A stretch of DNA of 64,000 nt from Dethiobacter alkaliphilus. Lineage in GTDB: Bacteria > Bacillota > Dethiobacteria > DTU022 > UBA8154. Made by a program: the position numbers and the translations under genes. The notes beneath the pieces were generated by a model that saw nothing but the letters and a program-made list of their open reading frames with translations, did no database searches and was not told the origin of the DNA. Of the stretch, positions 1 through 64,000 are shown one piece after another. Location of the stretch: NCBI GenBank assembly GCA_016841605.1, contig JAENYV010000001.1, positions 355,540-419,539 of the forward strand, in the 5' to 3' direction. Each line of letters begins with the position of its first letter. Positions within the stretch are counted from its first letter, which is position 1.

Positions 1-5
1 ACAAA

Positions 6-947
6 ATGGCAAAGATGCAGGAGAAAAAAGAGAAAAAAAGCCTTTCCGGGCAACTTCTAGGCATTGCCCTGATTCTTATGCTGGTTTTTTCTCTTTTAAT
101 TGGGGCCGGTTGTTCACAGGGGGCAGTAACGCCCCAAAACGATGACGAAGCAGGAGAAGAAGCAGCAGCAGGAGCGGAAGGAGATGAGCAGGTAGCAGAA
201 GAAGGCGAATTTATTATTCTCTCTACTACCACCAGTACTTATGATTCAGGATTGCTGGATTTCATGCTTCCTGCTTTTACAGAGAAATACGGGATCGAAG
301 TAAGAGTTGTTTCGCAGGGAACGGGACAAGCGCTGGAGACAGGGAAAAGAGGGGACGCAGATGCCCTTCTGGTTCATGATAGAGCCTCAGAATTACAGCT
401 TGTGGAAGAAGGTTATTTTACGGATCGCCAAGATGTTATGTATAATGACTTTATTATCCTCGGACCCGCCGGAGATCCTGCCGCAATTAAGGGGATGGAA
501 AGCGCGACGGAAGCTTTTACAAAGATTGCTGAAGAAGAAGAAATTTTTATTTCTCGCGGAGACGATTCGGGGACAAACCGTAGGGAGCTCTCCATTTGGG
601 ATAAAACAGGAGTGAATGAACGCGGTGAGTGGTACAAGTCTGTCGGTCAGGGAATGGGCGATACTTTGCGTATGGCCGGTGAACTTCAGGGGTACACCAT
701 GTCGGACAGGGGAACATATCTTTCTTTAAAGGATACACTTGATCTGGAAATTCTTGTTGAAGGGGATCCCAATCTTTTTAACCAGTATGGAATTATGGCC
801 GTCAGCCCTGAGATGCATTCTCATGTTAAGTATGAACAGGCAATGAAACTGATTGATTTCTTTATGTCTCCTGAAGGACAGGATATGATAGCGAGCTTTA
901 AAATCGGCGATGATACTCTCTTCTTCCCGGGAAAAGGCGTAGAATAA
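6..947 (+). CDS. tupA: Tungstate ABC transporter, substrate-binding lipoprotein TupA
   Basis: This is the extracytoplasmic oxyanion-binding component of a tungstate importer; in TupA proteins it captures WO4(2-) and delivers it to TupB/TupC. The 313-residue product has a basic N-terminus, a hydrophobic stretch (about residues 17-34) and a lipobox ending LIGAGC with Cys36, so it should be a membrane-anchored lipoprotein. A low-complexity acidic linker (about 40-65) follows. The mature domain opens with the TupA hallmark STTTSTYDSG and later shows GTGQAL and SRGDDSGTN, loops expected to contact the anion. The permease and ATPase genes follow directly. The start lies at the window edge, so its ribosome binding site cannot be judged; Met4 is an alternative. 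A molybdate- or sulfate-binding paralogue is less likely because of the TTTS motif and the neighbours. Confidence 0.93.
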   Translation: MAKMQEKKEKKSLSGQLLGIALILMLVFSLLIGAGCSQGAVTPQNDDEAGEEAAAGAEGDEQVAEEGEFIILSTTTSTYDSGLLDFMLPAFTEKYGIEVRVVSQGTGQALETGKRGDADALLVHDRASELQLVEEGYFTDRQDVMYNDFIILGPAGDPAAIKGMESATEAFTKIAEEEEIFISRGDDSGTNRRELSIWDKTGVNERGEWYKSVGQGMGDTLRMAGELQGYTMSDRGTYLSLKDTLDLEILVEGDPNLFNQYGIMAVSPEMHSHVKYEQAMKLIDFFMSPEGQDMIASFKIGDDTLFFPGKGVE

Positions 948-956
948 AAACTTGGG

Positions 957-1052
957 GACATTCCTCTGAAAGAGGTGTGTCCCCATACATTAAAGAGATG
1001 ACATTCCTCTGAAAGAGGTGTGTCCCCTTACATTAAAAGGATGACATTCCTC
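957..1052. repeat. 43-bp tandem repeat, 2.2 copies, each able to fold
   Basis: Two consecutive 43-bp units (957-999 and 1000-1042) differ at only a few bases, and a third is truncated after 10 bases (1043-1052). Each unit contains CCTCTGAAAGAGG. Together with GGGGACA before the first unit and TGTCCCC inside it, this can form a nested hairpin. No T-run follows, so it is not a standard terminator. It lies between tupA and tupB. Confidence 0.85.
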
Positions 1053-1084
1053 CGGATAAAATTGAATAAGCGAGGAGGTATATA

Positions 1085-1795
1085 TTGCCCCGCTTAATAG
1101 AAGGAATAATTGAAGCTTTTACTCTTATTATTACGCTCGACCCGAATTTGATGAAAATTATCATGTTGTCCCTGCAGGTTTCAGGTGCGGCAGTGGCTCT
1201 CAGTATGCTGTGCGGAGTACCACTGGGAGCATTTCTGGGGTTAAAGCCGGCTGTGCGGACACGTTTCGTCAGCAAGATACTTTATACCCTGATGGGGTTG
1301 CCTCCAGTAGTGGCCGGACTGATAATTTATCTCCTTATTTCCCGTGCTGGTCCTCTGGGTGTCTTTGGTCTTCTCTATACCCCTACAGCCATGATCATTG
1401 CTCAGTTTACCCTGGCAATGCCTATTATTGCCGGTCTTACCATGGTGGGGATTCGCAGCAGAGGAAAAGAAATACAGGAAACGGCCCGCACCCTGGGAGC
1501 AAGCAGGTTATTAACGGCCTGGACGGTGATCAGGGAATCTCGTTTTGCCATCTTTGGTGCGATTGTTACAGGTTTTGGACGGGTTATCGCCGAAGTGGGG
1601 GCTGTGATGATCGTCGGGGGAAATATTGACGGGCATACCCGGGTTATGACCACGGCTATTGTGCTGGAAACCAGCAAAGGGCATTATGAGCTCGCAATTG
1701 GACTGGGGGTTGCCCTGCTGGTTATATCCTTCGTTATAAATTCCCTGCTCTATTATTTACAGGGAGGTGTGGGAAGCTATGACCGGCGGTTATGA
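1085..1795 (+). CDS. tupB: Tungstate ABC transporter permease TupB
   Basis: This is the integral membrane channel subunit of the tungstate importer. The 236-residue protein has about five to six hydrophobic segments. It carries the cytoplasmic coupling-loop signature of binding-protein-dependent permeases around residues 130-150 (EIQETARTLGASR), the EAA-type loop that docks on the ATPase. Length and composition fit TupB/WtpB. The start is TTG at 1085, chosen because GAGGAGGT lies just upstream at 1073-1080. The gene follows tupA after a 137-bp gap holding the tandem repeat, and overlaps tupC, so tupB and tupC are probably translationally coupled. A molybdate permease (ModB) is the main alternative; TupA next door favours tungstate. 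Confidence 0.92.
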   Translation: MPRLIEGIIEAFTLIITLDPNLMKIIMLSLQVSGAAVALSMLCGVPLGAFLGLKPAVRTRFVSKILYTLMGLPPVVAGLIIYLLISRAGPLGVFGLLYTPTAMIIAQFTLAMPIIAGLTMVGIRSRGKEIQETARTLGASRLLTAWTVIRESRFAIFGAIVTGFGRVIAEVGAVMIVGGNIDGHTRVMTTAIVLETSKGHYELAIGLGVALLVISFVINSLLYYLQGGVGSYDRRL

Positions 1796-2519
1796 GATCC
1801 TTAGCGTGGAAAAACTTACCAAGAAGTATGAGAAAGAGGTTTTGCATGTCGAAAAGCTTTCCTTTGAAAAAGGGAAAATTTACGGGCTGATCGGTCCGAG
1901 TGGAGCCGGGAAAAGCACGTTTCTGCGGCTGATCAATTTTCTTGAATCTCCTACGACGGGGCGTATTTTTTTTAGAGGGAAAGAGGTCTTTGGCAACGGG
2001 CGCCTTGACCTTTCAACCCAACGTGGGATGACGATGGTTTTTCAAAAACCGGTGCTCTTTAAAACCAGTGTCAGCGAGAATGTCGCTTATGGTTTAAAAG
2101 CCCGGGGTTTCCCAAAAGAGGAAATCCGGGAAAAGGTTGAGCTATTATTGAAGAAAGTCGGACTGGAAGCTTTTGCCGGACGTCATGCCGGTTCTCTCTC
2201 CGGCGGTGAGGCCCAGAGGATCGCCCTGGCCAGGGCCGTTGCGTTTGATCCCGGGGTACTGCTCCTGGACGAACCTACGGCCAACCTGGATCCCAATAAT
2301 ATAGAAATGTTTGAAGACCTGATTCTCAACCTAAACAAGGAAAAAGAGATGACGGTAATTATGGTTACACATAACATCTTTCAGGCCAAGCGAATTGCCC
2401 ATGAGGTGCTCTTTTTTTACGAAGGATATCTCGTTGAAAAAGGGCCGGCTTCGCAAATATTTTCTTCCCCCGAGGATCCGCGCACCCGGGCCTTTGTTGA
2501 GGGACGTATGGTTTATTAG
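1779..2519 (+). CDS. tupC: Tungstate ABC transporter ATPase TupC
   Basis: This ATPase powers tungstate import. It shows a Walker A motif GPSGAGKST, a Q-loop region MVFQKPVLF, the ABC signature LSGGEAQR, and Walker B LLLDEPTANLD followed by the switch histidine in MVTHN. A GTG codon at 1767 would extend the frame by four residues, but GGGAGGT at 1762-1768 is correctly spaced for the ATG at 1779, which I take as the start. The first 17 bases overlap tupB. At about 246 residues it lacks the C-terminal TOBE-type regulatory domain found in many ModC proteins, as expected for TupC. No gene follows for about 540 bp. Confidence 0.93.
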   Translation: MTGGYEILSVEKLTKKYEKEVLHVEKLSFEKGKIYGLIGPSGAGKSTFLRLINFLESPTTGRIFFRGKEVFGNGRLDLSTQRGMTMVFQKPVLFKTSVSENVAYGLKARGFPKEEIREKVELLLKKVGLEAFAGRHAGSLSGGEAQRIALARAVAFDPGVLLLDEPTANLDPNNIEMFEDLILNLNKEKEMTVIMVTHNIFQAKRIAHEVLFFYEGYLVEKGPASQIFSSPEDPRTRAFVEGRMVY

Positions 2520-2538
2520 TAGAAATAAATATAAAAAA

Positions 2539-2680
2539 AATCCCGGCTATTGCCGGGAGAAGAGGGGTTATTATTTTACAATGTTAAGTAAGATATTTAA
2601 AGCGGACCGGAGGCTTAGTAATAAACTGCATTTACCGCTTTAAAAATGATTTTTGACCATTATGTCAAAACAGACATAAC
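2539..2680 (+). repeat. Dispersed non-coding repeat, copy A (longer form)
   Basis: About 40 bases beginning at 2539 (AATCCCGGCTATTGCCGGGA followed by an AGAAGAGG and TTATTATTTTACA block) recur almost unchanged at 14543-14583. The 3' block GACCATTATGTCA (2655-2667) recurs at 14608-14620. The stem CCCGGC (2542-2547) / GCCGGG (2552-2557) has a four-base loop. It may end the tup transcript, although the T-rich stretch after it is interrupted. Copy A carries about 60 extra internal bases with their own 8-bp inverted repeat. Confidence 0.75.
2660..2679. promoter_or_regulatory. Operator-like palindrome TTATGTC-N6-GACATAA
   Basis: A perfect 7-bp inverted repeat with a 6-base spacer, the geometry of a dimeric regulator site. 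It lies about 150 bp upstream of the predicted promoter. The regulator is unknown; a Mo/W-responsive protein would be a guess from context only. Confidence 0.45.
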
Positions 2681-2827
2681 ATGTTTTTATTATAGCATTA
2701 GTATTTTACTTGTCAAGGGATAAAAAAGAAAAAATTTGAAAAAGAAAAAAAAGGAAACAATAAAACGTTATTTCCTTACTTTTAATTACACGGCAATTTC
2801 CACTAATTCTCTATTGTTTATAATGTC

Positions 2828-2867
2828 TTGACACAAGTTCTTTTTTATATTATATTCATTGTGTCAA
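2828..2867 (+). promoter_or_regulatory. Sigma-A promoter embedded in a 9-bp inverted repeat
   Basis: TTGACA (2828-2833) and TATATT (2851-2856) are separated by exactly 17 bases, near the vegetative sigma consensus. The -35 box is part of TTGACACAA (2828-2836), repeated perfectly in inverted form as TTGTGTCAA (2859-2867) over the expected transcription start. A repressor bound to both arms would block polymerase. Transcription would start near 2863 and give a leader of about 200 nt before the gene at 3060. Confidence 0.75.
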
Positions 2868-2938
2868 ACATGGCATAAATGACATCATAGACATACTTTT
2901 TAGGGGGGTGTATATGCTTTAAATAGGAAATAATTGTA

Positions 2939-3002
2939 TTGACTTACATATTGAGGACATGCATATTTCATTTAAGAACATGCATAGGCCGGTGTAAGTC
3001 AA
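2939..3002 (+). promoter_or_regulatory. Structured 5' leader: 10-bp stem around twin ACATGCATA repeats
   Basis: TTGACTTACA (2939-2948) pairs perfectly with TGTAAGTCAA (2993-3002). Inside are two identical ACATGCATA repeats at 2957 and 2978, 21 bp apart, about two helical turns. It lies in the predicted leader of the 3060 gene, so it could act as RNA structure or as a paired DNA operator. I do not recognise a known riboswitch core. Confidence 0.5.
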
Positions 3003-3059
3003 AAGGACCGGGGAACAACTGACACGATCGCGAATTATTAAAGCCTGGAGGTTGAGCAA

Positions 3060-5114
3060 ATGGAAATTATTAAGACAGACTGTGGTTTATGTATTAACAG
3101 TTGCGGTGTAGACGCATATGTGGAAGACGGCAAGCTGGTCAAGATAGAGGGCACAAAAGAGAACTGGCTGAACGAGGGTGAGCTATGCGAAAAAGCCGAA
3201 CACCTAGTGGAAAATATCTATTCTCCCACCCGCTTAAAATACCCGATGAAGAAAGTAGATGGGAAATTTCAGAGAATATCCTGGGACCAGGCTCTGAGTG
3301 AAATAGCTGCTAAACTGCTGGAATTGAGAGAAAAGTACGGCGCTCACACCCTGGCCACCTGGACAGGCTCTGTGGGTGTTGAACATTTTGAGATGGCGGC
3401 TTTTAACCAACGTTTTGCCAAGGCTTTCGGCAGCCCCAATTTCTTTAACCCGGAAGGTATCTGTTTCCGGACCCGTATTCTGTCCCGTCAGATTACCTTT
3501 GGCCGTTATCCTGTAGAAGAGCCGAGATATGCCGATTGCATTTTCCTTTGGGGACATAACCCGGAAGAAAGTTATCCCCCGCAAGCCAAAATAATCCGTA
3601 AGAGGGTTCAAGAAGGGGCCAAGCTGGTCGTTATCGATCCAAAACGTATTCCGCTGGCCAAAGAGGGTATTTATCAATCGATTCGTCCAGGTACCGACTG
3701 CTTCTTAGCCCTGGCCATGATAAATGTTATTATCGCAGAAGATTTATGGGACAAGGAATTTGTCGATAAATGGACATCAGGCTTTGACAAGCTGGTCGAA
3801 CATGTTAAAGACTATACGCCCGAAAAAGCCGAAGCTGTCACCGGTGTACCGGCCACGGAAGTAAGGCGTTTCGCGCGGATGTTTGCCAATACCGAAAGGG
3901 CTTGTATCGTCGAAGGTGTGGGACACCTGAACCAGTATGCCAACGGCCTGCAGACAGAGAGGGCTTTTTGCATCTTAATGTCCATTACCGGCAACATTGA
4001 CAGACCGGGCGGATGGGTTACCTGCCCGCAAATTAGACTGGCCGACCTGCGCGTGGCGGTAGAGGAAAAAAACCTCGGGCACGAAGAATATCCTGTTTTC
4101 CATCAGTTCGGCAAGCGCACTCCCCCATACGGATCTGCATCCATGATGACTGAGGCGATAATTACGGAGAAGCCTTACCCCATTAAGGCTTTCATTAGCT
4201 CGGGAAGTAACCCGGCTCTGACTTTCCCCGATACCAATCGTTTTATAGAGGCTGTGAAAAACTTAGAATTATTTGTATCTATTGACCCCTATATGACTGA
4301 AACATGTCAAATGGCCGATTATGCCCTTCCTGCCTGTACTTCCCTGGAAGAGACCGGTGTAGGCGGATTCCCCTATGCCATTTCATACTGTATCCCTTAT
4401 ATTTTGCTGCGCAAGAAGGTCATTGAACCGCTCCATGAGAGCAAGCCGATCTGGCAAATCTGGAGCGAACTGGGACACAAGGCCGGCTTAGGTGAATATT
4501 TCCCCTGGAAATCGGATGACGAAGTAGCGGAACACTTTTTCTCCACCTCCGGGGTTACGATGGAGCAGTTGAAAGAACATCCTGAAGGTGTTTATTTCGG
4601 TAAAGTGGACTATAATATTTATGATAAAATAGGTTTTGGCACTGATACCAAGAAAATAGAAATTTATTCAGGAAGAATGGAAGAGTTAGGCTTCCCCGGT
4701 ATCCCCACCCATGTTGAGCCCCAGCAGAGCCGGGCGGCGGATCCCGTTATGGGTGAGCAATATCCGGAGGTGCTGCTTACCGGAGCAAGACGAGTGGAGT
4801 GGATCGGCGCCCAGATGCGTGATATTCCGGCTCTGCGGGTTAGAATACCGGAAGCGGAAGCGGAATTTAGCCCTGTCACCGCCAAGAAGTATGATGTTAT
4901 TAATGGCGAGATGATCGGTGTGGAAACCCCGCGCGGCATGATCAAGATCAAAGCAAAAGTTACCGAGGATATGCGGCCGGGTGTGGTCTCCATTCCCCAC
5001 GGCTGGGGCGGTGCCAACGTCAATATACTGCTGGATGCCAAGGTGAGAGATGAAGTATCCGGTTATATTACGATGAGAGGGAATGCCTGCCGCATCGTCA
5101 AGCTTGCTTATTAA
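3060..5114 (+). CDS. Bis-MGD molybdo/tungsto-enzyme of the DMSO reductase family (acetylene-hydratase-like branch)
   Basis: The 684-residue protein has the N-terminal [4Fe-4S] motif Cys8-x2-Cys11-x3-Cys15-x27-Cys43, a predicted metal-ligand cysteine in GICFRTR (Cys135), and a C-terminal dinucleotide-binding domain with the SIPHGWGGANVN signature. There is no Tat signal, so it should be cytoplasmic. Length and cysteine spacing resemble Pelobacter acetylene hydratase. However, that enzyme has an essential Asp immediately after the second cluster cysteine, and here the residue is Ile12, so acetylene hydration is unlikely. No electron-transfer subunit gene is adjacent. The neighbouring tungstate transporter makes tungsten a candidate metal. 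The start is supported by TGGAGG about 9 bases upstream. The substrate is unknown. Confidence 0.85.
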   Translation: MEIIKTDCGLCINSCGVDAYVEDGKLVKIEGTKENWLNEGELCEKAEHLVENIYSPTRLKYPMKKVDGKFQRISWDQALSEIAAKLLELREKYGAHTLATWTGSVGVEHFEMAAFNQRFAKAFGSPNFFNPEGICFRTRILSRQITFGRYPVEEPRYADCIFLWGHNPEESYPPQAKIIRKRVQEGAKLVVIDPKRIPLAKEGIYQSIRPGTDCFLALAMINVIIAEDLWDKEFVDKWTSGFDKLVEHVKDYTPEKAEAVTGVPATEVRRFARMFANTERACIVEGVGHLNQYANGLQTERAFCILMSITGNIDRPGGWVTCPQIRLADLRVAVEEKNLGHEEYPVFHQFGKRTPPYGSASMMTEAIITEKPYPIKAFISSGSNPALTFPDTNRFIEAVKNLELFVSIDPYMTETCQMADYALPACTSLEETGVGGFPYAISYCIPYILLRKKVIEPLHESKPIWQIWSELGHKAGLGEYFPWKSDDEVAEHFFSTSGVTMEQLKEHPEGVYFGKVDYNIYDKIGFGTDTKKIEIYSGRMEELGFPGIPTHVEPQQSRAADPVMGEQYPEVLLTGARRVEWIGAQMRDIPALRVRIPEAEAEFSPVTAKKYDVINGEMIGVETPRGMIKIKAKVTEDMRPGVVSIPHGWGGANVNILLDAKVRDEVSGYITMRGNACRIVKLAY

Positions 5115-5160
5115 ACGAATGACAGTCAATTTAAGAAGATTAGACCTTCAGGAATAATGG

Positions 5161-5207
5161 AGGGTGCGGTTCTTGTCACTTAGGGATAAGGTCGGGAGCC
5201 GCACCCT
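5161..5207 (+). promoter_or_regulatory. Stem-loop AGGGTGCGG/CCGCACCCT
   Basis: Perfect 9-bp arms (5161-5169 and 5199-5207) enclose 29 bases, 46 bp after the oxidoreductase stop codon. There is no T-run, so it is not a clear intrinsic terminator; it could stabilise the 3' end or belong to the moeA leader. Confidence 0.5.
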
Positions 5208-5317
5208 GCATGCAATATTATTCCCATATGCGAAGATAAATTATTATCTTTGAGCAGACGGGGATGGATTGAAGGTGTGGTTGTAATTTTTTTGGATAGA
5301 CTTGGGGAGGTTTAAAT

Positions 5318-6544
5318 ATGCTTGAAAATATTACTGTTGAAGAGGCCTGGGAGATATTTAAAAATATTCCCATCCCGCTTCAGCCGGAAAGTGTTTCGCT
5401 TATCGATTCACTGCACCGAATTTCCTCTTTTGACGTATTTGCTACCGGGAATCTGCCGTCTTGTTCGCAGTCCGCGGTTGACGGATTTGTCCTCCATAAC
5501 AAGGATTTGCAAGGAGATCGTCAACTTCTTGTTAGGGAAATTCTCGGTCACGGAACAATTCCTACATCTTCACTGAACCCGGGAAATACTGTCAAAGTGG
5601 TTACAGGTGGAATATTGCCGGCAGGTTCAGCAGCAGTAATACCCCAGGAAGATACCGTACTTAGAGATAATTTTATTTCTGTCAAAGAAGAAATAGCTTC
5701 CGGGACCAACATAAAGATGCAAGGAGAGGACTTTAAAGAGGGTGAAATAATCCTAAAACGCAATGCCCGTATAACTCCGGGGGTGCTGGCGGTTTTGGCT
5801 GCTTTTGGCCAAGAAACGATTATGGTTAACCGCCGTCCCTCTGTGGCAATAATCTGTCTGGGTCCGGAAATAATTCCCCATTATGTTACACCCGGGGAAG
5901 GAGAAGTTAGGGACAGTAATGGTCCGCTGTTGGCGTCTCTGAATCTTCAGGACGGAGGACAAATTGTTGCTTTGGAATATGTTGGAGGTGCATGTAATAG
6001 GAATAGTATTATAAATATTTTGGAGGTACTATTCGAAAAAGCGGACCTGGTGCTCACCATCGGCGGTACCGCTTTCGGAGAATCTTCTCACCAGGCTCTT
6101 CCGCTGCTGAATGAAGCGGGCGTAAAAATGCTTTACTGGGGAATTCAGGTTACGCCCGGCAGCCACTCCGGCGCAGGGCTTTGGGGATCCAAGCCCGTCA
6201 TAGCTTTATCCGGTAATTCTTCAGCATGTGCAGTGGGATACCACTTGTTGGTTTCTCCCGTTTTGCGCCGGATGCAAGGATTGCCCTTTGGTCTCGAAAC
6301 AATTTCAGCTGTTTGTGTAGACAATTATCGTAAAAAAATTGGTAACCGTCGTTTTTTGCGGGGACGAACGTTCATAGATAACGGCATGTGGAAGGTCAAG
6401 ATTTTGCCTGGCCAAAAATCAAGCATGCTGAAATCGTTGTTAAATTATAATTCTCTGATTGACCTTCATGCAGGGCATCCACCGGTGGAAGAGAATTCAA
6501 TGGTAAAGGTACTTCCACTCTATGAGCCGTATTTAATGTCGTAA
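5318..6544 (+). CDS. moeA: Divergent MoeA-family molybdopterin molybdenumtransferase
   Basis: MoeA inserts molybdate or tungstate into adenylylated molybdopterin, the last common step of Mo/W cofactor synthesis. The 408-residue protein covers the full family length: the N-terminal SAVDGFVL motif, VTGGILPAG and a GEDFKEGE-type domain, then the MogA-like domain. Two MogA-like signatures are altered: TIGGTAFGE replaces the usual TTGG(V/T)S(V/A)G, and ALSGNSSA replaces LPGNPVS. These sites contact the MPT-AMP intermediate, so the enzyme may be specialised, for example for tungsten, or have reduced activity. A clear ribosome binding site (GGGGAGG) precedes the ATG at 5318. It lies between the bis-MGD enzyme and Mo-hydroxylase genes, suggesting a cofactor-loading role for the cluster. 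Confidence 0.85.
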   Translation: MLENITVEEAWEIFKNIPIPLQPESVSLIDSLHRISSFDVFATGNLPSCSQSAVDGFVLHNKDLQGDRQLLVREILGHGTIPTSSLNPGNTVKVVTGGILPAGSAAVIPQEDTVLRDNFISVKEEIASGTNIKMQGEDFKEGEIILKRNARITPGVLAVLAAFGQETIMVNRRPSVAIICLGPEIIPHYVTPGEGEVRDSNGPLLASLNLQDGGQIVALEYVGGACNRNSIINILEVLFEKADLVLTIGGTAFGESSHQALPLLNEAGVKMLYWGIQVTPGSHSGAGLWGSKPVIALSGNSSACAVGYHLLVSPVLRRMQGLPFGLETISAVCVDNYRKKIGNRRFLRGRTFIDNGMWKVKILPGQKSSMLKSLLNYNSLIDLHAGHPPVEENSMVKVLPLYEPYLMS

Positions 6545-6755
6545 AATATTTGTAACTTGTTTTTGTAACTTGTTAAGGAAAAGGTTAAAGAGAATATTAA
6601 AAAAGTTTGACAGTTAAGATAGTCGTGGTGTCGTTAAAGTGGCGATATGCAAGTGCAAACATAACGGTAGTTCCTTAAGTAAAATCCCGGAACAGATAGT
6701 GTAATTTCTCTCGTGAATCATGTAATAAAAATTGAATGTTTTTGGAGTTATTTGC

Positions 6756-8042
6756 ATGATAAAGAAGAAGCTGAATATAAACGGTGTTCGCTGGAAACTA
6801 ATCGTAGAACCTTTGGCTTCACTGGCCGCTCTTTTACAAAGCCGGCTTAAAATAAGTAAAAATGATAAGTGCGGTATAGGAGACTGCGAAGACTGTTTTG
6901 TAATTATTAACGGAGAAGTGGCACTTGCCTGCACTACTTTCCTCAGGGAATTATCCAACGGTGCGATTATTACCACAAAAGAAGGAATGGCAGAACCTGG
7001 AAGTCTGCAGGCAGTTCAATTGGCCTGGGTAGTTCACGGTAGCCCCGGTTGCTCACGCTGTTCCGGAAAATTAATCGGAGAGATTGCCTCATTGTTGGAG
7101 ATAAATCCCTTTCCAACAAGGAGAGATATGGAAAGCTGGTGTAATAACAAGTTTTTTACCTGTTGTGATAGTGAAGGGATATTAAAAAAAAGAATTGATG
7201 CCATTGTTGATGCTGCCCGGGTTGTCCGAGGTGAGATCGGCATTGATGAACTGGCAGGCATGATTTCAACAGAAAAGAAAATTATTGATTTAATGGAAAT
7301 TATGCCTCGTAAAACCATTACAGAGTCAGCTCCCGGGGAAATAGTTCCCGAACTGGGTATTAGGCTTCCTCCCGGCACTCTGAATCTAGCGCTTGTTCGA
7401 TCCGGAGTGTTTAATGCAAAATTAATGTCAATTAAAGTGAACGAAGCATGGACTGTGCCCGGCGTTTATCGAATTATAACTTCCTACGATGTTCAAGGAA
7501 GCAACATTTTATGCCTGCCGGCGGTTTCTTCACAGGAAAAAAGGTTTGAGTTTAATTATCCTGTTCTCTGTCGGGAAGAAATAAAAAATAAATATGAAGT
7601 TATTGCTGTTGTTTGTGCCGATTCACAGCAAAACGCTCTTAAAGCCGCCCGTAAGATAAGAGCAAAATATAAGTTTTTTGACAAAGGAGACACTTCAGGA
7701 TTAATAGCCGGCGGGAATAAATTGGAGCCGGCCTGCCATCCGGAAGCATACAATACAGGGTTTGCCCACCTCAATAATAGGGGCAAGGTAGTGATATATT
7801 CAAAATATTCTCTGCCGGATCACTATCGGAGTGTTATTGCAAGGGCTATTGGACTGGAAGAGGAGCATCTTTATTTGGTGAATGGTAATGGTTCCAAAGG
7901 AGTACCACAAGATTTTACTCCTATTATGGAGACGGTTTTAGGTCTGGCATTACTCTCTACCGGAAGGCCTGTTTTTCTGAAGTGTAGTAACTATGCGGGG
8001 GAAAAATCCGGATCTGTTACTGTCCAATGGAGCTTACAATAG
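6756..8042 (+). CDS. Hybrid [2Fe-2S] / truncated Mo-hydroxylase (aldehyde-oxidoreductase-like) protein
   Basis: The first about 150 residues resemble the two-cluster ferredoxin module of xanthine oxidase family enzymes: CGIGDCEDC (Cys39 onward), then GCSRCSGKLIGE and a partial second-cluster region. Residues about 200-310 look like the a/b hammerhead domain and the rest like the first part of the Mo-binding domain, in the order of Desulfovibrio-type aldehyde oxidoreductases. The protein stops at about 428 residues, whereas those enzymes have about 900. The expected glycine-rich GGGFGGK is replaced by VNGNGSKGV and the catalytic Glu region is absent. It should not be an active hydroxylase alone; it may be a remnant, a partner protein or an electron carrier. 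A TTG at 6732 is possible, but GGAG at 6744-6747 fits the ATG at 6756. Confidence 0.65.
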   Translation: MIKKKLNINGVRWKLIVEPLASLAALLQSRLKISKNDKCGIGDCEDCFVIINGEVALACTTFLRELSNGAIITTKEGMAEPGSLQAVQLAWVVHGSPGCSRCSGKLIGEIASLLEINPFPTRRDMESWCNNKFFTCCDSEGILKKRIDAIVDAARVVRGEIGIDELAGMISTEKKIIDLMEIMPRKTITESAPGEIVPELGIRLPPGTLNLALVRSGVFNAKLMSIKVNEAWTVPGVYRIITSYDVQGSNILCLPAVSSQEKRFEFNYPVLCREEIKNKYEVIAVVCADSQQNALKAARKIRAKYKFFDKGDTSGLIAGGNKLEPACHPEAYNTGFAHLNNRGKVVIYSKYSLPDHYRSVIARAIGLEEEHLYLVNGNGSKGVPQDFTPIMETVLGLALLSTGRPVFLKCSNYAGEKSGSVTVQWSLQ

Positions 8043-8584
8043 GGATAGTATTATGGGTGTTTATCTTGTATCTGCAGGAAAATAAGGTAATTAAGCTCAA
8101 AACTTTTTAATGCGAAGAAAGCGATTGCACTCTTATGTCAGAATATTGCGACTTATTAAGAACATCGTAACAGTTGCGTCATAATTGACCATTTTTAAGA
8201 TAAAGTCATTATTGACTTATGCAACAAGTGGACAATAGACAGTGAAGAAAATATTGATGCCGCAATTTTACTCTGATTTATGGAAATAAAAATTAAATAT
8301 CAAATTGGTATTAAAATTGCAATATAATAGTTCAGGATTTTTCAGAAAAAACTTTTTAAAAATTGGTTTAACTATTGCTGCATAAATAAAGTCCATAGAA
8401 AAAAAGAGGAAAACAGCGTAATACTACGTCACACTAATTCAACGGCAGGAGGGATAATCTCATTAACTAATATCACTTTATTTATTCTATATTTTATATT
8501 TATTTTTTACCTTAGTTAGATTTATAATATAACCATAGTAGAACGGCTGTTCACCATGCTGAATAATGATGGAGGTGGGATTCT
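8043..8584. other. 542-bp AT-rich intergenic region with paired palindromes
   Basis: No coding frame is convincing here and no continuation of the truncated upstream gene is visible. The notable content is two GTCA-N4-TGAC palindromes at 8178-8216. GATGGAGGTGGG at 8569-8580 is the ribosome binding site for the next gene. The rest is AT-rich without clear structure. Confidence 0.6.
8178..8216. promoter_or_regulatory. Two GTCA-N4-TGAC operator-like sites
   Basis: GTCATAATTGAC (8178-8189) and GTCATTATTGAC (8205-8216) share the same half-sites and differ only in the 4-base centre, with centres 27 bp apart. The second is extended to AAGTCATTATTGACTT. They sit inside a larger imperfect inverted repeat bounded by GTTGC (8173-8177) and GCAAC (8221-8225). 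Tandem symmetric sites are typical of cooperative regulator binding. The nearby word TTGACCATT also occurs near the palindrome at 2655. Confidence 0.45.
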
Positions 8585-8974
8585 ATGGAAAATAATAATA
8601 ATGATGAGGTGTATTGTTTTGGTTCTATAGCACCTCTTCAGAAGGCTCCAACCCTCATCAAAGTTATGCACGAAGAAGAACGCGCACGCAATCGTAAACA
8701 GGGGATAGAACGCTATATCGAGGAAATTAAGAGCTGGGAGTATGGTTATTGTGTGGATTGCAGGCAGGTAAGATTCAGTTCAGAGCTTGAAGCAACACCA
8801 GAAGGGATCCGATGCTCCAAGTGCAAAGGCTATAACTTGGAAGCTCCCGGTTGGACTGTTTGTCCCTATTACAAAGATACCGTGGTTAAATGCCCTCGGG
8901 CAGGCAAGAGTATCGTGAAGTCGGACCAGGGAGAAGAATGCCACGAACATTGCCATTTCCGGTTACCCGAATGA
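8585..8974 (+). CDS. Small cysteine-rich (zinc-ribbon-like) protein of unknown function
   Basis: A 129-residue soluble protein that I do not recognise. After a polar N-terminus and a short charged helix (about residues 28-52) it carries paired cysteines: YCVDC, then RCSKC about 20 residues later, and a C-terminal run CPYYKDTVVKCP...CHEHCHF. The first two pairs have the CxxC-(about 20)-CxxC spacing of a zinc ribbon or rubredoxin-like knuckle; the C-terminal Cys/His set could bind a second metal or Fe-S cluster. GGAGGTGGG gives a strong ribosome binding site. Its position between Mo-enzyme genes suggests an accessory or regulatory role, but nothing in the sequence proves it. Confidence 0.75.
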   Translation: MENNNNDEVYCFGSIAPLQKAPTLIKVMHEEERARNRKQGIERYIEEIKSWEYGYCVDCRQVRFSSELEATPEGIRCSKCKGYNLEAPGWTVCPYYKDTVVKCPRAGKSIVKSDQGEECHEHCHFRLPE

Positions 8975-9048
8975 TGAGTACTCTTTTCAATACTTGACCT
9001 TCAGAGGCATGGACTTTTTCTTGATGTTCAAAGTGCCGGGAAGGTAGA

Positions 9049-9333
9049 TTGGATGTTGAAAATATGAAAGAAAATGAACTGACCCAAGAGGAAATCAATG
9101 AAATAAATAAAGTTATTCCTTTAGTAGACGCTAAGCTTTATTGGAAAGAAGGTTATGGTTGGACATCTCAATTTTGGGATAAATTGTATAATTTGGGATG
9201 GAGAATGGTTGAATCAGAAGAAGAACCCGGAGTCTTTCTTGCTGTGAATGAAAAGGGAGTTACCGTTCTTGCGGCCGATGGCAAGATTTCTTTATTTAAG
9301 CTGTTAAATAACTATATGGTTGGCGGCAGTTAG
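9049..9333 (+). CDS. Small acidic protein of unknown function
   Basis: An unrecognised 94-residue soluble protein with no membrane segment, no cysteine and many aromatic residues (YWKEGYGWTSQFWDKLYNLGW). The predicted start is TTG at 9049 behind GGGAAGG; ATG at 9064 would remove five residues. It lies 74 bp after the cysteine-rich protein and may be co-transcribed with it. Codon use looks like that of its neighbours, which supports it being a real gene. Confidence 0.6.
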   Translation: MDVENMKENELTQEEINEINKVIPLVDAKLYWKEGYGWTSQFWDKLYNLGWRMVESEEEPGVFLAVNEKGVTVLAADGKISLFKLLNNYMVGGS

Positions 9334-9658
9334 GGTCGTAAAGGAAGGAATGTGCGGCAGTGATAAGTACCACCTCTGTTTTTCTTACTGATTTGAAACG
9401 AAGCATAAACTACGTGACAACGCTTCCTAGTTTGTAGGTGTTCGTTATGTAGAGCAAGACCAATCGCTCTAGCAACATTAAAAAATGAGTGTCGGTAATG
9501 TGACGCAACGCCTGTGAACAACAAGGTTGCGATTTTCAACCAAATCAATAATGACGGATTGCAGGGCATGGATTAGACATTGGAGAGGGGTGATACAAAG
9601 CATTATAAATGATGGTTTGATTTAAAAATATAAAATATTTATGCAGAGGAGGAAAAAA
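9334..9658. other. 325-bp gap before the Mo-hydroxylase operon
   Basis: No supported gene. A 79-codon antisense frame has no recognisable domain and no ribosome binding site. I see no clear promoter or terminator. The ribosome binding site AGGAGG at 9647-9652 belongs to the next gene. Confidence 0.5.
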
Positions 9659-10528
9659 GTGTATCTACCAGATTTTGAGTATTTCAATCCAGACAGTGTT
9701 GAAGAGGCCTGCCAATTATTGTTAAAGTATGGCTCGAAAGCCAAAGCGATTGCTGGCGGTACTGATGTTCTTGTCAAAATGAAAAAAGAACTGCTGGCAC
9801 CGGAAGTCATTGTCGGTATCGGACAGTTGTCTCAATTGAAAAAAATTGAGTACGTGCCCGGTAAAGGTGTTGTTATCGGCTCTGGTGTAACACATAACGA
9901 AGTACAGAATTCAAAAGTTTTGCAGGAAAAATACTTGTCCGTATCTGAAGCGGCTCATCAAATGGCGAACAATCAAGTGCGCAATCTTGGCACCATTGGG
10001 GGCAATATCAGTAACGCCGTCCCTTCCGCCGATATGCCTCCGATTCTTATCGCCCTTGACACAACTGCGAAAATTGTGGGGGCAAAGGGAGAGCGGACCC
10101 TGCCTCTGGAAGATGTCTTTGCGGGGCCTAATGAAACCGTTTTGGAACATGACGAGCTCATCACCGAATTTGTTATTCCCGATGGCAGTTTTACAGGCAG
10201 CACGTATATGAAATTCGGTTTGCGCGCGTCAGGCGCATTGGCCGTAGTTGGTGTGGCGGCTTCAGTTCAAATGGAGGACGGTGTTATTAAAGATGCAAGG
10301 ATCGTCCTTGGGGCTGTTTCACCCGTTCCTGTTCGCGCGAAAAAAGCTGAAGATTTCTTAAAGGGCAAGCCGGCCGGCGAAGAAATATTTGCAGAAGCCG
10401 GGGTTATCGCTTCGGGAGAATGCAAACCCATTTCCGATATTCGGGCGTCGGCCGAATATCGCAAAGATATGGTGCGCGTCTTTACCAAGCGGGCATTGAA
10501 CAAAGCTGCTAATGAGGGGCATGTTTAA
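9659..10528 (+). CDS. Xanthine-oxidase-family hydroxylase, FAD subunit (CutM/HcrB-type)
   Basis: This is the flavin subunit of a three-component molybdenum hydroxylase; it passes electrons from the Fe-S subunit to an acceptor. FAD-contact motifs are visible: IAGGTDVLVKMK near the N-terminus and LGTIGGNISNAVPSADMPP around residue 110. The C-terminal CO-dehydrogenase flavoprotein domain is complete. About 289 residues is the normal short length, and the extra four-cysteine [4Fe-4S] insertion of 4-hydroxybenzoyl-CoA reductase HcrB is absent. I place the start at GTG 9659, because AGGAGG (9647-9652) is ideally spaced for it and homologues begin with this YLPDFEYF segment; the ATG at 9641 overlaps the ribosome binding site. 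The 2Fe-2S and Mo subunits follow. Confidence 0.92.
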   Translation: MYLPDFEYFNPDSVEEACQLLLKYGSKAKAIAGGTDVLVKMKKELLAPEVIVGIGQLSQLKKIEYVPGKGVVIGSGVTHNEVQNSKVLQEKYLSVSEAAHQMANNQVRNLGTIGGNISNAVPSADMPPILIALDTTAKIVGAKGERTLPLEDVFAGPNETVLEHDELITEFVIPDGSFTGSTYMKFGLRASGALAVVGVAASVQMEDGVIKDARIVLGAVSPVPVRAKKAEDFLKGKPAGEEIFAEAGVIASGECKPISDIRASAEYRKDMVRVFTKRALNKAANEGHV

Positions 10529-10544
10529 AAAAGGAGTGATGAAA

Positions 10545-11042
10545 ATGGCAAATTTCGTTGTTGACAAGAATGGTATTAAACGTTATCTGGTTACTATAAA
10601 AGTAAACGGCAATGAATATACAAAAATGGTTAAAGCAAATAGTTTACTCGTAAACTTCTTACGGGAGGACCTTGATATTACCGGCACTAAAAAAGCGTGC
10701 GAACAGGGTGACTGTGGCGCCTGCACAGTGCTGTTGGATGGGAAACCGGTCAATTCATGCATGGTTCTCACCCTTAGTGTGGACGGAAGGGAAGTAACAA
10801 CCGTTGAGGGTCTTGCTTCCAACGCCAAACTTGACATCATCCAGGAAAAATTCATAGAACACTCAGCGCCGCAATGTGGATTTTGCGCTCCGGGTATCCT
10901 TATGGCGGCCAAAGCATTGCTTATGAATAACCCCCACCCGACCGAACTTGAAGTGCGCGAGGCTATTGCGGGTAATCTGTGCCGTTGTACGGGTTATGTC
11001 CATTATGTCGAGGCAATTCTAGACGCAGCTGACAGTCAATAA
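10545..11042 (+). CDS. Xanthine-oxidase-family hydroxylase, [2Fe-2S] subunit (CoxS/HcrC-type)
   Basis: This small subunit carries two [2Fe-2S] clusters that relay electrons from the Mo centre to FAD. The plant-ferredoxin-like cluster is CEQGDCGACTVLLDGKPVNSC in pattern (C-x4-C-x2-C-x11-C). The second, helical cluster is CGFCAPG followed by CRCTGY. Length (165 residues) is standard. Several in-frame ATGs exist at 10512, 10521, 10539 and 10545; GGAG at 10533-10536 best fits ATG 10545, which gives the usual short N-terminus. The frame is 16 bp downstream of the FAD gene and 11 bp upstream of the Mo gene, so the three form one operon. Confidence 0.94.
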   Translation: MANFVVDKNGIKRYLVTIKVNGNEYTKMVKANSLLVNFLREDLDITGTKKACEQGDCGACTVLLDGKPVNSCMVLTLSVDGREVTTVEGLASNAKLDIIQEKFIEHSAPQCGFCAPGILMAAKALLMNNPHPTELEVREAIAGNLCRCTGYVHYVEAILDAADSQ

Positions 11043-11053
11043 GGAAAGGAAGG

Positions 11054-13429
11054 ATGTGCAAAATGAGCAAAGAAGTCTCGTATTTAAACATGAATAAACA
11101 GTATTCGTATGTCGGGAAAAGCCTTAAAAGAACCGATATACTGGATAAAGTGACCGGTCGCGGTAAGTATATCGACGATCTCAAATTTTCCAATATGCTT
11201 TATGGAAAACTTATTCGCAGTACCGAGGCCCATGCGCGTATTATTAACATTGATACTTCCGAAGCGGAAAAACTGCCCGGCGTAAAGGCTATTATTACCG
11301 CCAAAGATGTGCCTTCGATAAAATACGGCCTCAGCCCCGCACGTTACGATGAAAACATTTTTTGCACCGACACAGTCAAATTTTATGGAGATAAAATAGG
11401 TGCAATCTGCGCGGTTGATGAAGAAACCGTCTATAAAGCTCTAAAGCTGATCAAAGTAGAATATGAAGTGCTGCCCGCGGTGTTTACTCCTGCTGAAGCG
11501 GCTAAAGAAGACGCGCCGCAAATCTTTGAAGAATTTCCGGGTAATGTCAACACTGAGATCCACCTGGAGTTCGGGGATATTGAGAAAGCCAAGCAAGAGG
11601 CTTATTATGTGCGCACCGACCGCCTGGTAGGTCAGCGTACCCTGCACGGGTTCATCGAACCTCATTGCGCAATCGCCTACTGGGAAGGGAAAAGGGTGCA
11701 CATTCATTCCTCCCATCAATCGGTTCACTACCTGCAACACCACATAGCCCGGATATTTGATATGAAGGAAGGCGACGTGCGTGTAACTCTCCCCTATGTG
11801 GGAGGCGGTTTCGGCGGTAAAGTCGATATCAGCGGCGTGGATATCTCAGCCGTAGCTCTTTCCAAAATAACCGGACAACCTGTCAAGATGTTCTTTGACT
11901 TGGAAGAAGTATGGTTAAACGGTCGTGGCCGCCATGGCATGGACATGACATATACCACCGGTGTTACAAAAGAAGGTAAAATTCTATTCGTAGAAAGCGA
12001 AACAATCTTGGACGGCGGAGCTTACAGCGGTCTGGGCGTAGCTACCTCTTATTATGCCGGCTCTCTGCTGAATGTGCTGTATGATTTTGACAACTATAGG
12101 TTTGATGCATACAGGTACGTGACCAACCTGCCGCCCTGCGGCGCACAGAGAGGACACGGACAGCCGCACCCGCGTTACGCCTTTGAAAGCCATTTAGATC
12201 ACATTGCCGAAGATCTCGGTATGGACCCGATTGACCTTCGTCTCGTCAACGCCCGTAAAGCCAATACTGTCACTCCAAACGGGTACGAAGTAAAATCGTA
12301 TTATTTGACAGAAGCGAATGAATTAGCGCGGGATGCCTCCGGGTGGAAAGATAAGAAAGGCAAATTGCCCGTAGGCAGGGGGATCGGTGTCGGTAACGGC
12401 GGTTTTGTTACGGGTGCAGGTTTCTGCATGTATCGGACCGACCTGCCGCACTCAATTGGCATGATCAAAGTATATGATGACGGCACCCATGCCATTGTCT
12501 ATTCGCAAGCGGTAGATATCGGTCAGGGCAGCGATACGGTGCTTACCCAGATGGCAGCAGAGGCGATGGGCTTTCCCTATGAAGATATTACGATCTGCAC
12601 CAGAGATACCGATTTGGCCACCCTTGACTTTGGCGCCTATGCCAGTCGGCAGACCTTAATGGCCGGCTGGGCGGTGAAGAGAGCGGGAGAGGATATCAAG
12701 AAGAAAATACTTATCCAGGCCGCGGAAATGTTGAAAGTTAAGGAAGACGGCGGCTACCGCTCGGGTAAGTTAATGCCGGAAGAATTGGACTGCAAGGAAG
12801 GCCTCGTGTTTGTAAAACAAGAACCGGGTGTTAATATTACTTTTGCTGAGGTAGCCCGCGCTTATTTCGTGAAACATGGCGTATTGGTCGGAAGGGGCTA
12901 CTACCACCCGGGCAAACTGGGCGGCAAGCATAAAGGAGCGGCAGTGGGTACTTCACCGGCCTATAGCAGCGCGACCCAAATTGCCGAAGTTGAAGTCGAT
13001 ATGGAAACCGGCGTCACAAAAGTTGTCGGCACGTGGGATGTGCATGACAGCGGCTGCGTGGTCAATCCGCAATTGCTGCACGGCCAGGTGCACGGCGCAT
13101 TTTCAATGGGCATTGGAGAAACTATCTGGGAAAAGGTAACCTTCGATGAAAAGGGAAAACTGCTCAACGGAAACTTTGCTGAATATCGGATGCCGACTGC
13201 GCTGGATATGCCGCATGTTGACTCCCTGGTTCTGGATACTTTCGAACCCAATGGACCCTGGGGCGTAAAAGAAGTCGGGGAGGGCGCGACGACTCCCACA
13301 TTAGGTTGCGTTGCCAACGCTGTTTACGATGCCATAGGAGTCCGAGTTGCTGAACTGCCGCTTACTCCTGAAAAAATTTGGCGCGGTTTGAAGGAAGCCA
13401 GGGAAGCAAAGGAAAAAGAAGGGAAATAG
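11054..13429 (+). CDS. Xanthine-oxidase-family hydroxylase, Mo-binding catalytic subunit (HcrA-like)
   Basis: The catalytic subunit of the Mo hydroxylase, expected to bind the Mo-MCD cofactor and hydroxylate or dehydroxylate an organic substrate. The 791-residue protein has the a/b hammerhead domain (about residues 25-135) and the Mo-binding domain with GGGFGGK at 250-256, PPCGAQRGHG around 360, VDIGQGSDT near 480 and the catalytic-glutamate motif GEGATTP (Glu743). The RGHG motif and several flanking stretches resemble the 4-hydroxybenzoyl-CoA reductase alpha subunit (HcrA), making an aromatic or CoA-linked substrate plausible; nicotinate-type and aldehyde substrates remain possible. The start is ATG 11054, or ATG 11063, with AAGGAAAGGA upstream. 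The IclR regulator after it is a likely controller. Confidence 0.9.
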   Translation: MCKMSKEVSYLNMNKQYSYVGKSLKRTDILDKVTGRGKYIDDLKFSNMLYGKLIRSTEAHARIINIDTSEAEKLPGVKAIITAKDVPSIKYGLSPARYDENIFCTDTVKFYGDKIGAICAVDEETVYKALKLIKVEYEVLPAVFTPAEAAKEDAPQIFEEFPGNVNTEIHLEFGDIEKAKQEAYYVRTDRLVGQRTLHGFIEPHCAIAYWEGKRVHIHSSHQSVHYLQHHIARIFDMKEGDVRVTLPYVGGGFGGKVDISGVDISAVALSKITGQPVKMFFDLEEVWLNGRGRHGMDMTYTTGVTKEGKILFVESETILDGGAYSGLGVATSYYAGSLLNVLYDFDNYRFDAYRYVTNLPPCGAQRGHGQPHPRYAFESHLDHIAEDLGMDPIDLRLVNARKANTVTPNGYEVKSYYLTEANELARDASGWKDKKGKLPVGRGIGVGNGGFVTGAGFCMYRTDLPHSIGMIKVYDDGTHAIVYSQAVDIGQGSDTVLTQMAAEAMGFPYEDITICTRDTDLATLDFGAYASRQTLMAGWAVKRAGEDIKKKILIQAAEMLKVKEDGGYRSGKLMPEELDCKEGLVFVKQEPGVNITFAEVARAYFVKHGVLVGRGYYHPGKLGGKHKGAAVGTSPAYSSATQIAEVEVDMETGVTKVVGTWDVHDSGCVVNPQLLHGQVHGAFSMGIGETIWEKVTFDEKGKLLNGNFAEYRMPTALDMPHVDSLVLDTFEPNGPWGVKEVGEGATTPTLGCVANAVYDAIGVRVAELPLTPEKIWRGLKEAREAKEKEGK

Positions 13430-13479
13430 TAAACCGTCTAATCGTATAGAGACGATCTGAAAAGAAATTACTTTTTTTA

Positions 13480-13517
13480 GAACCTGTTGCCTTCTTATCC
13501 AAGGGGGCAACAGGTTC
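13480..13517. other. 12-bp perfect hairpin after the hydroxylase operon
   Basis: GAACCTGTTGCC (13480-13491) pairs with GGCAACAGGTTC (13506-13517) around a 14-base loop. There is no T-run after the stem on the + strand, so it may be a weak or factor-assisted terminator or an mRNA 3' stabiliser. Confidence 0.6.
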
Positions 13518-13645
13518 CAGTTTCCAGGAAAAGACCTTGAACATTTGCCGTTTCCGGGGCTGGTGAACAATTTTACTAAAATAGCTGGAGGTGATATCAT
13601 AGAAAACGGTATTAAAATCAGAGAAAGATGATGGAGTTGTGGATA

Positions 13646-14398
13646 ATGACAGTAAAAAAGCCGGGAACCAATTACAGCGCCCCGATATTATACAAAGCCT
13701 TTGCCATACTTGATGAAATTGCCGCTGAACAGCAAAAAATGGGAATCAGTGACCTTGCCCGTAAATTAAATATGTCCAAAGGTACAATACATGGTATTAC
13801 CCAGGCTTTCCTTGATCTAGGAGTTCTAACGCAGGACTCCAATAAAAAATTAAGTTTGGGCCCGACTCTTATTGAATTAGGGAATAAGGCCCTTGCCGGT
13901 GATGATTTAAGGTTGTCGGTGCGCCCGTTTTTGGAAGAATTATATAGTGAGTTTAAGGAAACCGTTTTCTTGGGAAACTCTGACGGGAAAAAAATAACCA
14001 TAATTGATAAGGTTGACAATCCCACCGGGCTAAAGATTTCCGCCCCGGTCGGCAGCAGATTATCTCTTCTTGCGGGAGCTACAGGAAAAATTTTTTTATC
14101 TGCCTTCTCAGACGAGGATTTACAAGGTTTTCTAAGGGATTCACTTCCAAAATTTACTGAAAAAACTATTACCGACAGATCGAAATACATTGAAGAAATT
14201 AAAAAGGTAAGAGAGCAGGGTTACGCTACGGATTTTGAAGAATACATACAGGGCGTTAACGCTGTTTGTGTCCCTATTACCGATATGTATGGACAAACTA
14301 CAGCGGCTATGTGGATGGTGGGTTTTTCCAATACCTTAAACAATGATAAAATAAACCGCGCCATAACTGCCATGTTCCGTATTAGCAAAAAAAGATAG
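13646..14398 (+). CDS. IclR-family transcriptional regulator
   Basis: A DNA-binding regulator of the IclR type: an N-terminal winged helix-turn-helix (residues about 10-70, with ISDLARKLNMSKGTIHGITQ as the HTH) and a C-terminal ligand-binding domain with the family pattern APVGSRLSLLAGATGK and DFEEYIQGVNAVCVPI. IclR proteins usually control catabolic genes for aromatic or other organic acids and respond to a pathway metabolite. It follows the Mo-hydroxylase operon by about 200 bp, making that operon the likely target. ATG 13628 is in frame, but GGAG at 13633-13636 supports ATG 13646. Length (250 residues) is normal. Confidence 0.92.
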   Translation: MTVKKPGTNYSAPILYKAFAILDEIAAEQQKMGISDLARKLNMSKGTIHGITQAFLDLGVLTQDSNKKLSLGPTLIELGNKALAGDDLRLSVRPFLEELYSEFKETVFLGNSDGKKITIIDKVDNPTGLKISAPVGSRLSLLAGATGKIFLSAFSDEDLQGFLRDSLPKFTEKTITDRSKYIEEIKKVREQGYATDFEEYIQGVNAVCVPITDMYGQTTAAMWMVGFSNTLNNDKINRAITAMFRISKKR

Positions 14399-14489
14399 AG
14401 ATAGGAAATTGTTTTTTTGGATGAAACAATAATACCACCATTGCTGAGTATATTCTAAGCAGGTATACAGATATTGTCATACACTTTAG

Positions 14490-14521
14490 CGCTCTTGACA
14501 TGGGAAAAGCGTTTTTTTTTT
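14490..14521 (+). terminator. Probable intrinsic terminator after the IclR gene
   Basis: CGCTCTT (14490-14496) can pair with AAAAGCG (14505-14511) with one mismatch, followed by ten T (14512-14521). The stem is weak, but the T-run is strong. Confidence 0.55.
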
Positions 14522-14542
14522 GAATGCGTTATGAAGAAAAGA

Positions 14543-14640
14543 AATCCCGGCTATTGCCGGGAGAAGAGGGATTATTATTTTACAGCAATGAGCAAATATT
14601 GTTTTTCGACCATTATGTCATTATAAGCATAATAGATGTC
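14543..14640 (+). repeat. Dispersed non-coding repeat, copy B (shorter form)
   Basis: It shares with copy A (2539-2680) the first about 40 bases including the CCCGGCTATTGCCGGG hairpin (14546-14561) and the later block GACCATTATGTCA (14608-14620), but lacks about 60 internal bases. Sharing both ends but not the middle argues for a mobile or recombining element rather than two independent terminators. Confidence 0.75.
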
Positions 14641-14826
14641 GCTCCTTGCCCGGCGTTTTGCCCGAGTGCCCGTGTAGCAAAACAAACAAATTATTGCATT
14701 TTTTTTAGTGGTTTTTCTTGGATAATAACGGTTAGATCAAGTATAATGAAGAAAAACAGATAATTAAACCCATGGAAGAGAAAAAATGCGGTTTTAAACG
14801 AACAGCCGTCCTGGAGGAAGATATCG

Positions 14827-16773
14827 ATGTCTCTTTTGCGCGTGCTTATTGTGGAAGATTCGGCGGATGATGTCCGGTTGCTTTTGCGTATTTTACAAAA
14901 GGGAGGCTATAAGACAGTACACCGGTGTGTAGAGACGGAAGAGTCTTTGAAGGAAGCCTTGAGAGCAGAAAGTTGGGATCTGGTCATCAGTGATCATGAT
15001 ATGCCTCATATTAGTGTTCCGGCAGCCCTGACCGTGCTCAGAGAAAGCGGTTTGGATCTCCCATTTATTATTGTCTCCGAAAACATCGGCGAGGAAAACG
15101 CTGTAGCTGCCATAAAAGCAGGTGCTCACGACTATATTATGAAAGACAGCCTGATACGGCTTATTCCGGCAATACAGAACGAATTGCGCGCTGCGGAAAT
15201 TCGCCGAGAGGGCAGGAAGGCAGAGGAAAATCTGCGACGCCGGGAGCAGGATTTTAAAACGCTGGCGGAGAACGCCCCTGATATTGTAACGCGTTTTGAT
15301 CGTGATTTGCGGCATATTTATATTAATCCGGCTATCGAAAAAGAAATGGGCATCTCTCGCGCAGAATTTATCGGTAAAACCCATGAAGAACTGAACATGT
15401 CACGAAAGAACATCCAACTTTGGGATGGAGCCCTCCGGGAAGTCTTCCGTACCGGCCGCGAAAAAGTCCTCTATTCAAGTTATCCGACACCAACCGGCCA
15501 AAAGTACAGACATACACTTATTGTCCCCGAGTTTGCGCAGGACGGCTCAGTAGAGACGGTCCTATCTATTACCAGAGATATTACCGAACTGAAACAAATG
15601 GAAGCGGCACTGCAGCGGGAACAGACCAAAACACGTCTCATACACAGGGGCTTAATCCAGGAAAAAATGCCTGCTGTTACCGGACTGGCCATCTCGGCTT
15701 GCTATCAACCGGCCCGGGAACTGAGGGGTGATTACTATAACCTGATTGGACTGAACAGCCATTTACTTTTCTTCTATCTGACTGATGTACGTGGAGATAA
15801 TATGGATGGTGTGATGCAGAGCTCCTTTGTCAGGAAATCTATTGAGAGGTTGACTGCTAACGGCGACAGCTCCCTGCTTTTCTCCCCGGCAACTCTGCTG
15901 CATCGCCTGGCAAATGAATATGAAGAAAAATATCCTTCCCCTAGTTTTTCGCTGTCTATTTTGATTGCTGTTCTAAATTCTGCTGAGGGAAAGTTGTATT
16001 ATGTCTCTACAGGTTTTGACAACGCGCCGCTAACCGTGTGGGGAAACGGAGAATTAGTCGAACTTCCGGTGGACGAGACAATAGACGGCAATTCTGTTTT
16101 ACAGGCCTTTAAATATGGGGAACACTCAGTCAACTTTACCCCGGGTTCCACTTTCTTTTTCAGCACGGACGGCCTTATGAAACAAAGAGCCGGATCAAAG
16201 ACCTATGGACCGAGACTCAAAGAAGTGCTTTTACATAACTATTATTTTCCCCCGGAACTGATCGCCAGGGCAGTGCATGAAGATTTTACCCGGTTTTGCG
16301 GCAGACCTCAGGGTGACGATGATATTGCCTTTATTATCGTGCACCGGGCAATTAAAGAAGAGCGGCATTTGGTTCTGGAGATGGAAAATGATTTTGCAGC
16401 ACTTGGCGGTATTATTGAAAAAGTACTCGCTTTTCTTTCTACCCATAAAGTAGTCAATACGGACCTGCTGGATTTCCATGAGTTGCTGGTTAATGCCGTC
16501 GAGCACGGAAATAAGTACGACAGCACCAAAAAGGTCTTTATTGATCTTACGGTAACGGAAAATTACTATCGGATTGAAATTACCGATCAGGGCGAAGGCT
16601 TCAATTGGCGGCCGCGGCTGAAAAATGAGCTGGATCTGGACGATTTTAGTGAAAGAGGCCGCGGTATTTTTTTGACGAGAATTCTTGCGGACTACCTGGG
16701 CTACAACGAGCGTGGTAACCGCGTTACGCTGATTAATCTTCTTCCCCGAAAACATTATCTTGTGAATGACTGA
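14827..16773 (+). CDS. REC-PAS-PP2C (RsbU/SpoIIE-like) phosphatase fused to an RsbW-like HATPase
   Basis: A 648-residue soluble signalling protein. The domain order is: receiver (1-125; acidic Glu10/Asp11, phosphoacceptor Asp56, Lys in MKDS), PAS (about 138-260), RsbU-type PP2C phosphatase (about 275-505; RGDYYN, LTDVRGD and GDDDIAF keep the metal-binding aspartates although the usual GHG is RGD), and a C-terminal anti-sigma-type kinase domain (about 510-645; N-box ELLVNAVEHGNKYD, G-boxes DQGEGF and RGRGIF). Such proteins act on STAS antagonists: the phosphatase removes, and the kinase adds, a phosphate on Ser. Having both on one chain under a receiver is a compact partner-switching switch. 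The histidine kinase and regulator genes follow at once; two STAS genes lie 7 and 11.5 kb downstream. GGAGGAAG precedes the ATG. Confidence 0.88.
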   Translation: MSLLRVLIVEDSADDVRLLLRILQKGGYKTVHRCVETEESLKEALRAESWDLVISDHDMPHISVPAALTVLRESGLDLPFIIVSENIGEENAVAAIKAGAHDYIMKDSLIRLIPAIQNELRAAEIRREGRKAEENLRRREQDFKTLAENAPDIVTRFDRDLRHIYINPAIEKEMGISRAEFIGKTHEELNMSRKNIQLWDGALREVFRTGREKVLYSSYPTPTGQKYRHTLIVPEFAQDGSVETVLSITRDITELKQMEAALQREQTKTRLIHRGLIQEKMPAVTGLAISACYQPARELRGDYYNLIGLNSHLLFFYLTDVRGDNMDGVMQSSFVRKSIERLTANGDSSLLFSPATLLHRLANEYEEKYPSPSFSLSILIAVLNSAEGKLYYVSTGFDNAPLTVWGNGELVELPVDETIDGNSVLQAFKYGEHSVNFTPGSTFFFSTDGLMKQRAGSKTYGPRLKEVLLHNYYFPPELIARAVHEDFTRFCGRPQGDDDIAFIIVHRAIKEERHLVLEMENDFAALGGIIEKVLAFLSTHKVVNTDLLDFHELLVNAVEHGNKYDSTKKVFIDLTVTENYYRIEITDQGEGFNWRPRLKNELDLDDFSERGRGIFLTRILADYLGYNERGNRVTLINLLPRKHYLVND

Positions 16774-16796
16774 ATAATTGGATGTGGAATAGTTGA

Positions 16797-18119
16797 ATGA
16801 AAATGTATAATAACAAAAATAAAACAAACTATATCCGGTACAGTACCGGGCAGCCGGATCAAGAAAAAGAAAAAAAGCTGCGGCTGGCTGAATTGGAACT
16901 TCTTTCTTTACTGGCAGAGAGCGATGAACTGTCCTGGGCTATCCAGATGGCTTTGCTGAAGATTATGGAGACAACTGTTTTCCCCTCCGGAGCAATACGC
17001 CTGGTTGATGGAGAAAACTATTCTTATATTGTGCAGGAAAGTTTATTACAGGAAAGCTTACCGCATAATTTCTGTTGGAGAACCGTACCGGAAAATGAGG
17101 AGACCGGGACCGGGCAGTGCTTCCTTGAACAGGCTGTGGACGATAAAAGTGAATTTATTTATAAGAGCAATTACGGCACTATTTTGAGCGGCAGGGCAGC
17201 AGAACTGGGGGTCGGCAAGGCAGATAATCCATTGAATTTAGTTTGTCGGAAATGCTTGTTAGCCGGCTTTCAAACCATAATTGCCGTCCCTCTCAAAGCG
17301 GGACATGAAATGGTCGGGATTCTCTATCTTCATGACCGGCAGGCGGATAAGTTGGAGCGGCAGACACTTATGTATCTTGAATCTGTCGCGCAGTCCATAG
17401 CCTATGTTATTAAAAATTTACAGTCCCGGCAGGAATTACAGGCGAGCTATGGAAAGATTCATTCTTTATCTGTCAAGCTTCTACATGCGTATGAGGAAGA
17501 GCGTTCCAGACTGGCCCGTGAGTTGCATGATGAAATAGGACAAGCCCTTACGGCTGTTAAGCTCAACCTTCAGCTTTTGGACAAAAAATTTACAAAAGAG
17601 CTTCCCGCTCCGGAGGGTATGCTGAAAGAGAGTATTGATCTGCTTAACGAAACGGTGCGCAACGTCCGCCGTCAAATTGTTTCCCTGCGTCCGCCTTCTT
17701 TTGAGAATTACGGGTTGGTGGAGGTGCTGCACGATATGGTTGTTGAGTTCAGACATCGCACAGGTATAAAAACATATTTCAAAGCAGACGGTTTTAGCGG
17801 CAGGTTGTCCAGGGATCTGGAGACGGTTTTCTATCGTTGCCTTCAGGAATCGCTGACCAACGTGACCCGCCATGCCGATGCCGGTGAGGTAAAAATTTCG
17901 CTGCAGCAGTGCCGGAAAGAGGTTTCTCTCTGTGTGAAAGACAACGGAAAGGGTTTTGATCTTTCGTTACAGAAGCTTTCCGGTAAACAAATCGGCTTAA
18001 AGGGTATGGAGGAGAGGGTTACTCTCCTGGGTGGCTTACTGGAAATAAATTCATCCGTAGGAAAGGGCACGGAGATTTGTATTACTGTTCCCCTGTTTTG
18101 TTGTCAAGAAACAAAGTGA
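16797..18119 (+). CDS. GAF-domain sensor histidine kinase (NarX/DegS type)
   Basis: A 440-residue cytoplasmic kinase without membrane segments. A GAF-like sensor region (about 30-205) contains several cysteines, including CRKC, that could hold a ligand or metal. A HisKA_3 dimerisation helix follows with RELHDEIGQALTAV, where His244 is the predicted autophosphorylation site. The HATPase domain has NVTRHADA and DNGKGF. This family pairs with LuxR/NarL regulators, and just such a gene starts 4 bp after its stop codon, so they form a two-component system. Its signal is unknown. The start is the ATG at 16797, with only a modest upstream ribosome binding site. Confidence 0.9.
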   Translation: MKMYNNKNKTNYIRYSTGQPDQEKEKKLRLAELELLSLLAESDELSWAIQMALLKIMETTVFPSGAIRLVDGENYSYIVQESLLQESLPHNFCWRTVPENEETGTGQCFLEQAVDDKSEFIYKSNYGTILSGRAAELGVGKADNPLNLVCRKCLLAGFQTIIAVPLKAGHEMVGILYLHDRQADKLERQTLMYLESVAQSIAYVIKNLQSRQELQASYGKIHSLSVKLLHAYEEERSRLARELHDEIGQALTAVKLNLQLLDKKFTKELPAPEGMLKESIDLLNETVRNVRRQIVSLRPPSFENYGLVEVLHDMVVEFRHRTGIKTYFKADGFSGRLSRDLETVFYRCLQESLTNVTRHADAGEVKISLQQCRKEVSLCVKDNGKGFDLSLQKLSGKQIGLKGMEERVTLLGGLLEINSSVGKGTEICITVPLFCCQETK

Positions 18120-18123
18120 AAGG

Positions 18124-18780
18124 GTGAAAGTTTTGCGCATTTTACTCGCTGATGATCATACTATATTGCGGCAGGGATTGCGTACCCTGCTGGAGATGGA
18201 CTCTGCATACGATATCGTCGGAGAGGCGCAAGACGGACTGCAAGCTGTGGAACTGGCAGAATGCCGGCGGCCGGAGATCATCATTATGGATATTGCTATG
18301 CCCGTTTTTGACGGTATTAAAGCCACAGAGAAGATTAAAAAACGATTTTCCTCTGAAATAAAGGTGATCATCCTTTCCATGCATGACGATAAATCTTTTA
18401 TCCGGCAGGCTTTTAAAGCGGGAGCTTCAGGATTTTTATTGAAGGAGACAGCCTTCGATGAGCTAAAAGTTGCCCTGGAAGTGGTCCGCGAAGGAAAACT
18501 TTATCTCAGCCCCAGCTTACTCCAGCCGGTTCTGCAAAGTTATCTGGCTTCAACATCCGATGAAGAAATTGCTGCTAAGTACGAACGGCTTACACCTCGT
18601 GAAAAAGAGGTGCTGCGGCTCTTGCTGAAAGGCTGCCGCCGTCAGGAGGTGGCTGAACTTCTATATATCAGTTTAAAAACAGTGGATCAGCATAAAAAAA
18701 AGATTAAGGAAAAATTGGAAATCAAAAATGAGGAAGAACTTCACAAATTTTTACCCCTAAGTGACCGTTTTGACGAATAA
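18124..18780 (+). CDS. NarL/LuxR-family response regulator
   Basis: A 218-residue two-component regulator: receiver domain (1-120) with Asp10/Asp11, phosphoacceptor Asp56 in IIIMDIAMP, Ser/Thr position in IILSMHD and Lys in LLKE; then a LuxR-type helix-turn-helix (about 145-210) with TPREKEVLRLLLKG and VAELLYISLKTVDQHKKKI. It should bind DNA when phosphorylated by the preceding histidine kinase. The start is GTG at 18124. Possible targets include the following chemosensory operon, because its promoter region (18781-18941) contains an ATAGGGAT/ATCCCTAT inverted repeat, but this is inference. Confidence 0.93.
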   Translation: MKVLRILLADDHTILRQGLRTLLEMDSAYDIVGEAQDGLQAVELAECRRPEIIIMDIAMPVFDGIKATEKIKKRFSSEIKVIILSMHDDKSFIRQAFKAGASGFLLKETAFDELKVALEVVREGKLYLSPSLLQPVLQSYLASTSDEEIAAKYERLTPREKEVLRLLLKGCRRQEVAELLYISLKTVDQHKKKIKEKLEIKNEEELHKFLPLSDRFDE

Positions 18781-18840
18781 TAAGCGCAGAATTTGTTGCA
18801 TCTTGTCGTTTTGTGATGATTTTTCCATTTTTAATAAAAA

Positions 18841-18880
18841 ATAGGGATTATTCTAGGGGTAAAATACGTATTATCCCTAT
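18841..18880. promoter_or_regulatory. Inverted repeat ATAGGGAT/ATCCCTAT upstream of cheR
   Basis: Perfect 8-bp arms (18841-18848 and 18873-18880) enclose 24 bases in the only sizeable gap between the two-component genes and the che operon. It is a candidate operator for the adjacent response regulator. Confidence 0.4.
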
Positions 18881-18882
18881 AT

Positions 18883-18904
18883 ACGCGGCAGGCGTTTTTT
18901 TTTA
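18883..18904 (+). terminator. Short hairpin plus T-run
   Basis: ACGC (18883-18886) pairs with GCGT (18892-18895) and about ten T follow. The stem is only 4 bp, so it is a weak terminator at best; it could partly separate the two-component genes from the che genes. Confidence 0.35.
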
Positions 18905-18941
18905 TATTATTTTATAGTTGAGAAAAGGCGGGTGTTTCTTT

Positions 18942-19808
18942 GTGGTTTGTTTAACCAACGTTCAGAATCTTACCAACGACGATTTTAACAGTATCAGTTG
19001 TTTGGTTTACAATTCCATTGGAGTTAACCTGACCGAAGCGAAAAAAGCACTGGTCATCTCACGTCTCTCCCGGCGCCTGCGCCAATTGGGGATGGATTCC
19101 TTTACCGGGTATATCCGTTATTTGGAACAGAATCCTGCTGAATTAGAAATAGTCTTTAACTGCATTACTACCAACGTAACCAGTTTTTTCCGCGAAAAAC
19201 ACCATTTTGCTTACCTGGAGAGTACCTATTTACCAAATCTTGAAACAATGCTTTCAAAAACGGAAAGAGCTGTTCCGCAAGAGATCCGGGCCTGGTCCGC
19301 GGGCTGCTCAACCGGGGAAGAGCCTTACTCCCTGGCTATGACGTTACATAACTATTTCCGAAATAAAAAAAAGTGGAATATTAAAATTATGGCTACCGAT
19401 GTGAATACAGAGGCCTTGCGGAAAGCCCAAACCGGTATTTATGCCTTAAAAGAGGTGGAAGGAGTGCCCTATGAATTACTTAAAACCTATTTCCGGTTGG
19501 GGACAGGCCCCAACAACGGTTTTTTTAAAGTAAAAGAGAGCTTGCAAAAGCTGATCTCTTTCCGCCGCTTGAACCTTGCAAAGCCGGGCGACTACGGGTT
19601 ATCCGAACCGCTTCATATGATTTTCTGCCGCAATGTTTTCATCTACTTTGATAAGGAAACCCGCAGCAAATTGCTGCAACGGTTTTATCGCTGCCTTTTA
19701 CCCGGAGGGCTGTTATTTTTAGGACATGCTGAGTCTATTAACACTGCCTCCGATCAGGTCGGCAGGTGGCGGCTTCTTGAGCATACAATTTACCGGAAGA
19801 CGGACTAG
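18942..19808 (+). CDS. cheR: Chemoreceptor methyltransferase CheR
   Basis: CheR methylates glutamates of chemoreceptors using S-adenosylmethionine, setting receptor sensitivity. The N-terminal helical domain contains the TTNVTSFFRE motif; the Rossmann-like methyltransferase domain shows the SAM motif AWSAGCSTGEEPYSLAM, MATDVN and the late motif MIFCRNVFIYFD. The frame opens at TTG 18918, but AAAGGCGGGTG at 18924-18934 is best spaced for GTG 18942, giving about 288 residues. It is the first gene of a chemosensory run continuing through CheD, CheB, receptor, CheW, CheY and CheA. No TPR extension is present. Confidence 0.94.
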   Translation: MVCLTNVQNLTNDDFNSISCLVYNSIGVNLTEAKKALVISRLSRRLRQLGMDSFTGYIRYLEQNPAELEIVFNCITTNVTSFFREKHHFAYLESTYLPNLETMLSKTERAVPQEIRAWSAGCSTGEEPYSLAMTLHNYFRNKKKWNIKIMATDVNTEALRKAQTGIYALKEVEGVPYELLKTYFRLGTGPNNGFFKVKESLQKLISFRRLNLAKPGDYGLSEPLHMIFCRNVFIYFDKETRSKLLQRFYRCLLPGGLLFLGHAESINTASDQVGRWRLLEHTIYRKTD

Positions 19809-19901
19809 CACTACAGCGAGAAATAGTGTCATGAAAACGGTTTAGCGGTCGCTGGGTCAAATCGCCGGACCAATGCACTATAAAAAGGAGCTGCCGGCAA
19901 T

Positions 19902-20492
19902 ATGAAAAAAAGTTTCCATCATAAACTCAACCGCGATATGTATGAAATTATTGCCGGTGATTACCATGCTGCCGGAGAGAAGAATATCGTCTTTACCACA
20001 CTGCTGGGGTCCTGTATCTCTGTTTGTTTAAAAGACAGCATTACCGGGATCGCGGGAATAAATCACTTTATGCTTCCTGGTCGGGTTACGGCGGAGGAGA
20101 TAACCGGGAGCGACGATGCCCGTTACGGTATTAACGCCATGGAATTGTTGATCAACAGCATGATGAAGCTGGGTGCGCAAAGAGATTTCCTTCAGGCCAA
20201 GATATTCGGCGGAGGACAGGTTTTGGGATTTGCTCACAACAACATTGCGTCTGCCAATATTGCTTTTGTGCTTGCTTTCCTCAAGATGGAGGAGATACCG
20301 CTCTTGGCAAGTGATGTGGGTGGTAAAGAGGGCCGCAAGCTTTTTTTCTTTCCGGACACCTTTAGTATATATATTAAGCGTATCGCCTGCGGTAGCATTT
20401 TGCAAACCACCGTACAGAACGAAGGGCGCTTTTTGCAGCGTATTCGCCGGCAACGTCACGAAGGAAGCGAGCTGATCATCTTTCACCGCTAA
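19902..20492 (+). CDS. cheD: Chemoreceptor glutamine deamidase CheD
   Basis: CheD deamidates receptor glutamines and, in Bacillus and Thermotoga, is controlled by CheC. The catalytic pair is visible: Cys38 in LLGSCISVCL and His55 in GINHFMLPG. It also has GINAMELLINSMMKLGA and FGGGQVL, typical of the family. Length is 196 residues, with an extra C-terminal tail of about 30 basic residues. AAAAAGGAG lies just upstream. No CheC gene is present in the window, so CheD may act alone or with a partner elsewhere. The order cheR-cheD-cheB suggests one transcript. Confidence 0.94.
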   Translation: MKKSFHHKLNRDMYEIIAGDYHAAGEKNIVFTTLLGSCISVCLKDSITGIAGINHFMLPGRVTAEEITGSDDARYGINAMELLINSMMKLGAQRDFLQAKIFGGGQVLGFAHNNIASANIAFVLAFLKMEEIPLLASDVGGKEGRKLFFFPDTFSIYIKRIACGSILQTTVQNEGRFLQRIRRQRHEGSELIIFHR

Positions 20493-20509
20493 GGAGGTTC
20501 CCGTATGTA

Positions 20510-21595
20510 ATGAGTTTAAAAACGATCCGTGTTTTGATTGTTGACGATTCGGCACTGGTGAGGGAAGTTTTGCAAAGGCTCTTTTCTCAAACAAAGGGTT
20601 TTGAAGTTGTGGGAACTGCTGCCGACCCCCTGCAAGCCGTCAAAAAGATTAAAGAATATAAACCGGATGTCTTAACCCTGGACCTGGAGATGCCCCGCAT
20701 GGACGGTCTTACCTTCCTGGAAAGGCTGATGTCTGTTTATCCTCTGCCGGTTGTCGTTGTCAGTTCACTGACCCGGCAAGGAAGCACGGCCGCTGTCAGG
20801 GCTCTGGAACTCGGTGCGGTAGATGTCGTTGCCAAGCCGACGGCAGGCTTGAGCAACGGCTTGAAAAACCTTTTCCCAGAAATTGTCGCCAAAATTAAAA
20901 ATGCCGCTGCTGTGAATATGGAAATGCTGCGCCGCCAGGTTAAACATGATAAGTTGCAGCGTCGTTCGGTGACGGAAACAATTGTTGCTTCAGGAAATAT
21001 AAAAGATACGATACCTCTTGTTCGCAAGGCCGACAGGGTAGTTGCTATCGGGGCTTCTACCGGAGGGACGGTAGCGGTTAAGCAGATTTTGCTGGACCTG
21101 CCGGCCAATATGCCGGGTATCTTGATTGTGTTGCATATGCCGGCCGGTTTTACTGCTTCTTACGCCCGGAGCCTTGATGTAGTCTGCCGCATACAGGTTA
21201 AGGAGGCTACGGACGGTGAGCCTCTCTCGACCGGCTGCGCTTATGTAGCCCCAGGGGGAAAGCATCTTTTGCTGGAGAAAAATGTTAAAGGTTTTTACTT
21301 GAAACTGGACAGCGGGTCTCCCGTAAACCGGCACAAACCATCGGTGGACAAAACCTTTTTTTCAGTGGCCGGTAGTGCCTCTCCCGGCAGTATGGGGATC
21401 ATCCTCACCGGCATGGGCTATGACGGCGCCAGAGGTTTGAAGGAGATGCACGACCGGGGTTTCTTGACTCTTGCCCAGGATGAGAAAAGTTCCATTGTCT
21501 TTGGCATGCCGCAGAAGGCCATCGCTTTGAATGCCGTAGATAAGGTGCTGCCTCTGCATGAAATCGCCGCGGAGATTATACGCTTCGTGCGGTGA
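20510..21595 (+). CDS. cheB: Chemoreceptor methylesterase CheB
   Basis: CheB removes receptor methyl groups when its receiver domain is phosphorylated by CheA. Residues 1-120 form the receiver (Asp12/Asp13, phosphoacceptor Asp58 in LTLDLEMPRMDG, Lys in VAKP). The methylesterase domain follows, with the nucleophile Ser in AIGASTGGT, the catalytic His in VLHMPAGFT and the Asp in TGMGYDGARG. Length (361 residues) is normal. The ribosome binding site AAGGAGG sits at the end of cheD, 12 bases before the ATG. CheR and CheB together imply methylation-based adaptation of the adjacent receptor. Confidence 0.95.
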   Translation: MSLKTIRVLIVDDSALVREVLQRLFSQTKGFEVVGTAADPLQAVKKIKEYKPDVLTLDLEMPRMDGLTFLERLMSVYPLPVVVVSSLTRQGSTAAVRALELGAVDVVAKPTAGLSNGLKNLFPEIVAKIKNAAAVNMEMLRRQVKHDKLQRRSVTETIVASGNIKDTIPLVRKADRVVAIGASTGGTVAVKQILLDLPANMPGILIVLHMPAGFTASYARSLDVVCRIQVKEATDGEPLSTGCAYVAPGGKHLLLEKNVKGFYLKLDSGSPVNRHKPSVDKTFFSVAGSASPGSMGIILTGMGYDGARGLKEMHDRGFLTLAQDEKSSIVFGMPQKAIALNAVDKVLPLHEIAAEIIRFVR

Positions 21596-21639
21596 TAAAA
21601 GAAACACGCTAAATTAAAAAAGAGGAGGAGGATGGTAAA

Positions 21640-23700
21640 ATGTTGAAAAAAATAAGTCTGAAAGTCAAGCTGATTATACTGTTTTTGCTGGTGGGATTAC
21701 TCCCCCTGGGAGTAATAGCGCTCCTGTCTTATAACAGTGCCCGGGAAGAGATCCGTTCTGAGGTCTATAAAGGGCTGGATATGTATTCCATTTTGTCAAA
21801 AGAATCCATGGATACCTACTTTGAGGAGATTTATAACGATGCCAATGTGATGGCCACTACCCGGGATATTTATCAGAGTTTTAATGTTTTGGCGGGAACA
21901 GGTTATAACACGAGCGATCCCGCCTGGACTGAGCGGACTAAGATAATGGACAATTTAATGGAAGCTTTGGCCGAGGATAAGGGCTATACCCTTATTTACT
22001 TAAGCGACATGCGGGGTAAGATTGTCTACAGTACGAACAGGGACTTCCTGGGCAAAGACATGTCGGGACGGGCTTATCTCCAGGGTTCACTGCAGGGGAG
22101 CACTACCTGGTCCGAACTTTTTTTCTCCGACTTAACAAATACAAATATTATGGCCGTCTCTGCTCCGGTGCGCAGTATGGGGCGCACCGGCAATGTGTTG
22201 GGCACCATCAATCTCGTCGTGGATGATCAGAACATTGCTTACATTTTACAAAAAGGACTTGCCGAGTTAGGGGAGTCGGCCAACGCTTATCTCCTTAATG
22301 AGACCGGTCTCTTGCTCAGTAATACCAAGTTGGGCGAGTACAGCCAGGGTGCGGCTCTGCAGCGAAGCATTAATACCAGGGCAGTGGAGATTCTTTCCGA
22401 CCCCATAAGGAACGGGAACTGGGATTTCAATACTAATGGTGAGTATCAGGACTACCTGGGTAATTCTGTGCTGGGAGCGCTCTTTGTGGCCAAGCTGGGG
22501 GAGGAGCCCGTCGGTCTGGTCATTGAGATCGGTCAGAATGAGGCCTTTCAGGGCGTAACGCAGCTGCGCAGCGCCATTATCCCCCTTATCGCCGTGTCTG
22601 CCGTTGTTATTGCTTTCGTAGCTTTCTTTGTAGCTATGACCATTGTCCGTCCTGTGCAGAAGGTCAGCGACATGACCAAAGTCCTCGCTAAAGGTGATTT
22701 TACCGTCAGAGCGGAGATCAAATCGCGCGATGAGCTTGGGCTGATGGCGAAAAACTTAAACGGAACCGTTGATATCTTAAGCGAGACCCTCGCCCGAGTG
22801 CAGGATGCTTCGGACAACGTCTCCCATGCCTCCGCGGAGCTCTCTTCCGGCAACCAGGATCTTTCCCAGCGGACAGAGGAACAGGCTTCCTCCCTGGAGG
22901 AAGTTTCTTCCACCATTGAAGAGGTCACATCTTCCCTGGAGTCCTGCTCATCCCATGCCGGCGAGGCGGACAACCTATCCAGACAGACAATGGACAGTGT
23001 GCGTAAGGGTGAAGAGGTGGTCAGGGATATGCAAGACGCCATGAGCGAGATAACCCGCTGTAGTCAGGAGATTTCCGAGATTATCTCTACTGTTAACGAT
23101 ATTGCTTTCCAGACCAATTTGTTGGCCTTAAACGCTGCTGTGGAGGCGGCCCGGGCAGGTGAACAGGGCCGGGGGTTTGCCGTAGTCGCTGCGGAAGTAC
23201 GCAACCTGGCCGGCCGCTCGGCAGAATCAGCCAAAGAGATCGAGAAATTAATTAAGGATACCATCGTCCGGGTGGAAAAGGGCAACAGGCTTATGGGCGA
23301 CACGGAGAAGGTACTGCAGGAGATCGTCTCCAACACGCAAAATACCAGCGATGTTGTCGGTGAGATTGCCGCTTCCCTGCGTGAACAGTCCACAGCGGCA
23401 GGCGATATCCGCACAGCTATCGAAGAACTTAACCAGGTTACCCAGCAGAATGCCTCACTGGTGGAGGAGATCGCCGGCTCCAGCGAAAACATGAACAGTG
23501 AGGCAGTAGAACTATACGATAGGATAAAATTTTTTAAGATTTCCACAAACGGATATAAAAAAGTCGAGCGTAAAACGGAAGTGCTGAAACAAGGCGAAAC
23601 GGCCAGGAAAGCTGTCACAAATAAAAAGCCGGCTCTCCTGTCAGCTGCGGCCAAAAGTATTGAACCGGATTTCTTTGAAGAAGATTTTGAAAAATTTTAG
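21640..23700 (+). CDS. Methyl-accepting chemotaxis receptor (dCACHE-like sensor)
   Basis: A 686-residue transmembrane chemoreceptor: TM1 at about residues 9-30, an extracytoplasmic sensor of about 280 residues (CACHE-like, with [18 protein letters not shown]), TM2 at about 310-335, HAMP domain, and a cytoplasmic signalling domain. The hairpin tip has [18 protein letters not shown] and [19 protein letters not shown], the conserved site for CheA and CheW contact. The C-terminus lacks a CheR-tethering pentapeptide and ends in an acidic [10 protein letters not shown]. It is the only classical membrane receptor in the cluster and the likely input for CheA. GAGGAGGAGG gives a strong ribosome binding site. 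Confidence 0.94.
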
Positions 23701-23715
23701 AGAAGCAAAGAGAAG

Positions 23716-24045
23716 GTGCTGCCGAAAGGGGATGAAGAAAAAGTGCGCCTGGAGCAGGAAAGCAATGATAGTGTGGTGCTGTTTTTGGAGGGGCAGCTGG
23801 ATGTTACCAATGCCACTGAACTTAAGGAATTGCTTCATTCCCTTTACGAGCAAGCCGTCAAGCATGTAACCCTTGATTTCACTGCGGTGAACGGCATTGA
23901 TAGCAGGATTTTGGGAGTACTTCTTTTTTATCAGAAGCGTTTTAAGGAAAAGCAAGGAGAGCTCTCCATCAGGAATGTAACCAGCACTTTTATTCGAAGG
24001 TCTTTTCAGATGCTGCACCTTAATCGGGTCATCAGGGTGGAATAA
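23716..24045 (+). CDS. STAS-domain protein (anti-sigma factor antagonist-like), phosphoacceptor Ser kept
   Basis: A single STAS domain of about 100 residues, related to SpoIIAA/RsbV. The strand and helix pattern is clear (VVLFLEGQLDVTNATELKELL, HVTLDFTAVNGIDSRILGVLL). The switch serine is kept at the expected place (GIDSRILG), although the usual SSGLG context is altered to SRILG. Such proteins are phosphorylated by RsbW-like kinases and dephosphorylated by PP2C enzymes, and both activities are encoded in this region. The start is GTG 23716 or GTG 23743 (VRLEQE); neither has a perfect ribosome binding site. It lies 15 bp after the receptor gene. Confidence 0.82.
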   Translation: MLPKGDEEKVRLEQESNDSVVLFLEGQLDVTNATELKELLHSLYEQAVKHVTLDFTAVNGIDSRILGVLLFYQKRFKEKQGELSIRNVTSTFIRRSFQMLHLNRVIRVE

Positions 24046-24097
24046 AAACAATGTAGTAATAGAAAGAGATAGCATTAGAAAGGAGGAGATCAACTTG

Positions 24098-24652
24098 ATG
24101 AGAGAAGAACCACAAAAGAAAAACAATACTGTAAATTCTTTTAATGAACAACTCGCCAACCAGTCCGCGGAGAATCAGTATATTACCTTTCGTATCGGTG
24201 AAGAGGAGTACGGTATTGATATCATGCTTGTACAGGAAATTATCCGCTACAGCAAACCCACCCGCGTTTTCAATGCCAACCCTGTTATCAAGGGTGTTAT
24301 TAATTTTCGCGGCAGGGTTATCCCTATCATTGATATGCACCGCAAATTTAACTTGCCCGAGGAAGAGTATGATGGTTTTACCGTCGTCATTATTATTGAA
24401 GTGCAAAAGAAAATTATGGGGATGATTGTTGACCGTGTTTCCGACATCGTGAGCTTCAGCCCCGAAAACATCCAGCTGGTCGACCGTGAATTTGCTGAAG
24501 ATATCAAAACAGAGCATTTAAAGGGGATGGGTAAAGCGGATGAACGAATCGTTCTTTTGCTAGATCCCAACCGGGTGCTCTCCTTTGAGGAGATAAAACA
24601 ACTGGAGAAAGTGACAACTGCAGGCGAGGGACGAATGAAAACCGGAGTATAA
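24098..24652 (+). CDS. cheW: Chemotaxis coupling protein CheW
   Basis: CheW bridges chemoreceptors and CheA in the signalling array. The 184-residue protein has an N-terminal polar tail of about 27 residues and a complete CheW fold: QYITFRIGEEEYGIDIMLVQEI, VIKGVINFRGRVIPIIDMH and a C-terminal LDPNRVLSFEE. Conserved receptor/CheA contact residues in the RGRVIP loop are retained. AAGGAGGAG precedes the ATG at 24098 (a TTG at 24095 would add one residue). Only one CheW gene is present, which fits a single array built around the adjacent receptor. Confidence 0.95.
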   Translation: MREEPQKKNNTVNSFNEQLANQSAENQYITFRIGEEEYGIDIMLVQEIIRYSKPTRVFNANPVIKGVINFRGRVIPIIDMHRKFNLPEEEYDGFTVVIIIEVQKKIMGMIVDRVSDIVSFSPENIQLVDREFAEDIKTEHLKGMGKADERIVLLLDPNRVLSFEEIKQLEKVTTAGEGRMKTGV

Positions 24653-24699
24653 CGAACGGTGTCCGGCTATGATGGAGTAACTTTTATTGGGGTGAGGTT

Positions 24700-26523
24700 A
24701 TGGAACTGGAAAACCTGAAAAAACAAATTTGCAGAGCAACAGCAAAAATACAGGAAATCATTATGAACAGCGAAGAGGTCTTCGGGTATGTTTACAGGCA
24801 GTTGCCTGCCATTGAGAAGGAGATAGACCTCACCATGACGGAGACGGCCGTTTTGCTGGATTATTTTCGACACGCATCCGGACCGGAAACGATAGAGCAC
24901 AGCAGAGAGCAAGCTCTCTCCGGGGAAGAAATACCCAAGATTTTCCATCTGCTGCACCGGATCGAAAGCAGCTTTACCGGTACTTCGAAGGAATTAATCG
25001 GAGAAAAGGAAATGCGCAGGAGCCTTAATTTATTCATGGGAACCGAAGGCGGTCGGGATGCGGGTGTGACGGAACTGCTGGATTTGATCGCACAGGTAAA
25101 AGAGAGGTTGACGGAAATAGAAATAGTTTCGCTCAATGCCATTATCTACGCTGCTCACCTGGGTGATGAAGGACGCGCTTTCGGTGTTATCTCGGACAAA
25201 ATTAATGCTCTCTCCAATCAGGTCAGCGAGCATTATTCTTTACTGCAGGTTGATGCTCATAACCTCAGTGAGTGGAATAACCGCTTTATGGAAGGTTTCC
25301 AGGGAATAATTTTCAGCCATGAAGAACTGGATACAAAACAGCGGGAAGGATTTAAAGATCTTTTCAGTATTACCCGGAAATCTCTTGATGCAATCAGCTC
25401 TATCCTGCAAAACTTGATGGGCCGTATTAAAGCTGCTGTGGAACCGGTAGAAGAAATAATGGTTTCAATTCAGTCACAGGATATCATCCGGCAAAGCATG
25501 GAAAATTTGAATAAGTGCCTGACCGCAATCGATGAGCATGTCGATCGTTTTACAAGTGAGAGAAGCAATGGTGTTGATACCCTGCAGCTGCTCTATTTTG
25601 TTTCCCGAGTTTTGGATCTTTCCATTAAACTGGCGGATAATATTGAAGTTGAGCTTTCCACATCGTTAGCGGCACTGGAGTCCTTGTTGGCGGATATTGT
25701 TGCGCGCCTTGGCGAGATCAGGGATGGAGGCAGCCTGTCGACAGACAAAGATATTATTCCGACACTTTTTTTGCAAGCTCAGCAATTTATGGAAGATTTT
25801 GCGGCGGGGTTCAGCAACATGCAGGAACAAATTGATAGTTTCGCGGATTTAAATAAGTTTTTTTATAAGCATATGTCCGGGCTGGAAAAACGGATTGAAA
25901 TAATCAAGGGGCACGTTGATTTTTTGAAAAAGTTGGGATTCTTAACCCGTATTGAGCTGGCCCGTCTGAACAGGGGTGACGGTTCATTTGAACAGGAGAT
26001 CTCCGCAATTACCGACAGGGTTATCTCCGACGTCGACTCTAATGAAGGCTTGATTACATCTCTGAAAAAAAGATTACATAAAGATTTGCTTAACTTTGAG
26101 CAGATGCTTGTGGAAAACCGGAACAAGACCGGTGTTATGCTGCGCATAACCTGGGAAGCGCGGGAAAATCTTGAGGAGATAGAAAAAAAGATTTCCTGTG
26201 CAGTACAGTCTTTAGGAGAAAGCTGCCGCAACCTTGTCGGTGCGGTAGAAGACGACCGCTTATACCTGGAGCGGAATCAGGCGCTGCCGGCGGCCGTCAG
26301 GGATATTAAAACCTCCCTGTTGGGGCTTGCCGGTGAAGTGGAGAAGGCCATGGAAGAGGCACTGCGTTTGGCCGGACTGGAAAAATGGGAGGGGATCACT
26401 GAAGAGATGCAGGAACTTTTAGGAGGTTTGACCACCTATCTGGAGCGGTTAACAGCAAGTGAATTATTTACGGGTATGGCGATGGATGTAGGGGGCGAAA
26501 CCGGGGAACTGACGCTTTTTTAG
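24700..26523 (+). CDS. Large soluble coiled-coil protein with degenerate chemoreceptor tip and DxxxQ motif
   Basis: A 607-residue cytoplasmic, largely helical protein with no membrane segment. Residues about 135-175 read as a degenerate chemoreceptor hairpin tip: IVSLNAIIYAAHLGDEGR followed by AFGVISDKINALSNQ, where classical receptors have LLALNAAIEAARAGE and GFAVVAEEVR. At 258-266 it has QSQDIIRQS, with Asp261 and Gln265 in the D-x3-Q spacing used by CheZ phosphatases. No CheC, CheX or CheZ gene is present in the cluster, so it may be the CheY-P phosphatase, or a cytosolic array component, or both. The long C-terminal half has no recognised domain. GGGGTGAGG precedes the ATG. Function is unproven. 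Confidence 0.7.
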   Translation: MELENLKKQICRATAKIQEIIMNSEEVFGYVYRQLPAIEKEIDLTMTETAVLLDYFRHASGPETIEHSREQALSGEEIPKIFHLLHRIESSFTGTSKELIGEKEMRRSLNLFMGTEGGRDAGVTELLDLIAQVKERLTEIEIVSLNAIIYAAHLGDEGRAFGVISDKINALSNQVSEHYSLLQVDAHNLSEWNNRFMEGFQGIIFSHEELDTKQREGFKDLFSITRKSLDAISSILQNLMGRIKAAVEPVEEIMVSIQSQDIIRQSMENLNKCLTAIDEHVDRFTSERSNGVDTLQLLYFVSRVLDLSIKLADNIEVELSTSLAALESLLADIVARLGEIRDGGSLSTDKDIIPTLFLQAQQFMEDFAAGFSNMQEQIDSFADLNKFFYKHMSGLEKRIEIIKGHVDFLKKLGFLTRIELARLNRGDGSFEQEISAITDRVISDVDSNEGLITSLKKRLHKDLLNFEQMLVENRNKTGVMLRITWEARENLEEIEKKISCAVQSLGESCRNLVGAVEDDRLYLERNQALPAAVRDIKTSLLGLAGEVEKAMEEALRLAGLEKWEGITEEMQELLGGLTTYLERLTASELFTGMAMDVGGETGELTLF

Positions 26524-26565
26524 GGTAAATAAATATTGCTGGGTTAAACTCAGGGAGTGATAAGG

Positions 26566-28239
26566 GTGAGTTATAAGCCGGAAGGGCAATACGGCTGTTA
26601 TAAATGCTTTATTTTTACATTTCCTGTAATTGCTTTGCTGATCGGCTCTTTTTACCTGCTCAGCTTGCATAATTATTTACTTTATCATTCACTGGTGGAA
26701 CTGCTAGCTGCTGTTGTTGCCTTTACACTTTTCAGTATCGGCTGGAATACCCGAAAATATGCCCAAAATAAACTTATGATTATTTTCGCGGTAGGCTACC
26801 TGGTAGTGGGCGCAATTGATGTGCTGTATATCCTCTCTTTTGAGGGTATGGGCATTTTCCCCCATTACAATGCAAACCTGCCCCCACAATTTTGGATTGC
26901 CGCCCGTTTTGTAGAAGGGGTTACTGTTTTTCTTAGTCTGATTTACTGTGCCTTAATTGAAGAGTCATTGAAGAGTCCGTATCAATTATTTTTTAATGAA
27001 ATTTTTACAGCCAACAAAAAGCTGGAAAAAGATATTCAAGAGCGTAAAAATACTGAAGAAGCACTTCTGAAAAGCGAGCAAAAATTTAGAACATACGCGG
27101 AGACGGCCCCCGTCGGCCTTTTTATTATTGATGATTCGGGCGGCTTGATAGAGGTTAATCCGGCAGCATGCCGCATAAGTGGATATACACAGGATGAATT
27201 GTTGGATTTAACTATTACACAGTTGTTGGCACCTGTTTACCTGGAGGCAGGTTTAAAGCTGTTGCATGAAGCCTGGAAAAGCAATTTCGTAGAGGGAGAA
27301 GTACAGATCCGCAATAAAAACGAAAAAAATATTTGGTTGAAATTAACGGCAGTGAAGGTTGCCGAAGATTATTTGATAGCTTTTTGTAGTGATATCACCG
27401 GGAGCAAACAGGCCGAACAAAAAATAATGGAATACGCTATGGATCTTGAGTTGCAAAGTATTAAACTGGAAGAGCTGTACACAATGTTAAATGAAGAGAT
27501 TAATAAAGCCCGCCAAATTCACGAACAGACTATACCGAAGAATATTCCGACGGTAGAAGGGATTTCTTTTGCGGCTCATTACCAGCCGGCGCTGAGATTG
27601 GGCGGCGATTTCTACAAGGTTACACAGACCGGCAATAAACTGGTTATTTATCTTTCCGATGTCTCCGGACATGGTTTGGACGGCGCCATGCTGAGCGTCT
27701 TTGTCAAAGAAGCCATAGACAGCTATCTCAGCTTAAAACCCGATAATATTCATCCCCAAAAGATACTGCAGCATCTTGACAAACAGTACCGTCAAGAAAA
27801 TTATTCCTATGAATATTTTGTGGCCATTTTTCTGGCTGTTTTTCATCTGGATACGCGTCTTCTGGTCTATACTTCGGCAGGATTTCAAGACAGCCCTTTT
27901 GTTTGTATGGGAAACGGAAAAAGAACAGAGCTTCACAGTGAAGGCTTGCCCATATCTTCTTATATTCCGTTTGAACTGATGAACTTTCAGGATAACACCC
28001 TGACCCTAACTCCCGGGACAACAATTTTTTTTAATACCGACGGTTTGACAGAGCAGCGCGTCGCAGGAATCTGCTACAGTGAAATTCTCCCCAAAATTTT
28101 TTACGAAAACAGCCACCTGCCGCCCTACTTAATTGCGCAGGCTGTCTGTGAAAATTTCCGCCGTTTTAATGACGGTTCCCTGCAAGGGAAAGACGACATA
28201 ACCTTTTTGGTTATGCAGGTTAATTCGGCTTCCGACTGA
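26566..28239 (+). CDS. MASE3-PAS-PP2C membrane phosphatase (RsbU-like)
   Basis: A membrane-bound regulatory phosphatase. The first about 140 residues form a short MASE3-like sensor: several membrane segments and the hallmark AVGYLVVGAIDVLYIL, GMGIFP and PPQFWIAARFVEG. A PAS domain (about 160-280), a linker helix and an RsbU-type PP2C domain (about 320-555) follow. All PP2C metal motifs are intact: LGGDFY, LSDVSGHG and KDDITF. It should dephosphorylate a STAS protein; one is encoded 24 bp downstream and another 2.5 kb upstream. MASE3 domains usually have more membrane helices, so this one looks shortened at its N-terminus. GTG 26557 is in frame, but GGGAG at 26553-26557 fits GTG 26566. Confidence 0.85.
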   Translation: MSYKPEGQYGCYKCFIFTFPVIALLIGSFYLLSLHNYLLYHSLVELLAAVVAFTLFSIGWNTRKYAQNKLMIIFAVGYLVVGAIDVLYILSFEGMGIFPHYNANLPPQFWIAARFVEGVTVFLSLIYCALIEESLKSPYQLFFNEIFTANKKLEKDIQERKNTEEALLKSEQKFRTYAETAPVGLFIIDDSGGLIEVNPAACRISGYTQDELLDLTITQLLAPVYLEAGLKLLHEAWKSNFVEGEVQIRNKNEKNIWLKLTAVKVAEDYLIAFCSDITGSKQAEQKIMEYAMDLELQSIKLEELYTMLNEEINKARQIHEQTIPKNIPTVEGISFAAHYQPALRLGGDFYKVTQTGNKLVIYLSDVSGHGLDGAMLSVFVKEAIDSYLSLKPDNIHPQKILQHLDKQYRQENYSYEYFVAIFLAVFHLDTRLLVYTSAGFQDSPFVCMGNGKRTELHSEGLPISSYIPFELMNFQDNTLTLTPGTTIFFNTDGLTEQRVAGICYSEILPKIFYENSHLPPYLIAQAVCENFRRFNDGSLQGKDDITFLVMQVNSASD

Positions 28240-28263
28240 AATCCGACGAAAAGGAGGAATTAG

Positions 28264-28545
28264 ATGTTTCGCTTACCTGAGAGCTTAACCATACACAATG
28301 TTAAAGAGATTCAGGAAGAGCTGCTTACGTATCTTCAGCAGGTTCCGGCCGGGCGGGAAAAGGAATTTAATCTGGACTGTTCCGGATTGCGTGATCTGGA
28401 TGCCGCGGGTCTCCAACTCCTTTTATCCGCCTATAAATCTTTTTCTCAAGCCGATATAGATGTAAAGATAACAGGTACTACTTCTTTTGTGCAGCATTTT
28501 TTGGATCTCTCCGGAAGCAGTGATATACTGAAAATAAGGAGGTAG
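28264..28545 (+). CDS. STAS-domain protein lacking the phosphoacceptor residue
   Basis: A 93-residue single STAS domain. The core strands are clear (FNLDCSGLRDLDAAGLQLLL). Where SpoIIAA/RsbV proteins have a phosphorylated Ser or Thr after the Asp (D-S/T-x-G), this protein has Asp-Ala-Ala-Gly, so it cannot be switched by the usual Ser phosphorylation. Chemotaxis-linked STAS proteins of the DTAGLQLLL type are its closest match by eye. It could be a constitutive binder or a scaffold. It sits between the MASE3 phosphatase and cheY, with AAAAGGAGG upstream of the ATG. Confidence 0.85.
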   Translation: MFRLPESLTIHNVKEIQEELLTYLQQVPAGREKEFNLDCSGLRDLDAAGLQLLLSAYKSFSQADIDVKITGTTSFVQHFLDLSGSSDILKIRR

Positions 28546-28553
28546 CAGTTCCC

Positions 28554-28934
28554 ATGGGTAGACTGATTTTTGTTGTTGATGATTCGAAAACAGTACGTGC
28601 TTCCCTGGAATATACACTCGGCAAGGGGGGCTATGATGTCGTTTCAGCGGAGAACGGTAATGACGGTCTTAAGCGTCTGGAGCAGCTGGCCGGACAGGGC
28701 AAGCGCCCGGAGATGATCATTACGGATATTAATATGCCTGTGATGGACGGTATTGCTTTTATCAAGGAAGTGAAAAAAAAAGCTGATTTGAAATTTATTC
28801 CTATCCTCATCCTTACCACCGAATCACAGGAACAAAAAAAGATGGAAGGTAAAAGTGCCGGAGCCGCCGGTTGGCTGGTTAAGCCTTTTAAACCGGAACA
28901 GCTTATCGGGGTGGTCAAAAAATTCGTTAAATAA
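28554..28934 (+). CDS. cheY: Single-domain response regulator CheY
   Basis: A stand-alone receiver of 126 residues with all functional residues: Asp9/Asp10, phosphoacceptor Asp58 in IITDINMPVMDG, Thr in ILTTES and Lys in VKPF. It should be phosphorylated by the CheA encoded immediately downstream. It has no output domain, so it acts by protein contact. No flagellar motor gene is in the window, so its target may not be FliM; the motif context KAGAAGWLVKPF-like resembles CheY of alternative-function systems. AAGGAGGTAG gives the ribosome binding site. Confidence 0.94.
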   Translation: MGRLIFVVDDSKTVRASLEYTLGKGGYDVVSAENGNDGLKRLEQLAGQGKRPEMIITDINMPVMDGIAFIKEVKKKADLKFIPILILTTESQEQKKMEGKSAGAAGWLVKPFKPEQLIGVVKKFVK

Positions 28935-28949
28935 GGGGTGACGCAATTC

Positions 28950-31070
28950 GTGGAGGATGATCTTATCCAAACATTTCTCGAAGAAGGCAGGGAGAATGTC
29001 CAGGTTATAGAGGAAGGGCTCCTTGAACTGGAGAAAACGCCGCAGGAAGAAAACCTGATCAATACCGTTTTCCGGGCCATGCATACCCTGAAAGGCGGAG
29101 CGGGACTTGTTGGCTTGACTGTTATCAGTGAACTGGCTCACAGGCTGGAGAATGTCCTTGAAACAATACGTCAGTCCGGTACCGGTATCCCGGAAGAGGC
29201 CTTTTCCATTCTTTTTTCCGGAACCGACCTTCTAAGCCGTATGCTCGAAAGCGGAGACCTGGAAGGCTCCGATTATCGGGAACAGATTGCCGAACATATT
29301 CAGGCCCTGACCATTTTTAGCGAAAGGGAGGCCCTTACCTGCCCGAAAGTCAATGCCAAGGTCATGCCTTTCCGTGACTCACCCATCGGCTATTATAAAG
29401 TCATCCTTAAATTTCGACCGGATATTTTTGAGACAGGGACCGATCCCCTGATGCTTTTGCTCGAATTGGAGGAAAACGGCGAAGTTTTGGAAAGCTTCCT
29501 TAATATGTCGGGGCTGCCCGATCTCTCTGCATTAAATGTCCACGCTTTGCATATTTACTGGACTATTTTTTTGCGTTCCAAAAAAAGCAGGGAAGAAATA
29601 GAGGATATTTTCATTTTTGTAATAGAGGATAACGAAATTAGCGTAGAAGATATTACCGCTGAAAAAGAGTACCTTTATGATCCCGATAAGCGTACTGGTG
29701 AGCTGTTAATCGAAAGGGGCTTAATTACAGCCCAAGATGTGGAGGAAGTCCTTAAAAAACAAAAGCGGACAGGTGAACTGCTGATTGCAGAGGGCAAAGT
29801 TACCGGTGGCCAGGTGGATAAAGTTATCCGTTCACAAAAGCGTTTCCGGGAACAGGAGCAATTGGAAACCATTCGTGTTGACACCCACAAACTGGAAAAT
29901 ATTTTGAACAATATTGCCGAACTTCTCATTGCTCAGTCGCGCGTTAAGGAGCTGGTTCTTCGTCTTACAGGGGGGAACAGAGCACTGGAGGCAGAGGTTT
30001 TTAACGCTTTTCAGGATTCGGACAAGATTATCCGCCTTTTGCAGGAAGAGGTTATGAATGCCAGTATGATACCCATTGGAGGCACTTTTGTCAGGTTCCA
30101 GCGTATGGCCCGCGATCTTGCCCGGGAAAAAGGCAAACAAATAGAACTTGTTATTAATGGCCGGGATACGGAGCTGGACAAGAAGGTAATCGAGCAGATA
30201 GCGGACCCCTTAAAACATCTGATCCGTAATTCTGTTGACCATGGCCTGGAGATGCCTGAGGAGAGGACGGCCCAGGGCAAATTACCTGCAGGCACCATTC
30301 ACCTTAACGCTTTTCATCAGGAAGGAAATATTGTTATTGAAATTAGTGATGACGGACGGGGCATCGACGAAGAGGCCGTCCTGGCGAAAGCAAAGGAAAG
30401 GGGGCTCGTTAAGGATGACCGGGCTCTTACTCCGGCAGAAATACAACGCTTTCTTTTCATGCCCGGTTTTTCCACAGCCCGGAAAGTTTCGGATATTTCA
30501 GGGAGGGGAGTGGGTCTGGATGTAGTGATGACTAATGTGCAAAACCTGCGCGGCAGTGTGGAGCTTTTCTCCGAAAAGGGCAAAGGTACCCGCTTTACCA
30601 TCAAACTTCCCCTAACTTTGGCCATTATCGACGGCATGATGGTCCGCGTCGGCGAAGAGCGTTTTATTATACCACTGACGGCCATTACGGAATTTATCAA
30701 AGCAAAGCCAGGTGATCTGCATATGACGGAAGGCCGGGGCATCATCCTGCACCTGCGGAAGGAACTTATCCCATACGCGGGTCTCTATCAATTGCTTAAA
30801 CTCGAGCCGGATTACTCTCAACCGACAGACGGTATTCTGGTTATCCTTAAAGACGGACAGAAGAAGATGGCCTTGCTGGTGGACGAAATTATCGGTCAGG
30901 AACAGGTTGTCATTAAGAGCATGAAGGAACATATGGAGCAGGTAGACGGTGTTGCCGGTGCAACTATCCTCGGTGACGGTAAGGTAGCTATTATCCTCGA
31001 TATATCCACCCTTTTCCGCCTTTCCAGAGAGAGGGATCGCGGGGATTCACTGATCACACATACACCTTAA
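28950..31070 (+). CDS. cheA: Chemotaxis histidine kinase CheA with tandem MshEN-like repeats
   Basis: The central kinase of the array; it phosphorylates CheY and CheB. Domains in order: HPt (1-115, phosphorylated His45 in HTLKGGAGL), a P2-like region (about 135-235), two adjacent 24-residue repeats (248-271 and 273-296: RTGELLIERGLI and RTGELLIAEGKV, each ending in Gln), a dimerisation helix pair, HATPase (N-box NSVDHGLE, G1 DDGRGID, G2 GRGVGLDV) and a C-terminal CheW-like domain. The repeats match the pattern of the MshEN c-di-GMP-binding motif except that Leu2 is Thr and the spacer is one residue. GTG 28938 is in frame, but AAGGGGTG (28933-28940) is best spaced for GTG 28950. Confidence 0.92.
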   Translation: MEDDLIQTFLEEGRENVQVIEEGLLELEKTPQEENLINTVFRAMHTLKGGAGLVGLTVISELAHRLENVLETIRQSGTGIPEEAFSILFSGTDLLSRMLESGDLEGSDYREQIAEHIQALTIFSEREALTCPKVNAKVMPFRDSPIGYYKVILKFRPDIFETGTDPLMLLLELEENGEVLESFLNMSGLPDLSALNVHALHIYWTIFLRSKKSREEIEDIFIFVIEDNEISVEDITAEKEYLYDPDKRTGELLIERGLITAQDVEEVLKKQKRTGELLIAEGKVTGGQVDKVIRSQKRFREQEQLETIRVDTHKLENILNNIAELLIAQSRVKELVLRLTGGNRALEAEVFNAFQDSDKIIRLLQEEVMNASMIPIGGTFVRFQRMARDLAREKGKQIELVINGRDTELDKKVIEQIADPLKHLIRNSVDHGLEMPEERTAQGKLPAGTIHLNAFHQEGNIVIEISDDGRGIDEEAVLAKAKERGLVKDDRALTPAEIQRFLFMPGFSTARKVSDISGRGVGLDVVMTNVQNLRGSVELFSEKGKGTRFTIKLPLTLAIIDGMMVRVGEERFIIPLTAITEFIKAKPGDLHMTEGRGIILHLRKELIPYAGLYQLLKLEPDYSQPTDGILVILKDGQKKMALLVDEIIGQEQVVIKSMKEHMEQVDGVAGATILGDGKVAIILDISTLFRLSRERDRGDSLITHTP

Positions 31071-31166
31071 TAAGTAGATTATCCTCAAATACGTGAAATT
31101 TTTATTAGAATTTTATTAGAAATTTATTTGCAGAAATGGTATCACTCGTTGATGGCGAATTTTCAG

Positions 31167-31194
31167 GCCGACAGAACCCTGTGCGGCTTTTTTT
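31167..31194 (+). terminator. Intrinsic terminator of the che operon
   Basis: GCCG-A-CAG (31167-31174) pairs with CTG-TG-CGGC (31179-31187), followed by seven T (31188-31194). The terminator at 52472-52502 is closely similar in sequence, including the preceding TTTCAGG and the AGAAC loop. Confidence 0.8.
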
Positions 31195-31400
31195 ATTTTC
31201 AGACTTTTATTAAAGAAAAAGTATGACTCATCATTAGATATAACAATAATTATCCAGATAATTTTATAATTAATTTCAATTATATTAAACAGTATTAAAA
31301 TAATAACTTAATTATTATAATAGGATATCATAAATATTTTAAAAAAAAATATATCACTTTTAATTTTAAAGAAATTTCCTAATTTTAATCCAAAAAATTG

Positions 31401-31429
31401 TTGACATTTATTAAAAAATTATATATATT
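31401..31429 (+). promoter_or_regulatory. Sigma-A promoter of the TetR-family gene
   Basis: TTGACA (31401-31406), a 17-base spacer and TATATT (31424-31429) match the vegetative consensus closely. The expected start of transcription (about 31436) falls on the GAGGTG ribosome binding site, so the leader would be very short. Confidence 0.75.
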
Positions 31430-31449
31430 AAGAATGAGGTGAATAGACA

Positions 31450-32046
31450 TTGGAAGATAGGCGTCAGCTAATGAAAAAGAAAATACTTAAGGGTGCAGCA
31501 AAAGTTTTTTCAAAGTATGGTCTTTCCGGAGCTACAATAAGCCTGATTGCCCAAGAGGCGCAGGTTTCCGAAACATCAATATATGAATATTTTAAAGGTA
31601 AGGAAGACCTTTTACTTGCCATTCCAACGGCGACGATAGAAGAAGGGCTTCCTATGATTGAAGATCATCTTTTTGGAATTAAAGACGCATTAACACAGTT
31701 AAGAAAGTTTGTTTGGCTTTATGTACGCGATATCGTAAATGATCCGATTACCGGTCGTATAATTATGTTGCATTTAAGAACTAATGCCGAATTTCATAAT
31801 TCTGATGCTTATAAAGAGGTAAAAAGGTTTTTTAATCGTCTGCTAGATATTATAGTAATGGGTCAAAAGACAGGAGAAATCAGGAATGATATAACTGCTT
31901 ATAGCGCCAGGATATTGGTAATGGGAACTGTTGAGCATTTAATTATCCGATGGCTTCTTAAAAATTGTTCATATGATATTTTTGATCATTTGGAACAGGC
32001 TTACAAGTTAATAGAAGATGCCTTGAGGAGTAAAGAAAAGGTGTAA
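31450..32046 (+). CDS. TetR-family transcriptional regulator
   Basis: A 198-residue regulator with the classic N-terminal helix-turn-helix (residues about 9-55: AAKVFSKYGLSGATISLIAQ, then VSETSIYEYFKGKEDLL) and an all-helical ligand-binding C-terminus. TetR proteins usually repress neighbouring genes and release DNA on ligand binding. It is the first gene of an AT-rich block and probably controls the TRAP transporter and catabolic genes that follow in the same direction. The start is TTG at 31450 with GAGGTG upstream; ATG 31471 is an alternative. The C-terminal domain does not reveal the ligand. Confidence 0.92.
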   Translation: MEDRRQLMKKKILKGAAKVFSKYGLSGATISLIAQEAQVSETSIYEYFKGKEDLLLAIPTATIEEGLPMIEDHLFGIKDALTQLRKFVWLYVRDIVNDPITGRIIMLHLRTNAEFHNSDAYKEVKRFFNRLLDIIVMGQKTGEIRNDITAYSARILVMGTVEHLIIRWLLKNCSYDIFDHLEQAYKLIEDALRSKEKV

Positions 32047-32213
32047 CTATGAGAATAGGCCGCTTCTTGTATTAGCAGTAATATAGTTATTAAAAAAATT
32101 GTCTATATTTTTAAGCTATTCATCTAATATATAATAAAAATTCATAATATTTATATTATTATTTCCGTCCTTGTGTAGCTTGAGTCTAACATTTTTAACG
32201 AGAGGTGATGCAT

Positions 32214-32300
32214 ATGGAAGAAAAGTCTCCTGAGAACCATTTTCCAAAAACTACTACGTATAACAACGATCACATTCTTGTCCAGAGCTGTATTCATTAG
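32214..32300 (+). CDS. Possible 28-residue peptide gene upstream of the TRAP operon
   Basis: ATG 32214 to TAG 32298 encodes 28 residues beginning MEEKSPENHF and ending LVQSCIH. A strong ribosome binding site (GAGAGGTGAT, 32200-32209) is correctly placed. The product has no recognised domain or membrane segment. It could be a leader peptide for the TRAP operon, or the start of a gene lost by deletion. The good ribosome binding site with no larger gene is the only evidence. Confidence 0.35.
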   Translation: MEEKSPENHFPKTTTYNNDHILVQSCIH

Positions 32301-32371
32301 TTAGTATTCCTACCATTCATCCAATTGGTTTATCTTTTCACTGTATTAAAAATGCTTTTAGGGGGGATGTC

Positions 32372-32393
32372 AAAAGAGAATTAAAGCTCTTTT
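32372..32393. promoter_or_regulatory. Hairpin AAAAGAG/CTCTTTT in the TRAP leader
   Basis: Seven-bp arms (32372-32378, 32387-32393) with an 8-base loop, after the 28-residue peptide frame and before dctP. A TTTTAGGGGGG sequence precedes it, as also occurs at 2900. It could act as an attenuator; there is no long T-run. Confidence 0.35.
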
Positions 32394-32441
32394 ACACTCT
32401 TGTTCTTTTTATTGAAAATATTTTCATGTGGAGGTAATCTT

Positions 32442-33554
32442 ATGAAAAGGTTATTAATTGTATTTTTGTTAATAATATCAACTTTATTGTTTCTAGTTGC
32501 TGGGTGTACCCATGATGCGGATAAGAATGCTGTTGATAAAGGAGATACAGCTGGTAAAGTAGAATATAAGCTAAATTTTGCGATGGCTTGGCCACCAACA
32601 GGTGCGACTCCAATAATATTTGAATTTTTTGCTGACGAAATAAATAAACGTACTGACGGCAGGGTTAAAATTGAAATATATTACGGCGGTGAGTTGGTTT
32701 CTCAAGCCGAAACGTATGATGGTACAGCAAAAGGAATAGCTGATATTGGACATTCAAGACTAGCCTACACTCCAGGGCGCTTTCCGGTAGCTTTGGGATA
32801 TGAATTGCCAGGGATGAGCTATAACAATACTAAAGTTTCTGTTTCAGTATTTAATGATCTTTATAATAAATTTAAACCCGAAGAACTTGATGATACTAAG
32901 GTGCTTTGGTTTGGCTCTACCGGTCCTGGATACTTGTATACACTGGAACCGGTAGAAAATTTGGATGACCTTAAGGATATGGAAATTAGGGGAGATGGAG
33001 TAGTTTTAGAAGCCCTTGAAGGTTTGGGTGCAATTCCAGTGTCAATGCCCATAGGCGATGTCTATCTTGCTTTAGACAGAGGTGTTATCAATGGCACTCT
33101 CGATAGATTTGGCGGTTTAGTAGATTTTGGGTATGGAGAGGTTACGGATTATTGTACCCTAACGCGGTTTATTTATCCTGGAGCAACAACTTTTACGGTA
33201 ATGAATCTGGATACATGGAATAGTTTGCCACCGGACATTCAAGCAGTTATTGAGGAAGTTGCAGAGGAAACTAAATGGTTAGAAGCAGAAAAAACTTGGG
33301 AACATGAAAACGACGGGCTAAAATTTATGGAAGAAACAGGAATGAAGTTAATCCATTTATCTCCTGAAGAAGAAGAAAAATTTTTAGAACGTATATTACC
33401 TGTTCAGGATAAGTGGGTGGATAAAATAAATGAAATCGGGTTAGATGGTAAAGCAATGTTAGAAGAACATAAACTTCTTGTAAAAAAATACAATGATCTT
33501 TATCCTGAACAATGGCCTGATTATTATTATGAATTGGTTAAAGAAAAGAATTAA
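32442..33554 (+). CDS. dctP: TRAP transporter solute-binding lipoprotein (DctP family)
   Basis: The extracytoplasmic receptor of a tripartite ATP-independent transporter, which imports organic acids using an ion gradient. It has a signal peptide with lipobox LVAGC (Cys24), so it is a lipoprotein as expected in a Gram-positive cell. The mature domain shows DctP features: FADEINKRTDGRVKIEIYYGGEL near the start as a pattern, the conserved Arg in DMEIRGDG that binds the substrate carboxylate, and IGDVYLALDRGVINGTLDRF. GGAGG at 32430-32434 fixes the start at ATG 32442, not the upstream TTG. The substrate is likely a carboxylate; the neighbours suggest an aromatic or hydroxy acid. Confidence 0.92.
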   Translation: MKRLLIVFLLIISTLLFLVAGCTHDADKNAVDKGDTAGKVEYKLNFAMAWPPTGATPIIFEFFADEINKRTDGRVKIEIYYGGELVSQAETYDGTAKGIADIGHSRLAYTPGRFPVALGYELPGMSYNNTKVSVSVFNDLYNKFKPEELDDTKVLWFGSTGPGYLYTLEPVENLDDLKDMEIRGDGVVLEALEGLGAIPVSMPIGDVYLALDRGVINGTLDRFGGLVDFGYGEVTDYCTLTRFIYPGATTFTVMNLDTWNSLPPDIQAVIEEVAEETKWLEAEKTWEHENDGLKFMEETGMKLIHLSPEEEEKFLERILPVQDKWVDKINEIGLDGKAMLEEHKLLVKKYNDLYPEQWPDYYYELVKEKN

Positions 33555-33665
33555 CTTTTTAGGGCTTTGGATGCAAATGTTCGAATCATTAACAATTAAA
33601 ATTTCTCTTTTATTGTCTGGACTGAAGGTTTGAACGCCAACAAAAATAAAGGGAGATATGATATT

Positions 33666-34157
33666 ATGAGAAATTTTCAAAATATTCTCTCATCCCTATG
33701 TTATTTTTTTGCATGGGGTGGTCAAATAGCAATGGTAATTTTAATGATTCTAACTGTAGTAAATTCTATATTAGGATTTTTATGGAAACCAATTTTTGGG
33801 ACCTATGATTTAAGTATTTTTCTTACGGCTGCTATTGTTTCATTCTTGCTTGGGTATTTTGCATTAAATGGTGGTGATGTCGCTGTTACTTTAATAGTTG
33901 ATAAGTATTCTTTAAAAGTAAAAAGAAGAATTGTTTTTATTGCTATTGCCTTCAGTGCGTTTTTTGCATTATTTATGACTTGGGCAATAGGAATGTATGC
34001 GATAGATAGATATCGTTTGGGCGATGTTACTACTACTTTAGGCTGGCCAATTTACCCCCTCGCATTTATTATGTCCTTTGGTTTATTTTTGTATTTTTTA
34101 ACATACGTTTATGAGTTTTGTGATCTAGCAAAACGATCGGAAGGGGGGAAAATATGA
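33666..34157 (+). CDS. dctQ: TRAP transporter small permease (DctQ family)
   Basis: The four-helix small membrane subunit of the TRAP transporter. The 163-residue protein has hydrophobic segments at about 15-40, 48-70, 88-108 and 125-148, the standard DctQ topology, and connects the binding protein to DctM function. AAAGGGAGA at 33648-33656 supports ATG 33666; an upstream TTG at 33630 lacks a ribosome binding site. The stop codon overlaps the DctM start by 4 bp (ATGA), showing translational coupling. The sequence is AT-rich like the rest of the block. Confidence 0.88.
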   Translation: MRNFQNILSSLCYFFAWGGQIAMVILMILTVVNSILGFLWKPIFGTYDLSIFLTAAIVSFLLGYFALNGGDVAVTLIVDKYSLKVKRRIVFIAIAFSAFFALFMTWAIGMYAIDRYRLGDVTTTLGWPIYPLAFIMSFGLFLYFLTYVYEFCDLAKRSEGGKI

Positions 34158-35467
34158 CCTCGGTTTACGTTGGTTTAATAGGAGTCATCGTTCTTCTTGC
34201 ATTTATGTTGCTTTTACGCTTACCAATAGCAGTTTCTATGGGGTTAGTAGGGTTTTTAGGTTTTAGTTATCTTGTTTCATTTAAAGCTGCTTTGGGTATG
34301 GCTTCTTCAGAAATATTTACCACTTTTTCTGATTATTATTTAGGTGCAGTGATTATGTTTATATTAATGGGCTATTTATCATACCATACTGGGTTAAGTA
34401 ATGATATTTACGATGCTTTAAGAGTGCTAATAGGCCACGTTCGTGGTGGTATTGCAATTGCTACTATTGGTGCTTCCGCTGTATTTGGAGCTATTTGTGG
34501 TTCCACTATAGCAACAACAGCGTCCATGGGTACTTTATCTCTTCCTGAAATGGATAAGTTAAAATATCACCCTGGATTATCCAGTGCTGCAGTTGCTGCC
34601 GGAGGCATTTTAGGAACAATGATACCACCTAGTATACCGGCAATTGCATATGGTATATATACGGAGACATCAATAAAAGCGGTTTTTCTAGGACTTATAG
34701 CACCAGGGATAATTCTCGCCATAGCACTCTCTCTTACAGTTGTCATTTTGACAATTCGAGATCCGAATATTGCCCCTAGAGGTGCCAAAACAACCTTTCG
34801 TGAGAAGATCCAGGTTTTATATAGTTCAGGTATTGTAGAGGTTGCAATTCTTATGGTTGCTGTTTTAGGCGGTTTGTTCGCCGGTATATTTACCCCTACT
34901 GAATCTGGTGCTATAGGTGCTTTTTGTGTTTTAGTTATTAGTATAGCACGACGTAAATTTAATAATAAAGTTTTTGTTACATCTCTTTTTGAAACCGGAA
35001 AGACGTCAGCAATGGTTTTTATAATTTTAGCCGGAGCTAATATTTTTGGGACATTTTCATCAGTTAGTCGTCTACCGGCTACTATTACTGCTGGGGTAAG
35101 TGATATGGGTATACACCCGATATTCATAATATTATTAGTATTTTTAGTTCAAATAATTTTTGGCTTTTTCATGGATGGTATAGCTGTACTTATGTTGACT
35201 TTGCCCATATGTTTTCCTATAATCACAGGTCTTGGGTATGACCCTGTTTGGCTTGGACCTCTTTTAGTGCTAATAGCGGGACTTGGAATGATAACACCTC
35301 CCGTGGGAATATGTCTTTTTATTGTCCATGATATCTATAAGGGTAAGGTAGGATATCCTATTATATTTAAAGGAATAGCACCATTTGTTTTTTCAATTTT
35401 AATAACCTTATTTATTCTTACTGTATATCCGTCGATAACAACCTTTTTACCTAATCTACTCCGATAA
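34154..35467 (+). CDS. dctM: TRAP transporter large permease (DctM family)
   Basis: The main transport channel of the TRAP system. The 437-residue protein has about 11-12 membrane helices and the typical DctM motifs: LGAVIMFILMGYL, AICGSTIATTASMGTLSLPEM, AAGGILGTMIPPSIPAIAYG and GLGMITPPVGICLFI. It uses a cation gradient to move the solute delivered by DctP. It overlaps dctQ by 4 bp, so the three genes dctP-dctQ-dctM form one operon, apparently continuing into the amidohydrolase gene after about 220 bp. Confidence 0.95.
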   Translation: MTSVYVGLIGVIVLLAFMLLLRLPIAVSMGLVGFLGFSYLVSFKAALGMASSEIFTTFSDYYLGAVIMFILMGYLSYHTGLSNDIYDALRVLIGHVRGGIAIATIGASAVFGAICGSTIATTASMGTLSLPEMDKLKYHPGLSSAAVAAGGILGTMIPPSIPAIAYGIYTETSIKAVFLGLIAPGIILAIALSLTVVILTIRDPNIAPRGAKTTFREKIQVLYSSGIVEVAILMVAVLGGLFAGIFTPTESGAIGAFCVLVISIARRKFNNKVFVTSLFETGKTSAMVFIILAGANIFGTFSSVSRLPATITAGVSDMGIHPIFIILLVFLVQIIFGFFMDGIAVLMLTLPICFPIITGLGYDPVWLGPLLVLIAGLGMITPPVGICLFIVHDIYKGKVGYPIIFKGIAPFVFSILITLFILTVYPSITTFLPNLLR

Positions 35468-35686
35468 GCCCAAATTCATTATGGATAATGTAGATGTATT
35501 GGCATAAAACATTTTCCTGTTAAAGTGAAATTGGGTACTATTCGAAACGGGTTAAAGAAACTTTTATTTCTGACTATGTCCAGGTAAGGAGGTGTTGTCT
35601 ATACATATTAATTGTAATGTTATTAGTTATTGTTAGTGTCTGGTAGTGTAATAAAGTACAAAAAAAGATTAGGAGGATATTATTCT

Positions 35687-36742
35687 ATGAAACTTGCCCG
35701 TTTCATCATTGACACACACGTTCATGCTCAGCGTCACGCTGCAGGACCGGAGCTTAAGAAGCGTATGGAGAAAAGAGGAAAGCAAGTAAAATATGCAGAT
35801 TTAGCCGAAATTATGCATACACTTGATACTTATGACAATTCAGCTCGTCTTCTATATGATATGGAATGCTATGGTGTTGACATGTGTTTGCTATCTAGTG
35901 CATTTGGAATGGATGATAGCCTAAATTTACAGCTTGTTGAAAAATATCCCGATAAGTTTCGGGCTTTGTGTTATCCTTGTGAGACCAAAAAAAAGGCTTT
36001 AAAAGGAGAAATTGAGTGGACGATTGAAGCTGCTTGTGAAGAACTTGAGAGAAAACTGTCAACTGGAAAATACATCGGGATCGGGGAAGGTTCGCCGGCC
36101 AGGGTATTCCCTGAGGGAGTAAAACCCTATAATTATACTCGAAAGGAACGGATGGACGAACTTAGGAAGGTTATGGATGTGGCACGTAAATATCAGGTGC
36201 CTATTACTACGCATACTGGTTCCCCTATGGGATATCCGCTTTCTAATACAATGTGGCCTGAGAATTGGGAACCGCGCTGGATACACGATTTAGCTACTGA
36301 ATATCCTGATGTAACTATTATTTTCGAACATGGAGGTCAATCAGGAGGAACTTCGGCACTTTTATTTGAAGAGTGTGTTGAGGTGGCTGCTAACCATGAC
36401 AATGTGTATCTTGAAGGAGGTATTTATTGGACAGATTTATACTATCTTGCACTTCGCAATCCAAATGTAGGGCCGGAGAAAATTATCTGGGGAACGGACT
36501 GGGGTGCAAGCCAACCTGTAATTACGCAGATTGGTAATAATCCTCAATCTTACGTTATGCAAGTGCATAAGGAAGGGATCGTTAAACATCAGATAGATGT
36601 CATGGGATGGAGTCTAAGACAGGTGGGCCGTCTCGACATTTCACAAGATGATCTTAATTTGATTCTTGGGGGTAATGCACTACGTATTTTTAAGATTGAC
36701 TTTCCATTAACCAGGATGTTTAAATTTATAGATTGGCTATAA
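35687..36742 (+). CDS. Amidohydrolase-superfamily protein (ACMSD/amidohydrolase-2 type)
   Basis: A metal-dependent TIM-barrel enzyme of 351 residues. The metal-binding pattern of the ACMSD-like subfamily is complete: His11 and His13 in DTHVHAQRH, a histidine in TTHTGSPMG, one in FEHGGQSGG and the catalytic Asp in IWGTDWGAS, ending with GGNALRIF. Members are non-oxidative decarboxylases, hydratases or hydrolases of aromatic or carboxymuconate-like acids. Next to a TRAP importer and an acyl-adenylating ligase it probably acts on the imported acid. AGGAGG at 35671-35676 fixes ATG 35687; the upstream in-frame start lacks a ribosome binding site. The exact reaction cannot be read from the sequence. 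Confidence 0.88.
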   Translation: MKLARFIIDTHVHAQRHAAGPELKKRMEKRGKQVKYADLAEIMHTLDTYDNSARLLYDMECYGVDMCLLSSAFGMDDSLNLQLVEKYPDKFRALCYPCETKKKALKGEIEWTIEAACEELERKLSTGKYIGIGEGSPARVFPEGVKPYNYTRKERMDELRKVMDVARKYQVPITTHTGSPMGYPLSNTMWPENWEPRWIHDLATEYPDVTIIFEHGGQSGGTSALLFEECVEVAANHDNVYLEGGIYWTDLYYLALRNPNVGPEKIIWGTDWGASQPVITQIGNNPQSYVMQVHKEGIVKHQIDVMGWSLRQVGRLDISQDDLNLILGGNALRIFKIDFPLTRMFKFIDWL

Positions 36743-36789
36743 AGGGTGTGTTACTATTCTATGATTTGTAGCTAAAAAGTATTTTTCTC

Positions 36790-36831
36790 ACATGTTAGAA
36801 TTACACCAGTATAGGTGTAATTCTAACATGT
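36790..36831. repeat. 18-bp perfect palindrome with 6-bp centre
   Basis: The arm ACATGTTAGAATTACACC (36790-36807) is repeated perfectly inverted at 36814-36831, around AGTATA. There is no T-run on either side. It may be a terminator stem, an operator, or two abutting insertion-sequence ends (TGTTAG...CTAACA, outer TG/CA) left after internal deletion. Confidence 0.8.
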
Positions 36832-36919
36832 TCTACCTTGGCCGTTAGCGGACGGAGTAAGTCAAAATATTACTTATTAAGAAGGATTTCTTGAATAATG
36901 TTCAAGGGAGGGAAAGTTT

Positions 36920-38629
36920 ATGCTGGGAGAAAATAAAAATTATTTGGTGGGAGCGTTCTCTTATTCTGATAGTGTAATAAAAGAATATACGTCCCAGGGC
37001 TTCTGGCTTAATATGACATATGGCGATATTTTGGATCGCCATACTGAACTCTATCCTGACAGAACGGCATTTATTGAAGACAATACAAATTTTAGTATTA
37101 CCTTCGGTCAATTAAAAGAAAAAGTCGATCGTTTTGCAATCGCTCTTCTTAAGATGGGGATTAAGAAAAACGATCGGATTATAGTACAGCTTCCTAACAG
37201 ACATGAATTTATTGTTGCTTTTTTAGCTGCACAGGGTATAGGGGCAGTACCAGTTTTAATTATTCCACGTACCGGTTATAAAGAACTTTTCCATTTCTTT
37301 TCTATTACAAAAGCAGTTGGGTGGATTGTTCCATTAAAGGATGGAAAGTATGAATACCTATCTCTTGTAAAACAGATTAAAACAAATGTGAAGAGTTTAA
37401 ACTACCTTATCATGTTGCATACTACTGATGATGAATTACTAAATCCTGATGGTTCATTTTGTATGACGAGAATTATCAATGAGATTGAACTTGACAAATA
37501 TCCGTCAGGTTATCTAAATCAGTTTCGCCCGGATCCTAATGATGTTGCTTTTATCCTTGCTACAGGAGGTACTACAGGAGCCCCTAAATGTGTACCACGT
37601 ACTTACAATAGTTACCTAGCCCAGATACGTTTCTCTTCTGATTTTTTTATTAGAGATTTAAATGAAAAAACAATTTTAGGATTATTTACACCGATCGGTC
37701 ACGGTCTTGCTCAGAATGGCCCTGTAGGACTTGCTTTCACATTTGGTTTACCCCTCGTTCTAGGCAGAAGCCCCCAAGCCAAAGACATTTTAGAAGCACT
37801 TCAGAAATGGAAAATTACAAGCTTAGCATTAGTGCCGACACAAATTGAGGATATTGTTAATTATCCTGATTTAGAGAAATTTGATATTTCTTCTCTTACA
37901 AATATCTGTTCTACGGGAGCACCTATTAGACCTAAAACGGTTGAAAAAATCAAGAGTATTTTGTTGGAAAAAACAGGAGCACGATTCTTGAATGCTTTTG
38001 GCTCGTCGGAAGGACCTGCTTCACAGATCGCACCGGAAGGAACGGTTATACCGTCAGGGTCTGTAGGATTACCTCAAAAAGGACATAGATGGGTTGCGGT
38101 AGACGAAAACAACAGGGAATTGCCTTCCGGTGCAGAAGGTGAGCTTATTGTTAAGGGGCCTTGTATTTTTAACGGCTATTACGGATTATCTAGGGAGGAA
38201 AATGATAAACTTTTTACCCCTAATGGTTACTATAAAACTGGAGACATAGGTAAGATTGATGAGAATGGTTTTATTTTTATTACGGGAAGAAAAAAGGAAA
38301 TCATTATGCGTGGCGGGGAAAGCATTCCTGCAAGGTTTATTGAAGAGGCATTGGAACAAATTGATAGTGTAGAAAAAGCAGCTGTTGTTGGGATACCGGA
38401 TCAACGTCTTGGGGAAAAAATCTGCGCATATGTAAAATGTAAACCCGAAATGGAGCTCTCCTTTAATAGAATGATTGATCAATTGAAGGCTAATGGTCTT
38501 GGAGTTATGATGTTGCCTGAAAGGTTAGAAATCATTGATAAGTTTCCTACAACAAACGTAGGTAAAATTGATAAAAAAGCACTTCAGAAAGATATTACCG
38601 AGAAACTTCTTATGTCTGAAAATAAATAG
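36920..38629 (+). CDS. Acyl-adenylating ligase (EntE/aryl-CoA ligase-like)
   Basis: An ANL-superfamily enzyme of 569 residues that activates a carboxylic acid with ATP, giving an acyl-AMP and usually an acyl-CoA. Core motifs: LATGGTTGAPKCVPRTYN (P-loop), FGSSEGPASQ (A5), YKTGDIGKIDENGF (A7 with catalytic Asp) and the C-terminal lysine in NVGKIDKKAL (A10). The N-terminal WLNMTYGDIL and the PRTGYKEL region resemble 2,3-dihydroxybenzoate-AMP ligase (EntE), pointing to a hydroxylated aromatic acid, but no carrier protein or siderophore gene is present, so CoA is the likelier acceptor. GGGAGGG precedes the ATG. It completes the import-and-activation set of this block. Confidence 0.88.
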   Translation: MLGENKNYLVGAFSYSDSVIKEYTSQGFWLNMTYGDILDRHTELYPDRTAFIEDNTNFSITFGQLKEKVDRFAIALLKMGIKKNDRIIVQLPNRHEFIVAFLAAQGIGAVPVLIIPRTGYKELFHFFSITKAVGWIVPLKDGKYEYLSLVKQIKTNVKSLNYLIMLHTTDDELLNPDGSFCMTRIINEIELDKYPSGYLNQFRPDPNDVAFILATGGTTGAPKCVPRTYNSYLAQIRFSSDFFIRDLNEKTILGLFTPIGHGLAQNGPVGLAFTFGLPLVLGRSPQAKDILEALQKWKITSLALVPTQIEDIVNYPDLEKFDISSLTNICSTGAPIRPKTVEKIKSILLEKTGARFLNAFGSSEGPASQIAPEGTVIPSGSVGLPQKGHRWVAVDENNRELPSGAEGELIVKGPCIFNGYYGLSREENDKLFTPNGYYKTGDIGKIDENGFIFITGRKKEIIMRGGESIPARFIEEALEQIDSVEKAAVVGIPDQRLGEKICAYVKCKPEMELSFNRMIDQLKANGLGVMMLPERLEIIDKFPTTNVGKIDKKALQKDITEKLLMSENK

Positions 38630-38816
38630 TTCCGGTTTGCCCAACACACTGTCGTTTATTAGCCCGGCGTCCGTTGGGTGATGAACATTTTCTCCCACTA
38701 CTTTCGTGGTATCTGTCCTTAGCTACAGATTAATAAAATAATTAGATCATGCATTGCCGCCGAGGAGGAGAGGGAATTACGTTATTACAACATTTTCTTA
38801 ATTTAGAAAGTTTATC

Positions 38817-38898
38817 GACCTGTGCATTACACAAGGAAGCCTATGAAGGTTGAAGTAAGGCAATGCTTCCTGATTTGGGCCCAATTTTTGCACAGGTC
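38817..38898 (+). ncRNA. Candidate structured RNA of unknown class
   Basis: GACCTGTGCA (38817-38826) pairs perfectly with TGCACAGGTC (38889-38898), closing a domain that contains GGAAGC/GCTTCC (38835-38840, 38865-38870) and the palindrome TTGGGCCCAA (38874-38883). It is followed 52 bp later by a strong terminator and then by the exopolysaccharide operon. That layout fits a riboswitch-like leader or a small RNA. I do not recognise the conserved core of either c-di-GMP riboswitch class. The 10-bp ends could also be terminal repeats of a small mobile element. Confidence 0.4.
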
Positions 38899-38950
38899 AA
38901 AGCGTTTTAAGGGGAGAAAGTAAAAACAATTCTTTAGTTGGCTAGTAAGC

Positions 38951-38972
38951 CCGCCGTACGGCGGTTTTTTTT
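38951..38972 (+). terminator. Strong intrinsic terminator upstream of the Pel-like operon
   Basis: CCGCCG (38951-38956) and CGGCGG (38959-38964) form a GC-rich stem followed by eight T (38965-38972). It ends either the catabolic block or the structured RNA upstream of it. Confidence 0.8.
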
Positions 38973-39124
38973 GTTTTTAGTTTTAAAAAGTTATCCAGAG
39001 GCAGGGAAAAAAAATCTGACTGAAGATATAAGGTTATTTTTGCCTGATTCGAAATATATATACTGTAAGCAAAATATATTTAATCGTAAGGTTAAGGTTA
39101 ATTTGGGAAAGAGGGAGCTAATAA

Positions 39125-40840
39125 TTGCGGTTGCGAATTATTTGCCTGGTGCTTTTCTTAGGTATAATTATTTTTATTTTAGAGGCATTCTCCGGTCCTA
39201 TCAAACAAATCTTTGAAAACCATTTTCTGCTTAAGCAGCTGTTTCAATATCCATCTGACGGAGCGAAGGAACAAGAAGCCGGGGTCGAAGACCCCAAACT
39301 TTTGGAAACAATTTATGTTACCATCCTGGGGAATGATCCCCAGTACGGATATAGTTTTGAAGAAATGAACGGTTTAACTCGCGAGGAAAGTCTTGAAAAA
39401 GATCCGCAATTGCCCATATTATTTCAAACTGAATTAGAACCGTTAAATCTTGATGAAGCAGGAGTTGAAACATTAACCCCCAATGCTACTATTGAACAGC
39501 GTGGTCAAAGCACCCGGAGGGCTATTTTAAAATCTTATAAAATTAGATTAGCAAGAGAGTTGGAATTATGGAATAATCAGAGGATCATTAATTTAAATAA
39601 ACATCCGAATGATTTCACCTCGGTGCGAAACAAGCTGAGTTTTGATTATTTTAAGCTTATTCCAAACCTGGTTAGTTCAGAAACGCAATTTGTTCGATTA
39701 TACGTCAGAGATTTGACATCTGCTTCGGGTGATAAGAATTTTATCGATTACGGCCTTTTTACCCATACGGAACAAATAGATAAAGATTTCTTACGACGTC
39801 ATGGTTTGGATCAGGACGGGTATTTATATAAAGTGGTCAACTTTGAGTTTTACCGTTATCCGGAGCTTCTTCGCCCTCACTATGACCCTTTTTACGATAG
39901 GGGGAAATTTGAGACCATTTTAGCCATCAGAGGCAGGGAATACCATGATCATTTTCTCCAAATGCTGGATGACGTGAATAACTTTGCATTGGATTTTAAT
40001 CGGGTTTTTGAGAAGTATTTTGATAAAGATAATTTTCTTGTCTGGATCGCAGTAAATATGTTAATAGGTAACCTGGATTCATCTTCAAATAACTTTTATT
40101 TGTACAGTTCCAGGTTTTCCAATAAATGGTACTTTGTGCCATGGGATTATGATGGGGCGTGGGATTTTTACTGGCAGTGGAGTACAGATCCTAAAAAGCT
40201 TCATCCGACAAGAGAAGGTCTCTCCCTTTACTGGGGGTGGCCATTGGTCAGAAGATTTTTTCAACAACCGGAGAATCTGGCAGCCCTTAATGAAAAGATT
40301 GAAGAGGTAGCACTAATCATTACGGAAGAGCGGACGAAAGCCTTTCTGGACGAGTACTTTCCGATTGTTCGTCTCTTGACATTGCAATTACCTGATGTGC
40401 AATTGCTACCGCATAATATTGAAAGATTCGATGAAGAATATTACAGCCTGGTACAGGTTCCGGAAAAAAGACGTGAAAAATATTACACTCTTTTGCATAA
40501 ACCGATGCCTATTTTTGTAGGAGGGCCCTGGATTAATGAAGACCGGATGACCTTTACCTGGTGGGACTCTTTCAGCCTACAGGGAAATGAAATATATTAT
40601 GATCTGCAAATTAGTCATGATCCGGTTTTTTCTGTTTTGTATTTTGAAGTCAAGGATTTGCAGGATACCGCATGGACAATGGAGATACTCCCTGCAGGCA
40701 GCTATTATTGGAGAATTATCATTCATGACAGTCAAGGAAATAAACAAATTCCCTTTGAAAGTCTGACGGTTAATAATACGCTCTACCATGGGGTGAAAGC
40801 CTTTACTATTGAAGAGGGGGGAGTGCTCCATGGAATATGA
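39125..40840 (+). CDS. CotH-family secreted/anchored protein kinase-like protein with C-terminal Fn3-like domain
   Basis: A 571-residue protein with an N-terminal membrane anchor or signal (about residues 4-22). The CotH region (about 120-430) carries QRGQSTRRAILKSYKIRL, DGYLYKVVNFEFYR, FLVWIAVNMLIGNLDSSSNN and FVPWDYDGAWDFYW, matching the CotH kinase fold, which in Bacillus phosphorylates spore coat proteins. The last about 115 residues (from about 450) look like a fibronectin-type beta domain. CotH-like genes next to VTC and DUF4956 genes recur near exopolysaccharide loci, so its target here may be a surface or envelope protein rather than spore coat. The start is TTG 39125 with GAGGGAGC about 9 bases upstream. 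Confidence 0.8.
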   Translation: MRLRIICLVLFLGIIIFILEAFSGPIKQIFENHFLLKQLFQYPSDGAKEQEAGVEDPKLLETIYVTILGNDPQYGYSFEEMNGLTREESLEKDPQLPILFQTELEPLNLDEAGVETLTPNATIEQRGQSTRRAILKSYKIRLARELELWNNQRIINLNKHPNDFTSVRNKLSFDYFKLIPNLVSSETQFVRLYVRDLTSASGDKNFIDYGLFTHTEQIDKDFLRRHGLDQDGYLYKVVNFEFYRYPELLRPHYDPFYDRGKFETILAIRGREYHDHFLQMLDDVNNFALDFNRVFEKYFDKDNFLVWIAVNMLIGNLDSSSNNFYLYSSRFSNKWYFVPWDYDGAWDFYWQWSTDPKKLHPTREGLSLYWGWPLVRRFFQQPENLAALNEKIEEVALIITEERTKAFLDEYFPIVRLLTLQLPDVQLLPHNIERFDEEYYSLVQVPEKRREKYYTLLHKPMPIFVGGPWINEDRMTFTWWDSFSLQGNEIYYDLQISHDPVFSVLYFEVKDLQDTAWTMEILPAGSYYWRIIIHDSQGNKQIPFESLTVNNTLYHGVKAFTIEEGGVLHGI

Positions 40841-41540
40841 AGGGAAAAAACTGAGAAATGAATTAAAATATTATTTGCATCCTTTTGAGTGCTCTTCACT
40901 GCGGGTCAGGATGGGGCACTTGCTGCAAAGGGACCGTCATTCCGTAACTGCTGACGGTTATCATATTCGCAGCCTCTATTTTGATGATTTCCATGATAAT
41001 GCTTTGTTTGAGAAGAACTTCGGAATCATGAAAAGAAAGAAATACAGAATAAGAATCTATAACAAAACGGATCAATCAATTAAGCTTGAGCGCAAATCCA
41101 AGTATGGTGAATATATCAGTAAAGAGTCCGCATTCCTTTCGCGACGGGAATACGAGCAAATTATCACAGGAGATGCACAATTCCTGCTTGAGCACCGGGA
41201 ACCGTTACTTCACCAATTTTATTACGGAATTACTGTCCATGGATTGCGTCCCAAGGTGATCGTAGACTATACCCGGGAAGCCTATACCTGGCCGCTGGGA
41301 GATGTGAGAGTGACCTTCGACAAAGGACTGGCAACGGTGATTAACTCGTTGAACATATTTGATATCCATGCAGTTCCTGTCTGTGTTTTCCGTAAACCCA
41401 TGGAAATCATGGAAGTTAAGTATACTGAATTTCTTCCTGTTTTTATTCGGGAAGTACTGGATTTTAATTGTTCAATCCGGAAGGCAATTTCCAAATATGT
41501 AATTTGCAGGGAATTTTTAAAAAATCATTACCATAATTAA
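40830..41540 (+). CDS. VTC-domain (polyphosphate polymerase-like) protein
   Basis: A 236-residue protein of the VTC family, the tunnel-fold domain that makes polyphosphate in yeast Vtc4. Basic and acidic tunnel residues are visible: RNELKYYL at the start, YHIRSLYFDD, KYRIRIYNK, IKLERKSKYGEYISKES, KVIVDYTREAY, VRVTFD and IMEVKYTEFLP. These match the triphosphate-tunnel pattern of alternating charged strands. The bacterial function is unproven: NTP or polyphosphate binding is expected, activity is inferred. The real start is ATG 40830 behind GAGGGGGGAG; it overlaps the CotH gene by 11 bp, showing coupling. DUF4956 follows. Confidence 0.88.
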   Translation: MEYEGKKLRNELKYYLHPFECSSLRVRMGHLLQRDRHSVTADGYHIRSLYFDDFHDNALFEKNFGIMKRKKYRIRIYNKTDQSIKLERKSKYGEYISKESAFLSRREYEQIITGDAQFLLEHREPLLHQFYYGITVHGLRPKVIVDYTREAYTWPLGDVRVTFDKGLATVINSLNIFDIHAVPVCVFRKPMEIMEVKYTEFLPVFIREVLDFNCSIRKAISKYVICREFLKNHYHN

Positions 41541-41573
41541 CACAATTTAATACGGATAAAAGGGGGGAGAAAA

Positions 41574-42251
41574 ATGGATATGGAGCAATTTACCTTCCGG
41601 AATATTTTAGACACCAGGCTGATAAACGGCTTACAGCCGATTACATTGGTTGATGCTGCTTTTAGCTTGTTTATTGCCTTATTGCTCGGACTGTTTATCT
41701 TTTTCATTTATAAAAAATGTTTCCGCGGTGTTGTTTATAATTACAGTTTTAATCTAACCTTGGTGCTTATGGCGATGATTACTGCACTGATAATTTTAAC
41801 GATCAGTACCAACATTATTTTGTCATTGGGTATGGTCGGAGCTTTGAGTATCGTGCGATTTCGCACGGCAGTTAAAGATCCCATGGATATTGCCTTTACA
41901 TTTTGGGCTATTTCCGCAGGTATTGCTACAGGCGCCAAAATTTACCCCATTGCTGTTTTTGGTTCTTTAATTATTGGACTAACTGTTTTTCTGTTGGCAA
42001 GATATAAAGTGAAAGGGCAGGCCTATTTACTCATTGTTCATTATACGGAAAAGGGGGATTATGCTGTAAACTATCATATTACCAGATTAAAGCATACTCT
42101 TAAATCAAAAACAATACGCGAAGATCATACCGAGCTGGTCGTTGAAATGAAAATTAAAGACGACAATACGGATTTTGTTAAAGAATTGGCTGTCATCGAA
42201 GGTGTGAACGATGTTTCTCTGGTAAGTTATACGGGGGATTATGCTCCTTAA
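41574..42251 (+). CDS. DUF4956-family membrane protein
   Basis: A 225-residue integral membrane protein with about four helices in residues 25-165 and a cytoplasmic C-terminal domain (about 170-225, ferredoxin-like with KDDNTDFVKELAVIEGVNDV). The family signature LSLGMVGALSIVRFRTAVKDPMD in pattern lies between helices, with conserved Arg and Asp residues. Function is unknown; genes of this family travel with VTC and CotH genes, and the three are probably one module here. AGGGGGGAG provides the ribosome binding site, 33 bp after the VTC gene. Confidence 0.85.
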   Translation: MDMEQFTFRNILDTRLINGLQPITLVDAAFSLFIALLLGLFIFFIYKKCFRGVVYNYSFNLTLVLMAMITALIILTISTNIILSLGMVGALSIVRFRTAVKDPMDIAFTFWAISAGIATGAKIYPIAVFGSLIIGLTVFLLARYKVKGQAYLLIVHYTEKGDYAVNYHITRLKHTLKSKTIREDHTELVVEMKIKDDNTDFVKELAVIEGVNDVSLVSYTGDYAP

Positions 42252-42309
42252 GAATAGAGCGGCATGATCGGACATGATTGGATTAACATAAAATAAAAGA
42301 GTGTGTGCA

Positions 42310-44073
42310 ATGGAAAAACAATTAAAGGTACTGTTGACAACTGAAGGAACTTATCCCTTTCATCAGGGTGGAGTCAGCACATGGTGCGATATTCTGGTCA
42401 AGGGGCTGAAGAGTGTTAAGTACACTATCTTTAGCGTCTTAATGGATCCCTTTGTGACTCAGAAATATGAGTTGCCGGAAACGGTGACTCTGATTAAGAT
42501 GCCGTTATGGGGAACTGAGGAACCCAGCGAACATCTTCCCATATCTTTTTCGCAAACATTCTTATCAAAAAAACGAACTACCGCTCAGTCTATTAGAAAG
42601 TTCTTTATACCTTTATTTGAAGAGCTTGTTGAAGAGGTTATCAGTTCCGTAAAGAATCCTGAGCATCTGGCTCAGATTATGCTTGATCTGCACCTCTATT
42701 TTCAATATTACGAGTATAAAGTTAGCTTCAAGTCCGAAGAGGCCTGGGAAGCATACAAAAAAATAGTATTAAATTATGCGAAAGATAAGGACAGCCGCTT
42801 ATCCCGGCCGGATGTCTATTGTCTAATTCAGAGTCTGGGTTGGATTTACCGTTTTCTAAATATATTGAACACGCCGGTTCCTGACGTTGATGTTACCCAT
42901 TCCACGGCCGCGGCCTTTTGCGGTATCCCATGCGTCTTGTCCAAAATAAAGAATAAAACACCTTTTTTGCTGACGGAACACGGTGTCTATCTGCGTGAGC
43001 AATATCTGTATCTGTCAAAAAGAGAATATTCTTCTTTTTTAAATACATTTCTGATCCGTCTGGTGCATTCTATTACCAGTCTCAATTATGTGTATGCGGA
43101 TCAGGTCTCTCCGGTTTGCGCTTATAATACCAGATGGGAAAGGGAGTTCGGCATACCGGAAGAAAAAATTAAAGTTATTTACAATGGTATTGATAAAAAT
43201 GTTTTTTTACATGCGCCAGGTCAAAAACCGGCCCGTCCGACAGTGGTAACAGCAGCCCGTATAGACCCCGTCAAGGATATTGAAATGTTGATCAAAGGAG
43301 CAGCGCTGGTAAAAAAACAGATTCCCGATATCCTTTTTCTGATTTACGGTTCTATTTCTGTGCCGGCATATTACCGGCAGTGTATGGAATTACGTAAAAA
43401 ATTATTTCTTGAGGAAACAGTGATATTTGCCGGTCATACCACGAATATTGCTGCAACTTATAAAAGTTGTGATTTGGTCGCCTTGACGAGTATTTCCGAG
43501 GCTTTTCCTTATACGGTCCTGGAAGCCATGATGGCAGGAACTGCTGTAGTATCTACGGATGTGGGAGGAGTTAAAGAAGCATTGGGATCTACCGGGGTAC
43601 TGGTCCCGGTTAGAGATCATGAAAAACTTGCTGCCGAAATAATTCATTTATTGAAGGAGCCTGAACTACGGCTAACCTTGGGGAAAGAGGCGCAGGAGCG
43701 CGCCTTATCTCTTTTTACCATAGACAGGGTTTTACAAAACCATCTGCAGAGCTATGAGCATCTGTTGGAAGATATACTCCAAACGGAAGAGCAGTCAGCC
43801 GATGTCAACGGTTGGGAAACAGTTATCTCCTTAACTGATAAATTACCGGAGCAGAGAATGTGGGTCGAACGCGCTTTGGCCGTCAAAGTCGCAGGTTATT
43901 TTGACGAAGCAATTTACTGCTTTCGCTCCGCGGTCAATGTAAATCCCGCTTCTCAAGCGATACCAATATTGCTTTTAGAGCTGGCCGAAATGTACAATCA
44001 GTTGGGCCGGTACGATTTGGCTTTTCAGGAGATGGAAAAATATGTAATATATTATGAATTATTAATTGCTTAA
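42310..44073 (+). CDS. pelF: PelF-like GT4 glycosyltransferase
   Basis: PelF is the cytoplasmic glycosyltransferase that polymerises the Pel polysaccharide from UDP-sugars. The N-terminal signature LLTTEGTYPFHQGGVSTWCD closely matches PelF, and the GT-B C-terminal domain has AARIDPVKDIEMLIKGA, GHTTNIAATYKSCDLVALTS and the EAFPYTVLEAMMAGTAVV motif with the E-x7-E nucleotide-sugar site. It is 588 residues, about 80 longer than Pseudomonas PelF; the added C-terminus (about 515-588) looks like one or two TPR helices (YFDEAIYCFRSAVNVNP). The GTG at 42301 is in frame, but ATG 42310 is more likely. It opens the Pel-like part of this operon. Confidence 0.87.
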   Translation: MEKQLKVLLTTEGTYPFHQGGVSTWCDILVKGLKSVKYTIFSVLMDPFVTQKYELPETVTLIKMPLWGTEEPSEHLPISFSQTFLSKKRTTAQSIRKFFIPLFEELVEEVISSVKNPEHLAQIMLDLHLYFQYYEYKVSFKSEEAWEAYKKIVLNYAKDKDSRLSRPDVYCLIQSLGWIYRFLNILNTPVPDVDVTHSTAAAFCGIPCVLSKIKNKTPFLLTEHGVYLREQYLYLSKREYSSFLNTFLIRLVHSITSLNYVYADQVSPVCAYNTRWEREFGIPEEKIKVIYNGIDKNVFLHAPGQKPARPTVVTAARIDPVKDIEMLIKGAALVKKQIPDILFLIYGSISVPAYYRQCMELRKKLFLEETVIFAGHTTNIAATYKSCDLVALTSISEAFPYTVLEAMMAGTAVVSTDVGGVKEALGSTGVLVPVRDHEKLAAEIIHLLKEPELRLTLGKEAQERALSLFTIDRVLQNHLQSYEHLLEDILQTEEQSADVNGWETVISLTDKLPEQRMWVERALAVKVAGYFDEAIYCFRSAVNVNPASQAIPILLLELAEMYNQLGRYDLAFQEMEKYVIYYELLIA

Positions 44074-44105
44074 ACAGATTTATAATCGATGTGTGGTGAA
44101 GATGG

Positions 44106-45353
44106 ATGGCAGTAAAAATAGGTCGCTCCATTTGGGGTATCCAGCCCGGATCCTTTCATGAACTTCGCAAGTATTTGCAGACGAAGCATAGTCAACAGAA
44201 GGGGAGGTTATACCAATTAGTCCAGGATCTACAAAATGAAAATAAAAGAATACAGATGCGGATTGACTTTTTTTACTCGCCGGGTCCTGAGACATTTTTA
44301 GAAGCCAAATTGCCGGAAGTTCATGCCTCGCCGATTAGATGGGAAGAATCCTGGTTTGAAACACAATATCGTTTTACGATTCGTTTTAAAAAAAGTATAT
44401 TTGGCTTAAATAGTAAAAAGGTTAAGTTGTATCTCCGGCAGCTTTTAAAGATGCAACAGATTGATCTGGAGGAAAGCCGGCAGAAGCTTAATATATTGTC
44501 GGAAAAGCATAAAAAACTGCTGTTTGAGCTGTCTTCCCTCGAAAATATTTATAACGCTAATGCGGAGGAAGAAGCTGCAGCTTCGCTCCCTTTACCGGAA
44601 CAGGAAACAAATGAAGATAATGAAAATCTAGAAGACGAAGAAAACAGGGAAGAAGAAAAAGAAGAGATTAAGTTTCAGGAAAAGATGCGGGAACAATTTG
44701 AAGCCGAATGGAGAGAAAGATTGGAAGAACAAATCAAAGAACTTATGCTGCAGAAATTAAAAGGACAATTGTTGGTCGGAGGAGCGGAAGCGGGAGAAAA
44801 AGAAGAGTCCTGGATTGGAGACATTAAAGAACTAATGAAACAAAAAATATTAAAGGAGCAGAAGCAGAATGATGGTTATCATTCGAAAGTAATCGCCTCT
44901 CAACCCAAGGGGAAGCGTCGGAATATTTTCAGTTCTCCCACCACGTTTCCCAAGCTACGGTTAACAGTAAACGGTTCATCTTTTTGGGATGAAGATATTG
45001 AATCTTTATTGTCGCAGTACACTTGGGATGATGAGGATGGGGGCTTTTTCTCAGCACCCTCACCTTCTTTCCCACAGCCTGAAATAAAGGTGGAAAATGG
45101 TAACAACCATCAAGATTACCACATCGGATCCATAGAATCAAAAGGAAGCCCGGCGATTACCAATCAAGTCCACCTGCTCAAGAAAAAATACATTGTCGGT
45201 AAACTGGCAGGGAGCGACCTTAAAGATAGCGGTGGAAAGATGATTATTTCAAAAAACGAAGTTATTACGGAACAAGTGATGAATCAGGCTGAAGAGGAGG
45301 GAAAGCTGGCCGAGTTGATTGTCAACATGGTAATTCCCGGGTTAGGTGATTAA
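44106..45353 (+). CDS. Undescribed coiled-coil protein with DivIVA-like and PRC-barrel-like ends in the Pel-like operon
   Basis: I do not recognise this 415-residue soluble protein as a known Pel component. Two similar N-terminal stretches, IGRSIWGIQPGSFHELRKYL (about 5-24) and FKKSIFGLNSKKVKLYLRQL (about 93-112), resemble the membrane-targeting motif of DivIVA proteins, each followed by helix. A highly charged coiled coil (about 115-235, rich in Glu) and a low-complexity middle follow. The last about 60 residues (KKYIVGKLAGSDLKDSGGKM and the ITEQVMNQAEEEGKLAELIV region) resemble a PRC-barrel-like end domain. It may be a scaffold that organises the synthase. It lies 33 bp after the PelF-like gene and 2 bp before the PelG-like gene. 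Confidence 0.7.
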   Translation: MAVKIGRSIWGIQPGSFHELRKYLQTKHSQQKGRLYQLVQDLQNENKRIQMRIDFFYSPGPETFLEAKLPEVHASPIRWEESWFETQYRFTIRFKKSIFGLNSKKVKLYLRQLLKMQQIDLEESRQKLNILSEKHKKLLFELSSLENIYNANAEEEAAASLPLPEQETNEDNENLEDEENREEEKEEIKFQEKMREQFEAEWRERLEEQIKELMLQKLKGQLLVGGAEAGEKEESWIGDIKELMKQKILKEQKQNDGYHSKVIASQPKGKRRNIFSSPTTFPKLRLTVNGSSFWDEDIESLLSQYTWDDEDGGFFSAPSPSFPQPEIKVENGNNHQDYHIGSIESKGSPAITNQVHLLKKKYIVGKLAGSDLKDSGGKMIISKNEVITEQVMNQAEEEGKLAELIVNMVIPGLGD

Positions 45354-45355
45354 CT

Positions 45356-46969
45356 ATGGATGTATTTGAACCGGAAATCTTCAATGATGAAGGGGAAAAG
45401 CAGCAAAAACTAAACAGCCTGTTAAAACAAATCAAAGCCCTGCGTCTTCAACCGGAGGATCGCTACGAGATTGCCGCTTTACTTGAATCAATGGGATGGA
45501 ACGATGAGGGAGCACGGAAGAATTTCGGCGTTACTGATATCTTTGAACTGGCCTCCCAATTATGGGAGATCAGCAAATCGAATATTATTTTTTCTCCATT
45601 TCATCATATTGAGAAAACAGGTTTTGTTCAAGGGCTGTATTTGCTTATTTCCAACTTTTTAAGAGGTGTGATTTTTGCGCTGCCTATGGCAGTTTCCGTA
45701 TTTTCAATGATTACCTTGCGGTTTTCCCTCTGGTCTTATGAAAATTTATCGGTGGAACTAGCTACAGCTATTGCTATCGGCACAATTTTAAGCTTCGTAA
45801 CAGTTGGCGGTTTTATGCAGGCAATTGCCAGGCGCGGGTTTTTTTACATCACACAAAATTATTACGGTATGGCACGTAAGGTCACCTTTCAATTAATTAT
45901 AATCGGAATTTTTGCCTGCCTGGTCATTTCCGCCTGTTTATTTTTCGGAAATGCCCTTATTCAGCTCTTTCCATTCGGCCTGGTTCTCATAATTATTCTG
46001 TATTACTTTTTTTTAAACACTATCTGGTTATCTGTCACTGTTATGTATATTTTAAAAAAGGAGCTTGTTTTTACGGGTTTAATTATTATCGGAATCGGTA
46101 TTGTCTATCTGCTGTTTGTCGTATTTGCTTATAACATCATTTTTTCGCAACTGATCAGTTTGCTCCTGATTTCTTTAATGAGCATCGGTTTAGCTGTTTT
46201 CTATTTCAGAAGAGCGGAGGCCAAGGCAGAAAAAGGAATTGAACCGAAGCTTCCGAAAATGTCTGTGATGATTTATAATACGATGCCTTATTTTATCTAC
46301 GGTTTCTTGTATTTTGCCTTTTTATTTGTTGACCGGGTCATAGCCTGGTCTGTAAACAGCACTTTTTTGCCTTATCTTATTTGGTTTCGTGGAGATTATG
46401 AATTGGGTTTGGATTTTTCGTTACTGGTTTTATTAATTCCAATGGGTATTATTGAAGTACTCTTATTTAAACTGATGATAAATATTCAGCAGAGCCAAAA
46501 AAATTACTGGGGACAGGATATTGATAAAATGAACCGCGCCTATGTTCGGAAATATTTTCTTCGTTTATTTTTCATTTTTGTCGTTGCCATGTTTAGTGCC
46601 GTATTCCTGTATTATTATCTAGGTATATTTCTAGATAATATACATCCTGCATTAGGAAAGATTATTTATCAACATCCGGTAACTCATTTTGTCTTTATTT
46701 TTTCTTTGGCTTCTTATGGTTTTTTGTCTTTGGGGTTAATGAATTCCGTTACATTGTTTTCTTTATCCCAGCCCCAAAAAGTCAACAGAGCTATTACAAT
46801 TGCCTTGTTGGCAAATTTACTTGTAGGTTTCCTTTTGAGCCGTTGGTTCGGTTACAAGTTCGCTGTCATCGGTTTGATCACCGGATCAATAGTTTTTTTT
46901 ATTTTGTCATCACGGCAAGTTTATAAGGTCATGCGAAAACTGGATTATTACGTGTACTCCTCTTCGTGA
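45356..46969 (+). CDS. pelG: PelG-like polysaccharide transporter/flippase
   Basis: A 537-residue membrane protein with about twelve helices (from residue about 90 to 530), the size and topology of PelG, a MOP/MATE-related protein that moves Pel across the membrane with PelF. The GGFMQAIARRGFFYITQNYY region after the third helix corresponds to PelG by position. It differs from Pseudomonas PelG in having an N-terminal cytoplasmic extension of about 90 residues rather than starting with the short GIGFELRKL segment. It begins 2 bp after the coiled-coil gene, so translation is coupled. The call rests on topology, size and position next to PelF more than on strong motifs. Confidence 0.7.
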   Translation: MDVFEPEIFNDEGEKQQKLNSLLKQIKALRLQPEDRYEIAALLESMGWNDEGARKNFGVTDIFELASQLWEISKSNIIFSPFHHIEKTGFVQGLYLLISNFLRGVIFALPMAVSVFSMITLRFSLWSYENLSVELATAIAIGTILSFVTVGGFMQAIARRGFFYITQNYYGMARKVTFQLIIIGIFACLVISACLFFGNALIQLFPFGLVLIIILYYFFLNTIWLSVTVMYILKKELVFTGLIIIGIGIVYLLFVVFAYNIIFSQLISLLLISLMSIGLAVFYFRRAEAKAEKGIEPKLPKMSVMIYNTMPYFIYGFLYFAFLFVDRVIAWSVNSTFLPYLIWFRGDYELGLDFSLLVLLIPMGIIEVLLFKLMINIQQSQKNYWGQDIDKMNRAYVRKYFLRLFFIFVVAMFSAVFLYYYLGIFLDNIHPALGKIIYQHPVTHFVFIFSLASYGFLSLGLMNSVTLFSLSQPQKVNRAITIALLANLLVGFLLSRWFGYKFAVIGLITGSIVFFILSSRQVYKVMRKLDYYVYSSS

Positions 46970-46984
46970 AATGAGGAAAATAGT

Positions 46985-48787
46985 GTGATTAATGCTTCAA
47001 TGTCTCATTTGTTTAACCAGTTACCGGAAATTTTTCATTACTTATTTGCCTTATTCCTTCTGTTAATTTTCATACCCAAAATTTTTTTTAAAAAACAATA
47101 TAATAAGCCGGGCGAGCAAATAATTACTAATTTCGTGAAGATGACCTTTCTACTTCTAGTTATGGGTTATCTTTTGGTCATGCTAAGACTATTTGAATTT
47201 CTATCCATTGTTTTCATGCTTACTTTTATCGGCAAACATTTAGCTGGAATTTATCTAAAAGGGGGAAGTATCGGGCAGCAAATTTCACATTCCGAAGTGT
47301 TAATTTATGATTACTTTGAAGGTAAATATCAACTGAAGCCGCTTTTCTTTTTTTACCTCAACCAATGCTACCGGCAATGCAAAACAATTTTTCAAGAATA
47401 TTCTTCCACGCCCCTGCGGACAATTGAAACAGTCAGCTTACTTGTTATCCTCGGCTTTTCTTTATATCTACGTTTTAATGATGCCTTACTACATTCTGCA
47501 CCTTCATTTTTGGATCTGTATACAGCCTTAAAATGGATTAAAGATATCCGGCAAAATTTGTTATTCAGTGACGGGATTATACCCCAGGGCTTTCATGTGT
47601 TTTGGGCTGTAATGGAAGAATTCAGCCGTATCGATACGTTATACATTGTTAAATACAGCGGTCCCTTCATGCAAGTTTTTCTTATGTTCGGCATTTATCT
47701 TGTTTTATCTCTTCTTACCGGCAGCCGTATTAGCGGAGTAATAAGCATGTCTTCGTATGCTTTATTAGGGCAATATTTCGACCCTTATTACTGGGATTGG
47801 CAAGCAGTAGCTGCACCCGGGTCATTTGCCCATATCTTTCTTTTACTAACTTTTTTTTGTCTTGTCGTCTACCTGCGCAGTGGACATCAGGATGCGTTTT
47901 ATACGATGTTTGCGGGTATGGGAATAATCGCTTTTGTTCACCCGGCAAGTTATTGTGAGTTTTTTATTTTTATCTGTGCCGTCAGCATTTGGGCGGTTGT
48001 TTTTAAGGTGAAGAAGAGGTATTCATCTCTTCCCCGAGTCTTTCTTTTTGGATTAATAGCGGGTACCGTCTCTTTGATCCCGGTCCTCGTGGAATTTATC
48101 GGCAGGCAAGATGTTGCTTTTTCTTTTCTTAATTATTTACAAATTGAAGCGGAGAAATCTTTTTCTTTGCTGCCGTTTCCTTCCCATGTACCGTTGATAT
48201 TCAGCCTGGCTGTCGGTTTTTTGTGGCATGTTCTTTTTAAACGGTTCAGGACTTACCGCTACCAGCCTCTCATAGAAAGATTGCTGCTAATATCTGCCCT
48301 CATTTCTGCTTTTAGTTTGACGGTTCGGCAACCTGTTGAGCCGTTAAAGGTAGATTGGGATTCATCTGTAGCCCAATATCTGGCCGTAACAAAAGAAATC
48401 AGCCCTCTAAACTGGATGATTGTTTCTAAACAGGAATTTTCCTCCCTGGTTCAAGGCAGGGGGTATCATATGAATATTGAAGAGTTGATTAAAAATTATG
48501 ATCCGGCTTATCAGAGCTTGACTCGAATAGGATTCGATAAACCGGATATGAATATTCCACCCCACATTTTTATTATTTATGAAAAATTTCTCAGACCCGT
48601 TCCGCGGGAAGAGGTCATGAAAAGACTTACAAATAATTATTACAAGAGATGGTCGCTACTGTATCAGGAGATTGGACTTTGGCTGAAAAATTTTTTGCAT
48701 ATACATCCGCAAGTGGAAGTATATTTTGAAGATGAACATATCATCATCTTTCACCTGGAACGTGAACAAGATCCTGATGAAATTTAA
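46985..48787 (+). CDS. Large membrane protein with GT-C-like topology, unknown function
   Basis: A 600-residue protein with about ten to eleven membrane helices in the first 440 residues and a soluble C-terminal domain of about 150 residues. The arrangement, with a long first loop after LRFNDALLHSAPSFLDLYTA carrying Asp residues and the GIIPQGFHVFW segment, resembles GT-C glycosyltransferases that use lipid-linked donors, but no defining motif is certain. It is not a standard Pel gene; it occupies the position where PelE might be expected. The start is GTG at 46985 with GAGG upstream. Tight spacing to the PelG-like gene (15 bp) places it in the same operon. Confidence 0.65.
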   Translation: MINASMSHLFNQLPEIFHYLFALFLLLIFIPKIFFKKQYNKPGEQIITNFVKMTFLLLVMGYLLVMLRLFEFLSIVFMLTFIGKHLAGIYLKGGSIGQQISHSEVLIYDYFEGKYQLKPLFFFYLNQCYRQCKTIFQEYSSTPLRTIETVSLLVILGFSLYLRFNDALLHSAPSFLDLYTALKWIKDIRQNLLFSDGIIPQGFHVFWAVMEEFSRIDTLYIVKYSGPFMQVFLMFGIYLVLSLLTGSRISGVISMSSYALLGQYFDPYYWDWQAVAAPGSFAHIFLLLTFFCLVVYLRSGHQDAFYTMFAGMGIIAFVHPASYCEFFIFICAVSIWAVVFKVKKRYSSLPRVFLFGLIAGTVSLIPVLVEFIGRQDVAFSFLNYLQIEAEKSFSLLPFPSHVPLIFSLAVGFLWHVLFKRFRTYRYQPLIERLLLISALISAFSLTVRQPVEPLKVDWDSSVAQYLAVTKEISPLNWMIVSKQEFSSLVQGRGYHMNIEELIKNYDPAYQSLTRIGFDKPDMNIPPHIFIIYEKFLRPVPREEVMKRLTNNYYKRWSLLYQEIGLWLKNFLHIHPQVEVYFEDEHIIIFHLEREQDPDEI

Positions 48788-48809
48788 AATATGGAGTGTT
48801 TGGCGATAA

Positions 48810-50669
48810 ATGGGCACCTTTTTTTTCTGGGAGCAGCATATTTTCTGGGTCGCGACCGTGTCACTGCTTTTCTCTGTTGGCGTTTTGTTTTATCTGGGCT
48901 TAAACCGGGGAAGACTCAAGAGAGTTGAGAGTCAGCTGCAGCAGATCAAAGAGTTAATCCAAACCGTCAATCCGGAGAAAAGCCTGGAGGAAAACCTGGA
49001 CCGGATCTTGGAAATGATCGCATCGTTAGAGATGTTAAAAGCTCCAACCTACACATTTTATGTATTGGATAAAAAAAAGCAAAATTATAACCTTAAGGCG
49101 GTTCGTTATCAAGCGCAGGATTATGGTGAAGTCCGCCCCTCCTATAGTGGGTTGGTGTCCTTTCAGGAGGGTACTTATCAGCCGCCCTTATCTATACCGG
49201 TCTCCCGCCGTGTTTATGCAGTTACGAAGAAATTTGAAGGAGAGATGCCATTATTTTTTCTGCCGGTTGGTGAAACAGGTCTAATCCTGGTCGGTCCCCT
49301 GGAGCATCTTTCGCAAGAACAGCTGGTCATGCTTGAAGCTCTCAGCGGGCAAATAAAATATATCTTGCACAGTTTGGTGAAAACGGAAGATATTCGTTCC
49401 CAGGCGGATGTTGTGGTGTCCTCCGGAAAAGCTCTGCAAAAAATTAGTAGTATTTCCATGGACTGGACGATATTGATGGAGATGATTATTAAACTATATA
49501 TCCAATCTATTAACGCAAGCGGTGGCATTTGTGTGAAAAAAGCAGGAGAAAGCTATGAAATCGTAATCAAGGTCGGACTGGATAAAACGACAATTAAGGC
49601 ATTTGGCGAAAATAAGAAAATTTTCGAAACCTTTCATGATTATCTAAATAGTAAGAACTTCCATTATATCAGCAGGAGCGATGAGTCCTATTACAAATTA
49701 CCGTCTTTTCTAGCTGCTGCAGGCATGGCATCAATACTTATTACCAGGATGGATGAAGATAATACCTCCTATCTTGTGTTCTGGTTTGAGGATGAGCCCG
49801 ATGAAAAAGAAATAGAGAAAAAGGTAACCCTGGGGCTGATGTTGGAACATATCCGGACAGTAATTGAATATCAAAAAGGATTGCAAAGATTTTCCTTTGC
49901 TTATCTGGATATCCTTAAAATTTTGGCTCGACTATTGGACAATATAAGTCCATATACGATCGGTTATTCGGAAATGATGAGCCGTTATTCAGTCATTATT
50001 GCACGCTGTCTTGGACTGGATGAGGAAATAACCAAAGACATTGCTCTGGCGGCGTATCTGAGTAATATCGGGGTGCTCGGTCTATCCGGCACATTATTTG
50101 AGAAGGAAGGAAAATACTCGGAAGCAGAATTCGAACTAATGAAGCTTCACTCCGAGGTCGGCGCTTCCATCGTTCAGATGGCCACAGGGAATGAGCGTAT
50201 CGCCTCTTTTATTTTGCATCACCATGAAAGAATAGATGGGCATGGTTATCCCTCCGGACTGGAAGAGGAAGAAATTCCTGTCGGTGCGAGGATAATTGCT
50301 GTAATCCAAACATTTATTGCGAAAATTATCGGCAGAAAATACCGGGACCCTTTACCCTTCAATGAAGCACTGGAGCTAATAAAAGCTGCCTCAGGTTCCC
50401 AGTTGGACAAACATCTAGTCGAGGTTTTTTGTCAATGGTATCGAGAGAAACGGACAAAACCCGCCGTTTCCGGTCGCACCCTCGGTAAATGCTGGGCTGT
50501 TTTATGCGTCCCGGCAAGTATCTGTCTGAATTGCCCTGCTTACCGGACAGAGGGGAATATACCATGCTGGGAGACCAATGATACGCAATGTGCATTTCAT
50601 GGTAAGAAATGTCATACCTGTCTTATCCGGACTGAATTTATATCCAGAGAATCTTTAAAGGATGATTAA
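48810..50669 (+). CDS. Membrane-anchored GAF/degenerate HD-GYP protein with cysteine-rich tail
   Basis: A 619-residue protein: one N-terminal membrane helix (about 9-30), a coiled coil, one or two GAF-like regions (about 60-190 and 200-350), an HD-GYP domain (about 370-560) and a C-terminal cysteine cluster (CWAVLCVPASICLNCP, then CWE and CHTC). HD-GYP enzymes cleave c-di-GMP, but here the metal site is broken: the HD pair is Ser418-Asn419 (YLSNIG) and the later Asp is lost (AVIQTF), while HHE (471-473) and GYP (479-481) remain. It is probably a c-di-GMP sensor or scaffold, in the place where PelD, a dead GGDEF c-di-GMP receptor, acts in Pseudomonas. The Cys tail may bind metal or Fe-S. Confidence 0.78.
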   Translation: MGTFFFWEQHIFWVATVSLLFSVGVLFYLGLNRGRLKRVESQLQQIKELIQTVNPEKSLEENLDRILEMIASLEMLKAPTYTFYVLDKKKQNYNLKAVRYQAQDYGEVRPSYSGLVSFQEGTYQPPLSIPVSRRVYAVTKKFEGEMPLFFLPVGETGLILVGPLEHLSQEQLVMLEALSGQIKYILHSLVKTEDIRSQADVVVSSGKALQKISSISMDWTILMEMIIKLYIQSINASGGICVKKAGESYEIVIKVGLDKTTIKAFGENKKIFETFHDYLNSKNFHYISRSDESYYKLPSFLAAAGMASILITRMDEDNTSYLVFWFEDEPDEKEIEKKVTLGLMLEHIRTVIEYQKGLQRFSFAYLDILKILARLLDNISPYTIGYSEMMSRYSVIIARCLGLDEEITKDIALAAYLSNIGVLGLSGTLFEKEGKYSEAEFELMKLHSEVGASIVQMATGNERIASFILHHHERIDGHGYPSGLEEEEIPVGARIIAVIQTFIAKIIGRKYRDPLPFNEALELIKAASGSQLDKHLVEVFCQWYREKRTKPAVSGRTLGKCWAVLCVPASICLNCPAYRTEGNIPCWETNDTQCAFHGKKCHTCLIRTEFISRESLKDD

Positions 50670-51451
50670 TGATGAAAGAACGCAGGGAATTGTTTCAAAA
50701 AGCCCGCAGTTATGCTTTGTATTATGGAAAGAGTGAAGCTGGTAAATTGGCCCATTATGATATGGTCATTGTTGAACCGGGTGCTCAATCGGCAAAAAAT
50801 ATTCAAGCTTTACATGCAATGAAAACGTTGGTTTTTGCTTATGTCTCCATTATGGAAATCGGCCCTCTTCATACCCTGTACCCGATGCTGAAGGAAGAAG
50901 ATTTCCTGCAGGTTAAAGGGAACAAAATTTGCAAGGAAGGTTACGATACGTATGTGCTCAATTTAAAATCAAAAAGATGGTTGGGTCTATTGTATCACCA
51001 TATCGGTAATCTCCTCCTGCACCAGGGATACGATGGTATTTTTATGGATACAATTGGTAACGCGGAAGACCCGATTATTCCTCTAATTGAAAAAAAAGCG
51101 CAAATCACCAAAGCAACAGAGCTGGTACGCAATCTTCGCCGGTTGTTCCCAAACCATGTCCTGATTCAAAATAATGGCCTGGAATATTTATGTTCGCAAA
51201 CAGGAGAATATCTGGACGGATTATGCTGGGAAAACCCCCTATTTGCCTATGCTGATAGTCAGGAATGGTGCCGAAAAATATTGGAGAGAATCGTTGGATT
51301 AAAAAGGAAATATGGTGTGAGAACGCTTTTTCTGCATAATGAAAGCCAAATTCGCATGACACCGTCAGCCGGAATTCGAGCACAAGCGATCGCGGATAAA
51401 TATGCTTTTTTATATTATACTGCCGGGGATCATTATCTGGCGCTTCCGTAG
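50669..51451 (+). CDS. GH114/TM1410-like glycoside hydrolase-type protein (PelA-hydrolase-like)
   Basis: A 260-residue TIM-barrel protein. Family features are visible: SYALYYG near the start, HYDMVIVEPG, FAYVSIMEIG, GYDGIFMDTIGN (with a catalytic-type Asp), and LIQNNGLEYL. The GH114/GH166 group cleaves galactosamine-containing polymers, and PelA in Pseudomonas has a related hydrolase domain acting on Pel. No signal peptide is present, so the enzyme would be cytoplasmic unless exported otherwise; no separate deacetylase domain is attached. It starts 1 bp inside the stop codon of the preceding gene (ATG 50669; ATG 50672 possible), so it is coupled to the HD-GYP-like gene. Confidence 0.78.
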   Translation: MMKERRELFQKARSYALYYGKSEAGKLAHYDMVIVEPGAQSAKNIQALHAMKTLVFAYVSIMEIGPLHTLYPMLKEEDFLQVKGNKICKEGYDTYVLNLKSKRWLGLLYHHIGNLLLHQGYDGIFMDTIGNAEDPIIPLIEKKAQITKATELVRNLRRLFPNHVLIQNNGLEYLCSQTGEYLDGLCWENPLFAYADSQEWCRKILERIVGLKRKYGVRTLFLHNESQIRMTPSAGIRAQAIADKYAFLYYTAGDHYLALP

Positions 51452-51516
51452 CAATTCCATCATAGACTGTAGAGAGTATCTTCATGGAAAAATGAAGACA
51501 AGGGTGGGTTGGTTTT

Positions 51517-52419
51517 ATGAAGGTTTTGGTTACAGGGGGCGCCGGTTTTATTGGTTCTCATTCTGTCGCAGTGTTGAAAGAAGAAGGTCATCATGTAGCT
51601 GTTGTTGATAATATGTTGAAGGGTAAGGAGGAAAATCTTCAGCCGGAGGTGCAGTATTACCCTGTAAATATTTTGGGAGAAGAGCTGGACCGCATATTCC
51701 GGCGTGAAGAGCCGGAGGCAGTGCTCCATCTTGCCGCGCAGGTTGATGTTGCTTCTTCCCGGATAGATCCCCGGTATGATGCAATGAACAACATTATGGG
51801 AACAATTGCGGTTTTAGAAAAGTGCAGAGCATATCAGATACGTAAAATTATCTTCTCCTCATCTGCAGCTGTCTATGGAACGCCTTTATCTTTACCTCTG
51901 GATGAAGAACAGAAGCCGGAACCTCTCTCATTTTACGGTTTATCCAAATTAACAGCAGAACGATATATTGAAAAATATTGTCAAGAAGCTGGAATGGAAT
52001 ATACAATCTTACGTTACAGCAATGTCTATGGTCCGAGTCAAAAGCTTAAAGGAGAGTCCGGCGTTATTTCTATCTTTTACAATTTAATGAGAAAAGGCCT
52101 AATACCGGTTATTTATGGTGATGGAAGGCAAACGCGGGATTTTATTTATGTAAAGGATGTAGCTCAGGCTAATATGGCATCAATGCGCTCAATTGATAAT
52201 GGAATAATAAATATTGGCACAGGAACGAGCATTTCCGTTCTTGAATTGTATAATATGATAAGTAAAATGATGGGCAATAACAGTCCGGCTTTGTTCAGCG
52301 AGCAACGACCGGGAGATATAAAAGACAGTTGTCTCAATATACACAAAGCGAAGAGTGTGTTGTCATGGAAGCCTTTATATCAGATCTCTAGCGGTTTATC
52401 AGAACTTATTGAGGGTTAA
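51517..52419 (+). CDS. NAD-dependent UDP-sugar epimerase (GalE/WbpP-like)
   Basis: An extended short-chain dehydrogenase of 300 residues: N-terminal NAD motif TGGAGFIGSH (GxxGxxG), catalytic Ser/Thr region SSSAAVYG, YxxxK active site in FYGLSKLTAERY, and the sugar-binding end RPGDIKDS. It interconverts UDP-glucose/galactose or the N-acetyl forms. Pel is a galactosamine-rich polymer, so supplying UDP-GalNAc for the PelF-like enzyme is the likely job, as PelX does in some bacteria. It is the last gene before a double terminator. A UDP-glucuronate epimerase or decarboxylase cannot be fully excluded. Confidence 0.88.
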   Translation: MKVLVTGGAGFIGSHSVAVLKEEGHHVAVVDNMLKGKEENLQPEVQYYPVNILGEELDRIFRREEPEAVLHLAAQVDVASSRIDPRYDAMNNIMGTIAVLEKCRAYQIRKIIFSSSAAVYGTPLSLPLDEEQKPEPLSFYGLSKLTAERYIEKYCQEAGMEYTILRYSNVYGPSQKLKGESGVISIFYNLMRKGLIPVIYGDGRQTRDFIYVKDVAQANMASMRSIDNGIINIGTGTSISVLELYNMISKMMGNNSPALFSEQRPGDIKDSCLNIHKAKSVLSWKPLYQISSGLSELIEG

Positions 52420-52455
52420 CGAGCCAAAAGCCGCCGGATGGCGGCTTTTGGCTCG
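52420..52455. terminator. 16-bp perfect hairpin terminator after the Pel-like operon
   Basis: CGAGCCAAAAGCCGCC (52420-52435) pairs perfectly with its inverse at 52440-52455 around GGAT. The inner AAAAGCCGCC/GGCGGCTTTT core is a classic intrinsic terminator able to act in both directions. Confidence 0.85.
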
Positions 52456-52471
52456 CTTATGGTTAATTTCA

Positions 52472-52502
52472 GGTCGGCAGAACTCCTGTTACGGCCTTTT
52501 TT
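52472..52502 (+). terminator. Second terminator, similar to the one at 31167
   Basis: GGTCG-GCAG (52472-52480) pairs with CTGT and CGGCC (to 52496) using wobble pairs, and six T follow (52497-52502). Its flanks TTTCAGG and loop AGAAC match the che terminator, so the same terminator cassette occurs twice about 21 kb apart. Confidence 0.7.
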
Positions 52503-52694
52503 ATTTACTTTTTATGGAAATTAATATCTTTTTGAATATTTTTAATCACATCTTGCCGTATATCGATAAAATAAGGTAAAATATCCATACTTATGTTAAA
52601 TAAGCAAAAGAAATAAATGAATAATTAATACATGGTGCTAAAATATATATTGTAAAAATGTCGAAAGTTGTAATAAAATGTATAAGGTGATTAA

Positions 52695-53879
52695 ATGCGG
52701 AACAGTCTTTCTTTAAAAAGAAGCGCTTTTATTTATTTTTGTGTTGCTGCGTTTCTCTTCCTGCTTTTTTCAGGGATATTCAAATTAATTCTTAATGTTG
52801 AGGAAAAATTTTCGATGGCTGCTAGGCAGAAGGAAAACATGAAGCAGGACATTCTAGCCGTAGTTAGTTCCAGTTTAACCGAAGAAGAGGTTTTACAAGT
52901 AGTGGCCGATCATTTTGTTGTTGATTTTGGCCTTATCGGCGGTGCCGTTTTACAAAGCAACCCTCCTCAGTATGTCCTGCTGGAAACTATGGGGCAGTTA
53001 ATGGAATACGCTGCTCTCGTTGGATGTGAAACACTATTTTCCAAGGCCTGGGGTATTACACAAAAGCATATGCTTTCTGCGGAAGGCTATTTTTACTGGC
53101 GCAGAGAGGCAGAAAATCCTTATCATCCTGACGAATGCACGGCTTTGGTTGATGTTTTCCGGCTTTTCAGAGCGCTGATTACGGCCGGGGGGGTTTTTGG
53201 TGATCTATCTTATGAAAAAGATGCGGTAAAGGTCGCCGAATCAATCTGTACTTTTAATCAGGAAGGCGGCCTATTCAGCGATAGTTTTGACGGCAGTTTG
53301 AATTTGAGTGACCAGAGGCTTTCTCTTTTTTATATCGACTATACCGCTTTAACTCATATGGCAAAGCTGCTGCCTGAAGCTGTACCGGTGTGCCGGAAGA
53401 CAATCGAAGTCCTGATGCAGGCTCCTGTCAATGAGTACGGCTTTTTTCCCCTTTATTATGATATCGGCAAGAAGCAATATCAATTTTCTTCCGAGGTAAA
53501 TATGATTGAATGCTTGTACACTGCTTGCATGGCCCTGGAGTCAGGAAAAGATATCGGGGCTTTGCTGGACTTTTTAAAACAGGAATTAGAACTACGCGGG
53601 AAAATTTTTAATTACTATAACTATACCGATGCTCTGCCGCTTACAGGTGACGAGTCTACAGCCTTATATGCTCTTGTTGCCCGTCTTTTCGCTAAAGCCG
53701 ATGATCCGGAGGCAGCCCGGAAATCTTTGCAACTTATGCTGAACTTCCGGATCAGGGAGCAGGAGAGCCTTTTATGCGGAGGATTCGGCGATTTTGACTC
53801 TTCCGGTTCAACTTTATATGCCTTTGATCAATTTGAGGCTTTACAGACAATATCTTTTCTAGGGAGAAATCAGTTTTGA
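52695..53879 (+). CDS. Membrane-anchored GH8-like (alpha/alpha)6 protein
   Basis: A 394-residue protein with one N-terminal membrane helix (about 10-32) and an extracytoplasmic helical-barrel domain. Repeated helix pairs (LETMGQLMEYAALVGCETLF, AEGYFYWRREAENPYHPDEC, DYTALTHMAKLLPEA, STLYAFDQFEALQT) resemble family 8 endoglucanases such as BcsZ/CcsZ, which trim the nascent polymer in cellulose loci. The catalytic Glu of GH8 may correspond to Glu in LLETMGQL, but the fit is only by eye. It is the first gene of a Bcs-like operon, so a polymer-processing role is expected. GGTGATT precedes the ATG. A related non-catalytic polymer-binding barrel is the main alternative. Confidence 0.7.
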   Translation: MRNSLSLKRSAFIYFCVAAFLFLLFSGIFKLILNVEEKFSMAARQKENMKQDILAVVSSSLTEEEVLQVVADHFVVDFGLIGGAVLQSNPPQYVLLETMGQLMEYAALVGCETLFSKAWGITQKHMLSAEGYFYWRREAENPYHPDECTALVDVFRLFRALITAGGVFGDLSYEKDAVKVAESICTFNQEGGLFSDSFDGSLNLSDQRLSLFYIDYTALTHMAKLLPEAVPVCRKTIEVLMQAPVNEYGFFPLYYDIGKKQYQFSSEVNMIECLYTACMALESGKDIGALLDFLKQELELRGKIFNYYNYTDALPLTGDESTALYALVARLFAKADDPEAARKSLQLMLNFRIREQESLLCGGFGDFDSSGSTLYAFDQFEALQTISFLGRNQF

Positions 53880-54736
53880 AAAAGCGAGAGAAGAAAACCC
53901 TTCGTAGCGATCTGATTTTATTTAATATCATGGTGCTTATCTACCTGGTCGCCATAGCTATCATGTTAGGCACCGGCAGCAGTGTCAACCTGCAGAGCTT
54001 CATCGTGGCCGCCAGTATGTCCTTAAGTATAATTGTGGGCTATAATATGGGGTTGATTCAGGGTCTCTTTACTTCTCTGGCTTTTGTCTTTCTTTACGGC
54101 ACTTACCTGCTGTATGGAAGCCTTATCTCGGGCCAGTATGCAGAAGTGAAAGTTGATACGGTTATCTGGCTTTTTTGGGTTCCCCTTGCTGCCTTTGTGA
54201 CCGGTCACTTAAGAAATGCTATTGATAATATTTTTACCTTGCAGGATAAATATAGTGCAATAGAACGTTTCATTACAGTTGACGAGCTCACCGGGATGTC
54301 CAATGCCCAGGGTTTTTTCCAGAAGCTGGAAGAAGAGGTAAGCCGGGCCAAACGCTTTAAGCAACCTCTTTCCCTTCTCTTTATCGTTATCCATAATCTA
54401 AACGAGATGTCGAAAATATATGGAGTAAACGGTGTTGCTGAAATTCGGAAAGCGATTGCTGAGAAAATAAATGACAATACCCGTAAGGTTGATCTCAAGG
54501 GAATTGTTGAAGACAACTCTATCGGTCTTATCTTAACAGGAACAAATCTGGAGGGAGCAGAGGTAGTACAGAGGAAGATTTATCTCGCCCTGGGGAGAAT
54601 CAGCGTTCTCATCGAAGGAAAAAAGAAAGTAATTAAGCTCAAGGTAATTATCGGCAAAGCGACTTTTTCGGATGAGGAGGATAGCCTGAGTTTTTATGAC
54701 AAGGCCAAAGAAGATAACAGGTTTGCGGTTGGTTAA
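53876..54736 (+). CDS. Membrane protein with degenerate GGDEF domain (PelD-like c-di-GMP receptor candidate)
   Basis: A 286-residue protein: three to four membrane helices (about 15-115), a short helix, and a GGDEF-fold domain (about 130-285) recognised from TVDELTGMSNAQGFFQKLEE and LFIVIHNLNEMSKIYGVNG. The active-site GGDEF is replaced by EDNSI, so no cyclase activity is expected. The inhibitory-site RxxD is kept (Arg203, Asp206) at the correct distance, five residues before the lost motif. A dead GGDEF with intact RxxD is exactly how PelD binds c-di-GMP. In this operon the GT2 lacks a PilZ domain, so this protein may be the c-di-GMP sensor. TTG 53876 overlaps the preceding stop codon (TTGA), with GGGAG upstream. 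Confidence 0.8.
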   Translation: MKKREKKTLRSDLILFNIMVLIYLVAIAIMLGTGSSVNLQSFIVAASMSLSIIVGYNMGLIQGLFTSLAFVFLYGTYLLYGSLISGQYAEVKVDTVIWLFWVPLAAFVTGHLRNAIDNIFTLQDKYSAIERFITVDELTGMSNAQGFFQKLEEEVSRAKRFKQPLSLLFIVIHNLNEMSKIYGVNGVAEIRKAIAEKINDNTRKVDLKGIVEDNSIGLILTGTNLEGAEVVQRKIYLALGRISVLIEGKKKVIKLKVIIGKATFSDEEDSLSFYDKAKEDNRFAVG

Positions 54737-56357
54737 GCTCTTTTGTTTCTTCTTATTTTTTTACTTGTTTCAGCTACCCTTTTCTGCTTCAGCTTTCGTG
54801 TCTGTGAGCGGAGATGAGACGAAAAAAGCCCTGCTTCTTTATGAAGCGGAACACCGTTTCGGCGACCCCTATCCACTGATTGACGCCCTGGAGGAACTGC
54901 TGGGACACTTTAGCCTGCAGGTGAAGTCGCTGCCCCGATCCAAATGGAAAAAAGGGATGCTGTTGCCTTATAATCTGGTTATTTACCTCGGCACGGAAAA
55001 AGCATCTCTGCCTTCGGAGTTTTTACAAGAAACTGCAGAGGTTCCCTCTTTGCTGTGGCTGGAAGAGAATATAGAGCAACTGGCAGCCTTTCGCCAGTGG
55101 TCTGATTTTACTTTTAAAGGCAGCCATGGTTACATGAGAAGTTTGGAATACAAAGGGATCAGTATAGATTTGAGGGATGATGTGGCTTTGCCGCTAATTG
55201 ACCCTGGCCCGGGGGCGGTAATTATTGCCTTTATGGAAGATGGGGCTGCAAAGGTGCCATTTGCCTGGCAGAAGGAAAATCTTTATTATTCAGCAAGGCT
55301 GTATGTAGATATTCCCCAAAGTGCTCTCCTGACGGATATATTGCACGAAATCTGCTCGGAAGAGCATACGGAGAGACAACAGATCCTGCTGAGTATTGAT
55401 GACATTAATCCTTTTTCCGATCCCGAGGGAGTTTTCCGTCTTATTGATACAGTAGCGGAAGATAGCCTTCCTTTTGCCTTAAAAGTAACCCCTGCTGTTC
55501 AGTGGCGAGGCGATCTTATTACTCTGGAGGATAAACCCGAACTGTCCGCTGTCCTGCTCCAGGCAACACAGATGGGTGCCGCTATTATTCAAAAAGGAAC
55601 TGAGCTCCGATCGGACAGGTCAGCCTCATTGTTAGAAGAAACCGAATTTTGGAATTTCAAAGAAGATTCTTCTCTTCCCTTGAGCGAAGAGGATGTCAGG
55701 GAAAAAATAGAGCTGGGCTTGGAGATTTTTATGGGAAGCTCTCTCTATCCTGTTGCTTTTGAGGTGCCCGGTTATGCTGTTTCCGGGGAAGGCTACAGGG
55801 TGCTTGCGGAGTATTTTACTTCTTTATCCGGACGTGTTCTTCTTTCCGACAGCAGCTCAGACCTGGTCATGGATCTGCCCTATGTCTCCTTTTCGCCCCG
55901 GGCAGGTATGTGGGTATATCCGCATACTATTATGTGTAATCCGGGCGACCAGATCTCCAGAGAAAAAATGTTGATGGATATCAGGCGGTTCCTTTTGCTG
56001 CGGGATGCCTTTGTGGGGATTTCCTTCTCTTCCCACACTTCGCCGGGATATCTGGCCTTAATCATTGAAAGGCTCAAGCCGCTGGGCTTTGATTTCGCGG
56101 ATTTGCGCACAATTTCCGTTCAAGGAAATTCTCAAATTCAAAGCCCGGTCAGTCAGGGGATATTTCATAACATGGCTCAGGAAATGCCGGCGGAAAATCC
56201 GGTAGGGAAATCATTTCTTACAAGTCTTCTGGAGATATTTTTATTTATCATCGGAATGATTATTCTTATATTCCTGATTATTGTGAGGTCACTGCAGAGA
56301 AATCGTAATAGATTGTATGAAGAATCATCGAAGGGAAAGGTTGCCGGCAATGAATAA
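54696..56357 (+). CDS. DUF2334-like (polysaccharide-deacetylase-fold) membrane-anchored protein lacking metal histidines
   Basis: A 553-residue protein with an N-terminal signal (about 10-33), a large extracytoplasmic region and a C-terminal membrane helix (about 515-540). Residues about 215-470 follow the DUF2334 pattern: LLSIDDINPFSDPEGV, ALKVTPAVQ, then TEFWNFKED and FEVPGYAVSGEGY. Deacetylases of this fold need an HGxxH-type motif; here that place reads IIQKGTELR, so the zinc site seems lost. It may bind rather than modify the polymer. The ATG at 54696 overlaps the GGDEF-like gene by 41 bp; TTG 54723 would shorten the overlap and give a more typical signal peptide. Confidence 0.72.
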   Translation: MTRPKKITGLRLVKLFCFFLFFYLFQLPFSASAFVSVSGDETKKALLLYEAEHRFGDPYPLIDALEELLGHFSLQVKSLPRSKWKKGMLLPYNLVIYLGTEKASLPSEFLQETAEVPSLLWLEENIEQLAAFRQWSDFTFKGSHGYMRSLEYKGISIDLRDDVALPLIDPGPGAVIIAFMEDGAAKVPFAWQKENLYYSARLYVDIPQSALLTDILHEICSEEHTERQQILLSIDDINPFSDPEGVFRLIDTVAEDSLPFALKVTPAVQWRGDLITLEDKPELSAVLLQATQMGAAIIQKGTELRSDRSASLLEETEFWNFKEDSSLPLSEEDVREKIELGLEIFMGSSLYPVAFEVPGYAVSGEGYRVLAEYFTSLSGRVLLSDSSSDLVMDLPYVSFSPRAGMWVYPHTIMCNPGDQISREKMLMDIRRFLLLRDAFVGISFSSHTSPGYLALIIERLKPLGFDFADLRTISVQGNSQIQSPVSQGIFHNMAQEMPAENPVGKSFLTSLLEIFLFIIGMIILIFLIIVRSLQRNRNRLYEESSKGKVAGNE

Positions 56358-57615
56358 TTATACTGTACTGGATATCTTTTTTTTGACTTGCTTACTGACT
56401 ACCTGGCTAATGCTTCTTTATCAGGTAATTTTATGCTTTGCCGGTTATCGTGCTTTTTTAAAGTCTTTCACTGAAGGAGAGATAAATGAGGAGGGAACCA
56501 TCAACCTGCCGCCTGTAAGTATCCTTGTGCCGGCCCACAATGAGGAAGTGGTCATCGGCCGAACTGTGGAAGCATTGATGCAATTGGAGTACCCCCACGC
56601 AAAACTGGAGATTGTCATTATCAATGACAGCTCTACGGATCGCACCGGTGCTATTCTGGCGGAAAAACAGGTTAAGTATCCGGCTTTAAAGGTCTTAACC
56701 ATTGAGCCACCGGTTGGCGGCAAGGGTAAGTCCCGTGCTTTAAACGAGGCCTTAAAAATAGTAACGGGCGAATTGATCGCTGTTTATGATGCGGACAACA
56801 TGCCCGAGCGTATGGCGCTCATCAACCTGGTACGGGTGATTATGAGTTCTCCTGATCTGGGTGCGGTAGTGGGCAAATTCCGGACACATAACGTAAACAG
56901 TAATTTGCTGACGCGTTTTATCAATATTGAAACTCTAAGCTTCCAGGGTCTTGTGCAGGCGGGCCGCTGCCATCTCTTCGGCCTGACAACCATTCCGGGA
57001 ACAAACTTTGTCGTGCGCCGCCGGATTCTAGAGCAACTCGGGGGCTGGAATCCGGATGCTTTAACGGAAGATACGGAATTGACCATCCGCATCTATAACG
57101 AAGGATATTTAATCAAGTATGTTCCTGAGTCTGTTACCTGGGAGGAAGAACCGGAAACAATGCGAACCTGGATTAAACAACGTACGCGTTGGGTGCAGGG
57201 AAACATCTGGGTTATCGGGCATGGTATTCTCAATCTTCACCGCATGAATAGCACCAGGATAATCTGGGATATTATCTATTTTTTTTGTATTTACGTGGTT
57301 TTCTTCCTCTCTGTGCTGATCTCCGATTTTATTTTTATCCTGGGCTTGCTCGGCGTATCAAGTATTACCATTAAAGGCCCTTTGCTTTTGATCTGGTTTC
57401 TTGCTTTTGCCCTTTTTATCGTAGAGATGTTTATCTCTCTTACTTTTGAAAGGGGCGAAGGCAACTTGAAAAACTTTTTGCTGGTCAGCATCATGTATTT
57501 TACATATTGTCAGTTATGGTTGATTGTGGTTTTCAGAGCGAATTGGATGATGTTGAAAAGAGCACTTACCGGTGCCGCATTCTACTGGGATAAAACAGAA
57601 AGGATCGCGCGATGA
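56350..57615 (+). CDS. BcsA-like GT2 exopolysaccharide synthase without PilZ domain
   Basis: A processive family 2 glycosyltransferase of about 421 residues. One N-terminal helix pair (about 6-30), then the GT-A domain with LVPAHNEE, INDSSTDRT, VYDADNMPE (DxD-type), TEDTELTIRI (TED) and the polymer-binding KQRTRWVQG (Q/RxxRW), then three C-terminal membrane helices. It resembles the synthases of cellulose and poly-N-acetylglucosamine, but has no C-terminal PilZ domain, so direct c-di-GMP activation as in BcsA is not expected. AAAGG at 56337-56341 supports ATG 56350; the upstream ATG at 56317 lies further inside the preceding gene. BcsB follows with a 4-bp overlap. Confidence 0.88.
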   Translation: MNNYTVLDIFFLTCLLTTWLMLLYQVILCFAGYRAFLKSFTEGEINEEGTINLPPVSILVPAHNEEVVIGRTVEALMQLEYPHAKLEIVIINDSSTDRTGAILAEKQVKYPALKVLTIEPPVGGKGKSRALNEALKIVTGELIAVYDADNMPERMALINLVRVIMSSPDLGAVVGKFRTHNVNSNLLTRFINIETLSFQGLVQAGRCHLFGLTTIPGTNFVVRRRILEQLGGWNPDALTEDTELTIRIYNEGYLIKYVPESVTWEEEPETMRTWIKQRTRWVQGNIWVIGHGILNLHRMNSTRIIWDIIYFFCIYVVFFLSVLISDFIFILGLLGVSSITIKGPLLLIWFLAFALFIVEMFISLTFERGEGNLKNFLLVSIMYFTYCQLWLIVVFRANWMMLKRALTGAAFYWDKTERIAR

Positions 57616-59759
57616 ATAAAGCACATTTCTTTGTTCGGATTCAGGTTTTTTTGCTGGCACTTCTTATACTGTCGGGTTTACATGTAACGGTTGCAGCCGG
57701 AGAGGAGACGCCGTCAGGGGCGGCTGATGTGCCGGCAGATGAGAGCATAGTGAACAATGAAGCGGCAGATGACGTTGTTTATAATATCTCTTTATTTTCT
57801 GACGACCAGCCTCTGCTGAACCCCATCAATGATGTTTTTTCTTACTTTACCTTACCGCCCGGAGTGAAATTGCTCTCTCCTTCATACATCGAAGTAATAT
57901 ACAGCCATTCTTCTACTATTATTAATGAATTATCGGTTCTCACCGTCGTTGTCAACGGTTTGCCTCTGGAGAGCAGGCATGTTGTGCAGAATGAAGAGGG
58001 GCGCAGTGTACGTCTTATTTGGAAAATCGAACTGCCTCCGGAACAAATTAAGGAAGGCATCAATGAGATCGGCATCAAGAGCAGACACCGTTCTGTTGAA
58101 GGGTTATGCAGCGACCTGGATAACGATGCCAACTGGATTCTGATCCATGACGATACCAATCTCCATTTGAAAACAAGGAGAACTAAAACTTATTTACGCG
58201 ATTATCCTTATCCCTTCCTGGACGATCTTTCGCCAAGCCTGCTGGATGCATGCTGGCATCTGCCGCCTGACCCGCAGCCGGAAGAAATTGAGGTTATGTT
58301 GCAACTGGTCAGCGATTTGGGCCGCGGGGAACCGTATCGGCAGATGAATTCCTTTGATGTTTTTAGTTCCGGGAAAACTCCTCAGGGGAAAAAAGAAATA
58401 ATTATCGGCACAGTTGATCGCTGGGCTGACCAGTCTGATTTGCAATTGCCCGCGGGCGTGGGGGCTTTGCAGTTTGTTCCAAAAGGAGAAAACAGCGCTG
58501 CCGCAAGGTTGCTGGTAACCGGCAGTGATCAAGAAGGGCTTTCCAAGGCGCAGAGCTATTTGACAACGGAAAAATTGCTTGCACAGATTGAAGAGAACCG
58601 GCTGTTGATTAAACAGTGGCCGCCGGAAGAACCCCTTCCCCAACCTCTGGGGCGCCCCGGCAGCTATACTTTTGAGGAGCTGGGTTATCCTTATATTTCC
58701 CTGGACGGGGCTTTTCGCCAGGTAACCAGTGTGGTCCTCAAGAGGCCTCTCAATTGGGGTATCGGCCGGGGATCTTACACGGAGATCCGTTTCCGCCATT
58801 CAGCCGTTTTAAATCCGGAGCGGTCGGTCCTGACAATTTATATTAATGGGCGCCCGGTCAACAGTGTTGCCCTTAACCAAAGCAATGCGGAAGGAGGTGT
58901 TCTCCGGGCGGAATTTCCCGTCGAAGAACTGCAAAAGTCGGAATGGGTGGTCAGCCTGGTTTTCTATCATCATTTGACCAATGTTGATTGCTCCAAGCGT
59001 TACGGTGATATTGCCTGGTCTGTTGTTGAAGGAGATTCATTTATTTACCTGGCACCAGGTAAAACCGGAGGTTACCCCTCTCTGGATAACCTGCCCCACC
59101 TTCAGGAAGTGAATAATGCAGCCGAGCAGCCGGTAACCATGTGGCTTTCCGCGAATCCCAGCGACCGACAGCTTAGCCTGGCCGCGATGCTGGCAGCCAG
59201 AGCGGGACAGATAAACCGCCTGCCGCTCAGGTGGCATGTCGTCCTGGGAGAAGACCTGGAGCAGGCTGACCTGCCTTCCACACCTGTGATCATGATCGGT
59301 TATTCCGATGAAGAAAGCCGATTGGCCTTGTTCAAGGAAAAACTAATTCTCTCGCCCGACCTTCCGCAGGGCTACAAGGCCATGGAAGAAATGCCCCTCC
59401 TCCCCGATAGAGTGGCTGATGCAGCCATATTACAGGCCCTCAGGTCTCCGTGGAACAAAAACACAGTGCTTTACTCCATTTTAGGAAATGATGATGGCCA
59501 TCTGGATGCCCTCGGGAAAGTATTGACAGATACTAAGCTCTCCTCTCAGATAAGCGGGCAATTATGCCTTATTTCCCCTGCCGGTTTCGTCTCCTCTTTC
59601 ACCTCCCAGGAGGGGGAAAAAGGTCTTAAACCGGGGATTGTGGACTCTGTCATCCAATTTGTCCAGAAAGGGGGGGCGTGGAAAATTTACGCCCTGGTTA
59701 TGATGATCGTACTGCTGGGAATAGGACTTTCCCTGTGGATCGCTGGGAAGCGTTCCTGA
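57612..59759 (+). CDS. bcsB: BcsB-family exopolysaccharide synthase subunit
   Basis: BcsB is the extracytoplasmic partner that guides the nascent chain from the synthase. The 715-residue protein has a signal peptide (about 5-30), two repeats of a carbohydrate-binding-like plus flavodoxin-like unit (VVVNGLPLESRHV near 115 and IYINGRPVNSVAL near 415; RLLVTGSDQEGLSKAQSYL near 305), HHLTNVDCSKRYGDIAW near 455, and a single C-terminal membrane helix (about 693-713). Gram-positive relatives occur in C. difficile-type ccs loci. The ATGA overlap with the GT2 gene shows coupling and supports a two-protein synthase core. Confidence 0.9.
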   Translation: MNKAHFFVRIQVFLLALLILSGLHVTVAAGEETPSGAADVPADESIVNNEAADDVVYNISLFSDDQPLLNPINDVFSYFTLPPGVKLLSPSYIEVIYSHSSTIINELSVLTVVVNGLPLESRHVVQNEEGRSVRLIWKIELPPEQIKEGINEIGIKSRHRSVEGLCSDLDNDANWILIHDDTNLHLKTRRTKTYLRDYPYPFLDDLSPSLLDACWHLPPDPQPEEIEVMLQLVSDLGRGEPYRQMNSFDVFSSGKTPQGKKEIIIGTVDRWADQSDLQLPAGVGALQFVPKGENSAAARLLVTGSDQEGLSKAQSYLTTEKLLAQIEENRLLIKQWPPEEPLPQPLGRPGSYTFEELGYPYISLDGAFRQVTSVVLKRPLNWGIGRGSYTEIRFRHSAVLNPERSVLTIYINGRPVNSVALNQSNAEGGVLRAEFPVEELQKSEWVVSLVFYHHLTNVDCSKRYGDIAWSVVEGDSFIYLAPGKTGGYPSLDNLPHLQEVNNAAEQPVTMWLSANPSDRQLSLAAMLAARAGQINRLPLRWHVVLGEDLEQADLPSTPVIMIGYSDEESRLALFKEKLILSPDLPQGYKAMEEMPLLPDRVADAAILQALRSPWNKNTVLYSILGNDDGHLDALGKVLTDTKLSSQISGQLCLISPAGFVSSFTSQEGEKGLKPGIVDSVIQFVQKGGAWKIYALVMMIVLLGIGLSLWIAGKRS

Positions 59760-59777
59760 ACATAGAGATGGGAGGAA

Positions 59778-60137
59778 ATGGTTTTGACAAGATTAAAAAA
59801 AGTTTTCCTCAGCGTTTCGCTCTGCCTGCTTCTTTTGGGATTTTTGTGGGTTAAAGAGCATAGGCCACTTTCTTTGAATGATACTTACCCGGATTTGTCG
59901 TCTGTTTCGGGCCAAAACGGGGAGATCGCCGGGGATTCTCAAGAGAGCTTTAACAACACAAAAGACCGTGTCCTCCTTGCTCTGGCAGGTCTTTATCAAC
60001 GGGCATGGAAAACCCTTCACCCGGGGGAGAACTCTTCTGATGCCGAAGACTCTTCCCTGCTTAAAATGATTTCTCCGGAAGAAAGAAATTCCATGGAAGA
60101 AGCCACGGACAGAGTATGGAAAAATTTATCTCATTAA
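59778..60137 (+). CDS. Small secreted or anchored protein of unknown function
   Basis: A 119-residue protein with one hydrophobic N-terminal segment (about 7-25, LSVSLCLLLLGFLWV) and a polar, mostly helical remainder with two conserved-looking segments (DRVLLALAGLYQRAWKTL and EERNSMEEATDRVWKNL). I do not recognise the family. It lies 18 bp after bcsB with GGGAGG upstream, so it is the next operon member and probably acts at the outer membrane face with the synthase. Confidence 0.65.
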   Translation: MVLTRLKKVFLSVSLCLLLLGFLWVKEHRPLSLNDTYPDLSSVSGQNGEIAGDSQESFNNTKDRVLLALAGLYQRAWKTLHPGENSSDAEDSSLLKMISPEERNSMEEATDRVWKNLSH

Positions 60138-60247
60138 GAAAATTTTAAGTTATCTTGTATTTCCTTTGAAGGAAAATTATAAAATATAGAGAATTGTATT
60201 ATTGGATGCAATTACCAAATTTTTTATTATTAAAGAAGGTCTCTGTC

Positions 60248-63200
60248 ATGATGTTTTTAAGGAAGAGAAAAAGAGAGCCCCTGGGCTTGATTTTTGTACT
60301 CCTGCTCATTCTGTTCCCATACATGGTTTTACTGCCCGCAGTAACGATAAATGCCCAAGCAGCTTCGTCTGAAATTCTTTCGTCTGAAATGCCGCCTTTT
60401 GCTAGCAGCAATGAAACCCAGCCGGAAAACGAAACAACTCAGTTTAGTTCGACTATCCCGCAGAATAATCAGAATGGCCAGGAAAGAACAGAATGCACAG
60501 TTGAAGAATATATTTATGCAGTTGAAGAATATGTTTATGCTGATAATAGCGGAGATAATATTATAAACTTTCCCGATTCTGCCGATTCAACGGTGTTTCC
60601 CATGGAAGAGCCAAATCTCCATGCATGTATACCTTTTTTTGAAGAAACATTTTTCAATAAATCTCTGCAGGATAACCATATTGTCGACCCTCAGGGAGAT
60701 GTTGTCTGGGATATCAAAACCGCCAGGGAAGAGGATAGCGCCAATGCCGACAATATGATTACTCCCGGCGGTGCCTTACTGCTTTCCGGAACCCGCTATC
60801 GTCAAAGCGCGGTATTAAGTGAAAATGCATGGCCTAATCAGCAAAACTATGCCATGGAATTCACCATTAACGTGCAAAATAATAGTAATGAAGGGCATAA
60901 TGAACGACCGATAGCAACTATTATTCCACGATCTAAAGATACTGATTTAACCGAGTACTATGCGGTCATTTATTATTTGGAGACAAAGCATTTGGGGGCA
61001 ATTGTCGCAAATCTTTTTCAGTGTAAGTGGGCAATTGTAAACACAGCGGCACCGACAAAAATGGAGCCACTGGTTGAAGGCTATTTTATGATGAGAGAGA
61101 ATACCGATTATACAGGACGGTTAATTATCACAAATACTCCGGAGGAGAATGTGAATATCAAATTTTTTCTTGACGGCCCGACCAATCCGCTGGATGAATA
61201 TACTCCTTTGCTGGAATATACGGATTCTTCACCCTTTAAAATACTTACAGGGGCAACAGGACCGGCATATGGGACGACCGGCTATGCCGATGATTCCTGG
61301 GGGTATTCTCCTGCTGTCCAATATGACAACATCAAACTCTATGAGCCTGAAGAATTTACCGCATTGGAAGGTTTGCTCAAAGAAAATGTGCAGCTCAGAC
61401 CCCAGGATATTCCGGAGGGAGAAGATTATAACAAGATTAAATATTTACTTAACAGGGGCCTGGTTGAACTTTATGAGGACAATACTTTCCGGCCGGATAG
61501 CCATGTTTCTGTGGGAGAATTTGTCTACATGCTTGTTGCCTTAGAAGATGAGAAATATCCTGAAGAAAAAAGCCGCGGGTTGCAAGATTATATTTATAAC
61601 CTGCCGGTTTCAAAATACCAGGTCGCGGCCATGATAACGGATTATATGGGGGATCCGGTAGCAGATCCTCTCTATATGCCGTTGATTAAGGACGGTATTC
61701 CGCCCGACTTTCAAAACGCCGTTCATTATACCTTTCAGGAAGGCTTTTTGAGGTTAGATGAAGATTTTCAATTTAACGGCGATCAATTAATCACCAGATA
61801 TGAAGCTGTGGATATTTTGCTAAGATTACTGCATGAAGGCTTTCGAAAAGTAAACTATGCTTTAGAATTGCCGCATATCCTCTCATCAGGAGCAGTATTA
61901 CAACGAGACAAAAAAATTCCCATCTGGGGCAGAGGTTTTACCGGAGAAACAATTACTGTTGAATTTAAAAACCAGGTCAAAACGACAGTTGTAAGAAACG
62001 GTTACTGGTACCTGGAACTTGATCCCGAACCCTCCGGCAGTCCTTATACCTTAATTGTTCGTAATACGGTGCAACAAATTATCCTGGAGGATATTCATGT
62101 GGGTGAAGTATTTATCGTGGGGGGGCAATCTAATGCGGAGATGTTCTTACGCGATACTTACGGGGCGGAAGCAACAAAAGAAAACCTCTCCGGTAAATCC
62201 GACCTGCGCTTTTATACTTCGGAAAAGCTAATTGCAGTTACTCCGAATTTTACAAGTAAGGGGCAATGGTATCCAGCCTATAATTGGATGCTTGATTGGT
62301 CGCCGGCAATCGGTACCTATTTCGTTGAAAAAATTCTCGAGTTGAACGATGAATTAGCAAATGTACCGATAGGCATTATACGGCTATCTTACGGCGGAAG
62401 CACTATTGAACTTTTTATGCCCAGGGCGATTACTGAAGAAATGGACTTTGTTCAAAAAGATGATGAACCCATTATGTCGGGGTACTGGAACGGTTTTATG
62501 GATGCAGTTGCACCCTATGCCGTCAAGGGGATGATATATTATCAAGGCGAAAACAGCACCCAGCTTGGTTATGATTACGAGTTATTGCTCAGGGACTATT
62601 TGCGGGGAATCAGGATCGAATTCCAGGATCCTGATTTGCCCATCATGCTGGTACAGTTGGCAGGTTATGGAGAGAATTATTACGAAACGGATATTGACAG
62701 CTGGCCGGTAATTCGGGAAGTTCAACACAGGGTTGCAAACACTACTGACAATACGGGGCTGGTAACAGCGGTTGATCTGTCCGATCCCGATCCTTTAGAG
62801 ATTCATCCGCGAGAGAAAAAAGAAATAGGTTGCCGGCTGGCATATCTGGCAATGGATATGATTTATGAGAAGGATCTCAAGCAGAGAAGTCCGGAAATGA
62901 AACATTTCTTAATTAAAAATAACAAGGTAATCATCGATTTTGCTTATGTTTATTCCCGGCTTTTTTTTAAAAATGATATGGCCGGAGGCTTCGAAATTCT
63001 TGATAACGAGGGCAGATGGCATGCCGCTGAGGCGAAAATAAACCCGGATAATACCGTTGAAATCCGGCATGAAGACATACCGGAACCACAGGGAGCCAGA
63101 TATGCCTGGCACAACTATCCGGATATCAGTCTTTTCCAACAACCAAATTTGCCTGTCCTCCCTTTTAATACTACGGTAACAATGGAAAAGAAACCGTTGG

Positions 63201-63934
63201 TTGGGACTGGAGATAGAACAATTACACTTTTTTTCCATGGGCTTAACGACTATGACGGCATTGTTAACGCAACAAGAGGAAATCGGTTTAGAATGATCGA
63301 GAGAAAGGATATCTACACGATTTTTCATGAATTTACAATAGAAGGGCAAACTGCCGGCGACACGATATATACATTTCTGAGACTACTACCCAACGTAACA
63401 GCTCAACAGGGCACAACAAGCACATCTCTTATCATACCGGACCATGGTCTTTCTGAAGGAGACTGGATCAGGAACAATGATAGAGGCTGGGAGCCGCGCC
63501 GGGTAAATGCTGTCCCAGACAAAAATACGATAGAGATAGAAACAATTGCAGGGCAAAGTGAAGGTGATGAAATTGAAAGATATCTTTTTAAAGAAAAAAG
63601 AACCGCCCAGGCTCTAAGAATACAAGATGAATGTTTTATCGCCACTGCTGCTTTTGGTTCGAAGATGAGTCCGGCTGTAGCTTTGCTTCGCCAGTTCCGG
63701 GACGATAAGCTTCTTACCAACAGACCCGGCCGGACTATCGTAAACTTTTATTACAGTGTATCTCCACCAATAGCTGAATTTATTGCCGGCAGTTATCTCC
63801 TCAAGGCAATAATGAGAGTCATCCTTCTGCCTGTTATTGTGACGGCATATCTGCTTTTGCACCCGGAATTGCTGTGTCTCCTTATCGTGCCGGCCTGTCT
63901 GGTCTTATACCGCCGGAGGAGGAATTTAATTTGA
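60248..63934 (+). CDS. Giant surface protein: LamG-like, SLH, SASA-type acetylesterase, CFI-box C-terminus
   Basis: A 1228-residue exported protein. Order: basic N-terminus and signal (about 10-38); Asn/Glu-rich linker; LamG/jelly-roll-like domain (about 125-365, ending VQYDNIKLYEPEE); SLH repeats (about 385-540; LLNRGLVELYEDNTFRPDSH); a small Ig-like strand region (ILSSGAVLQRDKKIPIWG); a sialate-O-acetylesterase-type SGNH domain (about 620-860) with nucleophile Ser628 in VGGQSNAEM, LSYGGSTIE, YYQGENST and EIHPREKKE; beta domains; and the last about 100 residues with ECFIATAAFGS (Cys1129), a helix pair and an RRRR end: the CFI-box C-terminal signal. It should sit on the cell surface and may deacetylate the polymer made by this operon. 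AAGAAGGT supports ATG 60248; the TTG at 60194 does not have a ribosome binding site. Confidence 0.85.
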   Translation: MMFLRKRKREPLGLIFVLLLILFPYMVLLPAVTINAQAASSEILSSEMPPFASSNETQPENETTQFSSTIPQNNQNGQERTECTVEEYIYAVEEYVYADNSGDNIINFPDSADSTVFPMEEPNLHACIPFFEETFFNKSLQDNHIVDPQGDVVWDIKTAREEDSANADNMITPGGALLLSGTRYRQSAVLSENAWPNQQNYAMEFTINVQNNSNEGHNERPIATIIPRSKDTDLTEYYAVIYYLETKHLGAIVANLFQCKWAIVNTAAPTKMEPLVEGYFMMRENTDYTGRLIITNTPEENVNIKFFLDGPTNPLDEYTPLLEYTDSSPFKILTGATGPAYGTTGYADDSWGYSPAVQYDNIKLYEPEEFTALEGLLKENVQLRPQDIPEGEDYNKIKYLLNRGLVELYEDNTFRPDSHVSVGEFVYMLVALEDEKYPEEKSRGLQDYIYNLPVSKYQVAAMITDYMGDPVADPLYMPLIKDGIPPDFQNAVHYTFQEGFLRLDEDFQFNGDQLITRYEAVDILLRLLHEGFRKVNYALELPHILSSGAVLQRDKKIPIWGRGFTGETITVEFKNQVKTTVVRNGYWYLELDPEPSGSPYTLIVRNTVQQIILEDIHVGEVFIVGGQSNAEMFLRDTYGAEATKENLSGKSDLRFYTSEKLIAVTPNFTSKGQWYPAYNWMLDWSPAIGTYFVEKILELNDELANVPIGIIRLSYGGSTIELFMPRAITEEMDFVQKDDEPIMSGYWNGFMDAVAPYAVKGMIYYQGENSTQLGYDYELLLRDYLRGIRIEFQDPDLPIMLVQLAGYGENYYETDIDSWPVIREVQHRVANTTDNTGLVTAVDLSDPDPLEIHPREKKEIGCRLAYLAMDMIYEKDLKQRSPEMKHFLIKNNKVIIDFAYVYSRLFFKNDMAGGFEILDNEGRWHAAEAKINPDNTVEIRHEDIPEPQGARYAWHNYPDISLFQQPNLPVLPFNTTVTMEKKPLVGTGDRTITLFFHGLNDYDGIVNATRGNRFRMIERKDIYTIFHEFTIEGQTAGDTIYTFLRLLPNVTAQQGTTSTSLIIPDHGLSEGDWIRNNDRGWEPRRVNAVPDKNTIEIETIAGQSEGDEIERYLFKEKRTAQALRIQDECFIATAAFGSKMSPAVALLRQFRDDKLLTNRPGRTIVNFYYSVSPPIAEFIAGSYLLKAIMRVILLPVIVTAYLLLHPELLCLLIVPACLVLYRRRRNLI

Positions 63935-64000
63935 ATAAAAGAGTATGGGCAAGTTTACTGGTAAGTTTGTTTATACTTTTTTTACCTGTGATTATTAATG
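63931..64000 (+). CDS. Start of a further exported protein, cut by the window edge
   Basis: TTG 63931 overlaps the preceding stop codon (TTGA) and is preceded by GGAGGAGG at 63914-63921. The 23 visible codons (MNKRVWASLLVSLFILFLPV, then IIN) read as a signal peptide or membrane anchor. Nothing more can be said; by coupling it belongs to the Bcs-like operon. Confidence 0.6.
   Translation, partial: MNKRVWASLLVSLFILFLPVIIN

Follow-up and report, generated by a model that had tools for sequence, protein, structure and literature searches.

The window analysed here, a stretch of 64,000 nucleotides from Dethiobacter alkaliphilus, contains a chemotaxis (che) cluster on its forward strand. The cluster runs from CheR (18918-19808), CheD (19902-20492) and CheB (20510-21595) through a chemoreceptor of dCache-HAMP-MCPsignal architecture (21640-23700), a STAS-domain protein (23716-24045; PF01740) and CheW (24095-24652; PF01584) to a 607-residue MCP-like helical protein with a weak PF00015 match (24700-26523). 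A MASE3-PAS-SpoIIE phosphatase (26557-28239) also lies within the cluster, and a CheY-like response regulator (28554-28934; PF00072, E = 2.3e-25) stands immediately upstream of cheA, which it adjoins in several relatives too. The STAS-domain protein and the MCP-like protein are likewise conserved beside cheA in relatives.

The CheA kinase is encoded at 28950-31070 on the same strand and is 706 residues long. We favour the GTG at 28950 as its start codon because AAGGGG lies about 12 bases upstream; an alternative in-frame GTG at 28938 would give a protein of 710 residues. Pfam matches identify the protein as a CheA, with the Hpt (P1; 28959-29198, residues 8-87; PF01627, 1.3e-16), H-kinase_dim dimerisation (P3; 29865-30059; PF02895, 1.5e-12), HATPase_c (P4; 30204-30617; PF02518, 9.8e-20) and CheW-like (P5; 30633-31019; PF01584, 2.6e-26) domains all present. 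The CheY-binding domain P2 is an auxiliary part of these kinases and is absent from over half of them. The corresponding region of the window protein has no Pfam match; at 29388-29651 AlphaFold predicts a ferredoxin fold (beta-alpha-beta-beta-alpha-beta), which Foldseek aligns with P2 of Thermotoga maritima CheA (1u0s_A; TMt 0.64, E = 0.013), other ferredoxin-like proteins ranking above it. On the strength of the model, the name 'P2-like' for this domain is reasonable but not proven. The window protein thus has P1, P2-like, P3, P4 and P5 domains in common with the canonical CheAs of Escherichia coli and T. maritima, but its P2 is too divergent for Pfam and an extra module of repeats separates P2 from P3. 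Two orthologs (L010 and L011), with frames of 842-849 residues, carry an additional P2-like domain, located ahead of the one that they share with the window protein.

The extra module consists of two adjacent repeats of 24 residues, RTGELLIERGLITAQDVEEVLKKQ (motif I; 29691-29762) and RTGELLIAEGKVTGGQVDKVIRSQ (motif II; 29766-29837), recognised both in the sequence and by profile matches and separated by a single Lys (29763-29765). They occupy residues 248-271 and 273-296 in the numbering from GTG 28950 (252-275 and 277-300 in that from GTG 28938), and P3 starts nine residues past motif II. The initial annotation had described the reading frame and the two repeats at these residues in the 28950 numbering, and had noted that Arg 1, Gly 10 and Gln 24 of each repeat follow the pattern of the c-di-GMP-binding MshEN domain; these facts hold. 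The two repeats are identical at 12 of 24 residues, against at most 10 in 200 shuffles of CheA. Of their 72 bases 42 agree, and third codon positions coincide in only 11 of 24 cases. Across species, one repeat I shares on average 12.8 residues with another and 9.9 with the repeats II; because repeat I resembles the repeat I of other species more than it does the repeats II, the duplication is old. This pattern, together with the conservation of spacer and repeats in orthologs, led us to reject a recent duplication at this locus or an artefact of the reading frame in the window genome. We also discarded a reading in which QKRTG is the end of the spacer and motif II lacks RLG, as relatives read QKRIGELL, QKKIGELL or QRKLGEIL.

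Profile searches relate the segment to MshEN. The NCBIfam model NF053729 (MshE-related c-di-GMP-binding motif) has 53 residues, the length of the two-motif MshE site (24 + 5 + 24), and a cut-off of 38 bits. The isolated CheA segment scores 43.9 bits (E = 1.5e-11) and the open frame reaches 38.9 bits in the genome search, while the whole CheA protein, at 35.2 bits, falls below the cut-off. The same model also matches most of the homologous CheA segments. A profile built from the window CheA and three orthologs finds MshE of Vibrio cholerae (5HTL) with an E-value of 7e-6, as well as Thermus PilF domains; those alignments that span both motifs carry a four-residue gap at or near the spacer. The Pfam MshEN family (PF05157) gives no match to the window CheA, even at an E-value of 10. 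The profile search that the initial annotation had proposed therefore has a divided outcome, NF053729 scoring the segment above its cut-off and PF05157 remaining silent, and the likeness to MshEN stands as kinship, through NF053729 and the profile matches to 5HTL and PilF, but not as canonical form.

Judged by these comparisons, the repeats are almost certainly kin to MshEN. They could otherwise be an ordinary helical repeat whose resemblance is due to chance, as amphipathic helices are of low complexity and Pfam does not recognise the segment. This we regard as extremely improbable and reject on the E-values of both profile searches; periodicity and contact residues also agree with MshEN, and a neighbouring CheA clade has spacers of 6-8 residues and near-canonical motifs (L050 scores 56.3 bits with NF053729).

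The repeats are nevertheless not a canonical MshEN domain. Both window motifs have a residue from the set Arg, Lys and Leu at position 1, with Gly at position 3 and Gln at position 24, and share with V. cholerae MshE the 24-residue length, Arg 1, Gly 3, hydrophobic residues at positions 6, 7, 12, 17 and 21, Gly 10 and Gln 24. Unlike MshE, the CheA has a spacer of one residue instead of five, Thr at position 2 of both motifs, where a hydrophobic residue is expected, and Lys at position 11 of motif II; it also lacks a C-terminal MshEN subdomain and is itself a kinase, whereas MshE is an ATPase. The spacer and Thr 2 had been correctly listed as deviations in the initial annotation, to which Lys 11 is now added. 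For comparison, 16 genuine motif pairs were read from other MshEN proteins in the phylum (one overlapping regex match set aside): the spacer is five residues long in 14 of them and six in two. Position 2 of motifs I and II is Leu and Ile in the ortholog L010, and Val and Ile in L011. With Thr 2 in both repeats and Lys 11 in repeat II, the window CheA falls outside even the relaxed pattern that Wang et al. (2016; PMC5013675) used for searching. According to the same study, the position-2 Leu of MshE stacks on a guanine, and a single change at any conserved hydrophobic residue lowers affinity more than 10-fold; because Thr occupies position 2 of both repeats, any binding by the window CheA may be weak. 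The N-terminal subdomain of PilF binds c-di-GMP by itself, with a Kd near 60 nM (PMC11731258). GSPII-B of Thermus thermophilus PilF (8pdk, 8pfa) belongs to the same motif family and tolerates Lys or Leu in place of Arg at position 1, where Lys is common in the CheA set; it differs from the window CheA in its consensus Leu at position 2 and its normal spacing.

In the AlphaFold model, which is unliganded and built from a four-row alignment, the repeats are modelled as three helices, a2 running into a3 without a break (pLDDT 83-88 over most of the repeats). This prediction departs from the four-helix MshEN bundle and so disagrees with the fold that the initial annotation had anticipated. The merged helix would occupy the backbone amides of Gly-Glu in repeat II. 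A fold search with the repeat model returned only ribosomal or unrelated helical proteins (best Z 5.3), with no MshEN among them, a result that speaks neither for nor against the MshEN fold. In apo PilF, an extra helix turn in the site must unfold for c-di-GMP to bind (PMC11731258), so the fused helix of our model does not preclude binding. An invariant Gly would also be odd in a helix that is simply continuous.

Conservation was assessed over the 48 motif positions of 12 CheA sequences with a one-residue spacer. Gly 3 is invariant in both motifs, 23 of 24 copies retain Gln 24, and every copy has Arg or Lys at position 1. Mean column entropy is 0.39 at positions 1, 3 and 24 and 0.78 at six contact positions, against 1.29 overall, with p = 0.00075 and 0.0036, respectively, in 20,000 permutations; these values serve as guides, the columns not being independent and the sequences being related. 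Glu 4, Leu 6 of motif II and Leu 21 of motif I are equally fixed. On this alignment R/K1, G3 and Q24, which contact c-di-GMP in MshE, are among the most conserved positions, and simple decay is disfavoured because the contact positions are better conserved than the remainder. Thr at position 2 of motif I occurs in seven of the 12 sequences, mostly as KTG, and, being so common in this set, is inherited; only the window protein, among the CheAs compared, has Thr 2 in both motifs.

Orthologs of the window CheA with the one-residue spacer were found at L009/L038, L010/L039, L011/L040 and L043-L047, and the same spacer is seen in a further CheA type that has two Hpt-like stretches (L049, L051, L056). 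Spacers of 6 to 8 residues occur in five further sequences (L050, L057, L062, L098, L099), a single motif in L067 and degenerate repeats in L048, and the CheAs of two close relatives (L012, L013) have no repeats. The module and its spacer thus recur in CheAs of several families, where CheY, CheA, CheR, CheD, STAS and MCP-like proteins again stand side by side. When 398 genomes were sampled evenly across the phylum, a module-bearing CheA was found in 16, the window genome and the single-motif case included; the next hits, set off by a score gap from 63.5 to 52.3 bits, look like ATPases, judging by their frame length and profile coverage. A scan of genome contigs gave three loci, whose CheA sequences match some already found in the relatives' genomes. 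No module-bearing CheA was found in the plasmids or in the viral contigs searched, and none of the plasmid CheAs with a recovered frame (L082-L084, three of four loci) has the module. The decayed repeats of L048 read KQKKIGEEKGLTSRDD, followed by a Lys/Glu-rich linker, in a genome (G148) with 31 GGDEF matches.

In a midpoint-rooted tree of the kinase core, from which the repeats were excluded and in which L049 and L051, without L056, stand for the type with two Hpt-like stretches, the sequences with spacers of 6 to 8 form one well-supported clade that groups with the window clade, and L012 and L013 are nested losses. L049 and L051, and the single-motif L067, sit apart from the window clade. 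The one-residue spacer requires four changes on this tree, several of the joins involving long branches, and with the L049/L051 clade separate from the window clade the tree gives no support for a single origin of this type. Because it recurs in two CheA lineages of the phylum, the compressed spacer is, as far as sequence comparison can tell, a stable, inherited variant and not a local defect.

The window genome carries c-di-GMP machinery: GGDEF is matched 16 times above cut-off, HD_5 15 times and PilZ twice, and there is one canonical MshEN protein. GGDEF proteins occur in all 18 other genomes checked with an intact, single or degenerate module, but as two genomes without the module have them as well, their presence does not discriminate. 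Among relatives, a PAS-GGDEF-HD-GYP gene can lie inside the che cluster (L122:2740-4527) or an RR-HD-GYP gene about 5 kb from cheA (L115:15800-16810). Exopolysaccharide genes begin about 8 kb downstream of cheA. One gene row (42301-59759) resembles three exopolysaccharide types: PelF scores 160 bits against a cut-off of 100, and it is accompanied by two matches below their cut-offs, a PgaC/IcaA-like synthase and a BcsB-like protein. Within it, the membrane protein at 53876-54736 has a degenerate GGDEF domain in which VNGVAEI replaces the GGDEF motif and, by analogy with PelD, is possibly a receptor; the C-terminal part of the product of 48810-50669 is HD-GYP-like, with the HHExxDGxGYP motif kept and the HD doublet seemingly lost. 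Elsewhere the window genome has a second chemosensory cluster with MshEN. There a 324-residue protein (L130:8308-9282, contig C9) combines several MshEN-like motifs (NF053729, 71.8 bits) with a CheX domain that comes after them, and its gene precedes those for a response regulator, a CBS/Hpt/HATPase kinase and a chemoreceptor. A REC-GGDEF diguanylate cyclase (L128:14612-15613, contig C7) adjoins another CheA cluster of the genome, as in Wsp-type systems.

Our preferred reading, to which we give a probability of about 0.45, takes the repeats for a regulatory module that derives from MshEN, belongs to a conserved che cluster and is plausibly tuned by c-di-GMP. The module sits between the P2-like and P3 domains of a CheA that belongs to a conserved CheY-CheA-CheR-CheD-STAS-MCP cluster. 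Each repeat would provide one half-site, and the pair would most likely bind, or still respond to, c-di-GMP, contacting it through R/K1, the backbone of G3-E4, the hydrophobic positions 2, 17 and 21, and Q24. Binding would change the helix that runs into P3 and so the placing of P1 and P2, and hence the rate of autophosphorylation. Binding in the manner of MshE would require repeat II either to unwind its first turn or to pair that turn with the other subunit. Most likely, then, the module would act as a c-di-GMP-responsive input at the P2-P3 junction. We put the chance that the family with the one-residue spacer binds c-di-GMP at even; that the window CheA itself does so at physiological levels is possible, if somewhat short of even.

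The module may instead be a former MshEN domain that has lost c-di-GMP binding, its helices now serving to space P2 from P3 or to provide a docking surface between them. Such loss is known from other MshEN descendants (XpsE; PilF GSPII-A), and it would fit Thr 2, the compressed spacer and the predicted continuous a2-a3 helix, as well as the single motif of L067, the degenerate repeats of L048 and the absence of the module from L012 and L013. A plain linker, however, would not need contact positions that are better conserved than the rest, or a Gly within the predicted helix in every copy; we hold this reading to be possible, with the odds somewhat against it. Shortened hinges favour domain swapping, and a spacer too short for a four-helix bundle within one chain might let motif I pair with motif II of the other subunit in the P3-linked dimer, giving two c-di-GMP sites. 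The long a2-a3 helix, predicted with hairpins at its two ends, the nearby start of the P3 dimer domain and the existence of a single-motif CheA all suit this arrangement, but the monomer model was built from four sequences; we consider the arrangement distinctly improbable. Somewhat less remote, yet unlikely, is the broader proposal that the compressed MshEN of the two CheA lineages binds c-di-GMP either across the dimer or through helix unwinding and directly gates the kinase.

Wang et al. (2016; PMC5013675) already state, in one sentence accompanied by a supplementary table, that MshEN associates with CheA and CheX, so the fusion of MshEN with CheA is not new; in the accessible part of that paper, shortened spacers are not mentioned and function is not tested. 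The auxiliary-domain section of the domain survey by Berry et al. (2023; PMC10782961) does not include MshEN, and we found no study of an MshEN-CheA fusion in the open-access literature searched. As far as can be told, neither the conserved compressed spacer nor its distribution has been described before.

The homolog series, with spacers of 6-8 residues, of one residue, a single motif or no motif, offers natural variants for working out what an MshEN site requires. Where c-di-GMP is known to be tied to chemosensory signalling, the direction is mostly the opposite one, with a CheA pathway that drives a diguanylate cyclase, or the effect falls on other components. If our preferred reading of an MshEN-derived regulatory module is true, a receptor module inside CheA would let c-di-GMP set the activity of the kinase directly.

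Follow-up and report, generated by a model that had tools for sequence, protein, structure and literature searches.

How would a Pel-like exopolysaccharide locus that lacks PelD respond to c-di-GMP? Canonical Pel regulation runs via PelD, whose GGDEF domain is dead. The window (the whole 64,000-nucleotide stretch of DNA analyzed) contains two adjacent loci, each with its own terminator: a Pel-like locus at 39125–52419 and a yda-type locus at 52695–59759; all features described here are on the + strand. As the first-pass annotation proposed, each locus has its own in-operon protein with a c-di-GMP enzyme domain that is predicted to be dead, HD-GYP in one and GGDEF in the other. The genome as a whole has 17 GGDEF and 15 HD_5 matches, of which the window contains one each. 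Both are degenerate, and no EAL, GGDEF, HD-GYP, or PilZ domain turned up when the remaining main ORFs of the window were searched with Pfam, in agreement with the earlier claim that no active cyclase or phosphodiesterase is encoded there; no riboswitch or any other Rfam match was found within the window. The Pel-like locus is probably a second type of Pel-like (PelF/PelG) synthase in which the role of PelD is filled by a membrane-anchored, non-hydrolyzing GAF-GAF-HD-GYP protein.

The locus starts with genes for a CotH-like kinase domain protein (39125–40840; Pfam CotH, E=3e-53) and two accessory proteins, a VTC (polyphosphate polymerase-like) protein (40809–41540; Pfam VTC, E=3e-35) and a DUF4956 membrane protein (41574–42251; Pfam DUF4956, E=1e-10), which are 39, 48, and 53% identical, respectively, to those of the canonical locus L068. 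Elsewhere in this analysis the CotH accessory module adjoins canonical Gram-positive pel loci. The PelF-type GT4 glycosyltransferase that follows (42301–44073; DUF3492, E=1e-39) has 590 residues and a TPR-like end, passes the NCBIfam PelF model NF038011 with 160 bits against a cut-off of 100, and belongs in the tree to a divergent clade, designated type 2. Next are a coiled-coil protein (44106–45353) that has no Pfam match but a C-terminal region of 50–100 residues conserved in other type-2 loci, and a multi-TM exporter of 537 residues (45356–46969) that is 44–49% identical to most of its type-2 relatives; the latter gives a full-length but remote hhalign match to PelG (probability 73%, E=3e-5) and no match to Pfam PelG (PF16933). 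A second multi-TM protein (46985–48787), also with no Pfam match and with homologues in other type-2 loci, is perhaps a GT-C glycosyltransferase. The 619-residue HD-GYP protein (48810–50669; HD_5, E=1e-30) is followed by a GH114-type glycoside hydrolase with no evident signal peptide (50669–51451; GH114, E=1e-8), the stop and start of the two genes overlapping by one base, and by a GalE-type UDP-sugar epimerase (51517–52419; Epimerase, E=1e-59) similar to the GalE proteins encoded inside loci L040 and L041 (46–47% identity). A strong terminator-like hairpin of 16 pairs (52420–52455) closes the locus.

The HD-GYP protein comprises a TM segment (residues 11–29), two GAF domains assigned from matches in orthologues, a degenerate HD-GYP domain (residues 371–536), and a Cys-rich tail (residues 561–609). 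The HD_5 profile and the fold place it in the HD-GYP family, an assignment that concerns fold and not activity. When its residues are mapped on PmGH (4MCW), the metal ligands E185, H189, H221, D222, and D305 are replaced by Y382, Y386, S418, N419, and Q500, and two more catalytic positions, K225 and D308, by V422 and I503; the E185 position is variable even among canonical HD-GYP members. The first metal-ligand motif has become YTIGYSE (49953–49973), HDxGK has become SNIGV (50055–50075), and DxxDA has become QTFIA, followed by K505 and the retained nucleotide-side residues R509, Y511, and R512 (50301–50348). HDxGK and the full metal-ligand set of an active HD-GYP phosphodiesterase are absent, and the HHExxDGxGYP motif is present as HHHERIDGHGYP (50217–50252; residues 470–481). 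I489 is likewise retained. The first-pass description of metal ligands lost and GYP kept is accurate for GYP and for most of the ligands, but the loss is not total because three histidines remain (H447, H471, and H472, equivalent to H250, H276, and H277). In the replacement of the HD pair the protein resembles PA2572 (YN-GYP) of Pseudomonas aeruginosa, which has undetectable hydrolysis and a regulatory role (PMC3411652) but is a response regulator outside any exopolysaccharide locus.

Such losses could reflect chance decay of an ordinary phosphodiesterase that has no role in the locus, and the ligand loss in the window protein is indeed derived: the protein is on a long branch (0.85) in a five-member clade, and the rest of that clade retains the ligands. 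We nevertheless regard chance decay as highly improbable. The reading frame is intact and keeps its one-base overlap with the GH114 gene, the whole architecture and the tail are conserved, and the protein belongs to a monophyletic family of 17 members, separated from canonical HD-GYPs by a branch with support of 100/98, that always lacks K225 and D308. In 17/17 members the lysine of HDxGK is lost, with Met in its place in 15, and DxxDA lacks its second Asp in 17/17, as compared with retention of each residue in 9/10 of a canonical comparison set. Fifteen of the 17 members are tied to GH114, the gene of which adjoins theirs, and 15 to PelF/PelG loci. The first-pass annotation had named intact catalytic residues in close homologues as the mark of chance decay; the nearest homologues do have metal ligands, but none has K225 or D308. 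In PmGH the K225A and D308A substitutions each abolish hydrolysis (PMC4159591); the dead state would therefore be a property of the family and the metal-ligand loss a later step. Strong matches to the window protein were absent from 98 genomes of the class, as were strong matches to its PelF from 60 relatives; genome contigs scanned with the single HD-GYP protein yielded only ordinary HD-GYPs, and a scan of viral contigs gave no match.

The family signature, HDxGM...DxxNAK, is usually accompanied by the Cys-rich tail (13/17 members). Metal ligands are intact in most members, some having been lost secondarily in the window protein and in loci L046 and L047, so that members of the family may hold metal and retain a changed activity. 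It is thus conceivable, if unlikely, that the family members act as phosphodiesterases beside the synthase, with a modified active site (K225M, D308N, and a new Lys at L/M310), and deplete c-di-GMP or some other cyclic dinucleotide there; the copy in the window would then be further decayed and kept for structure. The reciprocal Lys/Met change, in which M225 occurs with K/R310 in 14/17 members and K225 with M/L310 in 9/10 canonical proteins, resembles a remodeled site and not decay. However, the loss of PmGH activity on substitution of either K225 or D308 argues against this interpretation, as does the persistence in the family of the three members that lack some of the metal ligands.

The residues on the nucleotide side point instead to a receptor. 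Y480, I489, R509, Y511, and R512 are kept in 16–17 of the 17 members and match Y285, I294, R314, and K317 of PmGH and Y621, R650, and Y652 of DvhD, a non-hydrolyzing HD-GYP receptor for c-di-GMP in which HD is changed to SQ (PMC13090378). DvhD is also the top fold match of the HD-GYP part (E=6e-10, Z 23.9), in a tie with the active HD-GYPs PmGH (Z 23.2) and PA4781 (Z 22.6). In the predicted structure only the HD-GYP part is well modeled and the Cys-rich tail poorly; full-length AlphaFold without an alignment gave a pLDDT of 36. Judged from sequence, c-di-GMP contacts of the DvhD type appear to be partly kept, the DvhD residues K582 and E668 being replaced by F441 and A527. Both are membrane proteins with a degenerate HD-GYP domain (SQ in DvhD, SN here), but the HH pair is kept in the window protein and lost in DvhD of Desulfovibrio vulgaris (PMC13090378; 9RBZ, 9RC0), which carries periplasmic dCache and PAS domains and regulates adhesins and a protease, whereas the window protein has GAF domains and lies with an exopolysaccharide synthase. 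The HD-GYP domain might be a mere scaffold or dimerization module, the signal being sensed through the GAF domains or the Cys-rich tail with no involvement of c-di-GMP. The frequency of that tail, the tandem GAF domains, and streptococcal PelD, which lacks GGDEF in a locus that persists (PMC7112168), are consistent with such an arrangement, yet the conservation of nucleotide-side residues while catalytic ones are lost, together with the DvhD precedent, makes it quite improbable. The window protein is most likely a substitute for PelD in which a dead HD-GYP domain would serve as the receptor for c-di-GMP.

The distribution of the family among loci bears on that assignment. In a sample of 398 genomes from one phylum, HD-GYP family members are present in 9/9 type-2 loci, those with the divergent PelF, and in 0/9 type-1 loci with flanks read to about 10 kb, two further type-1 loci being outside the count; counted by family, the figures are 7/7 and 0/7 (Fisher p=6e-4). 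In the PelF tree the HD-GYP loci fall on one side (14/14; 100/100), and none of the nine canonical PelF rows has an HD-GYP protein. Profiles for PelD, PelE, the PelA deacetylase (DUF2194), and Pfam-type PelG match in type-1 loci only: the nine type-2 loci have none of the four, and the nine canonical loci read show the reverse. Sequence searches with the candidate PelDs of type-1 loci retrieved no PelD structure; these proteins are identified by their position and by their epimerase and GAF domains, following PMC7112168. The whole HD-GYP protein was also compared with PelD, and no sequence homology was found beyond a weak match at the GAF level; functional equivalence therefore rests on position and co-occurrence. 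The window locus shares with the Gram-positive pelDEADAFG locus and the PelD of Bacillus cereus (PMC7112168) PelF, a PelG-like exporter, GalE, a PelA-hydrolase-like gene, the optional CotH-VTC-DUF4956 module, and a GAF-containing membrane protein whose c-di-GMP enzyme domain is dead. It differs in lacking PelD, PelE, and the PelA deacetylase, in a sensor domain that is HD-GYP and not GGDEF, in PelF and PelG of separate deep clades, and in its extra multi-TM and coiled-coil proteins.

If the receptor assignment is correct, c-di-GMP from elsewhere in the cell would bind to the dead HD-GYP site, and binding would shift the helices that join this site to the GAF domains and the membrane, as in DvhD; the movement might then switch on the PelF/PelG machine post-translationally. 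The same sensor swap in every cluster of this type found points to a second, unrecognized wiring from c-di-GMP to polymer. We put at about even the chance that a second deep Pel-type lineage is under a dedicated family of dead, c-di-GMP-binding HD-GYP proteins and that c-di-GMP control arose twice, from opposite enzyme classes. A mutually exclusive lineage of this kind would mean that the opposite class of c-di-GMP enzyme had been recruited convergently for the same task. DvhD, the single receptor studied, would then be joined by a whole family associated with polymer synthesis; the sequence signature would find Pel-like loci that are missed by searches based on PelD or PelG.

A linked pairing of the two loci was not supported. 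A hairpin lies between them, most genomes have one locus only, and G100, the one further genome in which both were seen, has them on different contigs; a single paired system was rejected on these grounds. Degeneration is, for its part, conserved across distant genomes in both the HD-GYP and the YdaK-type family.

The Pel-like locus is the one of interest; the second locus is a known ydaJKLMN-type operon with an ordinary YdaK-like protein. It encodes a YdaJ-like protein (52695–53879), homologues of which lie upstream of YdaK in relatives; a YdaK-type degenerate GGDEF membrane protein of 286 residues (53876–54736; GGDEF, E=9e-17); a YdaL-like DUF2334 (deacetylase-like) protein (54696–56357; E=2e-20); a YdaM-like GT2 (56317–57615; Pfam GT2 matches, up to 59% identity in relatives); and a YdaN-like BcsB-family protein (57612–59759; BcsB, E=7e-39). 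The J-K-L-M-N order recurs in 13/16 related loci; one of these is truncated at the end of its contig. In the YdaK-type protein EDNSI replaces GGDEF (residues 212–216; 54509–54523) and RxxD is intact as RKVD (residues 203–206; 54482–54493), and RxxD is kept in 17/17 rows of the alignment of 16 loci, in line with the earlier reading of a lost active site and a retained RxxD. The GT2 has no Pfam PilZ match, also as noted earlier, and so lacks this BcsA-type feature of Bcs cellulose synthase; in view of its gene order, the locus labeled Bcs-like is better named yda-type. YdaK of Bacillus subtilis has been shown to bind c-di-GMP and is the recognized receptor encoded in the ydaJKLMN operon (PMC7064775, PMC5422440), which the window locus resembles in gene order and in the degenerate GGDEF membrane protein with an RxxD I-site. 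The window locus is a separate synthase with a YdaK-type I-site receptor that is predicted to bind c-di-GMP. As far as seen, it differs from the B. subtilis operon only in sequence divergence and in the SASA/SLH surface protein that follows it.

The first locus (39125–52419) is Pel-like and has all its genes on the same strand, with overlaps or short gaps between them, in the order CotH, VTC, DUF4956, PelF, coiled-coil protein, PelG-like exporter, multi-TM protein, HD-GYP protein (48810–50669, + strand; 619 residues), GH114 hydrolase and GalE epimerase. A terminator-like hairpin of 16 pairs (52420–52455) lies directly 3′ of it, within a 275-base gap. Two papers have surveyed Gram-positive pel loci, describing PelD variants and, in one of the two, the CotH module; the main text of neither places an HD-GYP protein in the pelD position, and a text search of open-access papers, in their main text, found no other report of one. 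PelD controls Pel synthesis post-translationally, binding c-di-GMP through a degenerate GGDEF domain (PMC7112168).

A PF11997 search across 398 genomes from the phylum placed PelF in 20, and flanks were read for 18 of these, the two left out (G345 and G352) both being of type 1, the canonical loci. The HD-GYP family was found near PelF in all nine genomes of type 2, which have a long, divergent PelF, and in none of the nine type-1 loci within the flank stretch read (7/7 versus 0/7, Fisher p = 6e-4, with each taxonomic family counted once). Most type-2 loci have the two genes within ~10 kb; in G340, G361 and G379 the distance is 12–17 kb, so that "same locus" is inferred for these three. In a tree of 23 PelF sequences, the loci that carry the HD-GYP family are completely separated from those that lack it (100/100). 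Profiles for PelD, PelE, the PelA deacetylase and type-1 PelG matched in type-1 loci only, and the profile for type-2 PelG, itself a remote match to PelG, in type-2 loci only. The survey covers one phylum, in which more distant members may fall below the cut-offs; four genomes (G382, G294, G476 and G441) were found solely through reading of their PelF flanks.

Full-length orthologues of the HD-GYP protein, at ~24–33% identity, occur in other families of the phylum and have the TM, GAF and HD-GYP regions in common. A branch with support 100/98 divides the 17 members from PmGH and the canonical HD-GYP proteins of this genome. Mapped to PmGH, K225 (Met in 15) and D308 are lost in all 17; in PmGH, K225A and D308A are as damaging as metal-ligand mutants, and mutants in GYP, R314 and K317 are still active (PMC4159591). 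In 14 of 17 members the change is reciprocal, Lys225 becoming Met and Met/Leu310 becoming Lys/Arg (HDxGK to HDxGM and DxxDA(M/L) to DxxNA(K/R); the positions of residues 422 and 505 in the present protein). Most members retain H189, H221, D222, H250, H276 and H277, as well as an acidic residue at D305; H221 is lost in L047 and H189 in L046. The present protein also lacks H189, H221, D222 and D305; because its four nearest relatives in the tree have the ligands, this further loss is a derived step. Nucleotide-side residues are kept (Y480, I489, R509, Y511 and R512). With K225 and D308 lost throughout and these residues retained, the family looks catalytically dead yet ligand-competent, and the present copy further along. 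Thirteen of the 17 carry a Cys-rich tail, possibly a metal or redox site (here 50490–50636, CW...C...C...CWE...C..H...C..C).

The structure model is well predicted over approximately residues 365–545, and the Cys-rich tail is modelled without confidence. The top fold match of the HD-GYP model is DvhD (Foldseek E = 6e-10; Z 23.9), a degenerate HD-GYP receptor (HD to SQ) that binds c-di-GMP without hydrolysis, binding splaying its stalk helices (PMC13090378). Because PmGH (Z 23.2) and PA4781 (Z 22.6) are about as near, the fold does not decide activity. Among eight canonical-site contacts of DvhD, Y523, Y621, R650 and Y652 are identical here, whereas Tyr stands in place of L577 and Lys in place of M646, and neither K582 nor E668 is retained. 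Binding of c-di-GMP to the dead HD-GYP domain is likely; the signal would then probably reach the membrane by way of the GAF domains and stalk, with activation of PelF/PelG the likely result. The genome has 17 GGDEF and 15 HD_5 matches with just one of each in the window, so the cell can probably make c-di-GMP, and degrade it, elsewhere. An Rfam scan of the whole window gave no family above threshold and hence no known c-di-GMP riboswitch.

In the type-2 loci examined, the GH114-type hydrolase encoded next after the HD-GYP protein (50669–51451 here; also in L006, L007, L008, L039, L041, L076, L077 and L079) shows no evident signal peptide, even though the polymer on which it is expected to act is extracellular.

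The first locus is a hybrid: the CotH-VTC-DUF4956 module (39125–42251), elsewhere in this survey beside type-1 loci only, is joined here to a type-2 core, which suggests module exchange. PelF has no strong match among 60 relatives and the HD-GYP family none among 98 genomes of the class, and the genome is 4.07 Mb as compared with 2.1–2.4 Mb in its two congeners; the locus may have been acquired horizontally.

The second locus (52695–59759; YdaJ, YdaK, YdaL, YdaM and YdaN) is the already known ydaJKLMN operon and is not new. This order occurs in 13 of the 16 related loci fetched, and RxxD is kept and the GGDEF position degenerate in all 16. In Bacillus subtilis the I-site of YdaK binds c-di-GMP, and polymer production requires YdaK (PMC7064775, PMC5422440). 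Downstream of YdaN are a small protein and, adjoining the operon, a SASA esterase/SLH surface protein (60194–63934; 1246 residues) whose C-terminus has a CFIATAAFG motif and a hydrophobic tail. The window also contains a chemotaxis-type cluster (18918–31070) of CheR, CheB, MCP and a CheA-like kinase with a CheW domain, with SpoIIE-type phosphatases close by.

What the first reader, a model, noticed from the sequence alone, without database searches (positions are those of the whole stretch)
48810..50669. HD-GYP without HD in a Pel-like operon, with an added Cys cluster
Ser418-Asn419 replace the HD pair and a downstream metal-binding Asp is missing, while HHE and GYP remain. GAF domains and a C-terminal cluster of about nine cysteines are attached. 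A metal or Fe-S-containing, non-catalytic HD-GYP as Pel regulator in place of PelD would be new to me.
Basis: partly seen in the sequence, partly recalled or inferred. Interest (0 to 1): 0.62.

Follow-up and report, generated by a model that had tools for sequence, protein, structure and literature searches.

The report
HD-less HD-GYP protein in Pel-like operon
A gene in a biofilm-sugar operon encodes a protein built like an enzyme that destroys the signal molecule c-di-GMP, but its metal-binding catalytic residues are gone while residues that grip the molecule remain, so it has probably become a sensor that switches the sugar machinery on or off.

Summary
ORF 48810-50669 (619 aa) is an HD-GYP protein with Ser418-Asn419 in place of HD; His189, Asp305, Lys225 and Asp308 of the structural model PmGH are also replaced (Tyr386, Gln500, Val422, Ile503). 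HHE, GYP and the base-contacting Arg509/Arg512 remain. It lies inside a PelF operon ending at a strong terminator. The gene is a regular partner of this operon type: all 8 of 398 sampled phylum genomes with a close PelF carry it within about 17 kb, and three more were found elsewhere. But the HD loss is private: the other 10 members keep H-D. Those 10 share a milder change, HDxGM instead of HDxGK plus N/T/V for Asp308, against 0 of 35 other HD-GYP domains. The Cys cluster, conserved in 8 of 11, is related to NCBIfam's two-CW domain, also found in chemotaxis receptors, so it is not unique. Best reading: a membrane-anchored, non-hydrolysing c-di-GMP receptor doing PelD's job. Non-catalytic HD-GYP receptors are known (DvhD, PA2572), so this is a new variant of a known kind. 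Binding, output and metal in the Cys module are untested.

The parts
48810..50669 (+). HD-less HD-GYP protein, 619 aa: N-terminal hydrophobic helix, one GAF-like and one uncertain sensor domain, HD-GYP domain, C-terminal two-CW-like Cys module
   Evidence: ORF; Pfam HD_5; orthologs
48837..48905 (+). predicted N-terminal membrane helix (about residues 10-32)
   Evidence: read from the sequence (hydrophobic run); helix 2-29 in a low-confidence model
48930..49379 (+). first sensor domain (about residues 41-190), GAF-like
   Evidence: profile of 5 orthologs matches 3ci6 (PtsP-type) at E 1.2e-4 over profile 46-118; no Pfam match
49380..49880 (+). second sensor domain (about residues 191-357), fold unproven, poorly conserved
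   Evidence: 12-19% identity to orthologs; low-confidence alpha/beta pattern
49881..50453 (+). HD-GYP domain (residues 358-548) with S418-N419 for HD, Y386 for H189, Q500 for D305; H447, H471-H472, GYP 479-481, R509, Y511, R512 kept
   Evidence: alignments; model with pLDDT mostly 65-96 in 383-548, nearest folds DvhD Z 24.4 and PmGH Z 23.3
50454..50666 (+). C-terminal Cys module (residues 549-619; CWx3C...CPAY...CWx6Cx2Hx3Cx2C), related to the two-CW domain
   Evidence: alignment A2 and 8-row alignment; profile comparison
39125..40840 (+). CotH-kinase-like protein, first gene of the operon
   Evidence: Pfam CotH E 3.2e-53
40809..41540 (+). VTC (polyphosphate polymerase-like) protein
   Evidence: Pfam VTC E 2.7e-35
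41574..42251 (+). DUF4956 membrane protein
   Evidence: Pfam DUF4956 E 1.1e-10
42301..44073 (+). PelF glycosyltransferase
   Evidence: NCBIfam NF038011 PelF, 160.3 bits against a cut-off of 100
44106..45353 (+). conserved operon protein of unknown family
   Evidence: no Pfam/NCBIfam match; C-terminal part conserved in orthologous operons
45356..46969 (+). PelG-like membrane protein (weak family match)
   Evidence: PF16933 E 0.16, 11.3 bits, below its cut-off of 29; about 30-49% identical to proteins in orthologous operons
46985..48787 (+). large membrane protein; two copies in most orthologous operons
   Evidence: no family match over a cut-off
50669..51451 (+). GH114 (PelA-hydrolase-type) glycosidase; its start codon overlaps the stop codon of the HD-GYP gene by one base
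   Evidence: Pfam GH114 34.9 bits, cut-off 27; neighbour of the HD-GYP gene in all 11 members
51517..52419 (+). GalE-like epimerase, last gene of the operon
   Evidence: Pfam Epimerase E 1.4e-59; TIGR01179 214.6 bits, below its cut-off of 262.3
52420..52455 (+). strong terminator-like hairpin (16 pairs) directly after GalE
   Evidence: pattern scan

Best explanation
The protein is a membrane-anchored pseudo-phosphodiesterase that works as a c-di-GMP receptor for the Pel-like polysaccharide machinery, filling the place that PelD holds in Pseudomonas and Bacillus. Shown: the HD-GYP fold, the loss of the catalytic HD and of four of eight metal ligands, the retention of most nucleotide-contacting residues, and the fixed partnership with close PelF loci. 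Inferred: c-di-GMP binds in the old active-site pocket without being cut, the dimeric HD-GYP and its helical stalk change shape, and this is passed to the membrane synthase/export complex; the sensor domains and the Cys module modulate it. The family had already changed second-shell catalytic residues (HDxGM) before this lineage lost the metal site altogether.
For: Fold: Pfam HD_5 E 1.2e-30; model best matched to DvhD (Z 24.4, rmsd 5.0 over 195) and PmGH (Z 23.3, rmsd 2.6 over 183), nearly tied. Dead catalysis: H189Y, H221S, D222N, K225V, D305Q, D308I. Binding residues kept: GYP, I294, R314, K317 as Arg; of DvhD's nine reported canonical-site residues, Y523, Y621, R650, Y652 and R653 are identical here (5 of 9). 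Precedent for capture without cutting: PmGH-c-di-GMP was seen with only the G-site iron (PMC4159591), DvhD with no metal and effective Kd 99 nM (PMC13090378). Constraint: of 45 HD-GYP columns invariant in 7 orthologs the window keeps 36, including H250, H276, H277, GYP, I294, R314 and Arg at K317, while 4 of its 9 changes are metal or catalytic positions; identity loss relative to siblings is similar to PelF and PelG. System link: present in 8 of 8 close-PelF genomes of 398 (the chance calculation, made when 7 were known, gives 8e-11 after leaving out the two genomes used to build the profile), always next to GH114; 10 of the 11 members were put in a tree and form one side of a branch, apart from 35 other HD-GYP domains and PmGH, support 98/95.
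Against: No binding or phenotype data. Four of nine DvhD canonical-site residues (L577, K582, M646, E668) and all three bridging-site residues differ here. The first sensor domain is only weakly GAF-like and the second is unproven. Ten of 11 family members keep H-D and may still be enzymes, so 'receptor' is not shown for the family. The odd-one-out test is not exceptional by count alone (L046 changes 8 of 44). The window's HD-GYP branch is at least twice as long as those of its nearest siblings, which relaxed selection would also give. PelD absence could not be shown with a working control.
Confidence: 0.5

Rival explanations
1. Operon-local phosphodiesterase that died here. The family's ordinary role is to hydrolyse c-di-GMP (or a related dinucleotide) near the Pel machinery; the window copy is a decaying or redundant remnant with no current nucleotide role.
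For: 10 of 11 members keep H189, H221, D222, H250, H276, H277 and D/E at D305; the window branch is long (0.76 against 0.08-0.36 for L027-L030); several active-site positions fell together.
Against: The reading frame, the Cys module (13 of 15 invariant columns kept), most binding residues and the operon place are all kept. All 10 HD-bearing members lack K225 and D308, both essential in PmGH, so they may not be ordinary enzymes either.
Confidence: 0.25
2. Sensor or scaffold without nucleotide binding: the protein reads its GAF-like and Cys modules (redox, metal or a small molecule) and acts on the Pel complex by protein contact; the HD-GYP domain is only a dimer and docking platform.
For: Two-CW-type modules sit in chemotaxis receptors, which are sensors; the Cys module is kept in 8 of 11 members irrespective of the HD state; c-di-GMP turnover proteins can also act by protein contact, as stated in PMC3411652 (passages).
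Against: Pocket residues are kept while metal residues are lost; three members (L034, L035, L112) lack the Cys module and yet keep the gene.
Confidence: 0.15
3. Still a weak hydrolase, of c-di-GMP or of another substrate such as pGpG or 3'3'-cGAMP, using the remaining H447/H471/H472 site.
For: The three His remain; E185A and D305A of PmGH kept some activity.
Against: H189, H221, D222, K225 and D308 are all gone, and each single Ala mutant at these sites abolished PmGH activity; DvhD with comparable losses was inactive with all ions tried.
Confidence: 0.04

Closest known systems
DvhD of Desulfovibrio vulgaris (PDB 9RBZ, 9RC0)
   Same: HD-GYP fold with the HD pair replaced (SQ there, SN here), canonical c-di-GMP contacts Y523, Y621, R650, Y652, R653 conserved, membrane-anchored, biofilm system
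   Different: DvhD has a periplasmic dCache and a PAS domain, lacks the double His, controls a protease/adhesin system; bridging-site residues are not conserved here; no Cys module is described in the passages seen
PelD (Pseudomonas aeruginosa, Bacillus cereus)
   Same: membrane-anchored protein of a Pel-type operon with a sensor domain and a catalytically degenerate c-di-GMP-family output domain
   Different: PelD uses a degenerate GGDEF with an RxxD site; here it is a degenerate HD-GYP, plus a Cys module
PA2572 of Pseudomonas aeruginosa (YN-GYP)
   Same: HD-GYP with a replaced HD pair, no detectable hydrolysis, regulatory role
   Different: response regulator with REC domain; studied with a chemotaxis sensor partner, not as part of a polysaccharide operon
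PmGH of P. marina EX-H1 (PDB 4MCW)
   Same: GAF plus HD-GYP, same fold, same base-contacting residues (Arg for K317 here)
   Different: active tri-iron phosphodiesterase with all eight ligands
two-CW domain (NCBIfam NF045718)
   Same: CW-C-CPA-CW-C-C-C pattern; profile match between the two sets
   Different: the Pel-linked version is shorter before the final CxxC and is not recognised by NF045718 itself

Membership tests
HD-GYP domain family | HD_5 fold with GYP motif | tested here: met
   Pfam HD_5 E 1.2e-30; GYP 479-481; structural matches
HD-GYP phosphodiesterase (active enzyme) | HD pair and metal ligands H189, H221, D222, D305; K225 | tested here: not met
   Y386, S418, N419, Q500, V422
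HD-GYP phosphodiesterase (active enzyme) | measured c-di-GMP hydrolysis | not testable with these tools
   needs an enzyme assay
PelD | degenerate GGDEF with RxxD site (PF16963) | tested here: not met
   no GGDEF or PelD_GGDEF match in this protein; PF16963 in none of 11 PelF genomes, but without a positive control
PelD | N-terminal membrane region followed by a GAF domain | tested here: inconclusive
   one hydrophobic helix read from sequence; weak GAF-type match, no Pfam match
Pel-type operon | PelF | tested here: met
   NF038011 160.3 bits, cut-off 100
Pel-type operon | PelG | tested here: inconclusive
   PF16933 11.3 bits, cut-off 29
Pel-type operon | PelA hydrolase-type domain (GH114) | tested here: met
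   34.9 bits, cut-off 27
DvhD-type c-di-GMP receptor | HD pair replaced | tested here: met
   S418-N419
DvhD-type c-di-GMP receptor | canonical c-di-GMP site residues | tested here: inconclusive
   5 of 9 identical
DvhD-type c-di-GMP receptor | bridging c-di-GMP site (K520, P567, R569) | tested here: not met
   0 of 3
DvhD-type c-di-GMP receptor | c-di-GMP binding without metal | not testable with these tools
   needs a binding assay
two-CW domain (NF045718) | match to the NCBIfam model | tested here: not met
   no match for the window segment or for the other 4 members of A2
two-CW domain (NF045718) | relationship by profile to proteins that do match it | tested here: met
   Pel-linked profile hits L093, L098, L104, which match NF045718 at the same place (L093 34.6 bits just under the cut-off of 35, L098 and L104 over it); hhalign probability 94.5 percent, E 1.5e-8, with rows partly recruited by the same profile

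The most novel reading that the evidence does not exclude
A whole clade of Pel-like operons uses an HD-GYP-derived, metal-site-altered protein (HDxGM, and in this lineage no HD at all), mostly with a two-CW-like Cys module, as its c-di-GMP receptor instead of PelD, joining c-di-GMP input with a metal or redox signal to polysaccharide synthesis.
Probability: 0.35. Interest if true: 0.7.

Novelty: new variant of a known kind. Interest (0 to 1): 0.5.

Why it matters
Pel production is switched on by c-di-GMP through PelD's dead GGDEF domain. If a different dead c-di-GMP enzyme, an HD-GYP, does the same job in another branch of Pel-like operons, the control point was invented twice from the two opposite halves of c-di-GMP metabolism. 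The family also gives a natural series, from HD-bearing HDxGM members to a member with no HD, in which the passage from enzyme to receptor can be measured directly. In the library searched I saw no paper describing an HD-GYP receptor in a Pel-type operon; most were seen as listings only.

Tried and rejected
Rejected: that the HD-less state is a feature of the operon type (10 of 11 members keep H-D). Rejected: that the Cys cluster is an addition special to this protein. Rejected: that the degenerate GGDEF protein at 53876-54733 is the PelD of this operon; it lies beyond a 16-pair terminator-like hairpin in a separate pss-like operon, and no match to it was seen among the blast matches in the orthologous Pel regions.

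Limits of counts: 'close PelF' means E <= 1e-80 to the window's PelF in 398 evenly drawn genomes; more distant PelF loci, such as those with a classical PelD, are not in the denominator. In one search a pattern filter kept 9 of 12 candidate two-CW segments. The 35 background domains (38 loci given, duplicates dropped, some loci with two domains) come mostly from hits of the window's own protein or domain, so they lean towards similar ones. L112 was found after the tree and is not in it (one search has 10 of 11 members); the column test used 8 of 11.

Full report
Observation. The ORF at 48810-50669 is intact and translates to 619 residues. Its start lies 22 bases after the preceding stop and the next gene's ATG overlaps its stop codon by one base, so it sits within a tight operon. 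Pfam HD_5 covers residues 371-536 at E 1.2e-30. Against PmGH, whose eight metal ligands are E185, H189, H221, D222, H250, H276, H277 and D305 (PMC4159591, passages), the window has Y382, Y386, S418, N419, H447, H471, H472 and Q500; the second-shell residues K225 and D308 are V422 and I503. Tyr at E185 is common in HD-GYP domains (17 of 35), so the real losses are H189, H221, D222 and D305, with K225 and D308. Ala mutants of H189, H221, D222, K225 and D308 abolish PmGH activity; D305A keeps a little.

Setting. The operon runs CotH-like, VTC, DUF4956, PelF, unknown 44106-45353, PelG-like, membrane protein 46985-48787, this gene, GH114, GalE-like, and ends in a 16-pair terminator-like hairpin at 52420-52455. 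PelF is solid (NF038011, 160.3 bits, cut-off 100); PelG is only a weak family match (11.3 bits, cut-off 29). CotH, polyphosphate polymerase and DUF4956 are accessory genes reported beside Gram-positive pel loci (PMC7112168, passages). There the c-di-GMP receptor is PelD, with a degenerate GGDEF. No such domain was found in this operon, but the PelD search had no positive control.

A regular partner. In 398 genomes of the phylum 8 have a close PelF (E <= 1e-80). A profile of the N-terminal half of this protein, which avoids ordinary HD-GYP proteins, hits 7 of the 398, all among those 8; the eighth, G516, has a more distant copy next to GH114. So 8 of 8. The chance calculation made with 7, leaving out the two genomes used in the profile, gives 8e-11. 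All are on the same contig as PelF, about 3 to 17 kb away. Three more full-length orthologs come from the order of G099 (4 of 73 genomes there including G099, 32-34% identical). In the window's own family only 1 of 23 genomes, and in its class 1 of 97, has it, namely the window's own. In all 11 the GH114 gene is the direct neighbour. In a tree of 46 HD-GYP domains the 10 members included form one side of a branch with support 98/95.

The active site across the family. All 10 other members keep H189, H221, D222, H250, H276 and H277, and have D or E at D305. But all 10 have Met in place of K225 (HDxGM) and N, T or V in place of D308. In 35 other HD-GYP domains K225 is Lys in 34 and never Met, and D308 is never N, T or V. 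The family had thus changed its catalytic second shell before the window lineage lost the metal site. Of 45 HD-GYP columns invariant in 7 orthologs the window changes 9; four of these are H189, H221, D222 and the K225 position; GYP, I294, R314, Arg at K317, H250, H276 and H277 stay. By number alone 9 is not exceptional, since L046 changes 8 of 44. Identity to the four nearest orthologs is 47-48% for HD-GYP, 49-52% for PelF and 47-49% for PelG, while those four among themselves (the close pair L028/L029 aside) have 56-64%, 59-62% and 55-57%. The window lineage is therefore fast in all three genes, and the HD-GYP gene not much more so. Its branch in the tree is nevertheless long for its group (0.76).

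How it may work. In PmGH c-di-GMP was trapped uncut when only the G-site iron remained (PMC4159591). In DvhD, where HD is SQ and the double His is also gone, c-di-GMP binds at effective Kd 99 nM with no metal seen and is not hydrolysed, and binding splays the helical stalk (PMC13090378, passages). Of the nine canonical-site residues named there five are identical in the window (Y382, Y480, R509, Y511, R512), four differ, and the bridging site is not kept. A model made with six paralogs is confident only in the HD-GYP part (block means mostly 65-96 in 383-548) and is matched about equally well by DvhD and PmGH (Z 24.4 and 23.3). I therefore propose a membrane-anchored receptor that binds c-di-GMP in the old pocket and passes the state to the synthase, as PelD does. 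Fold, residue losses and operon partnership are shown; binding, direction of control and contacts are inferred.

The Cys module. Seven Cys (one shifted by a residue in some rows) and a His are shared by 8 of 11 members; L034, L035 and L112 lack the module. Its profile finds weak matches in further genomes, 28 of 398 in all. Of ten such ORFs scanned, nine are chemotaxis receptors with MCP and HAMP domains, and in the three of those also scanned with NCBIfam the two-CW domain NF045718 lies at the same place; two short ORFs scanned there had no such match. A profile comparison gives 94.5% and E 1.5e-8, partly circular because rows were recruited by the same profile; the window segment alone scores 18.6 bits on a two-CW model against at most 5.7 in 100 shuffles. 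Eight ligands would suit two zinc sites or an Fe-S cluster, which is inference only.

Sensor domains. GAF is supported only for the first domain, by a profile match to 3ci6 at E 1.2e-4 (that 3ci6 is a GAF domain is recalled); Pfam finds none in 5 members. The second is poorly conserved (12-19%).

Known or new. HD-GYP proteins without HD are known: PA2572 (YN-GYP, no detectable hydrolysis, PMC3411652, passages) and DvhD. A dead c-di-GMP enzyme as receptor in a Pel operon is known as PelD. The new part is the combination, a Pel-operon HD-GYP clade with HDxGM and in one lineage no HD, mostly with a two-CW-like module. Searches of the library for HD-GYP with PelF or as a receptor listed no such report; I read only passages of the five papers cited. 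Verdict: real, probably a non-catalytic receptor, a new variant of a known kind.

Noticed in passing
window 52695-59759 (+): A second polysaccharide operon, like Listeria pss: unknown protein, degenerate GGDEF protein of 286 aa (EDNSI at the GGDEF place, RKVD five residues upstream as an I-site), DUF2334 protein, PgaC-like GT2, BcsB. Listeria PssE (DKDDA, RxxD) is the I-site c-di-GMP receptor of such an operon (PMC4125290, passages).
   Followed up: partly
L003 (G000:C27:5909-6433): A second HD-GYP protein in the same genome has Asn-Asn in place of His-Asp but keeps K225, D305 and D308.
   Followed up: no
L067: An HD-GYP paralog of G205 with Tyr at H189 and Asn at K225 while HD is kept.
   Followed up: no
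L045:13768-13854 (+): c-di-GMP-I riboswitch, 72.2 bits, about 5.8 kb downstream of the HD-GYP gene of G433.
   Followed up: no
window 46985-48787 and orthologous regions: A large membrane protein of no known family, single here but in two copies beside PelG in most orthologous operons.
   Followed up: no
L088, L090, L092, L094, L087: Short ORFs (81-147 aa) carrying a two-CW-like Cys pattern without another recognised domain (L088 has no Pfam match).
   Followed up: partly
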